Part shown: positions 1 through 64,000 of the stretch, piece by piece
How positions within the stretch are numbered: the stretch's first letter is position 1
Layout of the letters: the number at the start of each line of letters is the position of its first letter
NCBI GenBank assembly: GCA_015075175.1
Contig: JABTUV010000002.1
Location: 248,001 to 312,000, forward strand
DNA length: 64,000 nt
From: a bacterium
GTDB taxonomy: Bacteria; Hinthialibacterota; Hinthialibacteria; H5-UNCL2
Reading direction: 5' to 3'
Program-made: the position numbers and the translations under genes
Notes under the pieces: generated by a model
Told to the model about the DNA's origin: nothing
The model's database searches: none
The model's input: the letters and a program-made list of their open reading frames with translations, nothing else

Positions 1-581
1 TTGGCCCCGATGGAGCCTGAAGTCGTCAGTCCCATGTGCGCCACCAGGATGTCCGCGCCCGCCTGGACCATGGCGCGGGCGTCCTCGGGAGTGAAGACAT
101 AGGGCGTGGTGAGGAGATCCAGCTGGTGCGCCAGCCGGATCATCTCGACCTCTCTGGCGTAACCCATGTTGGTCTCTTCCAGGTTGGCGCGGAAGGTCCC
201 GTCGATGAGACCCACGGTGGGGAAGTTCTGCACGCCCGCGAAACCGGCCTCCTTGATCTGCGCCAAAAATCGCGGCATGAGGCGCATGGGATCCGTCCCG
301 CACACGCCCGCCAGCACGGGCGTCTTCCTGACGACCGGCAGGACCTCGGCGGCCATTTCCATGACGATGGCGTTGGCGTCGCCATAGGGCATGAGTCCGG
401 CCAGCGAACCATGACCCGCCATGCGGAAGCGGCCGGAGTTATAGATCACGATCAGGTCGATGCCGCCCGCCTCCTCGCACTTGGCGGAGATGCCGGTCCC
501 CGCTCCGCCGCCGATGATGGGACGGCCTTCGGCCAGCTTCTTGCGAAAACGTTTGAGAATTTCCTGACGTGATTCGGGCAT
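1..581 (-). CDS. TIM-barrel PEP-hydrolase-like protein (3' end outside window)
   Basis: The minus frame is open from an ATG at 581 to the window edge and runs off it, so the C-terminus is missing. GGAGG lies about 6 nt before the ATG. The N-terminus begins [12 protein letters not shown] and continues with a glycine-rich [11 protein letters not shown] stretch, an [18 protein letters not shown] segment and [11 protein letters not shown], all typical of the phosphoenolpyruvate hydrolase-like TIM-barrel family. In many bacteria and plants this domain is fused to the Tm-1/UPF0261 domain; here the UPF0261 gene is separate and lies directly upstream on the same strand. The reaction is not established in this family, so a catalytic role is inference. 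A repeat element separates the two genes. Confidence 0.85.
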
Positions 582-600
582 GTTGCACCTCCATCCTTGT

Positions 601-760
601 CATGTTTGCCGGGTGGGACAGTCCCTTGCGAGGCTTCTCCTCACCCGGAGAGAATTGATACCGAGGCAGCTCCGAAAACGGGCTGGCCGCATCAAGGCCG
701 TCCTCTCGATACGCCGGAATACCGGCTACTCGAGGACTCGGGATTTCTTTCTCTCGCAAC
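601..760 (+). repeat. Dispersed hairpin element, copy A (CTCGATACG family)
   Basis: This fills most of the gap between the UPF0261 gene and the PEP-hydrolase-like gene. A conserved 5' flank (CCGAGGCAGCTCCGAA, then GGCCGCATCAAGGCC) leads into GTCCTCTCGATAC, an inner stem GCCGG-AATA-CCGGC, and CTACTCGAGGACTCGG followed by a T-rich run. Related copies sit near 3735, 8460, 14100, 14215, 33670 and 55645. Confidence 0.8.
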
Positions 761-848
761 CTCGGCACGGCCTGTTCTTGAGAGCAGGCTACCCTAAGAA
801 ACTATGATTGCCGCGATTTGCGCCATTGGTTTCGAGCACGATGACGAT

Positions 849-2072
849 TCACGACGGCGGCCTGGCCGCCTTGATGTTCGCCAGCAGGGTCTCGGCGCAG
901 CGGCGCGCAAAGGCCTCGTCGTTGATGTTGCAGTCCATCTCGACGATCTCGATGTCGGGTCGGAGTTTCTCCTTCAGAGCGTCGTAGCAGGCGCGATCCG
1001 CCTCCGGCCACCAGAAGGGGCCGCCGGGGGCGTCGATCATGGAGACGCCCCGCAAGGGAATCAAGACGGTCACGGGAGCCGTGGACAGGTTCAGTTTCTC
1101 CGCCATGTTTTCGCCGATCCTGCGATTCTCCTCCACGTCGGTGCGCATCAGGGTGACGTTGGGATTGTGCGGATAAAACCTGCGTCCCGAGAACCTGGCC
1201 GGGACGGTCTCGGGCGCCCAGAAGTTGACCATGTCCACGCAGCCGGGAACCACGACAGCGGGGATGCCGTGGCGGGCGGCGGCCGAGAGGCGCGTCGGCC
1301 CGGCGCTGAACACGCCGCCGACGATTTCGTCCGCCCACTCGGTCGTCGTGATGTCGAGCACGCCCGAAATGAGCCCGGATTCGACCAGCCCCTCCATGGT
1401 CCGACCTCCCGTGCCGGTACAATGGAAGACGAGAACCTCGTATCCGGCGGCCTCCAGGAGCTTGCGCGCGGCGGTCACGGCGGGGGTGGTATTGCCGAAC
1501 ATGCTGGCGGCGATGAGGGGCCGGTCGGCGCCGGTCTGGATGGTGGCCGTGCACATGCCGCAGATGGCGCCGGCGGCGCGGGCGAAGACCTCGCGGCTGA
1601 TGCGATTCAACCCCGCCACGTCCACGATGCTGGGAATCATCACGATGTCCTTGACGCCCACGTAGGCGGAGACGTCGCCGCCCGCGCAGGTGGACACCAT
1701 GACCTTAGGTACGCCGAAAGGCAGCTCGCGCATGGCGGCGCAGGCGACACTGGTTCCCCCCGTCCCACCCAGCGCCAGGACGCCGTCAAAGGCCTTTTCC
1801 TGATACAGCCTGGGCAGAAGCACGCCGGCGCCGCGGCTCATGGCGGCGACCGCCTCCCCGCGATCGCGGCGCTGGACCAGCTCGTCCAGATTCACGCCTG
1901 CCGCCGCGGCGACTTCTCGCCGCGTCACGTCCGGCTCTACCTGCGGCTTGTCCAGCACTCCGACGTCGATAAGCAGCGTCTTGCAGCCGTTAGCGTGGAT
2001 GCACCGCCGGACGAAGTCGTACTCCGCCCCCTTGGTATCCAGCGCGCCCAACAACGCAATCGCAGAGGGCAT
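849..2072 (-). CDS. UPF0261 / Tm-1-like ATP-binding family protein
   Basis: 407 residues, the usual length for the family, beginning MPSAIALLGALDTKGAEYDF. The opening LLGALDTKG segment and the glycine-rich ALGGTGGTSVACAAM and STCAGGDVSAYVG loops are family hallmarks. In plants the equivalent domain of Tm-1 binds viral replicase and ATP; the bacterial function is not settled. AAGGAG about 8 nt upstream supports the ATG at 2072. The gene is followed on the same strand by the PEP-hydrolase-like partner, so the two were probably one transcription unit, although a repeat element of about 160 bp now lies between them. No frame break is seen. Confidence 0.88.
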   Translation of the reverse strand: MPSAIALLGALDTKGAEYDFVRRCIHANGCKTLLIDVGVLDKPQVEPDVTRREVAAAAGVNLDELVQRRDRGEAVAAMSRGAGVLLPRLYQEKAFDGVLALGGTGGTSVACAAMRELPFGVPKVMVSTCAGGDVSAYVGVKDIVMIPSIVDVAGLNRISREVFARAAGAICGMCTATIQTGADRPLIAASMFGNTTPAVTAARKLLEAAGYEVLVFHCTGTGGRTMEGLVESGLISGVLDITTTEWADEIVGGVFSAGPTRLSAAARHGIPAVVVPGCVDMVNFWAPETVPARFSGRRFYPHNPNVTLMRTDVEENRRIGENMAEKLNLSTAPVTVLIPLRGVSMIDAPGGPFWWPEADRACYDALKEKLRPDIEIVEMDCNINDEAFARRCAETLLANIKAARPPS

Positions 2073-2210
2073 GGAGGCGACTCCTTGTTGTGTTCTTCTG
2101 GAGTAGCAGGGTAACAGCGACGCCCCGGCGCGCGACCGGGGGCTTCCAGCCCCCTATTCATACGCCTGCCGTGGACCGGAATCAATCAGGAAAGACCGAC
2201 GGGAGAACTT

Positions 2211-2306
2211 AGCTGTCATTTCGACCGAAGGGAGAAATCTTCCCCGCCGTTTCGCATCCACCCGGCGCGGACCACGGGATTTCTCCCTTCGGTCGAAATG
2301 ACAGCT
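2211..2306. repeat. Perfect 29-bp inverted repeat, TTTCGACCGAAGGGAGAA family
   Basis: The arm at 2211-2239 is the exact reverse complement of 2278-2306, with a 38-nt loop. A further partial arm (CGGTCGAAATGACAGCTG) follows at about 2315-2332. Related hairpins occur at 32341-32422 and 60163-60247. The arms read AGCTGTCATTTCGACC then GAAGGGAGAAATC. This is a dispersed palindromic repeat beyond the 3' end of the GH105-like gene. Confidence 0.9.
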
Positions 2307-2425
2307 GCGGCGACGGTCGAAATGACAGCTGGGGCGACGGATGGGGGAATCGGAGTCGGCGCGCAGCCGGGAGTGGGTGCGTGACGGGAGAGTGCGGGTT
2401 CGGGGGTCTGCGCGCCGTCCTCCGC

Positions 2426-3577
2426 TTACTTGCCCAGCCAGCCGTCCGTCGCCGAGGCCGCCAGAAGAAACGCTCCCGTCCCCCAGGTGTACGTCCCCTG
2501 GGGCTTGACGGCATAGCCCCGCTCGTCCCGCGGGCCTGTGCCCGCCGACACGCCCGTGAAGCGGCCGACGTCGTCCACGTAGGGTACAAGTCCCTCCCAA
2601 GTCTTGCGGAACCGCGCGTCATAGGGAAGGTTCGCCAGCCCCAACCGCTCCGCCTCCGCGTAGGCGTACAGATACATGGCCGAAGCCGACGTCTCCAGGT
2701 ACGTGCTCGAATCCGTAAGGATGGTGTGCCAGAGTCCCGTCTTTTCGTCCTGCACCCGGACCAGGCTGTCGATCAACTGCTTGTATTCATCCCGCAACCA
2801 TTCGTAAGTCGCCGTGCCTTTCGGTTCGACCTTCATCGCCTCAACCAGCGCCATCACGACCCAACCATTGCCACGCGCCCAGTAATCGCCGTGCTGCCGG
2901 CCGTCCTTCTGATCCCACATGTGATAGTAAAGTCCGTTCTCATTCTGGAGGTGTGTTTCAAACACGCGCAGTTGCCGGATCGACTCCTCGTGATGCTGTT
3001 TTCGCCCGGTCAGGGCGGTGCTGGTGGAAAACGGCGGAACGCACATGAACAGCGTGTCTACCCAGAGTTCCTGGTTGTCGCGCCAGTGGTCCAGGCCGCC
3101 GTCGCGCGTGCGGGTGGCGGTGTTCATCATGTAGTCGAGCACCTGGTCGGCCATGTCGAGGTAGCGCGCCTCGCCGGTCTTCTGGTAGAGCAGAAGCAGG
3201 GGATAGGCTGGTCCCCAGTGGCCGCAGTAGCGCGCCGCTCCAGCACCGGCATGATGCCGGCTTCGTGCCAGTAGTCCGCCCAGCGTTGTACAAAGCGGAG
3301 ATAGCGGGGGTCGCCGGTCAGTTCGCCGGCGCGCATCATGCCGGCCATCATGACGCCTTCGCCCCAGTCGAAGGGCGGCGTCTCGCGGGCGATCGTGTCG
3401 TCGCCGTTCGATCACGCGGTCGGCCACGCGGACCGCCGCCGCGCGCGGCGTCTCGGCCGCTCCCTGTGTCTCGCTCATGCGAAAACCTCCCGCGCAGCCT
3501 GCCAGAAGCAACGCGACTTCAGCCGCCAGGAGAGCGACCGCGCCGCCGGCGAGTCGTCTTGTCCGTATTGTGCTCAT
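2426..3577 (-). pseudogene. GH105/GH88-like unsaturated glycuronyl hydrolase, lipoprotein, two frameshifts
   Basis: The protein probably starts at the ATG at 3577 (AAGGTG upstream) and opens with a lipoprotein signal ending LLAGC. The catalytic (alpha/alpha)6-barrel region is recognisable by PLLLLYQKTGEARYLDMAD, VDTLFM and DYWARGNGWVVMALVEAMK, typical of YteR-like enzymes that cleave unsaturated uronic acids from polysaccharide-lyase products. The frame breaks twice: near 3410, where conserved sequence moves to the frame reading NGDDTIARETPPFDWGEGV, and near 3235, where it returns before GHWGPAYP. The two breaks compensate and the sequence on both sides is well conserved, so sequencing errors are as likely as decay. 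The DeoR gene upstream on the same strand may control it. Confidence 0.75.
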
Positions 3578-3732
3578 CACCTTGTTTCCGACTGGAAAAC
3601 GCGCCTTGTCGGCGGTTGCGGGCGTTCTAGGGTCCAGGCCGGGTTTCGCAATCAAGCGCAAACCCGGAATGCGCGGAAGATTTCACAAGTGAAACCGCCA
3701 GTACCGTTTCCAGACAAGTTGTAGCAACCCGG

Positions 3733-3927
3733 TCGTCCTCTCGATACGCGGAGTACCGCTACTCGAGGACGCGGTTTCTACTTTCTCGCAACTACTACTG
3801 CGGCCATTTGCCTGGCATCGAAACGCCGTAGTTTCGGCAACGCCTTGCCCCGAGAGCTCGCAGGCCATATCGAGGGATGCTGCGCCGGCGCCCGACTTCC
3901 AAGCCAGGTGTTTCCCGGCCGCCGCAG
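3733..3927. repeat. Two dispersed repeats: hairpin copy B and a CCCGACTTCC..AAGCCAGGT element
   Basis: 3733-3780 is a short copy of the CTCGATACG hairpin family (inner stem GCGG-AGTA-CCGC). 3811-3927 is a second repeat, ending GCGCCCGACTTCC-AAGCCAGGT then CCCGGCCGCCG, which recurs at 59065-59148 and, inverted, at 54426-54518. The other two copies carry a GCGCAGCACGCTGCGC-like palindrome (degenerate at 54426) where this one has unrelated sequence. No gene is seen between 3578 and 4021. Confidence 0.7.
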
Positions 3928-4021
3928 TGTTTATTGAGAAACGGAACTCAGGAAGGCGGTCGAACCATGAAAATGCGAACCGATGCGAAGAACCGAGTCG
4001 CCGCGGCCCCCGCGCGCCCCC

Positions 4022-4804
4022 TCAGCCTGCCACGTGCACCGCGACGCCCAGCTCGCGCAACTGCCGGACAGCCCTCAACCGGCGCCCCCGCGTCCGTCAC
4101 CAAGGCGTCGATCTGGCGCAGCGGAAGCACCGGCATCAGGGAGTGAATCCCGAGCCTGCTTGAGTCCAGCAGCCATCGATGCGCCGGTTGGCGCCGGCCG
4201 CCATCGACCGCTTGACCTCGATCTCCAGCGGATTGGGGTCGGTGATGCCTTCCGGCCATGCTAGGCCGGTCGCCGAAAGGAAGAAGATGTGGGCGCGGAA
4301 GTCGCGGAAGAAGGCCTCCGCCTGGGGGCCGACAAACGTCTTGGTCTTCTCGCGCAGAATCCCTCCGCTGCACATCAGCGTCAAGTGCGGAGCGGTTTTG
4401 GAGGCGATGGTCGCCACGTTGAGTCCGTTGGTCAGCAGCGTGACCGCGTAACCGCCCAGGTAATTGACCAGGCACGTGACCGTGGTGCCCGAGTCCAGCG
4501 AGAGGATGTCCTCCTGGCCGACGAACTTCTCGACCGCGTAGCGGGCGATCAGGTTCTTCTCGCGCTTGCGGATTTCCATGCGCTCGCAGAAGCGGGGTTC
4601 GGCGACCGCCGCCTGCAGGGGGTCCACGCGCACCGCGCCGCCGTGCACGCGCAGGATTTTGCCTTCCGCCTCCAGCGTGTTCAGGTCGCGCCACACCGTC
4701 ATGGTTGACACGCCCAGGCGCTTCTCCAATTCCATCGCGGACACGCTGCCCGCTTCCGCGACCCAGTCGCAAATTTGCCGTCTGCGTTCTTCCGCAATCA
4801 TCAT
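4022..4804 (-). CDS. DeoR-family transcriptional regulator, two frame breaks in the C-terminal part
   Basis: The N-terminal winged helix-turn-helix is clear: RRRQICDWVAEAGSVSAMELEK, GVSTMTVWRDLNTLEAEGKI and the wing motif RVHGGAV. The C-terminal sugar-phosphate sensor domain has the family signatures SLDSGTTVTCLVNYL and LLTNGLNVA. DeoR regulators usually repress sugar-catabolic genes and respond to phosphorylated sugars. The intact frame runs 4804 to 4136; the rest of the domain (LLDSSRLGIHSLMPVLPL, IDALVTDAG) lies in another frame from about 4175, and the final VRQLRELGVAVHVAG in a third from about 4065, ending at TGA 4022-4024. Neighbouring GH105-like and large exported proteins on the same strand suggest a carbohydrate target. 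Confidence 0.8.
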
Positions 4805-4825
4805 TCTTACCCTCGTTTCTGGAAA

Positions 4826-4853
4826 AATATAACAAATCGTACAGGAGACGCAA
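4826..4853 (-). promoter_or_regulatory. Possible sigma-70-type promoter of the DeoR gene
   Basis: On the minus strand, TTGCGT (4853-4848) and TATATT (4831-4826) are separated by 16 bp, inside an AT-rich patch that stands out from its GC-rich surroundings. The -10 lies about 20 nt before the start codon. The call rests only on sequence similarity. Confidence 0.35.
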
Positions 4854-4984
4854 GTAAAACATTTTCACGCCGAACTGGATTCTTTTCGAGCCGGCGGACG
4901 CGAGCCGGGATGATAGCTTATCAAATATTATGTTAGAAGGCCGACCGGAATACAGGCGTCAACCAGCTCGTGCCGGCAAGCCTT

Positions 4985-5062
4985 GCACGCTGCGCAACTA
5001 CTGGGCGACGCGCAGCACGCTGCGCAACTTACCGGGCGACGCGCAGCACGCTGCGCAACCAC
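4985..5062. repeat. Three tandem 30-31 bp units with a GCGCAGCACGCTGCGC palindrome
   Basis: The motif GCACGCTGCGCAAC starts at 4985, 5015 and 5046, with spacer CTGGGCGACGCGCA or a near copy. Each junction forms the hairpin GCGCAGC-AC-GCTGCGC. Single copies of the same palindrome lie near 16017, 23375, 54465 (degenerate) and 59090. The array is immediately downstream of the 1067-residue protein gene. Confidence 0.85.
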
Positions 5063-5075
5063 GCCGGTTGCCGGC

Positions 5076-8000
5076 TTACCAGAGCACGGTCGCCCGTGGC
5101 CTATCCGCACCCGGGGCCAGGCGCCGCACGACGTTTTCCACGAAGCGCCGTTCGTTGGCCGACGGCGGGCGGCGATCCACCGTCCCCAGCCCGTAGCGCA
5201 AGCTGAGGGAATAGGCCGCCAGGCGGCCTCCACCGAGGGAGTACTCCCACAGGACGGGATCGGCGGCTTCCGCGGCAAGGATGCCGGCTTGCGGCTGCTT
5301 GTAGCCGACCGCGAACCAAGCCAACGGCGTCGCGTCCCGTAATATCGCCGTCTCGCTCGCCCACAGCACGCGCTTGACCACGTCGAACCGGCTCGGTTCG
5401 ATCAATGGATAGCCGCCCTCGCTTGGTCGCAGACCGGCCAGAAGGCCGCGCGCGGCCATCGCGTCTACTCCGACCCAGACGATGTTGTCGCGGTAGGACG
5501 TGCGCAGCGTCGTCGTGGTGGGCGGCGCGTCGGCGATCCCCAGCAGGTCCGGCAGTACCCGCGTGGCGTTGGACAGGAGGAGCGCGCGCCCGCCCCGGCG
5601 CAGGTGCTCAGCGAGAACGGCGACGGCCTCGGCCCGCAAGGTCGCGGGAATCTCCTCCAGAAAGTAGTAATTCCAAACGAGTACGTCGTCGCGCGTGAGT
5701 CTCTCCATCCCCGCGCGATCCCCGATCCGCAGCGTGCGCGGCCGGAACGGCTCCAGATAGGCGAGCGTCTCGTCCGCGGTCTTGCGCCGCAGGTGGGCTT
5801 CCAGCTCCGCTTGCGCATCCACGGATGGAATGGGACGGACCGGCGCGGAGGCGTCGAAACGCAGCGCGATCCGGCCCGTCCGGAAGCGTACCACGGTCGC
5901 CTCACCCGGCCGCGCCCCGCACGCGCTCGGCCCCATCCAGAAGCGGGTGAGGGCGCGCCCGGCGTGTCGCACCAGCGCATGGAAGTAGAAGTCGTCGGGG
6001 ACGCCCTCGCTCCAGGGCGGCAAGTCTGCCTCGAAGACGAGCGCTTCGCCGTCCCAGCGGGCGGCATCGATGCACGCGAAAGTCTGGCACAGGCGCGGCG
6101 CCGCGTCCTCGCCCTCTTCCACCACGAGCTGGTAGCGCCCGCGCCGGTTGGGCAGAAAGACGTGCGAACCATCGAAGTAACGCCAGTCCCGTCCGTTCAA
6201 TCGGGCCTGTTTCACGCCGGAAGCGAAGCGCACGCGCGGCGCGAAGAGAAACGACGTGATCTCTTTCACTTCAACTGTCAGCGAGACGGTTGCGCCGGTG
6301 CGATGCAGGTTGGAAAGGGCCGTCGTGTATTGACAACCCCAGCCCGGTCGCGCCACCCCTCGCAGAAATCCGTACTTCTGAATCTCCGCCGTGCCGTGGG
6401 CGGGCAGGTAGCACTTCAAGTAGTCCGTCCCGGCATGGCGCAGGCTGGGGTGCGCGCCGCGATGCGCCCATCGTCCGTACTCGAAGACCTGGTAGGGCGC
6501 GCCGGACGGGTTCTCGACCTGCACGAGGTGCGTGAGGGGAAAGCCGTAGGGATTGGAGATGATCGCGCGGCCATCGCCGTCCAGTTCCACCCGCTCCGGC
6601 GGCTTCCGGAAGTAATCCAGCAGTTCGGGGTAGTCGTCGCGCGTGTACAACCCGTCCGGCAGCAGAATGCCGATTTCGAGCGCATCCTGCCCGCCCGGCG
6701 TCCCCAGGAATTCCAGACCGAACCCCGGCCGGGGGGAGACCTCCACGCCAGCTCCGCGGTCCAAGAGGAAGACCGCCAGCGGGGGGAGCTTTCCCCTGCC
6801 GTCCGAAAGAGCGAAAACGTCCCTGGCGACTGATATGATCTTGTCGTAACCATCCAGCCGGAGGCGCGTCGTGCAACCGCCCTCTCGGCGATGGATGCGC
6901 ACGTTCAGATACGGCACGTCGTTGTAGACGGTAAAGCGGCGCTCTTCGGTTCGCAGCGTGTCTCCGTGCCGGAGCTGCAACCTGGCCACGAGTTCCGCCA
7001 CATAGCCCGCCGGCTCGGGAAAGTCGAATTCGACGCTCGCGGCCTTCAGCGGCGCGCCGTTGGGAAGAAGGGTCTCCAGCAGCGACTCGGATAGCGTGAA
7101 GGCCCGGGAGTCGCCGTCGTAGTGCGCCAGCCGCTGGGGATCGACGCAGAGCTGCGTCGCGTCGCGATCGTGAAGGTGATAGAGGCGCAGGTAGTTGTTC
7201 TGGATGAAAGCCGTCGGGTTGGGATGGGGAAAGCGGCTCGGCGACTGCCGCCGGCCGATGGCCATGGCGGTCGTCGCCTCGCCGATGCCGATGCTGTCGC
7301 GGCCCGTCGCCAGGAGCTGGGCGGCAACGGCGCAGCGGATCGGATCCAGGCTGGTTCCGTACACGTAACGCCGGTTCTCCTCCCGGCACATGTCCTCGGC
7401 TTCATTGATCCACCAGAGCGCGGAGGGCGAGACGTTCCAGCGTCCGCGCGCCAGGGCGCGCGCGCGGAACTGGTCGTTTAACTGCTTCAGAATCCAGTCG
7501 GGCTTGCCCAGGCCGCCAAAGGTCCCCGCGGGCGCGGACCGGCATTCCGCCTGGCTGCCCCAGAACTGAAAGCCGTAGCGCTTGCGGCGCTCGTCGTAAA
7601 GCTTGAAGTAACCGCGTTCCAGCATGGGAAAGGCGGTATAGTCAGAAGTCTGATCGTCGCTGCCGATGCCCGACGAGGCGCTGCAGTCCGCCTCATTGGG
7701 CAGCGTCTCCGAGTAGCGGTGGTGGATGGTATAGAAGTAGGTAGCGGGACTGTACGGCCAGACGCAGAGGTTGAAGAGCATCGGCGTCATGGTCTGCCAG
7801 TGTTCCGAGCCCATGCCGTCGATGCGCTCCTCGGGCGGCGCGGAGAGGGCGTCGAACTGGCTGCCGAAGAGGGAGACGAGGGCGCGGATGGAACTGGCGA
7901 AGGTCTGCGACTGGATGGAGTGGGGGAACCAGTGGACCTGCATGTCCCGCGCGTGGATTTCGCGGTGGAACTGCGCGTTGCTCTCCGCCGACCAGCCCTC

Positions 8001-8279
8001 GCGCCGCACCAGCGGATAGCCGCCGGGATAGACTTCCACCAAGTTGGCGCCCCAGCGAAAGCTCTCATCCACCGCCCGGTGGACGAGATAGTCGGGCGTG
8101 ACGGGGGCCTTGCGCTGGTAGGTCGGCGTGGTCTCCCAGCCCCACAGGTCGATGTGCAGCTTGCCCGGATCGTCGGTCAGGAGCGAATGGGGGGCGACTT
8201 CCACGCCGGGCGCGGCGGACCATGCCACGCACGCGAGCAACGCTGTTGTCAGAAGAGCGAAAGTAAGCCGACCTGTCAT
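5076..8279 (-). CDS. Large secreted protein of unknown family (1067 aa)
   Basis: A single intact frame of 1067 residues beginning MTGRLTFALLTTALLAC, a clear Sec signal peptide with a cut near AAPG. I do not recognise the family. The N-terminal half has features of a barrel-type carbohydrate-active protein: a DLWGWETTPTYQRK start, LVEVYPGGYPLV, many Trp and Tyr residues, and an acidic NEAEDMCREENRRYVYG segment. The middle third looks beta-rich. The last 200 residues contain ALLLSNATRVLPDLLGI and EYSLGGGRLAAYSLSLRYGLG, like the Rossmann-type glutaminase-related domain at the end of some glycosidases. The neighbours (GH105-like hydrolase, DeoR regulator) support a role in glycan breakdown, but this is inference. 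Confidence 0.85.
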   Translation of the reverse strand: MTGRLTFALLTTALLACVAWSAAPGVEVAPHSLLTDDPGKLHIDLWGWETTPTYQRKAPVTPDYLVHRAVDESFRWGANLVEVYPGGYPLVRREGWSAESNAQFHREIHARDMQVHWFPHSIQSQTFASSIRALVSLFGSQFDALSAPPEERIDGMGSEHWQTMTPMLFNLCVWPYSPATYFYTIHHRYSETLPNEADCSASSGIGSDDQTSDYTAFPMLERGYFKLYDERRKRYGFQFWGSQAECRSAPAGTFGGLGKPDWILKQLNDQFRARALARGRWNVSPSALWWINEAEDMCREENRRYVYGTSLDPIRCAVAAQLLATGRDSIGIGEATTAMAIGRRQSPSRFPHPNPTAFIQNNYLRLYHLHDRDATQLCVDPQRLAHYDGDSRAFTLSESLLETLLPNGAPLKAASVEFDFPEPAGYVAELVARLQLRHGDTLRTEERRFTVYNDVPYLNVRIHRREGGCTTRLRLDGYDKIISVARDVFALSDGRGKLPPLAVFLLDRGAGVEVSPRPGFGLEFLGTPGGQDALEIGILLPDGLYTRDDYPELLDYFRKPPERVELDGDGRAIISNPYGFPLTHLVQVENPSGAPYQVFEYGRWAHRGAHPSLRHAGTDYLKCYLPAHGTAEIQKYGFLRGVARPGWGCQYTTALSNLHRTGATVSLTVEVKEITSFLFAPRVRFASGVKQARLNGRDWRYFDGSHVFLPNRRGRYQLVVEEGEDAAPRLCQTFACIDAARWDGEALVFEADLPPWSEGVPDDFYFHALVRHAGRALTRFWMGPSACGARPGEATVVRFRTGRIALRFDASAPVRPIPSVDAQAELEAHLRRKTADETLAYLEPFRPRTLRIGDRAGMERLTRDDVLVWNYYFLEEIPATLRAEAVAVLAEHLRRGGRALLLSNATRVLPDLLGIADAPPTTTTLRTSYRDNIVWVGVDAMAARGLLAGLRPSEGGYPLIEPSRFDVVKRVLWASETAILRDATPLAWFAVGYKQPQAGILAAEAADPVLWEYSLGGGRLAAYSLSLRYGLGTVDRRPPSANERRFVENVVRRLAPGADRPRATVLW

Positions 8280-8453
8280 GCTCTTCTCTTACCTTGTCGG
8301 CTACGAGACACGCGCGTGCCGGCGTCAAGGCCTGCTTTGCCGCCGCGGGTTGGGCCCGTCGACGATTTTGCGCGTCATCAGGCGGCGATCCATGCGGCCG
8401 TAACTTCAAAATCGGCGCCTGCTCTGAAAAATGGAAATTTCTGGCTGGCTTGC

Positions 8454-8671
8454 GAAAGAAAGAAGAACCGAGTCCTCGAGTAGCGGCCCGACGAGCTGCG
8501 TACGTTGATGCGAGATGTAACTACGGGCCGCGTATCGAGAGGACGACCTCGATGCAGCCAGCCCGCCTTCGGAGCGGCCTTGCATTTCATCCTCTACGGG
8601 TGAGGCGAAGCCACGTGAGGGACTGTCCCTTCGGCGCTTCATCCCCCCCAGCCCCCCTTGTTAAGGGGGGA
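8454..8671. repeat. Dispersed hairpin element copy C (inverted) plus a poly-C hairpin
   Basis: 8454-8600 is a long, inverted copy of the CTCGATACG element: CCGAGTCCTCGAGTA, an 8-bp inner stem GCGGCCCG/CGGGCCGC, CGTATCGAGAGGAC, then the flank ending GCCTTCGGAGCGGCC. 8652-8670 is the palindrome CCCCCCTT-GTT-AAGGGGGG, one of five copies in the window. No gene is seen between 8280 and 8800. Confidence 0.8.
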
Positions 8672-8800
8672 GCGGAGGTCCGCATGAAGTGACTCTAAAG
8701 CAGGCAAGCCGCCCTTCGACATGCTGCTTCGCAGGCTGCTCAGGGCTTTCGGTTCCAGTTATTGCCGCGGGCTCAGCCTTCACCTCCAGATGGTGCGCGC

Positions 8801-10568
8801 TCAGTACGACTCCTGGGGCGCTTCGCCCTGGGGCGTCGTCTGCATTTGAGCCGCGGCGCCCATCGCCATTTGCACCATGGCGGTGATCTCGGCGCCGGGC
8901 ACGATCAGGTCGGCCTGCAGGTCGCCCTTATCCGTACCTACCAGCATGAGGATGCCCAAAGTTATGAGGGCGGAGAAGAAGGGCAGCGTTTCGCCTTGCG
9001 CTCCACCATTTTCTGGGCCAGCCGCAGCATGTCCATCATGCTGAAACGCATCATCATCACCTTGTTGGGGTGCCCTGCTTCTCCAGCGCGTGGAAGGGGC
9101 CGTCGCGCGCCGGAATTGGCCTGCGATACCTCCGAAAGAATGGTCAGCCTTGTCCGTCCCCAGCGCCACTCCCTTCTGCGTCGCCGCCATGCAGGTCCAG
9201 TCCCCGCCGTACATCGCCTTCACCATCCGCTCCATCTCCGGATCACCGTGGCGGAAATCACCATGCGATAGCTGGAGACGCCGTCGGCGCACCCACTGGT
9301 GGTCTCCATACTCATCATGCCTTGCGGCATCATGCCGGTCCTCAGCGACCCCATGGTCTCCATGTATTGCTCGAAGAACTTGAAACCCGCGGGCGGGATC
9401 GACCAGCCCGATCACCTCTTGCACCTGCCATCCCCATGAAGCCGCCGGGCTTGTCCGGCTGCACCTGGTAGGCCACCATCATGTCGCCGGAGAGATGCTT
9501 CATCATCCCGTCCAGCATCTCGTTCATCTTGCGCGTCTCCTCGGCGGTGGCGGGCATGACGACGGTCATGATCTTGTCTTTCACGAAGGCGACCATGGGG
9601 GCATGGAGGCGGCATTGAAGCGGGCGACCGAGGCGATGGCGCTACCCGGTCGGGACGGCGCCCGAATAGGGCAGGTTGGCGGCGCCGGGATTGGCGGCGA
9701 TGAAGGCCGAGAACGGCGTGCCGGTCTTCGGCGTCACCCGCTTGGTCACTTTCACGTCCAGGTCCATCAGGTCCGCCGCCAGGACCATCCCTTCGACCTG
9801 CTTGACCAGGCCCAGGGCGGCGTCCACTTCGGCGGCCAGCGCGGCTTGCAGCATCTGCGCCTGCGCCGCCGCGCGCCCGGCTGCATCTGGCGATGCTCAC
9901 GGCCATCATGTCCTTCATGCCTCGATGCCCGCCTCGATGTCGCGCTGGTAGGAACTCCACAGGCGCGCTATGGGCAGGTGCACGAGCAGGTCGCCGGAGA
10001 CGGCGCACTGGCGCGTGAACAGGGCGGGATGGGTCGCCAGGTGGGCTGCCGCCAGCGCCGAGGCGCTCTGCGGCGAGTCCCCGACGATCAGGTTGTCGCC
10101 GACCAGGGCAAGGACGTAGCGATGAGCTTGTCCCCGGCACGGTGGGACTGGGCGGGCGTAGCCGCCCTCCTCCCGCTTCTCGATGGCGCTTTCGCCGGTG
10201 ACCGGATCCTTGAAGTCGGCCAGGAGTTCCTTCTCGCCTTCACGGGCACGATCGAGGAGGGGCGAAGGCGGCGCGCGCAGGCGCCTTCATGAGCACCAGT
10301 CCGGCAGGCCGGTTCCAGTCCAGGCTGGCCAGCTCCCGCCCGCCCGCGACCCCCGAGGAGGTGGCTTTCAGGAGGTTGGGCAGGCATGCCCAGCACCCCG
10401 GCGGCGAAGCGATCCACGCTTGCGGCCAGCTCCTGCGGGTTGGGAATCTCGACGTACACGAGGGCGTCGGACGGAAGGGCTGAAAACGGCCACTCCGAGG
10501 CGCCGCCGGTCGCCCACGCCGCGGACGACGCCACCGCCATGATGACCAACAACCTGGATACGCGCGCC
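8801..10568 (-). pseudogene. Exported protein of unknown function, broken by many frameshifts
   Basis: The start is clear: ATG at 10568 with AGGAGG 5 nt upstream, followed by a signal peptide (MARVSRLLVIMAVASSAAWA) and FSALPSDALVYVEIPNPQELAASVDRF. Coding sequence then moves between frames: ASLDWNRPAGLVLMKAPA, ALVGDNLIVGDSPQSASALA, ALAAEVDAALGLVKQVEGMV, VAFVKDKIMTVVMPATAEE, LSGDMMVAYQVQPDKPGG, and finally APQESY with TGA at 8801-8803. At least six breaks are needed. The opening resembles exported proteins of the DUF3352 type, which have a similar start, but I cannot assign it firmly. Because the pieces remain protein-like throughout, either recent decay or poor consensus sequence would explain it. 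Expected length is roughly 580 residues. Confidence 0.6.
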
Positions 10569-10913
10569 ATGACCTGCCTCCTGCGGGGAATCCTGGGGAC
10601 GCAACGGCCCCGTCCGTGCGCCCTTGCGCACGCAAGACGAGCCGACTGCGTTTGCGTTACCGTAGAAGTGTAGCCGCTCGCCGCTCCCGCTTCAAGGGCG
10701 ATGCACGGGGGATTCTCCACCGGCGGTAGGAGTCGCCCCCAAGCAGACGATGGGGCGCCAGGGGACGGCTCAGGCCGCCTGAATTCACTTGTTCCCAACA
10801 CCCCGTGCTCTATGATGGGAGGGTCCATCAAACGCGCGGCTCGCCTGGTCGAGATGTGAACCGGAACTCTCCTGGGGAGGTCGCCGGGGGTATTACGTGC
10901 CTTGGAGGGGACC

Positions 10914-11153
10914 ATGCAGACTCTGGCGGTCGTCATCTTTTATACGGGCGCAATCATCGGCATCCTCGGCTATCTCGGAATCCTCTACATCGCATTTAGC
11001 GAGAGCGTGGTCTGGGGACTCGGGTGTCTGTGCGCGCCCATCGTGGTGTTCTTCTTCGTTTTCACGCATTGGGAGGACGCCAAGCCCCTTTTTCTCGTGA
11101 CGGTTTTCGGGTTTCTTCTGCAATTGGCGGCCACCTTCCTGGGCGCGGCGTAG
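10914..11153 (+). CDS. Small three-helix membrane protein (79 aa)
   Basis: The start is the ATG at 10914, with GGAGGGG 3-4 nt upstream. The product is almost wholly hydrophobic: three predicted membrane helices at about residues 3-25, 29-47 and 54-74, joined by a short THWEDAKPLF loop. The WEDAKP loop followed by a third helix is a pattern I associate with small, widely distributed uncharacterised membrane proteins. No enzyme motif is present. It is followed by the AsmA-like gene on the same strand after about 120 bp. Confidence 0.7.
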   Translation: MQTLAVVIFYTGAIIGILGYLGILYIAFSESVVWGLGCLCAPIVVFFFVFTHWEDAKPLFLVTVFGFLLQLAATFLGAA

Positions 11154-11274
11154 ATCCCGGCGCCATCATGGGTGGCACGGGCGATCCTGCTCGTGGTTCC
11201 CGCGGCGGCTTGCCATGCGGCCCTTTCATGGTTAGAATCGAACCCCAACGCTCGCACTGAAAGGTGGCGCTGCC

Positions 11275-12558
11275 ATGCCCGCTGTCCAACGCGCCCGTGC
11301 TCATGGTCGTGGCCGCTGGGTTCTTTTCTTTCTGGTCGTCGTCCTGGTCGTGGTGGGTTTCCGGCCGGTGGCGGCCTGGCTGGCGGAGCGGGCGCTGCTC
11401 GCAGCCGTCGTCGGCGAGCTTTGTGCCCCGCCGCGCGTGACTTCCATCGACGTCGATCTGTCCGAGCGGCGCGCCGTCTTCACCAACGTAGAGCTCGACG
11501 CGCCCGACCACCCTGCGGTTGTCGCCATCGCCCGCCTCGAGCTGTCGGCGCGACCCAGGAGCCTCTGGAGCGATGAACTCGTCTTTCCCGAAATACTCAT
11601 TTCCGGCGTCCAGATCGATTTGTCCGCCGCCGGCGGCGCGCTGCGATCGGGTACCGAGGCGACCGGCCGGGTCTGGTCGCATCTGTCCGCAGGTCAGCTC
11701 GTCATCGAGGGCGCCAGCCTGGAGGGCGACTTCGCGCCCGACCGGCCGACCCGCGCCCGCTGCGTGATCGAGCAGGTTTATTGCGCCGACGTGCGCCTCA
11801 CGCTGTCCGATGCGCCTCCTCCCGCCGGCATCGACTGGGTCCTGTCCGACTGCATGATCGCGCGCTCGACCGCTACCCTCACCGACCACGGCGTCGAACC
11901 GCCCCTGACCCACGCGTTCCAACTGGCCGCGCTGGACTTGGATCGCGTCCATTTTCCCGCTTCCGGTCCGGAGGTCCTGTGGCCGATGAAGGGCGGTGGG
12001 CAGATGCGCGCCGACGGCGAGGCGGGAAGCTACTACTTCTCGGGCGGAGTCAACTTTACCCGGCAGGGCGCGAACTTCACGCTGCGCGCGGACTGCATGA
12101 GGTTGCCCCTGCCGCCCTACTCGTCGCTGCTGGCGCGTCCGCTGGAGTACGGCTACCTCACCGCGACCCTGCACGCGCGGTGCCGTAACAACCGGCTGGA
12201 CGCGACCGCTGACGGCGAATGGAACCGTCTCTGGTTCGCCCCAGAGGGCGCCGACACGACCATCTACGGCCTGCGCGAGAAGGCCGTCTTGGACCTGCTC
12301 CTTGCCAAGGGCAATCGACTGGAGTTTTCCGGCGTCCGCATTACCGGCGACCTGGGCAATTCCGACATTGACTGGCCGGCCGTCCCGCGCGTTGCCCTGG
12401 AGTATCTCCTGGAGCGGCAGCTGCGCCTGGAACTGGGGGCGCCCGGGGTTCTGGGCCGGCTGGCCCTGACGCCGTCGCCCGCGGCGCGTCGCGCCGGGAG
12501 GTCCGCGCCGCATTGGAAAAGTCACACCCGAATCCGAATAAGTGAGAGCGCAAGATGA
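11275..12558 (+). CDS. AsmA/DUF748-like membrane-anchored protein
   Basis: 427 residues with one N-terminal membrane helix (WVLFFLVVVLVVVGF, residues 15-29) and a long beta-rich exported domain. The segments VTSIDVDLSERRAVFTNVEL and LVFPEILISGVQIDLSAAGG resemble the repeats of AsmA-like and DUF748-like periplasmic proteins involved in envelope lipid homeostasis; this is a fold-level resemblance only. The last 30 residues are basic and low in complexity, so the natural C-terminus may be altered. The stop codon overlaps the next start (ATGA at 12555-12558), which indicates translational coupling with the DJ-1/PfpI gene. Confidence 0.6.
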   Translation: MPAVQRARAHGRGRWVLFFLVVVLVVVGFRPVAAWLAERALLAAVVGELCAPPRVTSIDVDLSERRAVFTNVELDAPDHPAVVAIARLELSARPRSLWSDELVFPEILISGVQIDLSAAGGALRSGTEATGRVWSHLSAGQLVIEGASLEGDFAPDRPTRARCVIEQVYCADVRLTLSDAPPPAGIDWVLSDCMIARSTATLTDHGVEPPLTHAFQLAALDLDRVHFPASGPEVLWPMKGGGQMRADGEAGSYYFSGGVNFTRQGANFTLRADCMRLPLPPYSSLLARPLEYGYLTATLHARCRNNRLDATADGEWNRLWFAPEGADTTIYGLREKAVLDLLLAKGNRLEFSGVRITGDLGNSDIDWPAVPRVALEYLLERQLRLELGAPGVLGRLALTPSPAARRAGRSAPHWKSHTRIRISESAR

Positions 12559-13153
12559 GCGCAAAAAAGATCCTTATGATCGTCGGCGACTACGGCGAAG
12601 ACTATGAGATCATGGTCCCCTTTCAGGCGTTGGCCATGCTGGGGCACACGGTGCACGCCGTCTGCCCGGGAAAGAAGAAGGGCGAGAAGGTGCGCACGGC
12701 GGTGCACGACTTCGAGGGCGACCAGACTTACAGCGAGAAACGAGGGCATGATTTCACGCTCAACGCCACGTTCGCAGCCGTGAAGCCGGCAGGCTACGAC
12801 GCGCTGGTCCTACCCGGTGGACGCGCGCCGGAGTATCTGCGCCTGGACAAGGGGGTGCTGGCGATAGTGCGGCATTTCGCCGACAAGAAAAAGCCCATCG
12901 CCGCCATCTGCCACGGCATCCAGCTCCTGACCGCCGCGGGCGTGGTCGCCGGGCGCACGCTGACGTGCTATCCGGCGGTCCGGCCGAAGTCGCCGGCTGC
13001 GGCGGCAGGTGGAAGAACGTGCCGGTCGACGCTGCGGTCGTGGATGGAAACCCTGGTCACGGCGCCCGCCTGGCCCGCCCATCCGCTGGGTTGGCGCGGT
13101 TCCTGGAGGTCCTGGAGCGCGGATCAGGCTGTAGTGGGTGGCAATTGCAATAG
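12555..13153 (+). CDS. DJ-1/PfpI family protein, C-terminal frame breaks
   Basis: Starts MSAKKILMIVGDYGEDYEIM, a class I glutaminase-like Rossmann fold typical of PfpI/YhbO proteins (proteases, chaperones or glyoxal-damage repair enzymes). The nucleophile elbow is IAAICHGIQLLTAAGV, with the expected Cys at about residue 117, and Glu14 in GEDYE fits the family's acidic residue. After LTCYPAVRP (about 12985) the frame breaks: VAGCGGRWKNVPVDAAVVDGN is in a second frame, LVTAPAWPAHP returns to the first, and LARFLEVLERGSG is in the second. The changes fall at C or G runs (for example AAACCCTGG), which suggests homopolymer errors. It is coupled to the upstream AsmA-like gene by an ATGA overlap. 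Confidence 0.8.
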
Positions 13154-13199
13154 GACGTATGGGACGAATGGGACCCATGGGTGCGTGTGAAAGGTCGCG

Positions 13200-14070
13200 A
13201 TGGTAGAAGGGTGGATCCTTCTAGGAGCGGCCCTGGCCGGTCTCTCCTTCTGCTACGCGCTCTATGAGGCGCGGCGGCCGCGCGTCGTGGAAGTGCGTGT
13301 GCGCCACGCCCGCATCCCTGCGGCGCTGGACGGACTCTCGCTCCTCTTCGCTCGACTTCCACCATGGGCCGTTTTTCTCGCGCCGCTGGTTGAGGGAGAT
13401 CGTGGATCGCGCCAACGCGCTGGCCCCTCGACGCCATCCTCCTGGGCGGAGACTATGTGCAGCACCGGCGGCGCTACATCGCCTCGTGCTTTGCGGGCGG
13501 CGCGCCTCTCCGCGCCGTTGGGCGTGTACGGCGTGCTCGGCAATCACGACCATTGGGAGGACGCGGAGGCCACGCGGGCCGCAATGCGCCGCGCCAGCAT
13601 CACCTGCCTGGACAACGCCGCCGTCTGGCATGGAGAAAAACGGCGCGCGCCTGCGCCTGGGAGGCGTCGGCGACCTTTGGGAGGACGCGCCCGACCTTGC
13701 GCCCACCCTGGCGGGCGTGAACGGACGCGACTTCGTGCTGCTGCTCGCGCACAATCCCGATTACGCCGAGGAGATGCCCGGCGATCGCGTCGATCTCATG
13801 CTGGCGGGCCACACCCACGGCGGCCAATGCACGGTGTTCGGCCTGTGGGCGCCGTTCATCCCCTCGCGCTACGGCCAGAAATATCGCGCCGGCGTGGTGG
13901 TCGCTCCCGGCACGACGGTGTTGGTTTCGCGTGGACTGGGGGCAGGCACGCCGCCGGTGCGCTTCGCCGCTCCGCCCGAGATGATGCGGCTCGTGCTCGA
14001 ACATGACGCCGGCGCGACGCCCCAACCTCGGCCCATGGTGTCGGTGGTCGGAAGCGAGGCGAAAACGTGA
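13200..14070 (+). pseudogene. Membrane-anchored metallophosphoesterase (YaeI-like), several frameshifts
   Basis: The ATG at 13200 opens a protein with one N-terminal helix (WILLGAALAGLSFCYAL) and the calcineurin-like phosphoesterase motifs in order: DFHHGPFFSRRWLREIVD, GGDYVQHRRRY, GVLGNHDHWEDAEAT and AGHTHGGQCTVFG. These ligand two metal ions. The family includes UDP-diacylglucosamine hydrolases and YaeI-type enzymes. The motifs lie in different frames, with breaks near 13350, 13430, 13490 and 13630; from about 13640 to the stop at 14070 the frame is intact. Every motif survives, so sequence errors are more likely than true loss. Confidence 0.75.
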
Positions 14071-14089
14071 CAGGCGACAAGGCCGCTCC

Positions 14090-14300
14090 TATGCCGTTCT
14101 TTCGATACGCGCCTTCGGCGCTACTCGAGAACTCGGGTTTTTTGTTTATCGGTACTCGAGAATTCGGGTTTTTCTCTTTTTGCCGCTGCCTGAAAACGGG
14201 AAAAGGTAAGCCGTGTCCTCGAGTAGGCCCCGCCGCAAAATCTCGATTCAAAGCAGAATCTAACGTCGGGGCCGTATCGAGAGGTACGGCGGCTTGGATG
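14090..14300. repeat. Two opposed copies (D1, D2) of the CTCGATACG hairpin element
   Basis: D1 (14096-14140) reads TTTCGATAC, stem GCGCC-TTC-GGCGC, then CTACTCGAGAACTCGGG and a T-rich run; a half copy (GTACTCGAGAATTCGGG) follows at about 14152. D2 (14214-14290, opposite orientation) has TCCTCGAGTA, inner arms GGCCCCG and CGGGGCC around a ~40-nt loop, and CGTATCGAGAGG. They fill the gap between the metallophosphoesterase and the convergent oxidoreductase gene. Confidence 0.75.
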
Positions 14301-14330
14301 CGGTGAGTTGGCCGCCGGAAATCGTGCTCT

Positions 14331-15608
14331 TTACGCTTGCGCGCGACCGAAATCGGGAATCTTCATCGTCTCCCCGCCCTTGAGCGCCGACTTGTGCGCC
14401 ACGATCCCCGGCGCCGTGTAGGCTACCGCCTCGTACACGTCCACCTCGGGCGGGCGCCCCTCCAGGATCGCCTGAATGAACTCGTGCGTGATGAAGGTAT
14501 GGCTGCCGCCGTGCCCCGAGTCGTGGCGCATCGTTTCCGGCAGCATTTCCCAGAAATTGGGCACGTTGTACACCGAGAAGTGGCCGTAGTCCTTCAGGTT
14601 CTCCTGTTCGCCCAGGCGCGGATCGCGCTGCGGGTAACCCAGCTTGTTGGCGGACCCTTCCGGCCGCCACATCACCAGCGACATCTTGTCGCCGTAAAAG
14701 GAGCCGCGTTCGCCGCCGCCCGCCGCCAGGTGCCAGCACACCGACACGCGCGCCGCGTGGCCCTTCTCCGTCCTGAAGAAAGCCGTCTCGTTCCAGAATG
14801 GATTCTTGTAAGCGTTGCCCACGAGATCCGGGTTGTCGTCGCCCCATCCCAGGCAACTGACCTCGACCAGCCGCTCCCCTGTCACGGGCACGATCATGCC
14901 GGTGCAATGGGTGGGATAGAGCATGGGGGGAAGGCCGTGCCGCCAGGTGGGACGCGTCGCGTTTTCGCGCAAGCAGAGATTACCCTGGGCGTCCTCGAAC
15001 CACAGGTTAACCAACCCTTCGTGATGGTATTCGCTTTCGGTATAAAAGAGCGTACCGAACGCGCCCGCCCGCGCGAACTTGCGCGCCGCGATGATCTCGC
15101 ACATGAAGTGGCTGGTCTCCGACATCATATAGACCATGCCGGTGGATTTCGCCGTGTCGATCAGCTTGCGGCAACCGGCGAGGTCCAGGGCGGCGGGCAC
15201 GGCGGAGATGACGTGCTTGCCCGCCTTCATCGCCGCCACGGACATCTCGACGTGCAGGGGCGCGGGCGTGAAGACGCCGACCGCGTCCACATTCCTATCC
15301 CGGAGCATCTCTCGATAGTCCGTGTACGGGGTCGCCTGTGAGTTGTAGACGCGCTGCAAACGCTGGATGCGGTCCTGGCGCAGGTCGCAGACGGCGGTCA
15401 CCCGGCAGTTGGGATGTTCGTGCCAGTAAAAACTGGCGCCGAAGTTACCGCCGATGACCCCCATGCGCACGACCCGGTCGGTCTTCTGCTGGTAGGGGGC
15501 GAAGTCCATCGCCAGGGTCTTGGGGACCTGACCGGCCAAGAGCGCGGTTCCCGCCAGCCCGGCCAAGAGGTCGCGTCGTGAAAACGGGGAGAGCAAATCG
15601 TGTTGCAT
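14331..15608 (-). CDS. TAT-exported Gfo/Idh/MocA family oxidoreductase
   Basis: 425 residues from the ATG at 15608 (MQHDLLSPF). A twin-arginine signal is present (SRRDLLAGLAGTALLAG). The Rossmann nucleotide-binding start is VVRMGVIGGNFGASFYWHEH, followed by the family segments TAVCDLRQDRIQRL, VDAVGVFTPAPLHVEMSVAAMKAGKHV and, in the second domain, TESEYHHEG. These enzymes oxidise or reduce sugars, inositols or related polyols with a bound nicotinamide cofactor; exported members are common in polysaccharide degraders. The frame stays open upstream to 15797, but that part belongs to the structured leader and contains a terminator, so the later ATG is preferred. Substrate unknown. Confidence 0.85.
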   Translation of the reverse strand: MQHDLLSPFSRRDLLAGLAGTALLAGQVPKTLAMDFAPYQQKTDRVVRMGVIGGNFGASFYWHEHPNCRVTAVCDLRQDRIQRLQRVYNSQATPYTDYREMLRDRNVDAVGVFTPAPLHVEMSVAAMKAGKHVISAVPAALDLAGCRKLIDTAKSTGMVYMMSETSHFMCEIIAARKFARAGAFGTLFYTESEYHHEGLVNLWFEDAQGNLCLRENATRPTWRHGLPPMLYPTHCTGMIVPVTGERLVEVSCLGWGDDNPDLVGNAYKNPFWNETAFFRTEKGHAARVSVCWHLAAGGGERGSFYGDKMSLVMWRPEGSANKLGYPQRDPRLGEQENLKDYGHFSVYNVPNFWEMLPETMRHDSGHGGSHTFITHEFIQAILEGRPPEVDVYEAVAYTAPGIVAHKSALKGGETMKIPDFGRAQA

Positions 15609-15658
15609 AGGAGATGCCCCTTGTCTGTCGCGTGGGATAGGGTAAGGGGAGAATAGCA

Positions 15659-15694
15659 CAAAAACGAAGGGCCGGGAATTCCCGGCCCCTTCGT
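15659..15694 (-). terminator. Intrinsic terminator between the structured leader and the oxidoreductase gene
   Basis: On the minus strand, ACGAAGGGGCCGGG-AATT-CCCGGCCCTTCGT (one bulged base) is followed by TTTTT and GTGC. It is the strongest terminator-shaped sequence seen in the window. It lies about 50 nt before the oxidoreductase start, the position expected for an attenuator or for the end of a small RNA. Confidence 0.7.
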
Positions 15695-15821
15695 CGATGT
15701 ACTGCCTGTAGTGAAAGGTGACTATCTCGGAAGCCCGAATGAGGTACTGCTCACCCGCTCCCACCGCCGCCATGGCCGCAAGTGGAGTCACCTCCAACAG
15801 GACGTGTCCAGGAGGCTCGGC

Positions 15822-15875
15822 TTACCGAGCTTCTGCCTCCCGACAGCCACCTACGCTCGTACTGTTTGTACTCAT
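15822..15875 (-). CDS. Possible 17-residue leader peptide in the structured RNA
   Basis: ATG at 15875 is preceded by AAAGGAGGT about 9 nt upstream and encodes MSTNSTSVGGCREAEAR, ending in TAA. Its 3' half overlaps the GGAGGC...GCTCGG hairpin, so a translating ribosome would disturb that structure. There is no homology evidence for the peptide. Confidence 0.3.
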   Translation of the reverse strand: MSTNSTSVGGCREAEAR

Positions 15876-15967
15876 GTAGTGACCACCTCCTTTCGCGATA
15901 AACGAAAGAAATCACATACCGGCGGCTATGTCAAGTTGAAATCCGGGGGGCGCGTTATCCCCCCCAA

Positions 15968-16076
15968 CCCCCCTTGTTAAGGGGGTAGTGTGGAGTGAGC
16001 CAGCTTGCTGGCGCGCGCAGCACGCTGCGCAACGACGGCGCATCATCCTGCCCGCCCCCCCCTTGTTAAAGGGGGG
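15968..16076. repeat. Two poly-C hairpins flanking a GCGCAGCACGCTGCGC palindrome
   Basis: CCCCCCTT-GTT-AAGGGGG at 15968-15985 and a longer copy at 16055-16076 flank the 16-bp palindrome GCGCAGCACGCTGCGC at about 16017-16032. Three repeats of two families are nested within 110 bp in the gap before the first beta-helix gene. Confidence 0.8.
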
Positions 16077-16158
16077 AGTCATACCGCCCTCGCCCGATAA
16101 CGTTATGAGACTCAATTCCAGTCGCTCCTGCCGGCGCTCTTCCCGCTTGCAGTTAACG

Positions 16159-16187
16159 TTGACACTCTCACATGCCCTTACTAGACT
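16159..16187 (+). promoter_or_regulatory. Promoter of the first beta-helix gene
   Basis: TTGACA (16159-16164) and TAGACT (16182-16187) are separated by exactly 17 bp, a good sigma-70 match about 165 bp before the start codon. The gap up to 16352 holds no other recognisable gene. Confidence 0.55.
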
Positions 16188-16351
16188 TCGGTTCGATGAT
16201 GACATACCGGCTGGGAAACAAGAGGTTTGCGGATTGCATCAAGTCCTGCCCTGAACCCTCGCTGTCAATGCCTTCCGTCGGCGGTCCATCGCGCCGGCGG
16301 CTTCGTGGGATTAGGTTGAACCTTTTTGAGCCATAAGAAAGCCGACCCGAG

Positions 16352-19255
16352 GTGACTGGGGTGCATCGAGGGAGCCGTTGGCCGCGTGTGGGGGTAGCGC
16401 TTTGTCTCTGGATGGCGCTGTGCTTGCCTGCGCGGCTGGACGCAACCATCTATTACGTGGACGCCACGGGAGGGAGCGATTCCAACCCGGGGACGAGTGA
16501 GGCTCTGCCCTGGCGCACGCTGGACAAGGTCAACCGGCGCACGTTCCAACCCGGCGACGCGATCCTGTTGGCGCGCGGCCGGGTGTGGCGGGAGCAGTTG
16601 ACGGTCCCCTCGTCGGGTGGTCCTGATGCGCCCATCGTCTTCAGCGCCTACGGCGTGGGTGAACGGCCCAAAATCCTCGGCAGCAACGTGGTGTCCGGCT
16701 TTCAGGTGTACAGCGCCTCCGCCCTGCGCGCCCCCTGGCCCTACAGCACCAGCGTGGTTTACTTCGACGATCAGCGCGGGCGCAAGCAGACGAGCCTCGC
16801 CGCGCTCGCGCAACCCGGCGACTGGTACTGGCAGTCGGGCGAGCTGTTCGTCTATCCCGGCAGCTTCACGACCGTCGAAGCGGCCCGCCGTGAGTACGTC
16901 ATCAAGTGCATCAACCGCCATTACGTGGTCTTCGACGAGCTCTGGCTGGGGCGGGGCAGTTACATCACGTTCGACCTCTTCACCGGCCAGAACATCGTGG
17001 TCCGCAACTGCGACATCCACGGCTCGGCTTCGGGCAGTCCCAATTTCCGGGTAGGCGCGGCGGTCAACGGTCTCCTGGTGGAGCATTGCACCTTCGGGCG
17101 GCCCGAGGACGAGAGTTTCTCGGGCCGACGGCTCTTGGAGATGGGCGCGGCCGGCTCGCCCGGCCTGGGCGGCAACTGGATCGTGCGCAACTGCACCTTC
17201 CACTGGACCACGGAAAACGACACCGGCCTCATCGGCAACGACTGGGCGCTGGGGGTGATGGGCGTGCGCCAGGGCAACGTGCTGATCGACGAGTGCGCCT
17301 TTCACAACATCGAGGACGACGGCGTCTACATCTCCGGCAACGACACCGCGGGCGCCATCATGGTGCAAAACTGCTACGTGGTCAACGCCGGCAACGCGGG
17401 CATTCGCACCTGGAACCAGCAGGGGACGCTGGGCGGCCCGGTGATCATCCACAAGAACAAGGTGCAGGGCTGCGGCTTCGCCCACAACGACGCCATGGGT
17501 ATCCACATCAACTCCACCTGGAGTCCCACGCTGGTCGAGTACAACGAGGTCTGGGGCGGGCGCAACCTCGACCCCAACGCCGAGGACGGCGGCGGCATCG
17601 CCATCGACGGCGACAGCCGGGGCGCCGTCGTGCGCTACAACCTGGTGCACGACAATTTCGGCAAGGGCATCTACGTCTACGGCATCAGCGGCCCCAGCTT
17701 CAACCACGTCGTGCATCACAACGTGGTCTACAACAATGATTGCGGCATCACCGTGAGCGGCAACTGGAACGCGCCCGTCAGCAACGTACTGGTGCACAAC
17801 AACACGTGCTACAAGAACTACAATGGGCCGACCATGGGGCCCAATTACGACACGGAAATCCTGGTGGGGCCGTACGCCAGCGCAGTTGACTTGCGCAACA
17901 ACATTCTTTACTCGTCCAGCAGCACGCCCACGTACTACCTGATCGAGAACTCGCTGGGCGCCATCACGGCGGATTACAACCTGGTGTTTCGGGAGGGGGG
18001 CGGCGCCATCGCGCGCAGCAGTACCAGCGGATTTCGGACTTACGCGCAGTGGCGGGCGCTTGGCTATGACGCCTCGGGGATCAACGCGGACCCGTTGTTC
18101 GTCAACCCGGGGTTGTTTGATTTCCGGTTGACCAGCGGCTCGCCGGCGCGGGACGCGGGCGACACGGTCCCGTTTCTCCTGGATTTCCTGGGCGTTTTGA
18201 TACCGCAGGGGCCCAAGTTCGACATGGGGGCGTACGAGTACGGGAATGGCTCGGAACCGACGCCGACGCCCACGGTGGATCCGACCATCACGCCCTCGCC
18301 GACCCACACGGCGACGCCGACGCCTACGGTGGATCCGACCATCACGCCCACGCTGCCGCCGGCGGGCTGGAGCGACGTGTGGCACGTGGTCGAGCAGACG
18401 AGCGCGACCATCTCGCGCAACTCACTGACCAACCGGAACTTCCGCAATTGGATCAAGGGCGCCTACGTGCACGCTTCGGCGCCGGCGGTGCGGCTGCGTC
18501 TGCGCGGCGCTACCGCGGGCACGGGTACCTTCGTGGACAACGTGACCATCGGCCGCCGGGCGGTGAGCGGCGATCCCTATGACTTCGCCGCGCCTCCCAC
18601 GGTCGTGACCTTCAATGATGCGCCCTACGTGCTGGTACCGCCCAATACCACCGTGTACAGCGATCCGGTCGCCTTTCCCGTCGAGGCAGGCGCCGACTAC
18701 ATCGTGGCCATGTACTTGGAGGGCAGCGAATTGATCCCGCTGTGGAACCAGTCCGGCACGATTCACGGATACAGCCGCAATGTAGCGGAGAACCAGACCG
18801 GCATGGTCAACGTGTCGGGCTACAACGAGGTGTACTCGATTTACATCGTCGAGGCCCTCGAGGGAACCAGCCAGCCGGTCGCCACGCCCACGCCCACGCC
18901 TCTGCCGGACACGGGCCAGCCGCCGACGTGGGCCGGCCCGCGCGCCGTGCTCTTGCCGGCCAATTCCGGTTTCCACGAAAGCGCAATCGAGCTGTCGCAG
19001 TACGCCTGGGATGACGCCACGCCCCGCAACCTCCTGCAGTTCGGCCTCGTGTCGCAGGACAACTTCGTCGCAATCGGCGTGGAAGTTCAGGTGACCGGCC
19101 GCGTCCGCGCGTCGGTCCAACCCGAGGCGAGGGGAACCAATCACGTCGTTTTTGCCATTCAGGATGTGGCGGGAAACGCGACCGAAGTGGGGATCGATTT
19201 TGTCATTATGGGCGCAACGTCGGTACCGGCGGGAGTCTGGAACCTCCTGCGCTGA
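16352..19255 (+). CDS. Secreted right-handed beta-helix protein with Pro-Thr linkers and a NWIKG module
   Basis: 967 residues. GTG at 16352 or 16361 precedes a signal peptide (VALCLWMALCLPARLDA). The mature protein starts TIYYVDATGGSDSNPGT, the usual opening of secreted beta-helix proteins of the polysaccharide lyase type, and continues with many N-rich coils (NIEDDGVYISGNDTAG, NDAMGIHINSTW, DPNAEDGGGIAIDGDSRG). The helix closes with DMGAYEYG near residue 630. A Pro-Thr linker (about 635-670) leads to a ~165-residue module (about 672-837) containing NFRNWIKG, a second short linker, and an Ig-like domain ending VPAGVWNLLR. No lyase catalytic residues can be assigned. It is a clear paralogue of the next gene downstream. 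Confidence 0.85.
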   Translation: MTGVHRGSRWPRVGVALCLWMALCLPARLDATIYYVDATGGSDSNPGTSEALPWRTLDKVNRRTFQPGDAILLARGRVWREQLTVPSSGGPDAPIVFSAYGVGERPKILGSNVVSGFQVYSASALRAPWPYSTSVVYFDDQRGRKQTSLAALAQPGDWYWQSGELFVYPGSFTTVEAARREYVIKCINRHYVVFDELWLGRGSYITFDLFTGQNIVVRNCDIHGSASGSPNFRVGAAVNGLLVEHCTFGRPEDESFSGRRLLEMGAAGSPGLGGNWIVRNCTFHWTTENDTGLIGNDWALGVMGVRQGNVLIDECAFHNIEDDGVYISGNDTAGAIMVQNCYVVNAGNAGIRTWNQQGTLGGPVIIHKNKVQGCGFAHNDAMGIHINSTWSPTLVEYNEVWGGRNLDPNAEDGGGIAIDGDSRGAVVRYNLVHDNFGKGIYVYGISGPSFNHVVHHNVVYNNDCGITVSGNWNAPVSNVLVHNNTCYKNYNGPTMGPNYDTEILVGPYASAVDLRNNILYSSSSTPTYYLIENSLGAITADYNLVFREGGGAIARSSTSGFRTYAQWRALGYDASGINADPLFVNPGLFDFRLTSGSPARDAGDTVPFLLDFLGVLIPQGPKFDMGAYEYGNGSEPTPTPTVDPTITPSPTHTATPTPTVDPTITPTLPPAGWSDVWHVVEQTSATISRNSLTNRNFRNWIKGAYVHASAPAVRLRLRGATAGTGTFVDNVTIGRRAVSGDPYDFAAPPTVVTFNDAPYVLVPPNTTVYSDPVAFPVEAGADYIVAMYLEGSELIPLWNQSGTIHGYSRNVAENQTGMVNVSGYNEVYSIYIVEALEGTSQPVATPTPTPLPDTGQPPTWAGPRAVLLPANSGFHESAIELSQYAWDDATPRNLLQFGLVSQDNFVAIGVEVQVTGRVRASVQPEARGTNHVVFAIQDVAGNATEVGIDFVIMGATSVPAGVWNLLR

Positions 19256-19273
19256 CAGGCAGGAATGCCTGTC
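19254..19273. terminator. Hairpin after the first beta-helix gene
   Basis: GACAGGCA-GGAA-TGCCTGTC is a perfect 8-bp stem overlapping the stop codon, followed by CCCACCCGG rather than a T run. It may act as a terminator or RNA-stabilising hairpin, or be a dispersed repeat. Confidence 0.4.
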
Positions 19274-19304
19274 CCACCCGGAACCGGATGCGGTGCACTT
19301 TTTT

Positions 19305-19333
19305 TTGCAATCGACCGCGGCGTGCCGTATAAT
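19305..19333 (+). promoter_or_regulatory. Strong promoter of the second beta-helix gene
   Basis: TTGCAA (19305-19310) and a consensus TATAAT (19328-19333) are 17 bp apart. A ~150-nt 5' leader follows, containing GTCCT-TAATTT-AGGAC (19377-19392) and CTCCCTC-GAGAGGG. This is the best -10 match noticed in the window. Confidence 0.65.
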
Positions 19334-19487
19334 GTTGCCGAGCGTCGGGAGAGCGTATTCCCACAAGGTCATAATGTCCTTAATTTAGGACAGTTAGCGC
19401 TTCGGCGTTGATCTCCCTCGAGAGGGAAGAAGGTCGGGGCGTGCGCCCACACCCGATCGGGACGCAACTATTCGAGGTCGAACCGGA

Positions 19488-22400
19488 ATGGGCCAGAGAG
19501 CCAGCGGCGTCGCCGTGTGCGCGCCGGGTCGGATGTGGGCAGGCTTGTTTCTCGCGCTAGTACTGACGACAGCGGGAGCGGCGACGTACTACGTGGATTC
19601 GGCCGCCGGCAACGATACCAATGCGGGAACTTCCCAGGCCGCCCCGTGGCGAACCTTGGGCAAGGTCGGGGCGACCTCGCTGCAACCCGGCGACATGGTC
19701 CTCTTGAAACGCGGGGCGACCTGGCGCGAGGAGCTGCGCGTGCCCGTCTCCGGTCTCCCGGGGGCGCCCATCACCTTCAGCAACTACGGCTCCGGGCCGC
19801 TTCCCCTCGTGAATGGTTCCGACCTGGTCACCGGCTTCTCGCTCTACTCGGGGAACGTGTGGCGAGCCGCCGTTGCCTGGCAGCCGTACAGCGTCTACTT
19901 CAACGACGCCCGTGGTCGCCCCTGCGCCAGCCTGGCGGAAGTCACGAGCCCCCTGGACTGGTTCTGGGCCTCCAACTATCTCTACGTGTATTCCGCCAGC
20001 GACCCGGATACGGAATTTGCCCGCGTCGAAGCGGGTCGGCGCGATTACGGCATCAACAGCAACCAGAAGAGCTACCTGGTCTTCGACGGGCTGGAAACCG
20101 GGCGGACCAACTATATCGCCTTCAACGTGTTCGCGGGGCAGGGCATCACGATCCGCAACTGCAACGTTTACAGCGGCCGGCTGGAGCAATCCAATCTGCG
20201 CGTGGGCGCGGCGGTCAAAGGTCTCCTGGTCGAGAATTGCGTGTTCGGGCGTCCCAGCGACTCCGATTATTCCGGCCATCGCCTGATCGAGATCGGCCAG
20301 GCGGGGACCATCGGCTCCGGCGGCGACTGGACCGTGCGCAACTGCACCCTCCACTGGACGGTCGAGACCGACCTCGGCCTGGTCGGCAGCGACTTCGGCA
20401 TCAGCGTCCTCGGCTGCCGCTCGGGCAACGTCCTCATCGAGGGCAACTCCCTCTACAACATCGAGGACGACGGCATCTATCTCTCCAACAATGACACCAC
20501 CGGAACCGTGATTGTGGAGAACAATTACGTCTACAAGGCGGGCAACTCGGGCATCCGCATCTGGACCCAGAAAGGGGTCCTGGGCGGGCTGTTCTTCATT
20601 CGCCACAATCGCGTGGAGGCCTGCGGTTACCTGCACAACGACGCCATGGGCATCCACCTCAACGGGAGTACCAACCCGCTGGTGGTCGAGCACAACGAAA
20701 TCTGGAACTGCCGCAACCTGGACCCCAACGAGGACGACGGCGGCGGCATCGGCATCGACGCCGACAGCCGGAACGTCACGCTGCGCTACAACCGCATCCA
20801 CGACAACTACGGCAAGGGCGTTTTCGTCTACGCCATCGGCGGCGGCCACTCGACCAACCACAAGATCCACCACAACCTCGTCTGGGCCAACGATTCGGGC
20901 ATCATCATCAGCGGCCAGTCGTCGTCTACCCAGGCGCGCAACGTCGAGGTTTACAACAACACCTGTTACAAGAACTACAACGGGCCCGCAAAAGGCCCCA
21001 ACTACGACTGCGAAATCCTGATCGGGCCGGACGCGCAGAACATCACGGTCAAGAACAACATCCTGTACTCCAGCGATTCGGGCTACGCGTATTTCTTCTT
21101 TGAGCGCAACCTCTCGGGGATCGTGATCGACTACAACTGCGTGTACAAGGACGCGGGGGATTACGTCGCCAACGGCAGCAACATCGGGCGGCGGACGTGG
21201 ACGCGCTGGCTCCTGTTGGGCTATGACGCGCACGGCAAGAACGCCAACCCGCAGCTGGTGGACGCGGCGGGGGGCGACTTCCGCATCGCGTCCACCTCGC
21301 CCGCGCGGGATGCGGGCACGTCGCTTGGCATTTCGTTCGACATCGTAGGAACGGTGATTCCGACGGGACCGGCGCCGGACATGGGGGCGTACGAGTACAC
21401 CACGGCGCCGGCGCCCACGGCGACGCCCACGCCCACGTCCACTAGTTCCGGGGCGGGCACAGCCACCCCGACTCCCACGCGCACGAATACCCCCACGCCG
21501 ACTCACACCAGCACGCCGCCGGCCGCGGCCACGCCGACCCCGACGCCTACGCGCACCCCGACGCCCACGCCTACCGCGACCAGCACGCCTTCCAGCGGCT
21601 GGCAGACGATCTGGAGCGCGGCCGGACAGACCGGCGCCATTCCCAGCTTGAACTCGCTCTCCAATCGCAATTTCCGCGACTGGATCAAGGGCGCGGCGGT
21701 CACGCGCAGCGCCGACAGCATCCGGCTGGCCCTGCGCGGCCCGGCCGCCGGTTCTCCCACGACCGTGGACGCCGTCAGCATCGGACGGCGCGCCGCCGCC
21801 GGCGACCTTTACGACTTCGCCGCTGCGCCTGCCATCGTGACCTTCGGCGGCAGCCGCAGCGTGGTCCTGCCGCCGGGCACGACCGTCTACTCCGACCCGC
21901 TGCTCTTCGGGATGATCCCGGGCCAGGATTACATCGTGGCGCTGTATCTGGCCGGCACGGAGTACCTCACGCAATGGACGCAGTCGGGCAGCGTGCAGTC
22001 GCATGGGCGCGCGGTTGCGGCTGACGAAACGTTGATCGTCAATGCCGCCGGCTACACCGAGCACTCCAGCATCTTTCTCGTCGAGTCCATCGAGGGCGCT
22101 CAGAATCCCACCCCCACGCCCAGCCAGACGCCCACGCCCACGCCGACCTGGACGCATACCTCCACTTGGACGCCCACGGCGACTTGGACGGCCACCGCGA
22201 CGTTTACGCCGACTTGGACCAGCACGCCCACGCCCACGCCGGTGCCGGAAGGCAGCTGGCAGGAGATGTGGAGCGCATCGGGCCAGACGGGCATGCCCAC
22301 TCCGCTGCGCAACTCGCTCACGGACCGCAACATCCGCAACTGGATTCGGGGCGGGACCATCTCCGGCGGCGCGGCGCTGGTGCGGGTGCGCTTGCGCGGC

Positions 22401-23324
22401 GCCTGGGGAATGACCGGGACCTTTGTCGACAACGCCAGCATCGGGCCGCGGGCGACGGTCGGCGACGGTTACGACTTCGCCGACCCGCCGCTGGTCCTGA
22501 CCTTCCAGGGCGCGCCCGGCGTGGCCATCGGTCCGGACGAAATCGTTTACAGCGATCCCGTACTTCTCAATCTGACGCCCGGCGTCGATTACCTGGCGGC
22601 TGTCTATCTGGGCGGTTCCACGCTTATGCCCTACTGGACGGAGAGCGGCGCGGTCCACAGTTACCATCGCACGGCGGCGCAAAGCGAGACCGAACTCGTG
22701 GACGTGTCGGGCTACTTCAGTACGGCCGGGGTGTACGTGGTCGAGGCGATCGAGGGCTATGTCCCGCCGCCGCCGACGGCGACGCCCACGCCGACCCCGA
22801 CGCCGCTGGTCGTGACCTGGACCACGCTGTGGCAGGCGGGTTCGCAGACGGGAGCGCAACCCAGCGGCAACTTCCTGTCGGACCGCAACTTCCGCAACTG
22901 GATCAAGGGCGACCGGATCGGGTCGGGCGCGCCGGTAGTGCGCTTGCGGCTGCGCGGACATGCTTCGCAGGCGACGCACCTCGACGCCGCCGCCGTCGGG
23001 CTGCGGGCGGCCGGTTCGGCCAACTACGCCGCCGCCCCGGTGGCCGTGACCTTCGGCGGTTCGCCGGCGGTCGAGATTCCCGCCGACGACGTGGTCTACA
23101 GCGACCCGATCCCGTTCAGCGTCGCGCCGGGCGTGGACCTTCTGGTAGCGCTCTACCTCGCGGGCGGAGAGTACATGGCGCAGTGGACCCAGAGCGGTTC
23201 CACCAACAGTTACAGCCGCACCATCGCCCTCGACCAGACGGAGCCTGCTGACGGTGTCCGGTTACACGGCGCTTTCCAGCGTTTGTGCTGGAGGCCATCG
23301 AGGGCAGCGGACGACCTGCCGTAA
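19488..23324 (+). CDS. Secreted beta-helix protein with three NWIKG modules; C-terminus frame-broken
   Basis: 1278 residues from the ATG at 19488, with a signal peptide (WAGLFLALVLTTAGA) and the same ATYYVDSAAGNDTNAGTS opening as its upstream paralogue. The beta-helix (about 30-640) repeats the paralogue's motifs (NIEDDGIYLSNNDTTG, NDAMGIHLNGST, DPNEDDGGGIGIDADSRN) and ends DMGAYEYT. Then come three copies of the ~165-residue module at about 704-870, 922-1090 and 1111-1272, each with RNFRDWIKG, RNIRNWIRG or RNFRNWIKG and a VESIEG/VEAIEG end, separated by Thr-Pro linkers. The third copy loses its frame near 23250: LTVSGYTALSSV and VLEAIEGSGRPAV continue in other frames, so the annotated C-terminus is probably artefactual. 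Confidence 0.85.
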   Translation: MGQRASGVAVCAPGRMWAGLFLALVLTTAGAATYYVDSAAGNDTNAGTSQAAPWRTLGKVGATSLQPGDMVLLKRGATWREELRVPVSGLPGAPITFSNYGSGPLPLVNGSDLVTGFSLYSGNVWRAAVAWQPYSVYFNDARGRPCASLAEVTSPLDWFWASNYLYVYSASDPDTEFARVEAGRRDYGINSNQKSYLVFDGLETGRTNYIAFNVFAGQGITIRNCNVYSGRLEQSNLRVGAAVKGLLVENCVFGRPSDSDYSGHRLIEIGQAGTIGSGGDWTVRNCTLHWTVETDLGLVGSDFGISVLGCRSGNVLIEGNSLYNIEDDGIYLSNNDTTGTVIVENNYVYKAGNSGIRIWTQKGVLGGLFFIRHNRVEACGYLHNDAMGIHLNGSTNPLVVEHNEIWNCRNLDPNEDDGGGIGIDADSRNVTLRYNRIHDNYGKGVFVYAIGGGHSTNHKIHHNLVWANDSGIIISGQSSSTQARNVEVYNNTCYKNYNGPAKGPNYDCEILIGPDAQNITVKNNILYSSDSGYAYFFFERNLSGIVIDYNCVYKDAGDYVANGSNIGRRTWTRWLLLGYDAHGKNANPQLVDAAGGDFRIASTSPARDAGTSLGISFDIVGTVIPTGPAPDMGAYEYTTAPAPTATPTPTSTSSGAGTATPTPTRTNTPTPTHTSTPPAAATPTPTPTRTPTPTPTATSTPSSGWQTIWSAAGQTGAIPSLNSLSNRNFRDWIKGAAVTRSADSIRLALRGPAAGSPTTVDAVSIGRRAAAGDLYDFAAAPAIVTFGGSRSVVLPPGTTVYSDPLLFGMIPGQDYIVALYLAGTEYLTQWTQSGSVQSHGRAVAADETLIVNAAGYTEHSSIFLVESIEGAQNPTPTPSQTPTPTPTWTHTSTWTPTATWTATATFTPTWTSTPTPTPVPEGSWQEMWSASGQTGMPTPLRNSLTDRNIRNWIRGGTISGGAALVRVRLRGAWGMTGTFVDNASIGPRATVGDGYDFADPPLVLTFQGAPGVAIGPDEIVYSDPVLLNLTPGVDYLAAVYLGGSTLMPYWTESGAVHSYHRTAAQSETELVDVSGYFSTAGVYVVEAIEGYVPPPPTATPTPTPTPLVVTWTTLWQAGSQTGAQPSGNFLSDRNFRNWIKGDRIGSGAPVVRLRLRGHASQATHLDAAAVGLRAAGSANYAAAPVAVTFGGSPAVEIPADDVVYSDPIPFSVAPGVDLLVALYLAGGEYMAQWTQSGSTNSYSRTIALDQTEPADGVRLHGAFQRLCWRPSRAADDLP

Positions 23325-23601
23325 CGGCGACGTCCCGTCGCCGGTCCCGTACCGCCGGCATCCCTGCCGGCAGGTGCAGCACGCTGCGCAACTACGGGAA
23401 CTTCACGACGACGCGCGCCTGGCAGCGCGCGGCGAGCGAGGCCAGACCCTCGTCGTACAGCGCGTCGGCGACTTGCGCGATGGGCTTGAATGTCCCCTCG
23501 CCGTTCTTGCCCGCGCCGTGCGGTAGGGAAGCCAGCGCGTCTGTGTGTTCTCTCGCGGACAAACCAGGTAATTCGCCGCCTCCCGGCCCGCCCGCAAGGG
23601 A

Positions 23602-23689
23602 GCAAAATGGGGTCAGCGCCTGTTTTTCCAGCGGGATGGGCGGTGTCTGAGAGTCCCTCGCGGAAAAACAGGCGCGGACCCCGTTTTGC
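23602..23689. repeat. 88-bp hairpin (28-bp arms) inserted in the rtcB-like gene
   Basis: The arms at 23602-23629 (GCAAAATGGGGTCAGC then GCCTGTTTTTCC) and 23662-23689 pair over 28 bp with two mismatches around a 32-nt loop. The gene's frame is open across the hairpin, adding residues from about QNGVRACFSARD to EKQALTPFC. It looks like a small non-autonomous mobile palindrome. Confidence 0.8.
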
Positions 23690-24239
23690 GTCGCGCCGTG
23701 GCGATGCACGAACATCCTGCGCCCGTCGATCTCCTCGTGTTCAACGTAGTTATGGGGAAAGTCGCAACCCCAGTGCACGGCGGTCTCGTCCAATCCCATC
23801 GCGGCCAGCGCGCGGCGGGCGATCTCGGCCCGATGGCGGCGCCCCAGGCTTGCACCGCGCGCGCGGCGGCGAGGAAGTGCCGGCCCGCCGCGCTGTCGGC
23901 CGGCAGTCGCGCAAAACGGCGTCCCATCTGCGCAAGCAGCATGGGATGGCGCGCGAGATGATACGCCAGCTCGCGGGCATGGCGCAGGCTGCGGCGCGGC
24001 TCGGCATACATGCGCCCGATCGTGCGTCCCAGGCGCCCTGAGCCGGCGTGGACCACGAGGAACCGTGCGCCCGTCTGGATCTGCGACGGCGCATCCAGCA
24101 CCTCCACGGCTTCCCAAATCTCGACGAAGTGGTTGCCCCCGCCGACGGCGCCGAAGTCATCGTGCGCCCGCTCCCGGTATCGTTGTGGAAGGAGGGAGTG
24201 GACGGACGCGTCGTCGCTCGCCGGTTCGCGGCGGCTATC

Positions 24240-24272
24240 CCCCTCAGACCCCCTGTCAAGGGGGGAGTATGC
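24240..24272. repeat. Poly-C hairpin inside the rtcB-like gene
   Basis: CCCCCTGTCAAGGGGGG with the flank ATCCCCCTCAGA matches the poly-C repeats at 8652, 15968, 16055 and 30633, but here it lies within coding sequence between the GCGM and GGGNHF regions. Confidence 0.75.
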
Positions 24273-24561
24273 CATGCCGCATTGACGCGGGATTGGAGGC
24301 GTGGCCACGAGTCCAGCGGGCGCGCGGCGTCGTCCAGCGCGATGACCAGCATCCCGCACCCCAGGCCGTGGTCGAGAAAGCCGGGAAAGAAACTCCCGCG
24401 AGGCGAGGACCGCGCCGGTGGGCGCGGCGTTGCGCTTCTTCAATGGAGGTCGGGAAGGGCGACGACCGCCTCCACGCCCGGCTGGCGCGCCCATTCCGAC
24501 AGGCGATCCAGGCTGCCGTCCGGCGGGATGAGCGACGGCGGGCAAAAGAGCCGCAGCCGGC

Positions 24562-25209
24562 TCAAGCCTCGTCTCCGAGGGGTTCGAGGGGCAACTGCAT
24601 TTCGTAGATACGGACCAGGTCGGCGATCTTCACCCGCGCGTCGGGGGCGAAGGCGGAGCGCCCATCGAAGGCAGCTAGGCCGATGTCTTCCAGGAGTTCC
24701 GCCACGTCGCGGTCCAAAAGCAGCGCCGTCGCCTTCAGGACCTTCAGGAGGCGCGCCTCCATGAGGATGCCGGCCTGCGCCCGCCGGGGCTTGCCGGTTG
24801 ACGGTGCCTCCTTCGCCAGGCCGTAGGCGCAGCGAAAATGCGCGACCTGGGCGCGGTCGGCGTCCGAGAGCGCGGGCACGTCGGACAGCGCGTGGAGCGA
24901 CAGTTGCTCGATGAGTCGCCCCAGGGTCGTCTTTTTGGCCTCGGCCAGGGCCTTGGCGACGGAAAGGAACCGATGCTCCAGGCGGACCCCCGTCTGGATG
25001 CGTTCGAAGTTACGCGCGCGGGTGGCGCGCCGCTTCTTGGGACGAATTGGCGGCCCGGGTTCCGGTGCGGATGCGAGCGGCTCGGGTTCGCTGACTGCGG
25101 TGCTGGCGGCCGGACTGGAGACCGCCGGCTCCTCCTCAACCTCAGGCGAAACCTCACCGGGAAAGAACGAGAGTTGGCCCGAAAGGTGGGCGCGGGAACG
25201 GTCGCGCAT
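24562..25209 (-). CDS. Unknown 215-aa protein with two ribbon-helix-helix-like segments
   Basis: ATG at 25209 has GGGAGG 9 nt upstream. The first ~75 residues are acidic and Pro/Ala-rich (likely disordered), ending in a basic patch (RPKKRRATRARNF). Two similar segments follow: TGVRLEHRFLSVAKALAEAK with TTLGRLIEQLSLHAL, and AGILMEARLLKVLKATALLL with DRDVAELLEDIGLAAF. Each has the strand-helix-helix look of a ribbon-helix-helix unit, so DNA binding is possible, but I recognise no family. The gene is translationally coupled to the RtcB-like gene by a TTGA overlap. Confidence 0.6.
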   Translation of the reverse strand: MRDRSRAHLSGQLSFFPGEVSPEVEEEPAVSSPAASTAVSEPEPLASAPEPGPPIRPKKRRATRARNFERIQTGVRLEHRFLSVAKALAEAKKTTLGRLIEQLSLHALSDVPALSDADRAQVAHFRCAYGLAKEAPSTGKPRRAQAGILMEARLLKVLKATALLLDRDVAELLEDIGLAAFDGRSAFAPDARVKIADLVRIYEMQLPLEPLGDEA

Positions 25210-25390
25210 GGGCTCTGCCTCCCTGGAAATGGCACGTCTCAAGTGCGGCGGTGGCCATCATATAGATGCAGGTACACGAGAAGTCAAGCGGGAATGCGCA
25301 TGGGCAGAATGGCCATGCCACTCGGGAGTACGACTGCTTGCTACCGTGTGGCGGCTCCCCGACACGTGGGGAACGCCCATGCCAAAACGA

Positions 25391-26437
25391 CTATAACTGG
25401 ACGGTCGCCAAGAGCTTATCGACGACCTCGAACGCCTGACGGGAGCGTGGCAGGAGCGCCTCAAACGAAGGCGCCTCGGTCAAGCCACCGCCGCATGGAG
25501 AACTATCTTGATTTATATCGCCCTTGATAACGCTCATTGCACACTTTAGGAGCCGGTAATCCGCCAGTTCTGAGGCATGATCTTGCGCCAATTGAAATCG
25601 GGCGTGGGTTGCCGACCAAGGTAGGTGATTGATCCCGCTGCTTGGACCGAGACTTGGGAAAAGCAGGGCGCCGAGGCGTGCCCGAGTCGCACGTTTGTCC
25701 AGGTCGGCATGGAGAGTGGTAAGTCGGCTGCTGAATTGCAGCGGGCTGACCGAAAACCCGTCACTCGGAGAGTTATGGGATCGTCGGGTCAGCCGAATCG
25801 GCTCGTAGACCGCCAAGAGCTCCTGGTCGCGGCAGAGTAGCAGGTTGTCGGAGAGCAAGCGGGCGTTCGGGCAGGCGGTCAAGGCCATGGCGAGCGACGA
25901 CTTGCCGCAACCCGCCGGCCCGACGATGGCCAGCCCCTTGCCGGCGACTTCAACTCCGGCTGCGTGCAGGACCTGCCAGCCCTGCCGCTCCATCCACAAG
26001 AACGCGGGGTAGTAGACCGTGTAGTAGGTCAGCTGCCGCAGCGTGCGATGAGCGTGGCAGGCATGGCGCAAGAGACGTCTCTCCTCGTGCCACGTGCGTG
26101 CCCAGTGGAATCGGGCGTGGAGGGAGAGGGCGGAATCGGTCGCGTCCCACTCCAGCGTCAATCCGGGCAGGTTCCTGGACGGCTGCCAGGAGAGGCGGCC
26201 TTCGCGGGTCGCCAACCCGCGGGCCAGCTGGGTCCAAGCCGCTTCCGGCGCCGCGCGCGCGACCGGCCGTAGCGGGCGCGGATGGTCCCAACGAACGTCC
26301 ACTCGGATGGGTGCGCGCTCGCCCGCATGGGGACGCAAGTCCTCGACGAAGTGCAGGCGCAGGTACTCGGCGTAGGACGGTTCGTCCGTGGAGAGCCGCA
26401 CGGTTGTTCCGGAGACGTGGATGAGAAAATCGAACAT
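25391..26437 (-). CDS. HPr-kinase/phosphorylase-like P-loop protein
   Basis: 348 residues, MFDFLIHVSGTTVRL start. The C-terminal half carries a Walker A motif in LAIVGPAGCGKSSLAMALTA preceded by LHAAGVEV, and an acidic motif in ARLLSDNLLLC. This matches HprK-like kinases of the PEP-carboxykinase superfamily that lack the usual N-terminal HPrK domain; they often sit in peptide-modification or polysaccharide clusters. The N-terminal ~150 residues are not recognised. No HPr, PTS protein or RiPP precursor is visible nearby, so the substrate is unknown. No convincing ribosome-binding site precedes the ATG. Confidence 0.65.
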   Translation of the reverse strand: MFDFLIHVSGTTVRLSTDEPSYAEYLRLHFVEDLRPHAGERAPIRVDVRWDHPRPLRPVARAAPEAAWTQLARGLATREGRLSWQPSRNLPGLTLEWDATDSALSLHARFHWARTWHEERRLLRHACHAHRTLRQLTYYTVYYPAFLWMERQGWQVLHAAGVEVAGKGLAIVGPAGCGKSSLAMALTACPNARLLSDNLLLCRDQELLAVYEPIRLTRRSHNSPSDGFSVSPLQFSSRLTTLHADLDKRATRARLGALLFPSLGPSSGINHLPWSATHARFQLAQDHASELADYRLLKCAMSVIKGDINQDSSPCGGGLTEAPSFEALLPRSRQAFEVVDKLLATVQL

Positions 26438-26491
26438 GCGGGCAGTCTAGGGAGCCTGGCGGGAGCGTCAAGGCGCAGAACGCGCCGGTAC

Positions 26492-26689
26492 TCACGAGAC
26501 CCTGTCAGGAGGCGCCGGTCGAGTCCTGGATTGTCGCGGAGTGTCCTGTATTTTCACGAGTTCTGCAGTTCCCTCCTCCCAGAACGCCAGTTCCTCCTCG
26601 GGCGTCATACCCTCGGTTGCCTTTCGCACCGCCTCCGCGCCGCGCCGCTTCATTTGTATGCAGTCAATTGTCTTGTTCTTCTTTTCCAC
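26492..26689 (-). CDS. Small antitoxin-like protein (65 aa), partner of a PIN toxin
   Basis: GTG at 26689 has GGAGG about 9 nt upstream. The product VEKKNKTIDCIQMKRRGAEA continues to TPEEELAFWEEGTAELV. The pattern D-C-x-x-M-K-x-x-G with EEELAFW is a common small family often encoded beside PIN-domain toxins. The gene overlaps by 26 bp the remnant of such a toxin, in the usual toxin-first order. The C-terminal tail after VKIQDTPRQ is basic and Pro-rich. An antitoxin role is inferred from context and has no direct motif evidence. Confidence 0.6.
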   Translation of the reverse strand: MEKKNKTIDCIQMKRRGAEAVRKATEGMTPEEELAFWEEGTAELVKIQDTPRQSRTRPAPPDRVS

Positions 26690-26849
26690 GACCCACGACC
26701 TCCAAGGGCGAATGGGTTTCAAGCGTGACAAAACCCAATAGCGTGTTGACCGCATTATACATCGTAATCTTGCGAAAATGTACAATATGTCTAAAGTTCC
26801 AGCTGACGATCACAGTCACGCGCGGGTCCGTGCTTTGGCACGTCGTAAG
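26664..26849 (-). pseudogene. C-terminal remnant of a PIN-domain toxin
   Basis: On the minus strand, a frame reading VTVIVSWNFRHIVHFRKITM then YNAVNTLLGFVTLETHSPLE ends at TGA 26664-26666. The VSWNFRHIV and N-AVN elements followed by IxSPxEV are the C-terminal signature of VapC-like PIN ribonucleases. An in-frame TAA at 26850-26852 interrupts it, and no N-terminal PIN half with the first catalytic Asp is seen further upstream, where the glycosyltransferase begins on the other strand. It is too short to be listed as an ordinary gene. The toxin is therefore dead while its small partner gene is intact. Confidence 0.6.
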
Positions 26850-26949
26850 TTACAGGGACGATCCAGATGAGGCGCATCCGGCCCCCCCGAGGGGTGAAGA
26901 AATCAATCATGGTCGAGCGCGGCGCGAAAGGTTATACTCGCCGAGGACC

Positions 26950-27984
26950 ATGAAGATCGTCTATCAACTACCTGCGGATCGACCCGACGGCTTGTACCAC
27001 TGCCTGGCGGTAGCGCGCGAACTTTTCTTTCTGGGCCATGGGGTGGAAGTGTGGTCGCGGGGCGACCTGTCGCGGGCGGTCGAGTGGATGTATCCGCAGG
27101 GCTACGAGGTTCCCGTGCGGCGCGGGGTGTACACCGGTCAGGCGGACTGGTTGCATTTGGGCATGTTCCCCGGCGCCTTCGAGGACGCGCCGGCGACGTT
27201 GGGGCGCGTGCGCCTGGCCATGGACGTGGAGATGCTGCCCCTGGGGACCAGCCCGCGCGACTACGACCCTAGCCTGCGGCGCCTCTCCGCCCGCCTGGCC
27301 CTGTCCAGGTTTACCGCTGAGCGATTGATCGACGTGCTCGGCCTCTCCAGCCACGTGGTGGGACAGGGCGTGGACTTTTCTCTGCTTGAAGAAGACCAGC
27401 CCACCGCTCGCACTCGCACCGAGCCGTTTCTCCTGACGGTCGTCGGCGCGGGACGGGAGGGCGGACGCAACGACCTCTTGGCCGCGCTGGCGCGCCTGCC
27501 AGGTGCGCCGGGGCTGGTCATCGTCAGTCCCAAGGAGACGGAAGGCTGCCTGGCCGCCGCCAAACGCCTGGGAGTCGCCCAGCGCGTCGAATGGATGGCG
27601 GACGCGCCGCGGCGCGCTCTCGTGCATCTCTATCGCAACGCCGCGCTGTTCGTACTACCTTCGCACTACGAGGGCTTCGGGCTGCCGGCCTTGGAGGCGA
27701 TGGCCGCGGGCGTGCCCGTCGTTCTGACCGACTGCGGCGGGGTGTGGGAGTTCGCCCGGCCGGACCACAACTGCCGCATGGTTCCGGCGGGCCGGCCCGA
27801 ACTTCTGGCGCTTGCCATCGGCCATCTTCTTGCGGATGCGTATGAGCGCCGCCGCCTTTCCGACAACGGCGTGTCCGACGCCCGCGCCTTCACCTGGCGC
27901 CGCGTCGCGGAGGCGACCCTGAAGGGTCTCAGTTTTGTCATGGAGGAATCGCAAGGTGTTCCTGCAACCCTTTCCGCACCGTAA
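26950..27984 (+). CDS. GT4-type glycosyltransferase
   Basis: 344 residues from the ATG at 26950 (GAGG upstream); the frame is open further upstream but that sequence is not protein-like. The N-terminal Rossmann domain starts MKIVYQLPADRPDGLYHCLA. The C-terminal donor-binding domain has VVGAGREGGRNDLLAAL and the family signature FVLPSHYEGFGLPALEAMAAG (E-x7-E), followed by VPVVLTDCGG. Such enzymes move a sugar from a nucleotide donor to a glycan or lipid acceptor. The 3' end overlaps the M48 protease gene by 29 bp, so the two are probably cotranscribed. Acceptor unknown. Confidence 0.85.
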   Translation: MKIVYQLPADRPDGLYHCLAVARELFFLGHGVEVWSRGDLSRAVEWMYPQGYEVPVRRGVYTGQADWLHLGMFPGAFEDAPATLGRVRLAMDVEMLPLGTSPRDYDPSLRRLSARLALSRFTAERLIDVLGLSSHVVGQGVDFSLLEEDQPTARTRTEPFLLTVVGAGREGGRNDLLAALARLPGAPGLVIVSPKETEGCLAAAKRLGVAQRVEWMADAPRRALVHLYRNAALFVLPSHYEGFGLPALEAMAAGVPVVLTDCGGVWEFARPDHNCRMVPAGRPELLALAIGHLLADAYERRRLSDNGVSDARAFTWRRVAEATLKGLSFVMEESQGVPATLSAP

Positions 27985-28801
27985 GTCGTGGATGCTCGTC
28001 CTCGCTTTCTCCCTGACGTTTTCCGGCTGCGAGAGCGGCCAGTTCCGCCGGCTGGCGGGCAACGTGCTCGTGCCCGTGGATACCGAGCTGCGGTTGGGCC
28101 AGCAGTTCTCGCAGGAGGTCGTCAAGCAGCAAAAGGTGCTGGCGCACGAGCCCACGCAGGCGTGGGTGCAGGCCATCGGCGCGCGCGTGAGCGAACCGGC
28201 CCGCCGGGCGCGCCCCGAGATTACGTATCACTTCACCGTGCTGGATGAACCCAACGAGGTCAACGCCTTCGCCGTACCCGGCGGGTACATCTACGTGTAC
28301 TCGGGGCTGTTGCTTCTGGCCAGCGACGAGGCGGAGATCGCCGGCGTGTTGGCTCATGAGACGGGCCACATCGTGGGCCGCCATTCGGCCAATCAGATGG
28401 CGACCTCGATGGGGCTGGACTTCTTGACTTCGCTGGCCCTGGGGGACAATCCGGGCTATCTGGCGCAGATGGTCGCGGGACTTGGGACGGGCAGCGCCCT
28501 GCTCAAGTACAGCCGCGACGATGAATACGAATCGGACGCCTACGCGGTGCAATACACGCGCGAAGCCGGTTACGATCCCGGGGGCATCATCCGGTTTTTC
28601 GGCAAGCTGCGGGACCTTTCGGCGCGAGGCGAGGGGCTGGAATTCTTTCGCTCCCATCCCCTTACGCAGAACCGCATGGACCGCGTCCACTACTTGATCC
28701 AGAACTCGGGGCCGTATCCGTTCGGGGAGCGGTACGAAGCCCGGATGGCGGAGCGGCTGGCGGACCTGCGGGCCTATTATCAGAGCCGACCGGCCCGGTA
28801 G
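27956..28801 (+). CDS. M48-family metalloprotease lipoprotein (BepA/LoiP-like)
   Basis: GTG at 27956 has GGAGG 9 nt upstream and lies inside the end of the glycosyltransferase gene. A lipoprotein signal (WMLVLAFSLTFSGC) places the protein on the periplasmic side of a membrane. The zinc motif is HETGH within EIAGVLAHETGHIVGRHSA; the downstream glutamate is in YESDAYAVQYTREAGYDP, the characteristic third ligand region. NAFAVPGGYIYVYSGLL is also conserved. Related enzymes degrade misassembled outer-membrane proteins. At 281 residues it has the protease core without the C-terminal TPR domain of BepA. Confidence 0.88.
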   Translation: MFLQPFPHRKSWMLVLAFSLTFSGCESGQFRRLAGNVLVPVDTELRLGQQFSQEVVKQQKVLAHEPTQAWVQAIGARVSEPARRARPEITYHFTVLDEPNEVNAFAVPGGYIYVYSGLLLLASDEAEIAGVLAHETGHIVGRHSANQMATSMGLDFLTSLALGDNPGYLAQMVAGLGTGSALLKYSRDDEYESDAYAVQYTREAGYDPGGIIRFFGKLRDLSARGEGLEFFRSHPLTQNRMDRVHYLIQNSGPYPFGERYEARMAERLADLRAYYQSRPAR

Positions 28802-28972
28802 GCGTGACCTGGGGGGATTCCCAAACGTCAGAAATCAGGTCAGGCTGGAGTAATTTCCTGGGAATCGGCGTGTTGGCCGGACTCAATGAACCAGAGTCTC
28901 ACTATCACTTGACAACCAGCCCCAATCTCGTCATGCTGGGGGCCGGAACCGAAAACCGGCGGATGGACGCAG

Positions 28973-29632
28973 ATGGCCTATACGATTTCGGATGAACACG
29001 CCCTGGAGCTGATCTGGACCAGCATCGTGGAGCACGGTTCGGCGACGTCCGAATGTCTGACTGGGCTGCCGGAGCACGAGGTGCGCCCGGAGGACTGCCA
29101 GCGGCTGGTGGAAAAGGGGCTGGTGCGCGCCAGCGGCCGCCAGCTGTGCCTGACCAAGGAGGGCGAGGCGCACGCGGAGGCGGTAGTGCGCAGGCACCGG
29201 CTGGCGGAGCGGCTGATGGCGGACGTGCTGGAGCTGGACGAGGCCTCGTCGGCTTCCTCCGCGTGCCGCTTCGAGCACGTGCTTTCCGACGAGGTGACGG
29301 AATCCATCTGCATCCTTTTGGGGCATCCCACGCAGTGCCCGCACGGCCATCCGATTCCGCCCGGCCCGTGCTGCAAGCGGGCGCGCAACGATCTGGAGTC
29401 GCTAGTGCGACCGCTGGCCTCGCTGCGTTCCGGCCAGGAGGCGCGCATCGCCTACGTGGCCTCGCGCCGCCGCGGCCGCCTGGATCGTCTGGCTACTCTG
29501 GGCCTCCTGCCCAATCGTCCCGTGCGTGTGCATCAGCGCTTTCCCTCCATGGTCGTACGCGTGGGAGAGACCGACATCGCCATAGACCGGGAAATCGCCG
29601 GTGATATTTTTGTGCGGGTGATGAAATCATGA
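28973..29632 (+). CDS. DtxR/MntR-type metal-dependent regulator with FeoA domain
   Basis: 219 residues. The N-terminal winged helix is followed by the dimerisation/metal-binding helices (AEAVVRRHRLAERLMADVLE, CRFEHVLSDEVTESI) and the conserved GHPTQCPHGHPIP turn of the DtxR family. The last ~75 residues (LASLRSGQEARIAYV to DIAIDREIAGDIFVRV) form an SH3-like FeoA domain. Such proteins bind Fe2+ or Mn2+ and repress uptake genes. The stop overlaps the start of the Fur-family gene (ATGA at 29629), so two metal sensors are coupled in one transcript. No Feo or Mnt transporter is visible nearby. Confidence 0.9.
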   Translation: MAYTISDEHALELIWTSIVEHGSATSECLTGLPEHEVRPEDCQRLVEKGLVRASGRQLCLTKEGEAHAEAVVRRHRLAERLMADVLELDEASSASSACRFEHVLSDEVTESICILLGHPTQCPHGHPIPPGPCCKRARNDLESLVRPLASLRSGQEARIAYVASRRRGRLDRLATLGLLPNRPVRVHQRFPSMVVRVGETDIAIDREIAGDIFVRVMKS

Positions 29633-30096
29633 AGGAAGAGCTGCAACGTTTCGAACAGTTTCTGCACACCAAGGGTCTGCGCATGACTCCCCAGCGGCGC
29701 ATCATCGCCGAAACGCTCTTTGCCACCCACCATCACATCGACGCGGAGACCTTGTGCGACATGGTGCGGGGGCGGAATCGCAGCGTTTCCAGGGCGACCG
29801 TGTACCGGACCCTTTCCCTCCTGGTCGAGAGCAAGCTCCTGGACGGGCGCGATTACGGCCACGGCTACAAGCAGTACGAGCACGTGATCGGCCACGAGCA
29901 TCACGACCACCTGATCTGTTCGGTCTGCGGCAAGGTGCTGGAGTTCACCAACGAGTCGGTCGAGCGCCTCCAGCAGGAGATTCTGGATGAGCACGGCTAC
30001 GCGCCGGAGACCTACAGCCTGGTGATCCACGGGGTGTGCCCGGACTGCCGCACCGACGCGCCGGCCGGCGGGGCCGCCTCGTCGTCGGCCCATTGA
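29629..30096 (+). CDS. Fur-family transcriptional regulator
   Basis: 155 residues, overlapping the DtxR gene by 4 bp. The winged helix reads LHTKGLRMTPQRRIIAETLF with SRATVYRTLSLLVES; the regulatory metal site is YEHVIGHEHHDHLICSVCGK, and a second CxxC (GVCPDCRTDA) supplies the structural zinc site. This fits Fur or a close relative (Zur, PerR); the exact metal cannot be told from the sequence. The tail is Ala/Ser-rich. Together with the preceding gene it forms a two-regulator unit. Confidence 0.92.
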   Translation: MKEELQRFEQFLHTKGLRMTPQRRIIAETLFATHHHIDAETLCDMVRGRNRSVSRATVYRTLSLLVESKLLDGRDYGHGYKQYEHVIGHEHHDHLICSVCGKVLEFTNESVERLQQEILDEHGYAPETYSLVIHGVCPDCRTDAPAGGAASSSAH

Positions 30097-30175
30097 CAGA
30101 TCGCCCGGCTCATGCTGCAATCCCTGGGCCTGCTTGGCAGGCCGGGCTGAAAAACCGATGGCTTGAGGCCGATAC

Positions 30176-30619
30176 GTGTCTGAATTCCCACATCCCATCC
30201 CCTGGAAGAAATACGGACTGGTCGCGCTGGGCCTGGCCGTCCTGAACCTGGCCGCTTTCGGCGTGTTTCGCTCCCGCACCGACATCTGGCTGTCGGTGAT
30301 GACCTTCACCCTGATTTACGTGGTCATCTGGTTTTGCATCAAGTTGTTCGACACCGAGAAAGCCTACCGGCGCCGTCATGCGCAGAACCCTGCGCATTAT
30401 CACCTGACCACTCTTCTGGAGGTGGTGGGTCTCGTCGTTGGCATCTACGTGTACTTCTACTTTTCCCTGGGGCGGCGCGAGCCTTTGTCGGCCTTCGTGG
30501 CGTTCTTGCGCGAGAAACTGGCCTCGTCATGGGTGATGGCGGTGACGTTTACGGGCCTGCTTCTGGCGTTCGTGATCTACCTGGTGTACGAATTCTTCAA
30601 CAACGAAGAGCCCGCCTGA
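30176..30619 (+). CDS. Four-helix integral membrane protein of unknown function
   Basis: 147 residues starting at GTG 30176 with GAGG 7 nt upstream. Four hydrophobic segments are seen at about 13-31, 38-55, 78-97 and 118-138, with a basic loop EKAYRRRHAQNPAHYH between the second and third. No family motif is recognised. It follows the Fur gene after 79 bp and ends just before a poly-C hairpin at 30633-30650 that could stop transcription of the regulator cluster. Confidence 0.6.
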   Translation: MSEFPHPIPWKKYGLVALGLAVLNLAAFGVFRSRTDIWLSVMTFTLIYVVIWFCIKLFDTEKAYRRRHAQNPAHYHLTTLLEVVGLVVGIYVYFYFSLGRREPLSAFVAFLREKLASSWVMAVTFTGLLLAFVIYLVYEFFNNEEPA

Positions 30620-30632
30620 GCGGCCGTCGGCT

Positions 30633-30650
30633 CCCCCTTGAACAAGGGGG
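30633..30650. repeat. Poly-C hairpin after the regulator cluster
   Basis: CCCCCTTG-AA-CAAGGGGG, with flank GGCTGGGGGGATA, is a member of the poly-C repeat family in inverse orientation. It may also act as a transcription stop, although no T run follows. Confidence 0.7.
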
Positions 30651-30767
30651 GCTGGGGGGATAAAGCGCAGATGGGACCGTCGCCAATTATCCACAGAGGC
30701 TATCGCCATCCTGAAGACGACCTGGAAAATGGGTGACTGTCCCTCCCTTCTGGGGTAACCTGAACCC

Positions 30768-32285
30768 ATGCACGGCATCCACCAGCGCATGATCGCACGT
30801 CTCCTCTCGGTCGTCCTCTTCGTGGGGGGCGCAGCTTGGGGGCAGGGGCGCTTCATGGTGTACGAAGTGGCCACGCCCAGCCCGACGCGCGAGGTGGAGC
30901 TGCTCCTGTCGCATCGGCTCTCGCCCGTGGAGCCGCCGCCCTGGGGCGGCTCGGTGCACGTGGTGGGAACCGCGGAGACGGAACGCGAACTCCTCCGAGT
31001 GGGCGCGGCGATCCGCGGCAAGAGCGACCGCGTTCCGTTTCGCTGGTTGCGGCCGGACGACGTCGCCGAGCCGGTTGCGTTGGAGGTTCCCGCGCCCCGC
31101 CTCTCCGCCGCCCACGGCTACCACGGACGCGCCGCGGTCGAGCGCCTGCTCCTCAACTGGACCCGCCACTATCCCGACCGCTGCGCCCTCTATCAGTTCG
31201 GCGCCAGCCTGCACGGCGCGCCCATGCTGGCACTGCGGATTTCCGATCATCCCGAGGTGGACGAAGACGAGCCGGCCGTGCTTTTTGGCGCGGGCATCCA
31301 CGCCTCCGAGCTCTTCACCGTCGAAGTCGCGCTCGATCTGGCCGAACATCTCATCCTTGAGTATCCCAACGACCCCGAGGTTCGCCGCTGGGTGGACGGC
31401 TGCGACATCTGGATCGTGCCCATCATCAATCCCGACGGCAACGATTGCGCGCATCACTACGACCATCGCTGGCGGAAGAACGCGCGCGGCACGTATGCCA
31501 CGGAGCCGCCGCATTCGGGCGACGGCGTGGACTTGAACCGCAACTTCCCGGTGGGATTCGGCTTGGCCGCGCGCAGCAGCGCGGATCCCTTCTCGGGCTA
31601 TTTTCAGGGAACCGGACCGGCCAGCGAACCGGAAACGCAGGCCATGCTGGCCCTGGCCGAAAGCAGGCGCTTCGCCCTTCTGTATACGTATCATACCGCC
31701 GGCGGATGGGTGCTCTATCCCTACAGCGAGCGCTCGCTCTTGTCGCCGTCGCCCAATTACGCCGAGGAGTTCGCGCGCGCCCTGGGCGCGAAGCTGTTCG
31801 TGGAGGACAGCACGCGGCCCTATCGCGTGGCGACGGAGATGTATCCCGTGGCGGGCGTCGACCAGGACACGTACTATTACGAGTACGGTACGTTCGCGTA
31901 CATCATCGAAGTCGGGCGGCGGGGCGGTCAGCCGGAGTTGGCGCGTTGGCGGGAGCCGCTATTGGCTTCCGTCCGTCCCAGCTGGCGCTTTGCCCTGGAT
32001 GCGCTGACCACCGGCCCGCGCCTCTGGGGCCACGTGCGCGACGCGGCTACCGGCGCTCCTCTGCCCGCCGTCGTCGCCATCAAAGAACAGGCGCTGCGCA
32101 TGAACGAGCGCTGGACCGCCCATCCCCGCACGGGTCGCTTCGACAGGTTGTTCGTCTCTCCCACCACCGTGACGCTGGTCGCCCGCCTGGAGGGCTACGA
32201 ACCGCAGGAACAGCGGGCGACGGTCACCGACGGTCCGGTGCAAGTGGAGTTTCGACTGCGGCCGGTGGAATCTCCGGCCGAGTAG
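30768..32285 (+). CDS. Secreted M14-family zinc carboxypeptidase with a C-terminal regulatory-like domain
   Basis: 505 residues with a signal peptide (LLSVVLFVGGAAWGQG). The peptidase domain carries zinc ligands H178 and E181 (GAGIHASELF) and H309 (YTYHTAGGW), the substrate-carboxylate residues in VDLNRNFP, and the general base E381 in FAYIIEVGRRG. The last ~85 residues (LWGHVRDAATGAPLPAVVAI onward) form a transthyretin-like carboxypeptidase regulatory domain. It would trim C-terminal residues from peptides outside the cytoplasm. It is transcribed alone; no operon partner is close downstream on the same strand. Confidence 0.9.
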   Translation: MHGIHQRMIARLLSVVLFVGGAAWGQGRFMVYEVATPSPTREVELLLSHRLSPVEPPPWGGSVHVVGTAETERELLRVGAAIRGKSDRVPFRWLRPDDVAEPVALEVPAPRLSAAHGYHGRAAVERLLLNWTRHYPDRCALYQFGASLHGAPMLALRISDHPEVDEDEPAVLFGAGIHASELFTVEVALDLAEHLILEYPNDPEVRRWVDGCDIWIVPIINPDGNDCAHHYDHRWRKNARGTYATEPPHSGDGVDLNRNFPVGFGLAARSSADPFSGYFQGTGPASEPETQAMLALAESRRFALLYTYHTAGGWVLYPYSERSLLSPSPNYAEEFARALGAKLFVEDSTRPYRVATEMYPVAGVDQDTYYYEYGTFAYIIEVGRRGGQPELARWREPLLASVRPSWRFALDALTTGPRLWGHVRDAATGAPLPAVVAIKEQALRMNERWTAHPRTGRFDRLFVSPTTVTLVARLEGYEPQEQRATVTDGPVQVEFRLRPVESPAE

Positions 32286-32340
32286 GGTGCGCACCGCGCA
32301 CCGGCCTGCTTCGTAATCGTCCTCATCATCCTCTGTTGTC

Positions 32341-32422
32341 ATTTCGACCGAAGGGAGAAGTCCCGCCATATTCACCGGAGGCGCCGGAAGCGTGGGGAGG
32401 GGTTTCTCCCTTCGGTCGAAAT
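32341..32422. repeat. Hairpin repeat, TTTCGACCGAAGGGAGAA family
   Basis: The 19-bp arms ATTTCGACCGAAGGGAGAA (32341-32359) and its exact complement (32404-32422) enclose a 44-nt loop, between the convergent M14 peptidase and alpha/beta hydrolase genes. The arm matches the outer part of the 2211-2306 hairpin. Confidence 0.85.
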
Positions 32423-32506
32423 ATGCGACAGCTTTCTATCGTGCCCACGTTCGCAAGCGTCTTCCGACAGGCAACGCCGATGCGCCGCCGGTGCGCGGTG
32501 CGCACC

Positions 32507-33406
32507 CTACCTCAGAAACTCCACCACCCGCTTCTCCACGTCGTCGGCGTCATAGTCCCATAACAGAATGTGATTGGAGCGCGTGTACCAGACCTGCTCT
32601 TTGGTCGCGGCGGGAATCTGCGCAATGACTTTCCGGGCGGCGCGGGGGCTGGAGACGCGGTCGCGGGCGGCGTGCAGATGCAAAACCGGCATGGTGATCT
32701 TCGCCAATATCTCCGGGTCGCGGGCGCGCCGTCCCAGCTCCTCGATCATGCGCACGCTCACGGAGCCGACCGCCCCGTAGGTCGGCCAGGCGCCGCGTGC
32801 CTCCTTCCGGTTCACGCAGATGAAGGGCCGATACTTGGGAAGAAAATCGAACATGCCTCCCACCAGGTGGTTCCAGACGTGCGGCGGCAGCACGTAATAC
32901 CAGCGATGCGAAACGTCATAGTAAGGGGCGATCAGGACGAGACGGTCGACGGGCCGCTCGGCGGCCAAGAGCGTGGCCAGGGAGCCGCCCATCGAGAAGC
33001 CGACCACGAAGACGCACTCGTGGTCGGAGGCAAGCCGGTCGAACTCGTCGCGCGCCGCCTTGCGGAGGTCGTCGGCGGTGACTTCCGCCAGCTCCTGGGG
33101 GCGCGTGCCGTGGCCGGGCAGGAGAGGCGCACGCACGAAGTGACCTTCCGCCGCCAGCCGTTCCCCAAGCTGGTTGAAGTCGCCGACCGAGCCGATGAAA
33201 CCGTGCAGGAGGAGAACAGCGGTCGCGGAGCCTGGGTCGCCCAGGGCTTTGCTCTCCGCGCCCACGATCACGCCCGTCTCGGGATTCCGCGCCCAGCGCG
33301 TCTCCTCGCGCGCCAGCGCCTGCCGCCCCAACGCGCAACCCATCGATTTCAGCAGTCCCGCGACCATCAGAACCAGTATCCCCCACCGCCACATTCGCCG
33401 CTTCAC
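32507..33406 (-). CDS. Alpha/beta hydrolase (esterase or lipase), probable lipoprotein
   Basis: GTG at 33406 with GAGGG about 6 nt upstream fits better than the longer open frame. Residues 8-19 form a hydrophobic helix ending LLKSMGC, a possible lipobox. The fold is plain: VLLLHGFIGSVGDF (oxyanion loop), VFVVGFSMGGSLATLLAAERP (nucleophile Ser), PVLHLHAARDRVSSP (acid Asp) and YTRSNHILLWDYD (His). LPGHGTRPQELAEVT is typical of carboxylesterases and monoacylglycerol lipases. Substrate is likely an acyl ester; nothing nearby makes this more specific. Confidence 0.85.
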   Translation of the reverse strand: MKRRMWRWGILVLMVAGLLKSMGCALGRQALAREETRWARNPETGVIVGAESKALGDPGSATAVLLLHGFIGSVGDFNQLGERLAAEGHFVRAPLLPGHGTRPQELAEVTADDLRKAARDEFDRLASDHECVFVVGFSMGGSLATLLAAERPVDRLVLIAPYYDVSHRWYYVLPPHVWNHLVGGMFDFLPKYRPFICVNRKEARGAWPTYGAVGSVSVRMIEELGRRARDPEILAKITMPVLHLHAARDRVSSPRAARKVIAQIPAATKEQVWYTRSNHILLWDYDADDVEKRVVEFLR

Positions 33407-33654
33407 GTCAACCCTCGCCCGTTCCGATCGGGAATCTCCATGCGGTTTTCGTGCCAAGCTCAATACCGTCGGCGACGGCATGAATACGGGCGAATCATGT
33501 TAGCAGGGCGCCCGGCCGGTGGGTAGCGGGTTACGCACTTGCGGCGGGGAGTGGATCCCGCCGAGGACGGACGCAACGTCGTTCATGCGGACGCCGTCCA
33601 GTGTCCGCCGGTTGCCCCTTCGACCGACTGCTGTTAACAATGGGCCTTGGCAGG

Positions 33655-33835
33655 TTCGCAAGAGAAAGAAAAACCGAGTCCTCGAGTAGCGGCGCGCCGG
33701 GAAGCCAACTTGAAGTGCGAGATGTAGCTTCGCGCCGCGTATCGAGAGGACGGCCTTGATGCGGCCAACCCGCCTTCGGAGCGGCCTCGGCTTTTTATCC
33801 TCCACGGGTGAGGCGAAGCCGCATGAGCGACTGGC
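33655..33835. repeat. Dispersed hairpin element copy E (long form, inverted)
   Basis: CCGAGTCCTCGAGTA, inner arms GCGGCGCG and CGCGCCGC with extra GAAGC/GCTTC pairing, CGTATCGAGAGGAC, then the shared flank GGCCTTGATGCGGCCAACCC..TCCACGGGTGAGGCGAAGC. It shares the GCGAGATGTA loop with copy C. The rest of 33410-34060 shows no gene. Confidence 0.8.
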
Positions 33836-34063
33836 CTTCAAACCGGCATGGCTTTCTTGGCTCCAAGGGCCGCAGCCGAAAGTCCTTGCCTGCGACGGTG
33901 GAGGACGGTACTTTCGCCGCGCGCCAAACGACCGAGCCATGAGGACGGACCAGGGTTGGTCTCGCCCAACCGGCGCGTCCTTTCCGGGTGAGAGCTCTAT
34001 CGGCCCGCCCCCAGGCGCCTTGTTGCGTCCGACAAGTGGAGGCTCGAAGAATCGGAGGATACC

Positions 34064-35185
34064 GTGCGCATTATCTTTTCGATTTCCAGATGTCTTGCGG
34101 TTGGGGCGCTGTCGGCCATGGTTTTGTGCCAGGCGACGGCCGGCGATGCGCTCGAAACCGTCAGGGGGTTCCCTGAGAAACAGCGGGTGGCCCGCCTGGC
34201 GGCCTGCCTGGAGTTCCTGCGGGACGCCTCGACGCCCGCCGCGGCGCGGGCCGAGCTGATCAAGCTCTTCGCCGAGGACGCGCGGTTGTTGTCGCCGCAC
34301 TACGGCTGCAACAGCATCAGAATCGATGAAAAGGAGTGGATCGATCTCCTCTCCGAGGGGATCAGGCAGGATCCCGGCGACATCCACGTGGTCTACGCGC
34401 TCACCCGGCTCTTGATCAACACCCGCCAGTATGCCAAGGCGCTTGAAGTCGTCCGTCCCTACGCCCGGCTGCATCCCGATGACCAGGCGTCCCGCGCCTG
34501 GGTCGAGTATTGCGAGCTCAAGCTGAACGCGGGCGAAGAGAAGCGGAATGAAGTCATGGAATTCGACGTCCATTTCTGCGTCATCACCAAGAATCCCAAG
34601 GCGCAGCGGATGGCGACGCGCGCGCAACTGGAGGAGGAAATCGCCATCCTGAACCGCCGCTTCGTGGACCTTGCGGGCAATCCGCTCGGCAAGTTCAGGT
34701 TGAAGTCCGCCTCCCTTTACGACGACGTCAAGGACCTCGGATGCCCTTTTGTGGCGCTTGGCGATACCACGCAACCGTACGACAGCTACGGCTGGCAGGA
34801 GATTTTCAACCAATGCGAGCACCGGCAGGTACGGGATGCGAGCGCCATCAACATCTTCATCAACGACGCTTACCGCGAGCCTTTGGGGTTCGACTCACAT
34901 ATCTGCCACGGCAAGAACAACGGCAACCGGCCGCCCTACATTCTTCTGGATTACGCCCGCCTCAACAACACTTCGCTCAGCCCGGAGGTGCACGAAATGG
35001 GGCACGCTTTCGGGCTGGGTCACGTGGGCGTGGCCGGGGCTGACCGCTTTTCGCACACCAATTACATGTGCAGCAGCGAGCACAACTACGGCAGCGGGGG
35101 ACGCCGCAACCTGGGATTCTCCGAGGATCAGGCGGCGATCATGCTCTACAACGGTCGGCGTATGCGGGAGTTCTTCGGGCGTTAG
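34064..35185 (+). CDS. Secreted metzincin-like metalloprotease
   Basis: 373 residues from GTG 34064 (GGAGG 6 nt upstream) with a signal peptide (RIIFSISRCLAVGALSAM). Residues 30-165 look helical and TPR-like. The C-terminal catalytic domain has the full zinc motif HEMGHAFGLGH and a following NYMCSS that could be the Met-turn of the metzincin clan. INIFINDAYREPLGF and YILLDYARLNNTSLSPEV precede the site. The enzyme probably cuts proteins outside the cell. It lies in an AT-flanked gap just before the propeller glycosidase gene but is separated from it by operator-like repeats. Confidence 0.8.
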   Translation: MRIIFSISRCLAVGALSAMVLCQATAGDALETVRGFPEKQRVARLAACLEFLRDASTPAAARAELIKLFAEDARLLSPHYGCNSIRIDEKEWIDLLSEGIRQDPGDIHVVYALTRLLINTRQYAKALEVVRPYARLHPDDQASRAWVEYCELKLNAGEEKRNEVMEFDVHFCVITKNPKAQRMATRAQLEEEIAILNRRFVDLAGNPLGKFRLKSASLYDDVKDLGCPFVALGDTTQPYDSYGWQEIFNQCEHRQVRDASAINIFINDAYREPLGFDSHICHGKNNGNRPPYILLDYARLNNTSLSPEVHEMGHAFGLGHVGVAGADRFSHTNYMCSSEHNYGSGGRRNLGFSEDQAAIMLYNGRRMREFFGR

Positions 35186-35268
35186 CGTCGCCCGTTCTCG
35201 ACCTGCAGGTGGCAGCGCACCAGAAATTCCGAGTCTTGACGGCAAGATGAAAATGGCCTAGGGTCCCC

Positions 35269-35299
35269 TGGTATTACCAGATGCCCTGTGGCATTACCA
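35269..35299 (+). promoter_or_regulatory. Two operator-like palindromes before the propeller glycosidase gene
   Basis: TGGTATTACCA (35269-35279) and TGGCATTACCA (35289-35299) are spaced 20 bp centre to centre, about two helical turns, and end 36 bp before the start codon. They fit the TnGTnnnACnA consensus known for FadR-subfamily GntR regulators. A possible -10 (TACTAT) lies just downstream. Confidence 0.6.
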
Positions 35300-35335
35300 T
35301 ACTTTTGATACTATTTCTGTTCGACGGAGTGCAAC

Positions 35336-36307
35336 ATGACACGTGCAGCAACCACACAACGCCTCGTGAGGTTTCCACAGATCGACGGGGAGTGGTGGCC
35401 GGTCGCCGGCAACCCCATGGACCACAAGTACGCCACGGCAGACCAGGAGCCGGTGGATTTCGGCATCTGGCAGGCGGCTGACGGGACTTGGCAGATCTGG
35501 TCCTGCCTGCGTCGCACCACCGCGGGACGCGATCAAGGCGGCAAGGGGCGCGTTTTTTATCGTTGGGAGGGCCAGTCGCTGTTCGACACCGATTGGAAAC
35601 CCATGGGCATCGCCCAGGAGGCGCGAGTCGACCTGGGCGAGACTGCCGGCGGCCAGCAGGCGCCTCACGTCATCCGGGTCGGTGATACTTACCACATGTT
35701 TTACGGCGACTGGGAGAACATCTGCCATTCGGTGAGCCGGGACGGCAAGCACTTTGAGCGCGTGATCGGGTCCGACGGGACGGCCAAGGTCTTCAGCGAA
35801 GGCCCGGGATTCAACACCCGCGACGTCTGCATGTTGCTGCACGACGGACTCTGGTACTGCTATTACACGTGTCATCCCAATAACCAGGGCATGGTCATGG
35901 TGCGTACGAGTCGGGACCTTGAGAGCTGGTCGGACTCGAAGGTGGTCGCGTTCGGGGGCCAAGCGGGAACCAGCCTAGGCTCGATGGAGTGTCCGCACGT
36001 GGTCAAGCTGGGCGAGGACGAGTTCTATCTCCTGACGACCCAGAGCTACGGGGACTTCAGCGACGGCCAGATACGCAAGCGCGGCAAGCCCCAGACCAGC
36101 GTGTATGGGTCGTCGGATCCCACGTATTTCGGCATCAACCAGGACGCGAAGTATTGGCTTGGCCACCTGCCCGTGGCCGCGCCGGAGCTGGTCTTCTACC
36201 AAGGTCAGTGGTACCTGGCGGCGTTGAACGAGGGCGCCTTGGACGGTATCCGCATCGCCAGGTTGAAGTGGGTGGAAGCCCAACCATCGCCGCGCACGGT
36301 CGGCTAG
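35336..36307 (+). CDS. GH43/GH32-like five-bladed beta-propeller protein
   Basis: 323 residues from the ATG at 35336 (GGAG 6 nt upstream). No signal peptide is present, unlike most neighbours. Repeated propeller strands are visible: WQAADGTWQIWSCLRRT, QAPHVIRVGDTYHMFYGDW, DVCMLLHDGLWYCYYTCH, MECPHVVKLGEDEFYLLTTQ and APELVFYQGQWYLAALNEG. The repeated h-x-G-x-W/Y-Y/H-h pattern and acidic residues near strand starts match glycosidases and glycoside phosphorylases of the GH43/GH32/GH130 type, but the catalytic triad cannot be assigned by eye. Tandem TGGTATTACCA sites upstream imply repression by a GntR-type regulator. Confidence 0.75.
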   Translation: MTRAATTQRLVRFPQIDGEWWPVAGNPMDHKYATADQEPVDFGIWQAADGTWQIWSCLRRTTAGRDQGGKGRVFYRWEGQSLFDTDWKPMGIAQEARVDLGETAGGQQAPHVIRVGDTYHMFYGDWENICHSVSRDGKHFERVIGSDGTAKVFSEGPGFNTRDVCMLLHDGLWYCYYTCHPNNQGMVMVRTSRDLESWSDSKVVAFGGQAGTSLGSMECPHVVKLGEDEFYLLTTQSYGDFSDGQIRKRGKPQTSVYGSSDPTYFGINQDAKYWLGHLPVAAPELVFYQGQWYLAALNEGALDGIRIARLKWVEAQPSPRTVG

Positions 36308-36714
36308 TGCCGCTTCACAAGAAACAGTTGGCGGAAGGCTGAAACCTGGTGCTGGGGTCGCCGGTACTCGGGTGCGTGGAGGGGCGCCTTGGTTGCGGCT
36401 GTTTTCTTGAAAAAGGACCAGCGACGACGCAAGACCACCGCATCCTGTCCGCGAAGGGCTTGAACGCGGGCAGCCGCAAGTTGCAGCAGCGGCTGCCCAA
36501 CTCGCGTCCACGAGGGATGTTTCATGCTTCGGCCCGATTCGGCACGCCGCACTTTCTGTGCTTACCACAATTTAAATCGATAATTTTAAGATACTTATGA
36601 TTCATTCTGGGGTTCTTTTCCGCGCGGACGGCCCTCCCTTATTCACCTGCGTGGAGTTTGGCGGGAACTCCATGGGGTCTTTGATGGAATTTGCTTGACT
36701 TGGCCTGGAAGGAG
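36308..36714. other. Intergenic stretch with no recognisable gene
   Basis: About 400 bp. Open frames here lack protein-like composition and ribosome sites. The sequence turns AT-rich at 36565-36605. A -35-like TTGACT lies at 36695-36700, 17 bp before TAATAC, which overlaps the first operator palindrome. Confidence 0.5.
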
Positions 36715-36738
36715 TGGTAATACCACATGGTAATACCA
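36715..36738 (+). promoter_or_regulatory. Paired TGGTAATACCA operators before the third beta-helix gene
   Basis: Two perfect copies of TGGTAATACCA at 36715-36725 and 36728-36738, 13 bp centre to centre. With TTGACT at 36695-36700 the presumed -10 falls inside the first copy, so a bound protein would block RNA polymerase. The leader to the next start is about 195 nt. Confidence 0.65.
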
Positions 36739-36932
36739 GATTGCCTTGAACGTGGCGGTGAGCGGGATTCAGAAGTCGAAGGCGCGACGGGATCGAAGTC
36801 GAAGGTCCGGTTCTTGTGCGTCCAGGGACAACGATTCCGGCATTGCTTTCTGGGCGTGACGGAATGCCGCCCATCGGGTTCAATCCCTCAGTGCTGGGGT
36901 ATTGCGATCATTCGTTGCAGGGAGGAATCATC

Positions 36933-39910
36933 GTGAAGTTCTGCAGAAGAGTAACTTTCCTTTCGCTGCTGCTCATGGTAGGCCATGGGTTCTCGCAGAC
37001 GTCTACGTGGGGCCGGCCGGCAACGACGCCAATGACGGCCTTACTGCCGGAACCGCCAAGGCTACTTTCACCGGCGGAACCGGAGCGCTGTCGGTGCTGA
37101 ACGCGCAGCCGGCGGGGTCGGCGCTTCGGGTCCTTGGGGCGGTGACCGACAACGGCGTGGGCGCGGTGACGGCCGGCGGGGTGATTATCCGCTCCGATCC
37201 GCCCGGTTCGCGGTTCATCCTGAGCCAACTGGTGTTGACGGTAAACGCGGCCAACGTCACCATCCAGGACCTGGAATTCCAGGTCGGCTCGATGCACGAG
37301 GCGGCCATCGTGGTGGCCGCCAACGGTTGCACCATCCAGTCGTGCAGTTTCACGGGGGTGGCGCCCAACGGCGGTGAGACCTTCGTGATCGAGGACGAAG
37401 TGGCTCCCATCCAGGTAGTGGGCGCGGGGAACCTGACGGTGCGAAACTGCATCTTCACCGCCGATCAGGCGTGGGACTACTGCGTGGTCTTGTCGGACGC
37501 GGCGGGCGCGGCTTCGGGGATCACCTTCGACGGCTGCACCGTCAACTCCAACAACCTCACCGGCGGGCTGCGGGCCTATCGCGCCTACGATAACGTCCAG
37601 GTCACCAACTCCAACTTCATCACGATGCGCCGCGCCGCCTGGGAGTTCAGCTACATCTATCCCAACAGCCTGATCGATCCGGGAACCGCCAGTAACCTGC
37701 TGTTCCAGGACCTCAACATCACCGGCCACTCCGAGGGCGCCTCGTTTAACGCCGCTATTCACTTCCGCCAGTGCTCGGCGGAGAACATCCAGGTCCGCCG
37801 GGTCAACTTCTCGCAGATTTCCGGCAACGGTCAGGACGCCGTGCGCATCCACAACGCGACCGTGGACACCATCATACTGGATACCGTCGAATACACCTAT
37901 CCGCCCATCGGCAACAACGACTACTACATTCCGTTGACAATGGAAACCAACGTGAACGTCGTCAACGCCACCATCGTCAACTGCAGCTTCACCACGGCCA
38001 TCGCCTTCCGCTGCGACGACCAGGTGAACAACCTCAGCAACATGGTGATCAAGGATTCGGTGTTCACCAAGACGCCGTACCGCGCCGCCAACAACATGAT
38101 CCGCGTGCGCAGCACGTCGGTGCGGGGATGCACGATGGACAACGTGACCATCGTGGGGGACACGGGCGACGATCTGGTTTCCTTCTTCGGCAACCCGCTG
38201 CTGCGGGACCTGACCATCCGCAGATGCACCATTCGCGGCAATGCGGGCGACGAATCCATCGTGATCCTTGACGGCGCCGTGGCCAACGTTCTGATCGAGG
38301 ATTGCTCGACCAACGGCGACGGGCACGGCATCAGCATCAAGAACGGGGCGACCACGGTCAACGGCATCACGATACGCGGTTGCACCATTACGGCGCTGAG
38401 TAACGGGACGACCGACGCCGGGGCGATCTCGTTCAACGAACAAGGTTCCGGCGGTCCTACCCTAAGCAACGTCACGCTCGAGAATCTCTGGTTGTACGCC
38501 AATTTCGGCGTTTACGTGGAGGCGACCAACCTCAGCAACGCCGTCATTCGCAATACCGACATGAGGGGGGACGGGGTGGTGCGGCGGGGGCTGGAGATGC
38601 GCGGCAGCACGCTCACCAACGTCCAGCTTTCGGATCTGGTGCTGGTGGGCCGGGAGAACGGGCTGAATGTCAACGGCTGCGTCGGATCGGGTCTCTCGCT
38701 CACCAATGTCAGCGCGCTGCCCGACGCGGCGTCGTTTTCCGACAGCGGCCTGGAGATTGATTTCAACGGTGGGGGCGTCAGTATCAACGGCGCGATCGTC
38801 GACGGCGGCGGCACCGGGGCGGGGTTGGTGCTGGGCACGGGGGCCACGGCCGCCGGCGGCTGGACGGTGCAGAACGGCACGCTTTCCAACTGCGTCGGCG
38901 CTGGCCTCTTTGTGGGCAGCGCCCTCCAGAACAGCAGCTTCACCAACCTGGCCATCAGCAACAGCAGCGGCGCGGGCCTCCTCGTCGGCAACCGGGTGAC
39001 GGACTGTACCTTCACCAGCGTCAGCGTGGACGGCGTGACCGGCGGCCCGGGCATCATCGTCGACAATTCGACGGCGACCGGTGCGCAGAACATGGCGGCC
39101 AGGATCGCCTTCTTCGACTGCGCGGTGGATGGGGCCGACGGCATCGGCATCAACGTACAGGGCGTCGGCCACCGGGTCCAGGGCTGCACGGTCGAGAACG
39201 GCGGCAGCGACGGCATCGCGGCGACCGAGCCGAGCGGCATCCTCGCGGCCAACGCCGGCATCGCCATCGTCAGCAACACGGTGCGCGACTGTCCGCAGGG
39301 CGTGGCGGTGGCGCTGGAGGGAAAGAACTCGACCGTCGGATGGAATACTCTCTACCGCAACGGCGGCGGCATCCGCTTGCGTTCCGGCATCACCAGCGCG
39401 CGGGCCGGCAGCAGCAACACGACCAACAACAGCATCCTGCGCAACGCCGTGTACGGCGGGGCGGGTTCGGCCACGGGCATCTTCGAGACCTTCAACATTC
39501 AGGTGCCGGGCGACACCGGTCCGGGCAACAACGCCTACGTGAACAACACCGTCACCGACTGGGGCGGTCACGGCAGCGAGTTCATCGGCGCGGGCAACAC
39601 CATCCAGAACAACATCTTCGCTTTCAACGGCGGCTCGGGCCTGCGCGTCCTCAGTCTCACCGGTTTGACGGCGGGTTGGAATTGCGCGGCCATGAACGGA
39701 GGCGTTGACTTCGACGGCATCTCCGTCGACTACAGCAAGGACATCTGGTACGACCCCGACTTCGTCTCGCGCACTCCCGGAGCGGCGGGTTTCTATCGCC
39801 TGAGTCCCACCAGCGGCGCCCTTGACCGGGGGACCCCGGTGGGGACCGGCGTGGATCTCGGCGCTATCGAATCGGGCGCATCGGAGGTGCCATCATGGCG
39901 CGTGTACTAA
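36933..39910 (+). CDS. Secreted beta-helix protein (third), frameshift in the signal peptide
   Basis: GTG at 36933 follows GGGAGG by 7 nt and encodes a signal peptide, MKFCRRVTFLSLLLMVGHG. The mature sequence ADVYVGPAGNDANDGLTAGT lies in another frame, so one base is gained or lost near 36990. From there the frame is open to 39910 (about 970 residues). The body is one long stack of beta-helix coils rich in NVTI, NCSF and GCTI turns, with no Pro-Thr linker or NWIKG module. It ends GVDLGAIESG and a short tail VPSWRVY. The next beta-helix gene follows after 32 bp, so the two form an operon under the TGGTAATACCA sites. Possible roles are polysaccharide cleavage or surface binding. Confidence 0.8.
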
Positions 39911-39942
39911 GGCAGACGATGGACAAGGCGAGGGGAGGAACC

Positions 39943-42018
39943 ATGACCATGCAGAAACGAACCATGACTACCGGATGCGCGATTCTCGCGCTGCTCTTGG
40001 CGCTGCCGCTTCTCTGCGGCGCGACCACCTACTACGTGCGCACCGACGGCAACGACGGCAACGACGGACTGACCAACACGCCCGCGGGCGCCAAGGCCAC
40101 TTTCCAGAACCTCCTGGCGATGGGCGACGGGGACACCGTGGTGTTCGCGCCGGGAACCTACGACTCGGGAGGCGCCACTCATCTCATCTTTCGCGTCAAC
40201 GTCACCTTCCGCGGCTCCGATGCGGTCAACCGGGCGGTCCTGCGCAATCTCACGCTCAACCTGACCTCGACCGCCAATGGGGTTACGTTCGAGAACCTGG
40301 TGCTGGACGGGGCTTACTCGGTCCCCGACGTGTTTGCCCTGGACAACGGATGTTCCAACATTACGTTGCGCAACTGCGAAGTGCGGGACCCCTCGCTGGT
40401 CAACGTCGCCGACGCGCTGCGCCACGGCCTCATGGTGATTCAGGGCTGTACCAACCTCTTGGTGGAGAACTGCCGGTTCGCCGTCAACGCCAACGCGGAC
40501 ATCGGCAACCGCATCCACATGTTCATCGCGCACTACGATCCCTTCAACGCCAACGTCAACGCCAACTGGACCGTCCGCAACACGGCCTTCTACGCCACGC
40601 GCACGGTCTCGACCGACGCCGACTGCGCCGCCATTTATCTTTGGCACAACGTGTCCAACTTCCTCGTCGAGGGCTGCACCTTCGAGACGGTGGCGGAGGT
40701 GATGCGCATCGTTTCCACCGATGCCGGCGACCCTCCGCGGGTTTACAGCGGATTCACGTTCCGCAACAACGGAATTCAACGGGTGGAGGCGCTGCACGCC
40801 ATCTACATGGGTTCCAACAGCGTGTACGAGAACTTCGTCATCCGGAACAACTACGTGACCAACGCCGAGGACAGCTTCATTCACGTGCCCGGCGGGGGCA
40901 CGGCGGTGGTGGACGGGCTGGAGCTGTCGGGGAACGTTCTGGTGGACGTGGGGTACAACAACGACGGTACCGACCGCGCGCTGACCATGGACGAGGTCCG
41001 CATCAATCCCACGCCGGGCCGACGCGTGGTGATCCGCGACAACCGCTTCGTGCGTCCCAGCGTGGGAGCCGACGAGTGCGTGTGGTTGAACCTGGCGGGC
41101 GCCGGCGTGGACATCATCAACAACCGGTTGGGCAATTACACTTCGACGGCGCTCTTAATCGACGGGGCCGAGAGCCTGACGCCCAACGGCGCGCTCTCCG
41201 ACGTGGCGGTGACGGACAACGTGTTTCCCAACGCCAACGGGATCGCGCTGGCGGTGCGGGGCCTCAGCGAGTCGGTGGGCGGCGTTGTGATGGAGCGCAA
41301 CGTGGTCCAGGCGGCGGGCGGCTCGGGTATCGAAATCCGCAGCACCCTGGGGGCGGGCGGCGTCATCCGCAACAACACCATCTCCAACGCGGCCACCCAG
41401 GGCATCCGGGTTGCGGCCCCCGGCGTGCTCATTGCTTACAACGACGTCTTCGATTCCGGCAATGCCTCCGGCGCCGGCATCCTGCTCAACCAGTACAGCA
41501 ATCCCAGCGACGTCTCCAACTGCATCGTGTCGTACAACATCTGCGCCGGAAACCAGAGCTACGGCATCTCGCTGGATACCGTGCTGGCGGCCACCAGCCA
41601 GAACGTCACGGTGATGAACAACACCATGGCCAGCAACGTGAACGGCGGCATCCGTGTCGGGCTGAATAACTGCCACGTCTGGAACAATATCATCGCGTTC
41701 CACAGCGGCACGGGCCTGGCGTTCCAGGCGACCACGCCGGGAGCCATCGGCTACAACCTGCTGTATAACGTGTTGACCGGAGGAGCGGACTACTCGGGCT
41801 TCGTCTCGACTCCGCTGGCGGGGGATGTGTTGGCCAATCCGCAATTCGAGAACTTCGCGGCCCGTGACTACCATCTGCGGGCGAGCAGTCCGGCCATCGG
41901 GGCGGGCGCGGCCCGCAGCGGCGCCAATCTGGTCGCCAATGGCAGCGATCTGGGCGCCCTGCCGACGCAGGCGCAGAATCTGTCGCTGCCGACGTCCCAC
42001 TGGACGTTGTATCGCTGA
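39943..42018 (+). CDS. Secreted beta-helix protein (fourth)
   Basis: The start is the ATG at 39943, with GGGAGG 4 nt upstream, rather than the earlier in-frame ATG at 39895. The signal peptide reads TGCAILALLLALPLLCGA and is followed by TTYYVRTDGNDGNDGLTNTP, the same opening as the other three beta-helix proteins. About 691 residues of beta-helix coils follow (NITLRNCEV, NLLVENCRF, NWTVRNTAF, GGVIRNNTI), ending GSDLGALPTQ and a short tail LPTSHWTLYR. No catalytic residues are identifiable. It is the second gene of the operator-controlled pair. Confidence 0.85.
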   Translation: MTMQKRTMTTGCAILALLLALPLLCGATTYYVRTDGNDGNDGLTNTPAGAKATFQNLLAMGDGDTVVFAPGTYDSGGATHLIFRVNVTFRGSDAVNRAVLRNLTLNLTSTANGVTFENLVLDGAYSVPDVFALDNGCSNITLRNCEVRDPSLVNVADALRHGLMVIQGCTNLLVENCRFAVNANADIGNRIHMFIAHYDPFNANVNANWTVRNTAFYATRTVSTDADCAAIYLWHNVSNFLVEGCTFETVAEVMRIVSTDAGDPPRVYSGFTFRNNGIQRVEALHAIYMGSNSVYENFVIRNNYVTNAEDSFIHVPGGGTAVVDGLELSGNVLVDVGYNNDGTDRALTMDEVRINPTPGRRVVIRDNRFVRPSVGADECVWLNLAGAGVDIINNRLGNYTSTALLIDGAESLTPNGALSDVAVTDNVFPNANGIALAVRGLSESVGGVVMERNVVQAAGGSGIEIRSTLGAGGVIRNNTISNAATQGIRVAAPGVLIAYNDVFDSGNASGAGILLNQYSNPSDVSNCIVSYNICAGNQSYGISLDTVLAATSQNVTVMNNTMASNVNGGIRVGLNNCHVWNNIIAFHSGTGLAFQATTPGAIGYNLLYNVLTGGADYSGFVSTPLAGDVLANPQFENFAARDYHLRASSPAIGAGAARSGANLVANGSDLGALPTQAQNLSLPTSHWTLYR

Positions 42019-42101
42019 GAATGCGGGCAATCGCCGCAAAAAAAGCGCCCCGGCGATTCGCATCGCCTGGGCGCTCGCTTTATCGGGATGGGGCGGTCAG
42101 A

Positions 42102-42698
42102 CTAGAAGTCCTTGCGCGGATCGCGCGGCCCGAAGCGATAGATTTCGCCGCTGCTGATCAGGCCGTTGCTGACGTCGTAGGTGATCGCCCGCAGACGCCG
42201 AATCACCACGGGAGAGTACGGATAGTTGGTGGGGCTGTAGTTCTGTTCCTGGTCGCGATCCGGACCGACGCTGAGCAGAAACCAGTGGTCGGCGTTGACG
42301 TTGGCGAATCCCTCCGTCTTGAAGCGGATGTAGTCGTAAGCGCCGCGCCCTTCCGTGATCAGCGGCGGGTTCACGCAGATGCCGTCCCGGTCGCTGTCGC
42401 GCGGGCAGACGTCCCACGGCCAGAAGGCGTCGCGGGGCACTTGACTGATGTAGGCGACCGGACTGGTCAGGACGCCCAATTCGTGGAACCAGGTGCCGGA
42501 CCAGGCCTGGGGATAGTCGTCATGGTCGGTGCGATACGCCTCGATGGCGGTCGCCAGATTGGCGTGCTCCTGTTCCACCCTGGCGATGCGCGCGCGAATC
42601 TGCGCGTGCAGGAAATTGGGTACCGCAATCGCGGCCAGAATCGAGATGATGGCCACCACAATCAGCAGTTCGATCAGAGTGAATCCGCGACGATGCAT
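42102..42698 (-). CDS. Type IV pilin / type II secretion pseudopilin-like protein
   Basis: 198 residues with a prepilin leader MHRRG, peptidase cut before FTLIELLIVVAIISILAAIA, and Glu5 of the mature protein present. The helix continues VPNFLHAQIRARIARVEQEH. The C-terminal globular part has short beta segments and DRDGICVNPP. Proteins of this kind with the FLxAQxRA stretch are abundant in Sumerlaeota, Hydrogenedentota and Armatimonadota, and may assemble secretion filaments. AAGGAG lies 8 nt before the ATG. The promoter (TTGCAA, 17 bp, TAAAAG) overlaps operator-like palindromes, so it shares control with the exported glycan proteins. Confidence 0.88.
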   Translation of the reverse strand: MHRRGFTLIELLIVVAIISILAAIAVPNFLHAQIRARIARVEQEHANLATAIEAYRTDHDDYPQAWSGTWFHELGVLTSPVAYISQVPRDAFWPWDVCPRDSDRDGICVNPPLITEGRGAYDYIRFKTEGFANVNADHWFLLSVGPDRDQEQNYSPTNYPYSPVVIRRLRAITYDVSNGLISSGEIYRFGPRDPRKDF

Positions 42699-42777
42699 GA
42701 TGACGGCTCCTTTTCTTTCCGCCGACGACCCCTACGCGCGAACAGAAGCAGGACAGGAGGTAGGAAGCGCCACGAAT

Positions 42778-42824
42778 TGGTATTACCAGTAATTGGCGTC
42801 GATCTTTTACTACAGGTAAGACCA
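42778..42824 (-). promoter_or_regulatory. Operator palindromes and promoter of the pilin-like gene
   Basis: TGGTATTACCA lies at 42778-42788 and a weaker AGGTAAGACCA at 42814-42824, 36 bp apart. On the minus strand TTGCAA at 42833-42828 and TAAAAG at 42810-42805 are 17 bp apart, so the weaker site is in the promoter spacer and the perfect one is downstream of the -10. Confidence 0.55.
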
Positions 42825-43068
42825 GTTTGCAAGCTAAATTTTCGGTCGCGATGAATCGGGAGCATTGATGCGGGAAATGAATCAATTATACCAATCGATC
42901 GTGATGATACCGCCGCGGCCGGTTCCCCTCGGCCTCATGAGATGGAGTCTTCCGTGGTGGGGTTGGTGCACATTCGAGTCCGGGAGGTGGGTCGGTCCCG
43001 CCGCATCACGCCAGAGGAACGCTGGTACGAAGCACGGTGGTCTTCCGGGCGTGTCTTGTATCCGGGCC

Positions 43069-44370
43069 ATGATGCTGGTAATGGGCGTCTTCTGGGCGGG
43101 AGCGGTCACAGCCGCGGAGCCACCCGAGCTCGAAGGCGACTATCTGTTGGCTCCCGATACCGTGTTTTCGATCACACGGGCAGGCCCACGCCTGTACGGC
43201 TGCCTGACGGGTTGGGCCACACCCGAGGTGATGCAGGCTTCGGCTTCTACCTGGTACTTGCCTGCCTATGATACCACGCTCCGGTTCCGGCGCGAGGCCG
43301 GGAAGGGAGCGCCGCACCCGCTGGTCGAGCGATACCGGGAGACCGCGATGGGACGGCCGACCGGCGGCAGCCATTGCGCCTGGCCCACCGGCGTGAGCGT
43401 GGAGGCGCGCCTGCTGCGCGCGATTCCCGCCTACATGGCCCGCTACCATTGTCCCGCGGTCTCACTGGCGATCATCAGGCAGCGGGCGATCGTCTGGCAT
43501 CACGAGTTCGGCGTTCAGGCGGCGACGCGGCCGGTACGCATCGACGAGAATACCGTGTTTGAAGCGTGCAGCATGGGCAAGGCGCTTTTCGCCTATCGCG
43601 CGCTCATGCTGGTGGATGCCGGCCGGCTCGACTTGGATCGTCCCCTGAACGAGTATCTGACCGCGCCTTGGGCCCCGGAGGCGCCGGAAACGGCGCAAAT
43701 CACGGCGCGCATGGCGCTCCAGCACACCACCGGCCTGCCCAACTGGAGAAGCGGCCGATTGCGCATGGTCGCTCCGCCGGGCCGGAGACACACGTATTCC
43801 GGCGAGGGGATCACCTTCCTGCAAAGAGTCGTTGAAACGCTCTGCGGAAGGCCGATCGACGAGCTCATGCGCGACGATCTCCTGCAACCGCTGGGTATGC
43901 GGCGAAGCAGCTACCGCTGGCGTGAGGAATACGGCGCCAACCAGGCGCTGGGCCATGACCCGCTGGGCCGGTGCAGGGCAGGGAGGCGTTTTCTGCGCGC
44001 CAATGCGGCCAGCACGCTTTACTCGACGCCGCTGGATTTTGCCCGCTATCTCCTGTTGATGATGGATCCGCGTCCGCCGGCGGCCTTGGCGATTTCCCAC
44101 CAGCTGAGAAACGAGATGCTCTCGCCGCGCGCCCTTCCGAGCGGCCAAGTCACTTTCGGGCTGGGCTGGGAGCTGTACCGCGAGTCGGGCGAGCGGATCT
44201 GCTACGTCTTTCACGTCGGGGCCAACAAGGGATTCCGCTGCCAGGCCCGTTTTTATCCCGAGACGGGCGACGGGCTGGTCATCATGACCAACAGCGACAA
44301 CGGCCGGGACCTGTACGAGAGGGTCATCGAGATGGTTTTTCCCTCTTCGATCCCCCGCGCAGGACATTGA
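43069..44370 (+). CDS. Secreted serine hydrolase of the beta-lactamase / class C PBP family
   Basis: The frame is open from 42865, but a signal peptide (MMLVMGVFWAGAVTA) starts at the ATG at 43069, giving 433 residues. The catalytic S-x-x-K is in FEACSMGKALFAYRAL; the Y-x-G/N element is YSGEGITFLQRVVE, with HTTGLPNW between them, as in esterase EstB and D-aminopeptidase-like members. FHVGANKGFRCQARFYPETG corresponds to the third conserved element (H-x-G). The preceding ~100 residues form a small beta-rich domain. Likely activity is an esterase or peptidase outside the cell; beta-lactam hydrolysis is not implied. Confidence 0.8.
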   Translation: MMLVMGVFWAGAVTAAEPPELEGDYLLAPDTVFSITRAGPRLYGCLTGWATPEVMQASASTWYLPAYDTTLRFRREAGKGAPHPLVERYRETAMGRPTGGSHCAWPTGVSVEARLLRAIPAYMARYHCPAVSLAIIRQRAIVWHHEFGVQAATRPVRIDENTVFEACSMGKALFAYRALMLVDAGRLDLDRPLNEYLTAPWAPEAPETAQITARMALQHTTGLPNWRSGRLRMVAPPGRRHTYSGEGITFLQRVVETLCGRPIDELMRDDLLQPLGMRRSSYRWREEYGANQALGHDPLGRCRAGRRFLRANAASTLYSTPLDFARYLLLMMDPRPPAALAISHQLRNEMLSPRALPSGQVTFGLGWELYRESGERICYVFHVGANKGFRCQARFYPETGDGLVIMTNSDNGRDLYERVIEMVFPSSIPRAGH

Positions 44371-44411
44371 TCTAAAATCAAGTTCGGTCCGTGATTTTTT
44401 TCAACTCCTGG

Positions 44412-44450
44412 TTGACTTATATTAATCGTATGGATAAACTGGTCATATCA
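44412..44450 (+). promoter_or_regulatory. Promoter of the desaturase fusion gene, with a degenerate operator
   Basis: TTGACT (44412-44417), 17 bp, TAAACT (44435-44440), followed at once by TGGTCATATCA (44440-44450), which keeps most of the TGGTnnnACCA pattern with one mismatch. The patch is AT-rich. It lies 150 bp before the start codon. Confidence 0.5.
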
Positions 44451-44600
44451 GTTCAGGTGGTGCGTGGAGCGATGACGCGTGCGGACGAGGACAGGTTCAG
44501 CCGCAACGCGGCAGGCTTGTCCTGAAGCCGCAGTTCATGGAAGCGTCGGCCCCCCGCGCCGCACATCCGATCCGGAAGGAGTACGAGGAGAAGCTCATCT

Positions 44601-46895
44601 ATGGCTACAGTGATGGAGCCGCCTGCCCGCGAAGAGTTCAAACCCGGGCGTTACAGCTTGGTGGGAGAAAACAGCCGGCGAGCCGTGGAGCTCGGCCTGG
44701 CGGAGGCTGAGTGGTACACCTCCCCGATTTCGCGCGAGGTGCTGCGGGAGCTTCTGGAACGGCGGGATGGCCCGCCCCTTCGGGATACGTTCATCTGGGT
44801 GAGCGCGTTGGCGCTGTTCGGCGGACTGGGTTACGCGCTCTGGCCCTCTCCCCTGGCCCTGCTGCCGTTTCTGGCTTACAGCGTGCTCTATCGCTCCACC
44901 GCCGTAGCGCGCTGGCACGAGACGGGCCACGGGACCGCCTTCCGCACCGACTGGCTGAACGTGGTCATGTACCACATTACCTCCTTCATGATCATGCGCG
45001 AGCCGCACGTCGCGCATTGGAGCCACACCCGCCACCACAGCGACACGACCATCGTGGGACGTGATCCCGAGATCGGCATCCCGCGTCCTCCCAATCCCCG
45101 CAAGGTGCTTTACGCGCTGACGGGCTTCCCGCAGATGCGCAATTACTTCAACAAGATGAAGCGCTATTCGCTGGGCAACCTCAACAAGGCCGAATTGACG
45201 TTCGTGCCCGAATCCGAGCATCGCAAGATCTTCCGGACGGCGCGCATCCATCTCACGATCTACGCTCTCGTGATTCTCTCGTGTGTGTACTTCTGGAGCC
45301 TTCTGCCGCTCTTCTACGTCGGCCTGCCGGGAATTCTCGGTGCGTGGCTGGCGCCCATCTTCAGCCTTACCCAGCACGCCGGTCTGGCCGAGAACGTGCT
45401 CGACCATCGCCTCAACTGCCGCACCATCCTGATGAACCCGATCAGTTGCTTTCACTACTGGAACATGAACTACCACGTCGAGCACCACATGTTTCCCCAG
45501 GTACCGTACTACAACCTGCCGCGGCTGTTCGAGCTGGTGAAGCACGACATGCCGGAGCCGTACCACGGCTTGTGGGAGGCGTGGCGCGAGATCATCACCA
45601 CCATGCGCCGGCAGCTGAAGGACCCGGCGTACTTCGTGAAGCGGAGAATCCCGACGCCGACCATTCCGCACCTGGCCAACGTCGCGGCCAAGACCATCGT
45701 GTGCCGCAGCGAGGCCGACGCGGAGGGTTGGGTGCGCGTGTGCGGCAGTGACGAACTGGATTTTGAGGACGTGCTGCGATTCGACCATGCGGCAAGGACG
45801 TATGCCCTCTATCGCGCCGCGGACGGGCGGTATTACGCGACCGTCGTGATTTGCACCCACGGCAACACCCATCTGGCGACCGGGTTTATGAAGGGACACG
45901 TGATCGAGTGCGCCAAGCACGGCGGCCGCTTTGACGTGCGCGACGGTTCCCCGCGGCGGGCGCCGGTGTGTGTGGCCCTGCGGACCTATCCGGTTCGGGA
46001 GAGCGACGGAAATTTGTACCTGAACGTGTCCGAGGCCGAGGACCAAGGCCGGCGCGAGACCCGATACCGGTTTCGCGTGCTGCGCAACCAAAACGTGGCC
46101 ACGGTCATCAAGGAACTGGTGGTCGAGCTGACGGACGACTCGCCGCCGCTGGAGTATCGTCCCGGCCAGCACGTGCAGATGCTGATCCCGCCGTACGAAC
46201 GCATCTCATTCCGGGATTTGGACGTGTGCATGCCCTACGCCGAGGTCTGGGAGGCGCAGCACGTGTTCGACTTTGAGGCGACCAACCCGACGGCGTTGCG
46301 GCGCAACCTGTCCTTGGCGGGCAATCCGGCGGTGGAGAAGCGGGTATTGCGCTTCAACGTGCGCATCGCCACGCCGCCGCGCGGGCAGGACTGCAGCGCG
46401 GGGGCCGGCTCCAGCTACCTCTGGAGCCTGAGACCCGGCGACACGCTCACCGCCGTCGGTCCCTTCGGGGACTTTCTCATCAAGGACACCAACCGCGAGA
46501 TGGTCTACCTGGGTGGCGGCTCCGGCATGGCTCCGCTGCGCTCGCACCTGTCGTATCTGTTCGAGACGCTGAAAACCGGGCGCAGGGTGAGCTACTGGTA
46601 CGGCGCGCGGGCGCGCCAGGAGTTGTTCTACCTGGATTACTTTCAGGACCTGGCGGCGCGGTTTCCCAACTTCTCTTTCCATCCGGCCCTGTCCGAGCCT
46701 TTGCCCGACGACGCCTGGGATTCGCACACCGGCCTCATTCACGAGGTGCTCTCGCGCGAGTATCTCGCCCATCATCCCGATCCGACGGCGATCGAGTATT
46801 ATCTCTGCGGTCCGCAGCCCATGGTCGTGGCGGCGCGCCGGATGCTGTCGGCCGTGGGCGTCCCGCCCGAGCAGATCGCGTTCGACGAGTTTTAA
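44601..46895 (+). CDS. Tripartite fusion: membrane fatty-acid-desaturase-type oxygenase, Rieske ferredoxin, NqrF-like reductase
   Basis: 764 residues. Domain 1 (about 1-350) has hydrophobic helices and three histidine boxes, HETGH (106-110), HTRHH (142-146) and HVEHH (292-296), which bind a di-iron centre. Domain 2 (about 362-475) is a Rieske 2Fe-2S ferredoxin: C418-x-H420 and C437-x2-H440. Domain 3 (about 485-764) resembles the FAD/NADH part of NqrF: RFNVRIATPPRG, GSSYLWSLRPGD, GGGSGMAPLRSH, WYGARARQELFY, YYLCGPQPM. NADH electrons could thus pass through FAD and Rieske to the di-iron site in one chain. Separate homologues occur as MocD, MocE and MocF in rhizopine catabolism. Substrate unknown. 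Confidence 0.85.
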   Translation: MATVMEPPAREEFKPGRYSLVGENSRRAVELGLAEAEWYTSPISREVLRELLERRDGPPLRDTFIWVSALALFGGLGYALWPSPLALLPFLAYSVLYRSTAVARWHETGHGTAFRTDWLNVVMYHITSFMIMREPHVAHWSHTRHHSDTTIVGRDPEIGIPRPPNPRKVLYALTGFPQMRNYFNKMKRYSLGNLNKAELTFVPESEHRKIFRTARIHLTIYALVILSCVYFWSLLPLFYVGLPGILGAWLAPIFSLTQHAGLAENVLDHRLNCRTILMNPISCFHYWNMNYHVEHHMFPQVPYYNLPRLFELVKHDMPEPYHGLWEAWREIITTMRRQLKDPAYFVKRRIPTPTIPHLANVAAKTIVCRSEADAEGWVRVCGSDELDFEDVLRFDHAARTYALYRAADGRYYATVVICTHGNTHLATGFMKGHVIECAKHGGRFDVRDGSPRRAPVCVALRTYPVRESDGNLYLNVSEAEDQGRRETRYRFRVLRNQNVATVIKELVVELTDDSPPLEYRPGQHVQMLIPPYERISFRDLDVCMPYAEVWEAQHVFDFEATNPTALRRNLSLAGNPAVEKRVLRFNVRIATPPRGQDCSAGAGSSYLWSLRPGDTLTAVGPFGDFLIKDTNREMVYLGGGSGMAPLRSHLSYLFETLKTGRRVSYWYGARARQELFYLDYFQDLAARFPNFSFHPALSEPLPDDAWDSHTGLIHEVLSREYLAHHPDPTAIEYYLCGPQPMVVAARRMLSAVGVPPEQIAFDEF

Positions 46896-46969
46896 CGCCG
46901 GGATACAGGCGGGAAGAGAGAAGACTCGCGGAAGGTTCCTGGGGCTCTGGGCGTCGCAGCTCGCGCCGT

Positions 46970-47395
46970 TCAGGGCCTCTTTTTCCACAACACTTCTCTG
47001 GGCATGATCGCCCTCAGCGCCTTCTTCACGCGCCGGGCGGCGGCCACCGCTCGTCTGGCTTCCTCTAACGTTACCGGCTCTTCATCGCCCGGATAGCGGG
47101 TCGTCGTGGCGTACAAGGTCAGTCTCCTCTGTTCGTCCAGTGAAAGCTGAACAGGAACGGATGGGGGCGAGAGCGCCAGAAGCTCGCTTATATCGTGGGT
47201 CCTGGGAAACGGCACGCCTGCAAGCACCAGAAGGGCCTTCAAGTATTTTTCCACGCACTGCTGCGCATGAAAACAAACCGTGTCGGTGGGACAGTCCTCT
47301 CCCAATTTCAGCGTATGGGCGGCGTTTTTCAAGTCGTTCTCGGCCTTCTCGACCCATCCTCGCGCGACCCGGAGAATCCGCTCATCGCCGGACAT
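46970..47395 (-). CDS. HEPN-domain protein (partner of MNT nucleotidyltransferase)
   Basis: 141 residues from the ATG at 47395 (GGAGGGAGAAG upstream). HEPN features are AENDLKNAAHTL, CFHAQQCVEKYLKALLVLAG and PFPRTHDISELLAL, followed by TTRYPGDEEPVTLEEARRAV. This is the common HEPN family paired with minimal nucleotidyltransferases. The R-x4-6-H ribonuclease motif of toxic HepT proteins is not evident, since RYPGD replaces it, so toxicity is uncertain. The gene overlaps the upstream MNT gene by 14 bp. Confidence 0.85.
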   Translation of the reverse strand: MSGDERILRVARGWVEKAENDLKNAAHTLKLGEDCPTDTVCFHAQQCVEKYLKALLVLAGVPFPRTHDISELLALSPPSVPVQLSLDEQRRLTLYATTTRYPGDEEPVTLEEARRAVAAARRVKKALRAIMPREVLWKKRP

Positions 47396-47714
47396 AGAGC
47401 ACTTCTCCCTCCAGGGCGGCGGGCCTTTCGATAGTTCCAACGACTTCCTTGCGCCAGGCGAATTCCTCCGGGGTGGTGACCAGAATATCCTTGGGAATCC
47501 GCAGGTCGTGCAGCGCTATCCCGATCTCGACCGCCTTGTCGCGCTTGGAGCCTTCGATAGGAAGCACGACCAGAAGGTCCACGTCGCTGTCCACACCGGC
47601 GGTTCCCGCGGCCGTGGAGCCGAACAGGATAACCTGCTCCGGATGGAACCGCTCCACGATGCGGTTCACCATCTCGTTGATCTTTTCCGCCGCGGGACCT
47701 TTGCGCCAGTCCAC
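47382..47714 (-). CDS. Minimal nucleotidyltransferase (MNT) of the HEPN-MNT pair
   Basis: 110 residues from GTG 47714 with AAGGAG 7 nt upstream. The catalytic motif is complete: G32-S33 in LFGSTAAGTAG and D44-x-D46 in VDSDVDLLVVL. MntA-type proteins neutralise HEPN toxins by adding AMP; others have unknown targets. Gene order MNT then HEPN with a short overlap is the usual arrangement. Confidence 0.85.
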   Translation of the reverse strand: MDWRKGPAAEKINEMVNRIVERFHPEQVILFGSTAAGTAGVDSDVDLLVVLPIEGSKRDKAVEIGIALHDLRIPKDILVTTPEEFAWRKEVVGTIERPAALEGEVLYVRR

Positions 47715-47854
47715 GACTGTCTCCTTGAGAGGCCTCGGCGCCCGTAGCGAGCACGTCTTGCTCCTGTCGTCACAGGATACAAAACGCCGGTCCGGTTTAC
47801 AAGGACGTGAATCGCACGCCTCCGGGATGGACGTCCCGCCATGCGCGGTTTGCG

Positions 47855-48751
47855 TCAGCGGAACTTCAGCGCCATCTGGCAGGCCGAAGTCAGCACGGCG
47901 GAGCCGTGCCGCGCGCCGGGAATGATGATGAGCTTCACGCAGGGCGGACGACCGTGGCGGCGCGCCAGCTCGTTCATGTCCTCCGCCCAGCTGCGCGCGA
48001 AATCAACGCGGGTAATCCCCCGCTGCCCGGGCCGCTCGGGCTGCGGGATGGTATCGTCCGAGCCGATGACGATGGTGATGGGAAGCCGGGTCGCCCGGAT
48101 CCAGCCCTCGAAGTCCGGCTCGACCACGACGTGCCGCAGCTCGTCGGGGTTCGTATAGGGTAGGTCCTCCTCCATGCGGCCCGCGCCATAGGGCCACGGC
48201 ACGGAGGTGTCGGGGTAGGGATAACGTCCCGGCGCGCTCAAGACGACCTGGTGCAGTCGTTCCGGATGGCGTACGGCGTAGTGAACGGCGAACTGGGCGC
48301 CGGCGGAGTGGCCGTAGAGATAGAACCTGCCGTCGAAACCAGGAATGATCGCCTTCAGCCGATCCACGGCGCGCGTGGCGAACTCGTCGGCGCCGATGTC
48401 GCGTCCGAACAGGGCGCGATAGCCGCCCGAGGACTGGTAGCGATGCATGTCGAAGGCGGGCGCGATCACGACGGTCCGGTTTTTCTCCGCGAATTCCAGC
48501 CAGCGCCGGATGAAGCGGTCCGCCCACTCCAGCGCGGTCGGGCCGGTCGCCTTGACCGTGCCGTGCGCCACCATGAGCACGCGTGGCGAGCCGTCGAAGC
48601 TTTTGGGAATGTACTGCAGGTAGTCGCCGTGCTCGGTCTCGATCCTCTCGACCTCGCCCTTATGCGCCACCACCATCCCGTCGCGCGCCGCGCAGGAACA
48701 GAGCAAGACCGCCAGCGTCAGCGCAACCTCCATGTCGAGCAGCTTCTTCAT
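47855..48751 (-). CDS. Alpha/beta hydrolase lipoprotein, feruloyl-esterase-like
   Basis: 298 residues with a lipoprotein signal ending AVLLCSC. The nucleophile elbow is FYLYGHSAGAQFAVHYAVRH; the likely acid and base are in IVIGSDDTIPQP and IIPGARHGSA. The overall pattern (YIPKSFDGSPRVLMVAHGT, TVVIAPAFDMHRYQSSGGYR) resembles small exported esterases or PHB-depolymerase-like proteins that act on acylated glycans. It is the last gene of a minus-strand operon, 18 bp after the URO-D-like gene. Confidence 0.75.
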   Translation of the reverse strand: MKKLLDMEVALTLAVLLCSCAARDGMVVAHKGEVERIETEHGDYLQYIPKSFDGSPRVLMVAHGTVKATGPTALEWADRFIRRWLEFAEKNRTVVIAPAFDMHRYQSSGGYRALFGRDIGADEFATRAVDRLKAIIPGFDGRFYLYGHSAGAQFAVHYAVRHPERLHQVVLSAPGRYPYPDTSVPWPYGAGRMEEDLPYTNPDELRHVVVEPDFEGWIRATRLPITIVIGSDDTIPQPERPGQRGITRVDFARSWAEDMNELARRHGRPPCVKLIIIPGARHGSAVLTSACQMALKFR

Positions 48752-48769
48752 AGAGACCTCCGGCCCGTT

Positions 48770-49858
48770 CTACACACGAATCGGGTACGTGCCGTGCTTG
48801 AGGCACGCCTGGTTCATGGCCACGTAGTTCTCGAAGGGGACGTAATCCGGGATGGAATTGCCCGAGCCCAGGCAAAATCCGCCGCCGGGAGCGACTTCGC
48901 GCAACAGCCGCTTCACCTCCTCCTCCACCTGCGCGGGCGTACCCAGCGCAAGCGGACCGGTAAGGCAAAGGTTGCCGATGAGGCAGAGCTTGTTGCCGTA
49001 GCGCTCCTTCACTTCGCGGATGTCCATCGCCAGCGCCTCGACGGGATGGATGGCATTGACGCCGCAGGCGATGATGTCGTCCATCACCTCCCAAAGGACG
49101 CCGTCGGTGTGGTAGATGAGGGGGGCGGAGCGGCTGCGCGCGATCTCGGCCAGCTGCTCCAGCCAGGGGAAGTGATATTTGCGCAGAATCTCGGGCGCCA
49201 CGAACAGGCTGGTGCGAAAGGCGATGTCGTCGTTATACACAACGGCGTCGACGAAGTCATAGGACGCCATTTTGCGCCAGACTTCCAACATCATTTCGCC
49301 CGCGCGGTTCCAGACCGCCTCCACGAGTTCGGGATTGTCGTAGAGCGTGAGGCTGAAAGTCTCCAGCCCCATGAGCCGCCACGTCCGCGTGAAGATCTGA
49401 CCATACTGCGCGATGACGCCCATGCCGGGAGGCGGAGATCGCCCAACTCGTCGAAGGTGAGAAGTTCATGTGCTCGGGGCCGGGCCAGACGAACTCCTCG
49501 AGCTCCTTCCAGTTGGTGATGATGCCTTGCCTTCTTCGGCCCAGTTGCGGCCGGTGCTGTTTTCACGGGACTCGCCGGCGGGCACGCGGCCGGCCGGGTT
49601 CTCGTTGATGCCGGGAATCAGCTTGATGTAATCGTAACCGGCGCGATACCAGAACTCGACCCGGTCGGCCATGGTCTTGACGGGCCGGCCGATCACCTTC
49701 TCGGGAACGCTCTTGTGGAACCAGAAGTCCGCCAGGGGGACGGCGTCAGGCTCGCCCTCCAGAAGGAGCATCCGGCGCACGCGCGAGAAGTCCGGCGCCC
49801 GCCCGCAGCGGTCGATGATGGCTCCGGCGCCGTAGGTCGTCTGGGATGTTGCGGTCAT
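48770..49858 (-). CDS. Uroporphyrinogen-decarboxylase-like (URO-D/MtaA) protein, frame breaks
   Basis: ATG at 49858 with GAGG upstream. N-terminal RVRRMLLLEGEPDAVPLADF with RVEFWYRAGYDYIKLIPG, then after a frame break near 49520 IITNWKELEEFVWPGPEHMN, and after another near 49445 FDELGDLRLP and GVIAQYGQIFTRTWRLMGLE to the end (EEEVKRLLREVAPGGGFCLG, MNQACLKHGTYPIRV). The TIM-barrel family includes haem-pathway HemE and corrinoid methyltransferases; the divergent, non-haem members in polysaccharide or demethylation loci are more similar to this one. About 360 residues are expected once the frame is restored. It follows the S9 peptidase gene by 9 bp. Confidence 0.8.
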
Positions 49859-49867
49859 TTTTTTTCC

Positions 49868-52057
49868 TCACTTGTCGGGCCGGCGGCCCAGTTTGCGGTC
49901 GAAGAAATCCACCAACGTGCACACGAGGTGGATGCGTTCACGCTCGCGCGTGATCCCGTGGCTCTCCTTGGGGTAGAAGAGCACCTCGAAACGCTTGTTC
50001 AACTCGATCAGCTTCTGCGTGAGCTGGACCGTATCCTGAAAGAGCACGTTGTCGTCCTGCATGCCGTGAATCATCAGGAGGTGGTCGGAGAGGCCGCCGG
50101 CATGATGGATGGGGCTGGTGAGCCGGTAGGTCTCGCTGGCGTCCCCGGGGGTGTCCAGGCGCTGGCCGGTGTAATGGTAGTTGTAGTTGGTCCAGTCGTT
50201 GACGGGAGCGATCGAGACGCCCGCCCGGAAGACGCCGGGATGCTGAAAGAGCACCATGTGCGTGAGGAAGCCGCCGTAGCTGTGGCCCCAAAGGCCCATA
50301 CGTTCCGGATCCACGTAGTCCTTCTTCTTGAAGTACTCGGCGGCGAGCACGCACTCGGAGGCGTCCACAATTCCCAGGTTGCGATAATAGCCGCGCGCGA
50401 AGGCCTCGCCGTAACCCTGGCTGGCGCGCAGGTCCAAGTTGACGATGATGGTTCCGCGCTGTGCCATCCAGTGGTTGAGGATGCGCCCCCAGTCGTCCTT
50501 GGCGCTGTTGGCGTAGAGCTCGGAGAACACGACCGGATGGCGTTGACCGGGCTTCATGTCGGGGGGCAGAAAGACGCGCGCCCAGAGGGTCGTCCCGTCG
50601 GGATTGGGAATCTGCATGAAGACGGGCTGAATCAAGGGCACGCGCTCAAAACCCGGTTGCGGCGAGCGCGTGATACGGCGTTGCCGCCCGGGACGGCGAT
50701 GATCCACGAGATACAGCTCGGGCGGGCGGGTACTGCTGCTGGAGACGAGGAGACTGTAGCGTCCGTCCGCGCTGCCGACCGCCGAATTGCGTCCGTCCAG
50801 ATCGCCCAGGCGGACCGGTTCCCGATCGGGCTGTGGCAGATCCAAAAGGAAAACGCTGAGGTCCACCGGCCGCGGGCGCCAGGCGGAGAAGATCACGCGG
50901 TTCCTGTCGGCGAGCGCGCTGAAATCCGCCACGTCACACTCGCCCGGCGTCAGGTCCGCGAGCTGGTGCGTCGCATCCAGCGGCAGGCGATAGAGATGGT
51001 TCCAGCCGCTCCGCCCCGACAGGAAGAGCAGAGAGCCGCCGTCCGCGCTCCACTGCACATCCCGCTCGGCGATCCAGGTCTCGCTGGTTTCCGAGTAGAC
51101 CTGGTCGGCCTTCAAGGTCCGGGCGTCGATGAGGAGAATCCGGCGGGTCTTGAAATCGCGGCTGACTTGATTGCAGGCGATCCATCGGCCGTCCGGGGAG
51201 ACATCGGCGTCCCAATGGACTTCGCTCTTGTCCGCCTCGAACCAGCGGATGAGGCCGCCCGTCGCGTGAACGACGCCCACGCGATGCACGGCGCCCGGCT
51301 CGCCGGCGTTGGCGCGACGCTCGCGCCGGTACGTGACTTGGCGCGGCAGGTAATCGGGAATGATGATCTCTTTCTCGTGGCTCTTGTCACGCTCGACCAC
51401 GAGCAGGCGCCGGCTGTCGGGAAACCAGTCGTAACCCACGATCTCCCTGCCCTCGGCGACGCTGGTCCGTTGCGCCAGACTTCCCTCGCGCAGGTTGAAG
51501 AGCCAGAGGTTGCGGTCGCGCAGATAGGCGAGACAGCGGCCATCGGGCGACCAGGCGACGCCGCTTTCCGACCCGACGGTATCCAGGAGGCGTCGTGGGC
51601 GCGCGCCGGGCCGCGCTTCGACCAGCCACAGGTCGCCCAGGTACACGAAAGCGATCCGCCGCCCGTCGGGACTCCAGGCGTAGTCGCCGATACCGCTCGA
51701 CTCTTGTTGATCCCGGAGGCGTTGCTCCCGACTGCGCGTGTCGCCCTCGCGCTCCGGCGCCAGGACCGGCATCATATCCGTCAGTCGAACGTACTTCCCG
51801 GCGGCGCTGTCTCCCAGGTAGAGATCCAGAAAGCGCTCTCCCCGCTCATTCCAAAGGAAGGCGAAGCGGCCGCTCTCGCGCCGGGGAAAGCGCGCCCGGC
51901 CGGGCGCCGTGCCCCACAAGGCCGGGCGCGCATGGAGGCGCTCCAGCGTCAGCTCCTCCGTCGCCTCCCGCGGATATGACGGATCGACACCGGCCGCAGC
52001 CAGTGCCGCCAGGATCATCAGGACGAACGGCGATCCGCAACGGTTCAGTCGTCTCAT
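49868..52057 (-). CDS. Exported S9-family peptidase (dipeptidyl-peptidase IV-like)
   Basis: 729 residues with a signal peptide (GSPFVLMILAALAAAG). The N-terminal two-thirds is an eight-bladed propeller with repeated WSPDGR/ASPDGRWIAC units (GDYAWSPDGRRIAFVY, GVAWSPDGRCLAYL). The C-terminal alpha/beta hydrolase has the triad in LWGHSYGGFLTHM (Ser), HGMQDDNVLFQ (Asp) and YPKESHGITRERE (His). Such enzymes release dipeptides or cut short peptides. It sits between the peptide-binding protein gene (7 bp upstream) and the URO-D-like gene, which points to combined uptake and digestion of peptides. Confidence 0.9.
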   Translation of the reverse strand: MRRLNRCGSPFVLMILAALAAAGVDPSYPREATEELTLERLHARPALWGTAPGRARFPRRESGRFAFLWNERGERFLDLYLGDSAAGKYVRLTDMMPVLAPEREGDTRSREQRLRDQQESSGIGDYAWSPDGRRIAFVYLGDLWLVEARPGARPRRLLDTVGSESGVAWSPDGRCLAYLRDRNLWLFNLREGSLAQRTSVAEGREIVGYDWFPDSRRLLVVERDKSHEKEIIIPDYLPRQVTYRRERRANAGEPGAVHRVGVVHATGGLIRWFEADKSEVHWDADVSPDGRWIACNQVSRDFKTRRILLIDARTLKADQVYSETSETWIAERDVQWSADGGSLLFLSGRSGWNHLYRLPLDATHQLADLTPGECDVADFSALADRNRVIFSAWRPRPVDLSVFLLDLPQPDREPVRLGDLDGRNSAVGSADGRYSLLVSSSSTRPPELYLVDHRRPGRQRRITRSPQPGFERVPLIQPVFMQIPNPDGTTLWARVFLPPDMKPGQRHPVVFSELYANSAKDDWGRILNHWMAQRGTIIVNLDLRASQGYGEAFARGYYRNLGIVDASECVLAAEYFKKKDYVDPERMGLWGHSYGGFLTHMVLFQHPGVFRAGVSIAPVNDWTNYNYHYTGQRLDTPGDASETYRLTSPIHHAGGLSDHLLMIHGMQDDNVLFQDTVQLTQKLIELNKRFEVLFYPKESHGITRERERIHLVCTLVDFFDRKLGRRPDK

Positions 52058-52064
52058 AGGCTTC

Positions 52065-54233
52065 TCAGTTCCCCTCCGAGTGTTCCAGTTCCCAACTCAG
52101 ATAGTCAAAGTCCATGTCGTACACCTTGACGTTCTTGATCCGTCGATTCAACACCCACCGCCAGTTGTGGCTGTAGGTGAACGTGTAGGGTTGCTCCTCC
52201 CAGATGCGGCGATGCAGCTGACGGAAGATCGCCGTGCGCTTCTCCTTGTCCAGCTCCTGGCGGGCGGCTTCCAGGAGACGATCGGTGACGGGATCGTTGA
52301 AGCGGCCGTAGTTGAATCCGTCCTTGCTCTGAGTGCTGTGGAAGAAGGGGGTGGGATCATGGTCGATGTCCAGGTCCCAGGCGCCGCTGGTGGCGTCGAA
52401 GTCGCCGTCGCGCAGCCAGGTCAACTGGATCGCCGAACCGACGGTGCGGATGGTGCACTCGACTCCGACCTTGGGACAGTTGCGCTGCAGCGAGAGCGGA
52501 ATCCAGTTGTCCTGAACGGACAGGGAGGAGCCGCCCCAGAGCACTTCGAAGGAGAACACTTCACGCAGATTGCCCTTCTCGTCGAGGGGCTCCTTGCTGA
52601 TCTTGCCATCGCCGTTCAGGTCCTTGTCGCGGATGCCGTCCCCGTCATGGTCGATCCAGCCCGCTTCGTCCAGGAGCCGGGCCGCCTTCTCGGGACTGTA
52701 TTCGTAGAGCGGCAGGCTGGAGTCGTAGGCCGGACCCTTCCAGAAGTGGGGTCCCGTGATGGGCTTGTTGATGTCCTCCTGTAGATACAGAAGCGCGTTT
52801 TTGACGTCGATGAGATGGGACATGGCCTGGCGGCAGCGTTTGTCGGAAAAGAAAGAGCGATCGCAGTTGTAGCTGACAAAACCGTAGCCGGGCTGATAGT
52901 AATCGACCTTGCGAAAGTGCTTGTCGAACTCCGGTCCGACGCACTTGCGGGTATAGGTCCAGACGCTGGCCGTGATCAGGTCCAGATCGCCCCGGCGAAA
53001 CACCTGGAAGGCGACGACCCCGTCTCCGATGATCCTGAAGACGATGCGCTTGATGGCCGGCTTCTTTCCCCAGTAGTCCTCCCATCGTTCCAGCTCGATC
53101 AGGTTGCCGCGGTCCCAGCGCACGAACTTGTAAGGTCCCAGGCCCAACGGCACGTCCCTGCGGGGATGTGTCATGAAGTCCTGCCCGCGATAATAGTGTT
53201 CCGGGACCAGGCGCAGTTGACCGGCATTGGGGAGGTTTTCGTAGTTCTTGCGGGGAAAATGAAAGCGCACGGTATGGGCGTCCGGGCAGGTCAGCTGCAC
53301 GTCGTCAACCCACGCCAGACAGAGGTGAACAACCTCGGGCAACGGCTCCGCCTCGTCCAACTTGAAGAAAGGCCGAAGGGGAAGCAGGCCCTCGATGAAG
53401 TCCTCGCCCACCGCGAACGTGGCTGAGTCCAGGTTCCCGTCGGAGACGTACCAGCCGGAGGGTCCGGGAAAGAGGTTCCCGCAGTCGGCCAGCAGAAAGT
53501 CGCTCGCTTCGGCGATTTCGGCGCCGGGGGCGTAGCGCGTCAGGGCGCCCGGGTAGTTGGCGAGGAAAATGCTCGTATCGTGCCGCGCCAAGCGCGTCCC
53601 CGCCAGGTAGAGGTTGCCGTCAAGTAGGGCGGCATACAGACTGCCGCTGGCGCTCTCGGCCACTCGGGCCGCCGCCGGCTCGACTTCGCCATCCATCCTC
53701 GGAGCCGACTCCAACACCGGCAGCCGGTCCAGGCGTACTTGGAGAAACTGCGCCGGTCCGATGCTCTCTGCAATCTCGGCTTCCGGCAGAATGGCGACGA
53801 AACGGCTGTCCAGGTAGTTGGCGCGCGCGTGGCCGGCCCTTACCTGCGGGTTCATCACCGTCAGGAACGAGAACCGCGCGTCCTCGGCGTCGAATGGCTC
53901 GCCGTCGTGCCAGCGCACGTCCCGGCGCAGGTAAAACGTATAGTCCAGGCCGTCCGGCGAGATGTCCCACGCCGTGCACAGCCGGGGAACGTAGTCGCCC
54001 CGCTCCAGGTCCCATTCCACCATGTAATGGTTGAGATACTGCATGGCCCAGCGGGCGGTGCGGCCCACGCCCAGGATCGCATTGAGATAGGGGGGGTCGT
54101 CGCCTACATGGCGGCGCAGCGTGTTGTCCGTGCGGTGGTGGTAGGTGGGTTCTCCCGTCCCCACCTTGGACGCAAGCCACACGAACAAGAGGCCCAGAAG
54201 CGCAAGGACGAGGGCGGTGCGAAGGACTCTCAT
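52065..54233 (-). CDS. ABC transporter substrate-binding protein, family 5 (peptide/nickel type), with an inserted domain
   Basis: The start is probably the ATG at 54233 (MRVLRTALVLALLG), giving 722 residues with a membrane-anchor or signal helix. Family 5 hallmarks are LCTAWDISPDGLDYTFYLRR with WHDGEPFDAEDARFSF, LGLGPYKFVRWDRGN, and CDRSFFSDKRCRQAMSHLID. At about 700 residues it is longer than typical DppA/OppA (about 530). The excess includes a ~110-residue insertion (about 180-290: GSLYAALLDGNLYLAGTRLA, FLADCGNLFPG-like segments) and a calcium-loop-like DHDGDGIRDKDLNGDGK. No permease or ATPase is adjacent. A TGGTATTACCA site precedes the promoter. Confidence 0.85.
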   Translation of the reverse strand: MRVLRTALVLALLGLLFVWLASKVGTGEPTYHHRTDNTLRRHVGDDPPYLNAILGVGRTARWAMQYLNHYMVEWDLERGDYVPRLCTAWDISPDGLDYTFYLRRDVRWHDGEPFDAEDARFSFLTVMNPQVRAGHARANYLDSRFVAILPEAEIAESIGPAQFLQVRLDRLPVLESAPRMDGEVEPAAARVAESASGSLYAALLDGNLYLAGTRLARHDTSIFLANYPGALTRYAPGAEIAEASDFLLADCGNLFPGPSGWYVSDGNLDSATFAVGEDFIEGLLPLRPFFKLDEAEPLPEVVHLCLAWVDDVQLTCPDAHTVRFHFPRKNYENLPNAGQLRLVPEHYYRGQDFMTHPRRDVPLGLGPYKFVRWDRGNLIELERWEDYWGKKPAIKRIVFRIIGDGVVAFQVFRRGDLDLITASVWTYTRKCVGPEFDKHFRKVDYYQPGYGFVSYNCDRSFFSDKRCRQAMSHLIDVKNALLYLQEDINKPITGPHFWKGPAYDSSLPLYEYSPEKAARLLDEAGWIDHDGDGIRDKDLNGDGKISKEPLDEKGNLREVFSFEVLWGGSSLSVQDNWIPLSLQRNCPKVGVECTIRTVGSAIQLTWLRDGDFDATSGAWDLDIDHDPTPFFHSTQSKDGFNYGRFNDPVTDRLLEAARQELDKEKRTAIFRQLHRRIWEEQPYTFTYSHNWRWVLNRRIKNVKVYDMDFDYLSWELEHSEGN

Positions 54234-54373
54234 CGTCAAGACCTTCCAGATGAACATGAGACGCAATTGCGACGGGTTTGGGGCTGTCGGGTCAAGCTTC
54301 TCCCGGTGCGTTTGGCTCGGCGAACAGGTACTCCTGTATCCACGACCGCGACTCCAAGCCCTTGATTTGAAGG

Positions 54374-54416
54374 AAACTAGCGCATAGTATGGGCTGCGTC
54401 AATAGTGGTATTACCA
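54374..54416 (-). promoter_or_regulatory. Promoter and operator of the peptide-binding operon
   Basis: TGGTAATACCA (minus strand, 54416-54406) lies 3 bp before TTGACG (54402-54397); a -10-like TAGTTT (54379-54374) follows after 17 bp. The palindrome touches the -35, so the regulator could activate or repress. The same palindrome is seen at 35269, 36715, 36728 and 42778. Confidence 0.55.
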
Positions 54417-54425
54417 GTCATTAGC

Positions 54426-54518
54426 GCGGCCAAGAAATACCTGAATTGGGAAGCCGGGCGCAAGCGCAGCACACTACGCGACTACGGGGTTTCGGTGCCA
54501 CATAAATTATTGCCGCGG
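54426..54518 (-). repeat. Dispersed repeat, inverted copy of the 3811/59065 element
   Basis: GCGGCCAAGAAATACCTG, then TTGGGAAGCCGGGCGCAAGC, a degenerate GCGCAGCACACTACGCG palindrome, and GGTTTCGGTGCCA. In reverse complement it aligns along its length with 59065-59148. Confidence 0.65.
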
Positions 54519-54575
54519 TAATTATACACGACTTGTGCGATCGGTGGTGATTCCGGTGCAAAACGTCCGCCAAAC

Positions 54576-54586
54576 TTGTAATACCA
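54576..54586 (+). promoter_or_regulatory. Operator-like half-degenerate palindrome before the papain-like protease gene
   Basis: TTGTAATACCA keeps the right half and spacing of the TGGTAATACCA sites. It lies 77 bp before the start codon at 54663. Confidence 0.4.
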
Positions 54587-54662
54587 GTTCTGGCCACGGT
54601 ACCCGACACGTGCTAGATTACGTGGGGCATTCCAATAAACCGAGAATCCGGGAGGGAGAAGC

Positions 54663-55457
54663 ATGTATTCAGGAGCGGTGAGCGTCGTCTTGGGATTGTT
54701 GCTGTTGGGAGTTCTGCCCGCATCGTCAACAGGTGCCGAGCCGTCCTCGGCGAGTGGTGAATTGCCGGCATCGGTGGATCTCCGTCCCAAGTTCAGGCAA
54801 TGGGACCTTACCCCCCGCAGCCAGGGCAAACGTCCCACATGCGGTACGTTTGCGACCGTGAATGTCTTGGAGTACGAGCTCGCCGCGTATCTGGGCGAAG
54901 GAACGCGCCTGAGCGTCGAGTTCCTCAATTGGGCGAAGATCACGATCTCGGGCGCTACGCGGGATGGGGGTTATTTCAGCCACATGCAGAAGGGTTGGGA
55001 GGCGTATGGCGCCTGTCCGGAGGTGATGTATCCGTACCGCGGCAAGTTGGACCGGGATTTGCGGCCACCCGAGGAGGCCATTGCGGCCGCTCGGCGTTAT
55101 CGCGATCTGCCCGTGAAATTCCATTGGATACGGCCCCACACCAAGCAGCCGGGGCTTACGCCGGAGCAGTTTCACGAAGTCAAGCGTGTTCTGGCCGAGG
55201 GGCATCCGGTCGCGGCCGGCTCCAACCACAGTCGCACGTTGGTCGGCTATCGGGACGATTCCGGGCAACCGGGAGGGGGCGTGTTTTTCACCAACGATTC
55301 GCTGAAGGGGGGATTTTTCGGGGAAGTCACGTACGAGTTTGTGCGGACCAAGCTGTATGACGCTTTCTGGGTGGGAGTCGGGAATGTCGAGAGTCAAGGC
55401 GCGCCGGTTGTCTTGCAGCGCCGTAAGGAACGTGCGGGAGAAGCGCCCGCGCAGTAA
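54663..55457 (+). CDS. Secreted papain-like (C1) cysteine protease
   Basis: 264 residues, ATG at 54663 with GGGAGGGAG upstream. Signal peptide SVVLGLLLLGVLPASSTGA. ELPASVDLRP is the usual start of a mature C1 domain. Expected catalytic residues are Gln54 and Cys60 in TPRSQGKRPTCGTFATVN, His189 in AAGSNHSRTLVGYRDDSG, and Asn211 in VFFTNDS. LSVEFLNWA matches the LSEQ-x-L-W-A helix. There is no long propeptide, unlike plant or lysosomal papains. The Arg/Ala-rich tail may be disordered. A weak operator-like site upstream may place it under the same control as the divergent peptide-binding operon. Confidence 0.85.
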   Translation: MYSGAVSVVLGLLLLGVLPASSTGAEPSSASGELPASVDLRPKFRQWDLTPRSQGKRPTCGTFATVNVLEYELAAYLGEGTRLSVEFLNWAKITISGATRDGGYFSHMQKGWEAYGACPEVMYPYRGKLDRDLRPPEEAIAAARRYRDLPVKFHWIRPHTKQPGLTPEQFHEVKRVLAEGHPVAAGSNHSRTLVGYRDDSGQPGGGVFFTNDSLKGGFFGEVTYEFVRTKLYDAFWVGVGNVESQGAPVVLQRRKERAGEAPAQ

Positions 55458-55579
55458 AGAGGGGCGGACGATGTGGAGTGCGGCCGCTTGCCGCCGCGAG
55501 CGCACCGCCCGTGCGGGGATTGAAGGCGCTTGCTCGTGGTCAATGGAGTGCCGCGGGGACGGTCCCCCATGAGGCTATG

Positions 55580-55705
55580 CCGAACCCGTAGAGAATGAAA
55601 ACCGAGGTAGCTCGGAAGGCGGCCCGGTAGCGTCCAGGCCGTCCTCTCGATACGTCGGAGTACCGGCTACTCGAGGACTCGGGGTTGTTATCTTTCCCTG
55701 AAAAA
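55580..55705 (+). repeat. Dispersed hairpin element copy F
   Basis: The shared flank (CCCGTAGAGAATGAAAACCGAGG, here CCGAGGTAGCTCGGAAGGCGG) precedes GTCCTCTCGATAC, inner stem GTCGG-AGTA-CCGGC (one G-U type pair) and CTACTCGAGGACTCGGGG. It lies between the convergent papain-like and dockerin-metalloprotease genes. Confidence 0.8.
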
Positions 55706-55732
55706 CTCCGGCCCCCCTTTTTCGGAGCAGCG

Positions 55733-58700
55733 TCAATTCGGCCCCACGCCCCAGTACTGCTGGAAGCGCAACAGGTCCTCGGCGTCCACGACTCCGTCGT
55801 CGTTCAAGTCCGCCTTCGCGGGCGGATAGCCGTCCGCCGCCGACTGATGCCACCGGCCCATCAACTCGAATAGATCCGCCTCCGAGAGAACCCCGTCTTC
55901 GTTCAAGTCGGCCCGAAAGACCTCCAGGCTGTTGACCACGATCCGGATGGTGGTCGTGGCCTCGTGGCCCTCGCTGTCAACCGTAGACAGGGTAAGCCGG
56001 TGCGTTCCCGGCACGAGGTCGGTAATGGTCAAGGTCCCGCCGGTTCCCAACTCGCCCGCCAGGTCGCTGGTCCAGGACAGGCCATCTTCAGGTACCATGC
56101 CGTCTTCCATGTCGGTGGCGATGCCCAAGAGTACCACCAGCCCGCCGGGGGCGAAATGGGCGCCGTCCGCGGGATTGGTGATGATGGGTACGGGGGGATG
56201 CCCCGGTATAACGACGGGGGCGTCGCTCTCGTCAAAGCCGACGTTGATGCCGTCGCTGGCAACGACCCGGAAGAAGCCCTGGGTCGCGCCCGCCAGAGAA
56301 TCGACGGCCACCTCCAGCGACGTCTCCGTCAACCCGTGGGCCAGGAGCTCCCAGTCGCGGTCGTCCCGGCTGCGGTAGAGTACGCTGAACGTGAGCGAGG
56401 CGCTGTCCGGATCGCTCGCCTCCCAGGCGATCTCCTGCGTCGTGCCCGCGGGCCATGTCTCCGGAACGTTGGGACGCGTGACGCTCACGCTGGGCGCCGC
56501 CAACGTCACCATCCGCTCGTCCACCGTCTCTTTGCCGTGCACCAGGGCTACCGACAGGGTCAACGGATCCCAGGGCATCATCTGGAAGGTACTCACCTCC
56601 AGCACCTCGGGTTCGTCGCTGTACTCGGATTGGAAGTGAACGTGAAACTCGCGGGAAGCCAGCATGACGGCGCCGGCGCGCAGCTCCAGGGAGTAGGTTT
56701 CGGTGGGAAGCGGCCCGTCGTCTTCGTGCTGGGGCGCCTCACCGCCGGTCTTGCCTTGCGCCGGCCGGCTTTGCGTCTCCAGCCCGGCCCCGACCTCCAG
56801 CTTTTGCATCTCGCCCAGGATTCCCAGATACCGCCCGCCGAAGAGGGTGGCATTATAGACGGCAGCATGGACCAGAAGCGACGGACCGCCGCCCAGGCTC
56901 GACCAGGCGGGCGCGGCGCGATTTCAACTCCGCCTTGCCCGGGGCCAGCCTCGTTGAACATCCGGTTCCAGGTGAACGGAGACATCCAACCCTCCCGGCT
57001 TCCTCCCGAGGGACAGTAACTCATCACGTCGTGGGTCGTGGCGGGATTGCAGACCTTGCCCGTCAGAGGATTGAAGCCGAGCTCCTGAATACTGGACGAG
57101 GTATGGGGAAATTGAACTGCTGTCGGTGGAACCGCAGGAGTCGGCGGTATTGGTATGATACACGTCATAATCGTGAATCAGTTCGTGGCCGAAAATGAGC
57201 GCGCCCGAACCCGGATTGTCGGTAGTGGTTCCCGGGTTGTCGGTTCCGATGCCGACGACCCCCAGCCCGCCGGCGTGAGGATAGACGGGCATGTCGGCGT
57301 GGCCCCCGCTCCAGGCCGCTCTGGGGACCCAGCCGTAAACATGGTCGGGCGTTTGTGCTGCCTTGCCGAACAGGGCGTTGTGGAAAAAGAGGAGTGTCCA
57401 GGAGGCGTTGAGCGTGGAAATAAGGCTGTGCTGGTTGGCCTGGCTGCCCGACAACGTGCTGGTCCAGTCGAGGTATCCGCTGGCCACGGAATAGATGATC
57501 TTGTTGTTGGGCACGGGCAGGAGGGCGTTGAACCAGGAGGCCGCGCCGCCGTTGACCGCCCAGCCGCCGGCGTAGCGCGTGCCGGCGTATCCCGAGGGAT
57601 GGTAATCCAGCCGCCGGCCCAGGATGCGCAGTCCGTCGCGCTTGCGGAACACGAGGCTGATGTGTCCGACCGCCGGAAAGCGATTGTTACCGGCCACCGC
57701 GTCGGGGATGGTCGAATCGGGGTTCACGATGGCGTAGAGATCGATGGTGGCCTGGGTGAGAGTGGAGGACACATAGAAATAGACGTTGGCGCTGTTGACG
57801 GCCTGCGACTGGTCCAGGGTGCCTTGGGCCCGGCCGGTCGCGTTGGCCGAAATCCAGTCGCCTCCGTTGTACCGCAAAAAAAGCCGCACCGGCACGTTGT
57901 CGCGCACGTCGATTGCCGTCAACGAATTGGAATAGGACAGATAGATGCGCGCCGCGGTGCTCTTGTTGAGGACCAGAGGCAGCGAGTTGTTGGGCTGGTT
58001 GATTCCCCGCGTCGGATCGAAATACTGAATGCCCTGGGTGAATTCGATGCCGAAGATGCCGACGTCCTGAATCGCCAGCGGTTCCGGGCCGGCCAGCCCG
58101 AGGATGGGTTTATAGGGAAAGACCTTCAAGTTAAATCCCGGCGACGGCGTGGGCGTGGAGGTATTGGTCGGCGTGTGGGTGTGCGTCGCCGTGGGCGTGG
58201 GCGTGTCGGTCTCCTTGGGGGGCTGCGTGGGCGTCGGCGTCGGGGTAGCCGTGTTCGTGTCCGTCGGTCTTTGCGTGGGAGTCGCGGTGGGGGTCGCGGT
58301 ATCCGTGGGCTTAAGAGTATCCGTGGGCGTGGGCGTGGGGGTGTCCGTCGGCTTGAGCGTCTCGGTCGGAGTAGGCGTCGCGGTCGCCTGCGGGCAGTAC
58401 CAGCAGACTCGCACCAGGCAGATTTCGGCCCCTTCGATTTCGATCATGCGGATGCCTTGGCTGCTCTTTAACACCACCACGGCGCCCCCGCCCTTGGGAG
58501 CCGAGGCGGAATCCACCACATTGCCGAGGTCGTCCATGGCTTTGAAATTGGTGTCTGTTCCCAGCCCCACGAACAGTTCGACGCGCTCGGGGGCGCTGCC
58601 GCGGCAGAGGTTGGGCGAAAAGACGATGCCGGCCTGCTGTTGTGCGTTGCCCTCCGACCAGGGGATGAAGATATCCAGCATCCTTTCGTTGTCCGCGTCG

Positions 58701-58963
58701 CAGTTGGATACGGCCAGGTAGGCGAAACTCCCGTCCGGCAGGATGGCGGCGTAAACCGTGAGCGCGCCGAGATTGACGACCTCCAGGTTTTGGACCGGTT
58801 GCGCATAGACGTCGTTGGCGGAGATGCAACCGTCGGGATTCTGACCGCCGGGCGTGGCCGTGGGCGTCGGGGTCGGTTGGGCGAACGACTCAAAACCAGG
58901 CCACGCGGCGGCAACGACCACGAAATTGAAGGCGAGCGCGCGACGCGAGAAAGATGCCGTCAC
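55733..58963 (-). CDS. Large secreted metalloprotease with Pro-Thr linker and C-terminal dockerin; two frame breaks
   Basis: GTG at 58963 with GGGAGG 9 nt upstream, signal peptide ([18 protein letters not shown]). A ~150-residue N-terminal domain and a Pro-Thr linker (about 193-275) lead to a protease domain with zinc motif [11 protein letters not shown], then, in a second frame (about 57100-56900), [20 protein letters not shown], whose HDVMSY is a Met-turn. A third frame from about 56880 gives [20 protein letters not shown], Ig-like domains ([35 protein letters not shown]) and two dockerin loops, [16 protein letters not shown] and [16 protein letters not shown]. About 1075 residues in all. 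The frame breaks are probably sequence errors. Dockerin suggests docking to a cohesin-bearing partner or calcium-stabilised surface retention. Confidence 0.8.
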
Positions 58964-59064
58964 GGGCGTGTCCTCCCGTCTGGCGCCGGATTACGGACGC
59001 CGGCGAAATAAGTCTTGACCGCAGGCAACGGCGAGGGAGCGAGTTACTACGTCGGCCACGCTTT

Positions 59065-59148
59065 ACCTGGCATAAAGACGCCCTAGTTGCGCAGCGTGCT
59101 GCGCCTGCGCCCGACTTCCCAAGCCAGGTATTTTCTGGCCGCCGTGGT
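59065..59148 (+). repeat. Dispersed repeat with GCGCAGCGTGCTGCGC palindrome
   Basis: CCTGGCATAAAGACGCCC, then TTGCGCAGCGTGCTGCGC, GCGCCCGACTTCCCAAGCC and AGGTATTTTCTGGCCGCCG. It matches 3811-3927 in its last third and 54426-54518 (inverted) throughout. No gene is seen between 58964 and 59264. Confidence 0.75.
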
Positions 59149-59264
59149 AAGTGATTATATTCCTTCCGGATGCTTTCGCAAGCATAATTGTTGATTTTAA
59201 TGAGATAGGTTCTTGATTGAGATCAGTTCCAATGCTTTGGGACCAGCTCCTCCCCGTGCGTGGT

Positions 59265-59993
59265 TCACGTCCAGTACTTGGGTCGGCCGTAGTAGTCGTA
59301 GAGGCGGTCCTCGTACTCGACGTTGACCGGCGCGTTGGGATCGTAGGCGGGGCTGTTCCTGATGGTCTCGCGCGACAGATTGACGCACACCTTGCGGTCG
59401 CGCCAGCGAATCTCGGTGATCCAACCGGGCGAAGTGATCACCTTGCGCCCGGGCCACCAGTTGCGCGTATCTACGACCATGTAACGGATGATCCAGCTGC
59501 CTTCCTCGACGATGAAGTCCTCGACGTGGCCGATCTCGCCGTCGCTGGCGTGAATCCGGTAGCCGCAGACCTCGGCGGCGCTGCGCAGATGCGGATCGCC
59601 CTTGGATTCCGGCCGCTCGGCGAGCGTCTCGGGCGGAATCGCCGGTCCGACCTCGCCCATTTCCACCGACGGCCAGTAGGGCGTCCAGGCGTAGTAGTTG
59701 TGCAGCTCGATCTCGCGCTGGCGCGAGACCGGTCGGTCTAGGTCGATGTCCGGGCTGGCTTCCACCGCCTCCCGCGTCAATTGCACCGGGAAGCGCCCCG
59801 TCTCCCAGTCGGGATGCCCCAGCGCCGCCGGCGAGATCAGCACCTTGCGCCCGGGCAGCCACTTGCCCGTGTCCACTACCAGGTAGCGGATGGTCCAGTC
59901 GTCGTCGTGAAAGAGAAAATCATCCACCTCGCCGATCTCTCCATCGGTCGCCAGCAGGGTGTAGCCGCGAAGGTCTTTGATGCTGCGCAACAT
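59265..59993 (-). CDS. Tandem PRC-barrel domain protein
   Basis: The frame extends further upstream, but the ATG at 59993, with GGAG 8 nt upstream, begins a natural N-terminus MLRSIKDLRGYTLLATDGEI. Two PRC-barrels are evident: residues 1-75 (GEIGEVDDFLFHDDDWTIRY, LVVDTGKWLPGRKVLISP) and about 130-210 (HASDGEIGHVEDFIVEEGSW, MVVDTRNWWPGRKVITSP), each ending in a segment with VQLTREAVEASP or VNLSRETIRNSP. The protein ends YDYYGRPKYW. PRC-barrels occur in RimM and photosynthetic reaction centre H; free tandem copies are common stress-related proteins of unknown function. Confidence 0.88.
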   Translation of the reverse strand: MLRSIKDLRGYTLLATDGEIGEVDDFLFHDDDWTIRYLVVDTGKWLPGRKVLISPAALGHPDWETGRFPVQLTREAVEASPDIDLDRPVSRQREIELHNYYAWTPYWPSVEMGEVGPAIPPETLAERPESKGDPHLRSAAEVCGYRIHASDGEIGHVEDFIVEEGSWIIRYMVVDTRNWWPGRKVITSPGWITEIRWRDRKVCVNLSRETIRNSPAYDPNAPVNVEYEDRLYDYYGRPKYWT

Positions 59994-60119
59994 ACCATCG
60001 TCTCCTTTCCGTCCGACCGGCCCGAGGGGATGGCTCCCATGGTTCTTGGCATGATAAACCCGGAGAGGCGGCGCGTCCAGCAAATGCGCGCGGGAGCGGC
60101 CTGGGTTGCTCCTCTCCCG

Positions 60120-60324
60120 TCGCCGTCGTTTCGACCGCGCAGTGTCATTTCGACCGTGCAGTGTCATTTCGACCGCAGGGAGAAATATATCGCGCCGCTG
60201 TCCGGCATCTCGACGCCGAGACGGATTTCTCCGCGGTCGAAATGACAGGTGGGGGCGGCGACAGGTGGGAGCGGCGACAGGTGGGGGCGGCGACAGGTGG
60301 GAGCGGCGACAGATGGGAGCGGCT
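60120..60324. repeat. TTTCGACC hairpin cluster followed by five 16-bp tandem units
   Basis: Three staggered left arms (GTTTCGACCGC, CATTTCGACCGTGCAGTG, CATTTCGACCGCAGGGAG) precede a right arm ATTTCTCCGCGGTCGAAATG ending near 60244. From 60245 to 60324 the unit ACAGGTGGGGGCGGCG (or GGGAGCGGCG) is repeated five times with one or two changes. The block separates the divergent PRC-barrel and sugar-binding-protein genes. Confidence 0.85.
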
Positions 60325-60410
60325 TGACAGTGGGACGGCGGTGTAGTTAGATGAATGCCGGTTGCAGTCATGTCCGCGTGGGGGACGCCGGTGGTCCCGG
60401 GGAGGTTCAA

Positions 60411-61331
60411 GTGCAGCGCGAACTACTCATGAGCCGGTGGGTTTTTGCACTACTCCTGGCGGGAATGCTTCTCCTGCCACTGCCGGGAGCGGTCGCGCAG
60501 GCGAAGAAGCCGGTCATCGGCATCACGCTGCTGACGCGCGACAAGTTCTACACCGACCTGGAGACGGGCTTCAAGACCGAGGCGGCCGCGCGCGGTTACG
60601 AGCTGCGCGTGGTCTCCGGCGAAAAAGACCCCAACAAGCAAGCGGACCAAGTCGATGATTTTCTCACACAGAAGGTGGACGCGATCGTCATCTGCCCGTG
60701 CGATACCAAGAGCATCGTGCCGTCGGTCGAAAAAGCCAACGCGGCGGGCATCCCGGTATTTACCGCCGACATCGCCGCCGGCGGCGGCAAGGTGGTCTGC
60801 CACGTGGCCAGCGACAACCTGGCCGGCGGCCAGAAGGCGGGCGAGGCCATGGTCGAGGCCCTCGGCGGCAAGGGCAAGATCATCATTCTCTCCCATCCCA
60901 ACGTCACCTCCGTGCGCGATCGCGTCAAAGGCTTCAAGCAGGTCGTCGCCCGGCATCCCGAGATGGAGATTCTGCAGGAAGTGCCTTCCGAAGGCGACCG
61001 GGAGAAAAGCCAGCGCGCCATGGAGGACATGCTGCAGAAAGACCAGCAGATCGACGGCGTCTTCGGCATCAACGACAGTTGCGCCATCGGCGCGCTCCTG
61101 TCGGTGCGCGCCGCGGGCAAGGTGGGTCAGATTAAGATCGTCGGCTACGACGGCATCCCCGAGGCGCGCGAGCTGATCAAGAAGAACGAGATTTACGATT
61201 CGACCATTCAGTTTCCGGACAAGATCGGCAAGGCGACCATCGGCGCGATCGCGGATTATTTCGCGGGCAAGGAGGTTCCGGCGAGTATCGCGGTCGAATG
61301 CGGCCGCGTGCGCAGCGAGATGCCGCGTTAG
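60411..61331 (+). CDS. Periplasmic sugar-binding protein, ribose/galactose (type 1) ABC family
   Basis: GTG at 60411 with GGGGAGG 5 nt upstream; signal peptide SRWVFALLLAGMLLLPLPGAVA. The mature protein (KKPVIGITLLTRDKFYTDLE) is a classic RbsB-like fold: DPNKQADQVDDFLTQKVDAI, VICPCDTKSIVPSVEKANAA, GIPVFTADIAAGG, SHPNVTSVRDRVKGFKQ, GVFGINDSCAIGALLSVRAA. It delivers a sugar or polyol to the membrane transporter. The ATPase gene follows after about 120 bp of AT-rich repeat sequence. The specific ligand cannot be told. Confidence 0.9.
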   Translation: MQRELLMSRWVFALLLAGMLLLPLPGAVAQAKKPVIGITLLTRDKFYTDLETGFKTEAAARGYELRVVSGEKDPNKQADQVDDFLTQKVDAIVICPCDTKSIVPSVEKANAAGIPVFTADIAAGGGKVVCHVASDNLAGGQKAGEAMVEALGGKGKIIILSHPNVTSVRDRVKGFKQVVARHPEMEILQEVPSEGDREKSQRAMEDMLQKDQQIDGVFGINDSCAIGALLSVRAAGKVGQIKIVGYDGIPEARELIKKNEIYDSTIQFPDKIGKATIGAIADYFAGKEVPASIAVECGRVRSEMPR

Positions 61332-61364
61332 GGTGGGTTCCTCCCACCACCGCGCGTGCTCGGA

Positions 61365-61455
61365 CTCTTAATCGTAATCGAGAATCGATCACGACTAACG
61401 AGCACGAGCAAGATTACGAATTACGACCAAGATATACGATTACGAAGTACGATTG
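61365..61455. repeat. AT-rich CGTAATCG/ATTACGA repeat between binding protein and ATPase genes
   Basis: Irregular repeats of ATTACGA, TAATCG and GATTACGAA fill 90 bp; a related block (CGTAATTCGTAATCGATCC) lies at 62963-63010 on the far side of the ATPase gene. The base composition is unlike the flanking genes. Confidence 0.6.
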
Positions 61456-62958
61456 CGAGCGCGCCCGGTGGTCCAACCATTCCTTCTCTCCATGCGCGGA
61501 ATAACCAAGCGTTATCCCGGCGTGGAGGCTCTCAAAGGCGTCAATCTGGAAATCCTGCCCGGCGAAGTGCACGCGCTGGTCGGGGAAAACGGCGCCGGCA
61601 AGTCCACGCTCATGAAACTCCTGGTCGGCGCGGACCGCGCCGACGCGGGCGAGATCGTCTTCAACGGCCGGGTTCTCGCCGGCCACACCACGCGCGATGC
61701 CCGCAGGGCCGGCATCGGCATCATCTATCAAGAGTTCAACCTGATTCCGTTTCTCTCGGCGGTCGATAACATCTTCCTGGGCAAGGAGCGGACCCGCAAC
61801 GCCTTCGGCTTCGTGGACAGCCGCCGGCAACGGAAGGAAGCGGCGGAACTGCTTTCCAGCCTGGGCATCGAGATCGACCTGGACGTGCCGGTCAAATACC
61901 TTTCGGTCGCGCAGAAGCAGCTGGTCGAGATCGCCAAGGCCCTTTCCGAGCAATCCATCCTTCTGGCCATGGACGAACCCAGCGCTACGTTGACCACGCG
62001 GGAACTCGACAAGCTCTTCGAGATCATCCGCCGCCTGAAGGCGCAGGGTATCTCCGTCATCTACATCTCGCACCGACTGGAGGAGGTTTTTGAAATCTGC
62101 GACCGAGTGACGGTGTTCCGCGACGGGATGGGTGTGGCGACGCGCCCGGTGTGCGAAGTCAATCGGGAATGGTTGATCGAGCGCATGGTCGGGCGCAGCC
62201 TGTCGGAGGAATTTCCCAAGGTGGAAACTCCGGTCGGCGAGGAGCTCTTGCGCGTGAAAGGTCTGTCGCGGGCGGGCGCGTTCAGAGACGTCAGCTTCTC
62301 GCTGTATCGCGGAGAAATCCTCGCCCTCACGGGGCTGGTGGGCTCAGGCCGGACGGAGGTCGCGCGGGCCATCTTCGGCGCCGATCCGCCGGACGCCGGG
62401 CAAGTCTATTTCAAGGGCAGGCCGGTGCGTTTCGCCAGCCCCGCCGAAGCGACGGTAGCGGGACTGGCCCTCCTCACCGAGGACCGCAAGAGCCAGGGTC
62501 TCGTTTTGGGCATGACAGTCCGGGAGAACGTCACCCTCTCCAACCTGGCGGCGCTGGCCACGGCCGGTTTCGTGCGGCGGAAGGAGGAGCGCGCCGTCGT
62601 GGATCGCTGCATCGTCGAGCTCTTCATCCGCACTCCCAGCCGCGAACAGACGGTCAAGCATCTCTCGGGCGGCAATCAGCAGAAGGTCGTGGTCGCGCGC
62701 TGGCTGCTGTCGGAGGCGGAGCTCCTTATCTTCGACGAGCCCACGCGCGGCATCGACGTGGGCGCCAAGGCCGAAATCTATCATCTGATGAACCGCCTCT
62801 TGGCGGCGGGCAAGGGTATTCTGATGATCAGCTCGGAGCTGCCGGAGGTGCTGGGCATGGCGGACCGGATCGCGGTCATGCGCGAGGGCCGCCTGGCGGG
62901 CATCCTGCCGCGCGCCGAGGCGACGCAGGAGAGAATCATGCGTCTGGCCGTGGCATGA
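61453..62958 (+). CDS. Sugar ABC transporter ATP-binding protein (RbsA/MglA type)
   Basis: 501 residues with two ATPase domains. First copy: Walker A VGENGAGKSTLMKLL, Q-loop YQEFNLIP, LSVAQKQLVEIAKAL, Walker B LLAMDEPSATL. Second copy: degenerate P-loop LTGLVGSGRTEVARA, signature LSGGNQQKVVVARWL and Walker B LLIFDEPTRGIDVG. This arrangement is typical of ribose, galactose and xylose importers. The start could be TTG 61453, GTG 61468 or ATG 61492; none has a good ribosome site. The usual permease gene is not next in line: the following gene is convergent. Confidence 0.9.
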   Translation: MRARPVVQPFLLSMRGITKRYPGVEALKGVNLEILPGEVHALVGENGAGKSTLMKLLVGADRADAGEIVFNGRVLAGHTTRDARRAGIGIIYQEFNLIPFLSAVDNIFLGKERTRNAFGFVDSRRQRKEAAELLSSLGIEIDLDVPVKYLSVAQKQLVEIAKALSEQSILLAMDEPSATLTTRELDKLFEIIRRLKAQGISVIYISHRLEEVFEICDRVTVFRDGMGVATRPVCEVNREWLIERMVGRSLSEEFPKVETPVGEELLRVKGLSRAGAFRDVSFSLYRGEILALTGLVGSGRTEVARAIFGADPPDAGQVYFKGRPVRFASPAEATVAGLALLTEDRKSQGLVLGMTVRENVTLSNLAALATAGFVRRKEERAVVDRCIVELFIRTPSREQTVKHLSGGNQQKVVVARWLLSEAELLIFDEPTRGIDVGAKAEIYHLMNRLLAAGKGILMISSELPEVLGMADRIAVMREGRLAGILPRAEATQERIMRLAVA

Positions 62959-63989
62959 TCAATTCGTAGCCGTAACTCGTAATTCGTAATCGATCCTCGA
63001 TTAAGAACCACGAGCATGAGCACACCCCGCGCACCCCTCGAAACCGTCCTCCGCTCCAACTCGCGCACGGACTCGGCCAGCTCTCGGTTGATGGGAACAG
63101 GCAGGCCGTGCTTCTCCGCCAGCTTCACGATGGCGCCCGAGAGCGCGTCGATTTCAGTGGGTTTGCCGGCCTCGACCGCCTGCAACATGCTGGAGCGATG
63201 CGCGGCGGTGGGAGGGATTTCCTCCTCCAGAAAATGCCACCAGTAGCTCTCCGCGTCGTGAAAGAGCATCTCGACGCCTTCCGCCGCGGCCACGCGGTAC
63301 ACCTCCTCCACGACCTGCCGCATCCGCGCGCGCGTTTCCGGGTTCTCCGCCAACTGGCCGTAAGTGCATTGTCGCAACGCCGAAAGCGGATTCAGTGCGC
63401 AGTTGTAGAGGACTTTGGCCCAGATGTAGGCGCGGATGCGGTCGGTGGTCCGGCAGGGGATGCGGGCGCGGTCGATGGCGTCCGCCAGCGCCGAGAGGCG
63501 CTTCGAGGGAGCGCCTTCGGGCCAGGGACCCAGCATGACGGGGGCGGCGCAGACCGTGATGCGGACCGCGCCCGGACGAGGCAGCATGGCGCCGAAGATG
63601 ACCCGCCCACCGACCACCCGCCGCCGCCCGAAACGCGCCTCCAGAATCTCGCAGTTGCCCAGTCCATTCTGAAGCGAGACGAACCATGTATCCTCGTCGG
63701 CAAAGCGCGCCGCCGCATGGGCCGCGATTTCGGTAGCGTAACTCTTAACCGCTAGGAGGATCGCCGAGGGCGCGGGTCCTGGCCAGGGCTCTCCTTCTCC
63801 AAGCGTCGCAACAGAGACGCCGGCATGGTCCCCCCAGATGCCCTCCAAGTCCAATCCGCCCCGCCGGACAGCCTCCCAGTGCGGACCCCGGCCGTAGAGC
63901 ACGACGGGCGACCCGGCGCGCGCCAGGAAGCCGGCGAAAGCGCTCCCGATGGCGCCGGCTCCGAAGACCAATATCGACCTTGAATCCAT
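62781..63989 (-). CDS. Ketopantoate-reductase-like (ApbA/PanE family) dehydrogenase; 3' end runs into the ATPase gene
   Basis: ATG at 63989 opens a Rossmann domain SRSILVFGAGAIGSAFAGFL with ILLAVKSYATEIAAH and SLQNGLGNCEILEARFGRRR; the C-terminal helical domain has AYIWAKVLYNCALNPLSALR and LQAVEAGKPTEIDALSGAIV, ending near GLPVPINRELAESVRELERR. Such enzymes reduce 2-oxo acids such as ketopantoate with NADPH. Family members end about here (roughly residue 310), but this frame continues through the AT-rich repeat and about 180 bp antisense to the ATPase gene. The final ~90 residues are therefore probably not native; the stop may have been lost by repeat insertion or indel. Confidence 0.8.
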   Translation of the reverse strand: MDSRSILVFGAGAIGSAFAGFLARAGSPVVLYGRGPHWEAVRRGGLDLEGIWGDHAGVSVATLGEGEPWPGPAPSAILLAVKSYATEIAAHAAARFADEDTWFVSLQNGLGNCEILEARFGRRRVVGGRVIFGAMLPRPGAVRITVCAAPVMLGPWPEGAPSKRLSALADAIDRARIPCRTTDRIRAYIWAKVLYNCALNPLSALRQCTYGQLAENPETRARMRQVVEEVYRVAAAEGVEMLFHDAESYWWHFLEEEIPPTAAHRSSMLQAVEAGKPTEIDALSGAIVKLAEKHGLPVPINRELAESVRELERRTVSRGARGVLMLVVLNRGSITNYELRLRIDHATARRMILSCVASARGRMPARRPSRMTAIRSAMPSTSGSSELIIRIPLPAAKRRFIR

Positions 63990-64000
63990 GGTGATTTGTT

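Follow-up and report, generated by a model that had tools for sequence, protein, structure and literature searches.

A palindromic operator marks the scattered promoters of a probable sugar/glycan regulon and points to a candidate FCD-type GntR regulator

FCD-type GntR regulators such as PdhR, LldR, FadR and the GntR1/2 proteins of Corynebacterium glutamicum combine a GntR wHTH with an FCD domain and use operators of the type TNGTNNNACNA, the consensus of the FadR subfamily (PMC2230225). One regulator of this kind serves several scattered promoters, including those of neighbouring genes. In Escherichia coli, NanR binds GGTATA direct repeats, its operator lies downstream of the polymerase-binding site, and a single sugar regulon comprises several operons (PMC8012715). 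Clusters for the sulfo-transketolase pathway contain SqvD and SqwGH (PMC9594981). In the 64-kb stretch of DNA analyzed here (the window) and in the 4.98 Mb genome to which it belongs, a 15-letter palindrome with the core TGGTAWTACCA is found at promoters of some eleven groups of genes at scattered loci. Architecture and operator type are those of FCD regulators, but the genes controlled (propeller glycosidases, beta-helix/pilin cassettes, peptide uptake, and a desaturase fusion) are unlike those of the known members. The data give good support for a new regulon of a known kind, whose regulator and inducer we infer below.

That the palindrome is a real operator is nearly certain. The window contains five exact copies, where 0.00 are expected from 100 shuffles, and 13 matches with up to two mismatches, where 3.5 are expected; the two-mismatch matches at 1487, 5665, 32892 and 34759 resemble background. 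The five perfect palindromes of the original prediction (35269, 36715, 36728, 42778 and 54406) and its near copies (35289, 42814, 44440 and 54576) were all recovered, and 9/9 of these sites lie outside predicted genes, as it had stated. Extended to 15 letters, the consensus reads ACTGGTAWTACCAGT. When the window was scanned with a 15-mer matrix built without its own sites, from seven sites elsewhere in the genome, the top eight hits were the 15-mers starting at 36713, 36726, 35267, 42776, 42812, 44438, 54404 and 54574, all intergenic; rank 9 falls inside a gene and the site at 35287 follows at rank 11. The promoter assignments proposed earlier need two amendments. The pair at 42778/42814 is flanked by the pilin gene and by a serine hydrolase gene that had not been listed, and the sites at 54406 and 54576 belong to a divergent pair of units, with the SBP_bac_5/S9-peptidase operon on the minus strand and the papain-like gene on the plus strand.

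Operator sites (15-mers) and target genes in the window
Feature	Coordinates	Strand	Remarks
Operator CCTGGTATTACCAGA	35267..35281		at +1 of propeller-gene promoter TTGACG-N17-TAGGGT
Second, weaker operator TGTGGCATTACCATA	35287..35301		20 bp downstream of 35267 site
Propeller glycosidase-like protein, five-bladed, GH43/GH32/GH159-type fold	35336..36307	+	structure model, alignment, paralogues
Operator AGTGGTAATACCACA	36713..36727		-10 box TAATAC within site; promoter TTGACT-N17-TAATAC
Second operator CATGGTAATACCAGA	36726..36740		13 bp beyond 36713 site
Large repeat protein, cassette gene 1	36902..39910	+	no Pfam match; beta-helix-like via 36%-identical L117 beta-helix paralogue
Right-handed beta-helix protein, cassette gene 2	39895..42018	+	PF13229; L117 paralogue 44% identical
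Prepilin-type pilin-like protein	42102..42698	-	PF07963; 51% identical to pilin of paralogous operon
Operator ATTGGTATTACCAGT	42776..42790		between pilin (-) and serine hydrolase (+)
Second operator ACAGGTAAGACCAGT	42812..42826		within spacer of possible pilin promoter
Exported class C beta-lactamase-fold serine hydrolase	42865..44370	+	PF00144, E 4.6e-48
Operator ACTGGTCATATCAGT	44438..44452		-10/+1 of desaturase-fusion promoter, TTGACT-N17-TAAACT
Fatty-acid-desaturase/Rieske ferredoxin/NqrF-like reductase fusion protein	44601..46895	+	
Prolyl-oligopeptidase/DPP-IV-type S9 peptidase	49868..52057	-	PF00326, PF00930
Peptide-type extracellular solute-binding protein SBP_bac_5	52065..54266	-	PF00496, E 6.4e-64
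Operator AGTGGTATTACCAGT	54404..54418		adjoins -35 box of SBP_bac_5 promoter
Operator ACTTGTAATACCAGT	54574..54588		upstream of papain-like gene
Exported papain-like cysteine protease	54663..55457	+	weak cathepsin K matches, E 4e-4

A scan of the genome for intergenic and coding copies, as suggested with the original prediction, found nine exact sites, 9/9 of them intergenic, against one match to the reversed control pattern; equal frequency inside genes was not observed. The exact sites outside the window (C1:391934, C2:98492, C12:330570 and C48:18851; 4/4 intergenic) comprise two before propeller paralogues, one before a DUF2961 protein and one between beta-helix and solute-binding-protein genes. 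With up to two mismatches, the 15-mer occurs at 13 places, 11 in promoter regions and 2 inside genes, and adds two promoter sites, C1:622051 and C45:243314, the latter ahead of the gene for a large exported protein. The exact 11-mer sites 36713, 36726 and C12:330568 have three mismatches to the 15-mer and were tallied separately. At three mismatches the genome-wide count was not enriched over the control (44 vs 78) and weaker sites are not claimed. Weaker sites on C34, C23, C11, C2 and C1 could not be distinguished from background. C8:56565, C47:130709 and C1:322362 lie within genes and were treated as chance. Outside the window, the operator precedes both other propeller paralogues, a paralogous beta-helix/beta-helix/pilin operon, an isomerase/symporter/transketolase/epimerase operon, and the genes for the DUF2961 protein and the large exported protein. 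No bacterial operator with this exact 11-mer came up in a literature search.

Duplicated genes within the genome allow a comparison of operator and surrounding DNA. A beta-helix/beta-helix/pilin operon paralogous to the window cassette lies at C12:324342-330339. The encoded proteins share 36, 44 and 51% identity and the upstream DNA just 27%, the level of unrelated sequence, yet the operator matches at 15/15 positions. In the C12 cassette the three genes are co-directional behind a single operator pair, whereas in the window the pilin gene is inverted and has an operator pair of its own (42776, 42812), as expected of selection for co-regulation. Judged from these alignments, the operator is strongly conserved between ancient paralogues. 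Between 36902 and 37010, a signal-peptide-like start (GTG at 36933) is out of frame with the mature part of the first cassette protein; both share one frame in the L117 paralogue, and the shift may reflect an error in the sequence or a genuine interruption of the frame.

The propeller gene is likewise preceded by the operator in all copies (3/3, one in the window and two elsewhere). Its model (pLDDT 90) matched enzymes of GH43, GH32 and GH159 with Z scores of 24-25, and D41, R162-D163 and E218-C219 are invariant across 17 sequences. The positions of D41, D163 and E218 fit the Asp/Asp/Glu triad of GH43/GH32-type propellers and these residues could be catalytic. The window protein scores 24.8 for GH32N (cut-off 22.1) and 25.4 for GH43 (cut-off 32.2); the two paralogues remain below both cut-offs.

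Conservation upstream of orthologues, the other check proposed earlier, gave a different outcome when run on the propeller gene: orthologues in three class relatives and 11 other genomes, which extend to other phyla and are all distant, have no exact or one-mismatch site upstream. Among the 13 remaining genomes of the class, the 11-mer palindrome stays at control level, the best match to the candidate regulator described below is only about 33% identical and not a close orthologue, and the FCD genes of class relatives have no TGGTNNNACCA nearby. None of the relatives searched belongs to the same genus. The wiring of the regulon looks lineage-specific, or the compared genomes are too distant to reveal it.

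The position of the operator within the promoters bears on its mode of action. In 8/12 promoters the start of a TTGAC lies 20-36 bp ahead of the 11-mer, compared to 1.9% at random positions. The -10 box is thus just ahead of the operator or within it, for example at 36713 (TTGACT-N17-TAATAC) and C12:330570 (TTGACA-N17-TAATAC). An operator spanning the -10/+1 region suits a repressor, and putative repression is the best reading of this arrangement. At the SBP and papain-like promoters the site lies off -10/+1; the one at 54404 abuts the -35 box.

The regulator gene had been expected outside the window, and a candidate is found at C1:622230-622979. No other GntR gene of the genome is clearly of the FCD type (FadR/NanR subfamily). 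The matches of its product to PF00392 (65.6 bits) and PF07729 (93.4 bits) both exceed the cut-offs and place the protein in the FadR/FCD subfamily; a second FCD match is weak and lies within a 1124-residue frame. Further GntR-like genes are two of the GntR-LacI type and two UTRA-like ones, an intact GntR and a broken gene. The DeoR gene at 4136-4804 of the window gave a weak score with the GntR model, but the protein is DeoR and it was discarded. Divergent from the FCD gene is a five-gene operon encoding a FucI/SqvD-like isomerase, an SSS symporter, a two-part transketolase and a TIM-barrel epimerase. The divergent promoter region contains TGGTAAGACCA, while TGGTAWTACCA occurs at the other targets, and the operator ACTGGTAAGACCAGC comes 5-7 bases after TTGACA-N17-TATGGT, the promoter of the isomerase gene. 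Near the start of the FCD gene lies what seems to be a separate promoter for it (TTGACA-N17-TTAAAT). The expectation of a GntR/FadR gene with its own site is therefore borne out in that the divergent region carries one, but the site overlies the isomerase promoter, and control of the isomerase operon is better supported than autoregulation. At the neighbour and target promoters alike the sites agree with TNGTNNNACNA, in line with the predicted FadR-subfamily consensus (PMC2230225), and could be bound by the FCD protein, which is the probable regulator of the palindrome sites. Open frames downstream of the FCD gene (L114 13483-15407) resemble NHL repeats by eye, and a second FucI-like isomerase gene (L195, C1:222469-223856) has in-frame stop codons and is apparently broken.

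From the computed sites, their promoter positions, the link between paralogues and the site beside the FCD gene we infer binding, repression and an inducer. In the likely model, ACTGGTAWTACCAGT acts as operator for a sugar/glycan-utilization regulon with scattered promoters, which the FCD-type GntR protein represses by binding at -10/+1 until released by a sugar. A dimer would bind the palindrome across -10/+1 and block RNA polymerase. The inducer would be a sugar or sugar acid on which the adjacent isomerase/symporter/transketolase operon acts; its binding to the FCD domain would cause the dimer to leave. This would switch on the isomerase operon, the three propeller glycosidases, the DUF2961 protein and the two beta-helix/pilin cassettes, together with the large exported protein, the serine hydrolase, the desaturase fusion and the peptide-uptake unit.

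Other explanations can be considered. With the genome about 84% complete, the gene for another regulator could be absent from it, and a real operator and regulon might be served by a different transcription factor, encoded in the missing part or by one of the other GntR-type genes. The latter have no exact or one-mismatch 11-mer site nearby, only the FCD gene has a site within its divergent promoter region, and GT-N3-AC has the 3-base spacing typical of FadR-subfamily operators, which makes a different factor unlikely. We give similarly little credence to a dual regulator that represses from sites over -10/+1 and activates from sites upstream of -35, as at the SBP/S9 and papain-like units. The site at 54404 abuts the -35 box of the SBP promoter, that at 54574 seems to precede a weak -35 box, and C. 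glutamicum GntR1/2 repress some promoters and activate another (PMC2230225). However, the promoters at 54404 and 54574 are consensus guesses only, and a site abutting -35 is also compatible with repression. Function as a small RNA hairpin in 5' leaders, instead of as a DNA operator, would explain a perfect inverted repeat close to transcription starts, but is very improbable: the stem would be just 4-6 bp, and the palindrome would not be transcribed at 36713 and the L008 site, where the -10 box lies inside it, or at 54404, where it precedes the -35 box.

Repression by the FCD protein remains the preferred reading, and the range of targets indicates what it may respond to. The original prediction proposed a switch for a whole exoprotein programme, which is too broad: the operator covers one DUF2961 gene among about 18 and two pilin-like genes among about 40, and an intracellular sugar-catabolism operon is included. 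Such selective coverage, together with that operon, fits a sugar/glycan-utilization regulon better than a general exoprotein switch. With the resemblance of the propellers to GH enzymes, it suggests a single class of glycan or sugar as the common theme, and not exported proteins at large. D-arabinan or fucose was considered as substrate in view of the FucI-like isomerase, DUF2961 and the proximity of the propeller to GH159, but the evidence is too weak. Peptide scavenging enters the regulon through the SBP_bac_5/S9-peptidase unit, probably an operon with a gap of 8 bp between the two genes, and the papain-like gene, whose product has a Cys in the context QGKRPTCGTF and a His and Asn downstream. 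The serine hydrolase probably starts near 43069, according to the codon model. An obvious role within the sugar/glycan scheme is absent for the desaturase-Rieske-reductase fusion; its NqrF-like part corresponds to FAD/NAD reductase domains, and the protein is apparently a self-sufficient oxygenase or desaturase.

The best NCBIfam match of the candidate regulator is E. coli NanR, with 132 bits under a cut-off of 260. Placement of the operator downstream of the polymerase site and a multi-operon sugar regulon are shared with NanR. The sites, however, are palindromes, single or paired with variable spacing, and not GGTATA direct repeats, and no sialic-acid genes were noticed beside the candidate. 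The neighbour operon resembles sulfo-transketolase clusters in that a FucI/SqvD-type isomerase adjoins a two-part transketolase, but its five genes include no counterpart of SqvB, SqwI or SqwF, and the isomerase scores 72 bits with the SQ isomerase family, far below the cut-off of 700.

A genome that lacks close relatives in the collections searched thereby obtains a testable regulon with an operator and a candidate regulator. By singling out genes that work together, including the few pilin-like and DUF2961 genes and other exported proteins, the regulon narrows the substrate. More tentatively, and with considerable doubt, we suggest that an FCD-GntR sugar sensor couples intracellular sugar catabolism to the duplicated beta-helix/pilin cassettes in this uncultured lineage, in which case the pilin-like proteins would belong to an inducible device for glycan capture instead of a general pilus. 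The 5 Mb genome has about 40 pilin-like genes with a prepilin N-terminus (42 matches genome-wide). At 16412-23324, the window also contains two very large adjacent genes (947 and 1243 codons), the N-termini of which resemble the beta-helix cassette proteins by eye.
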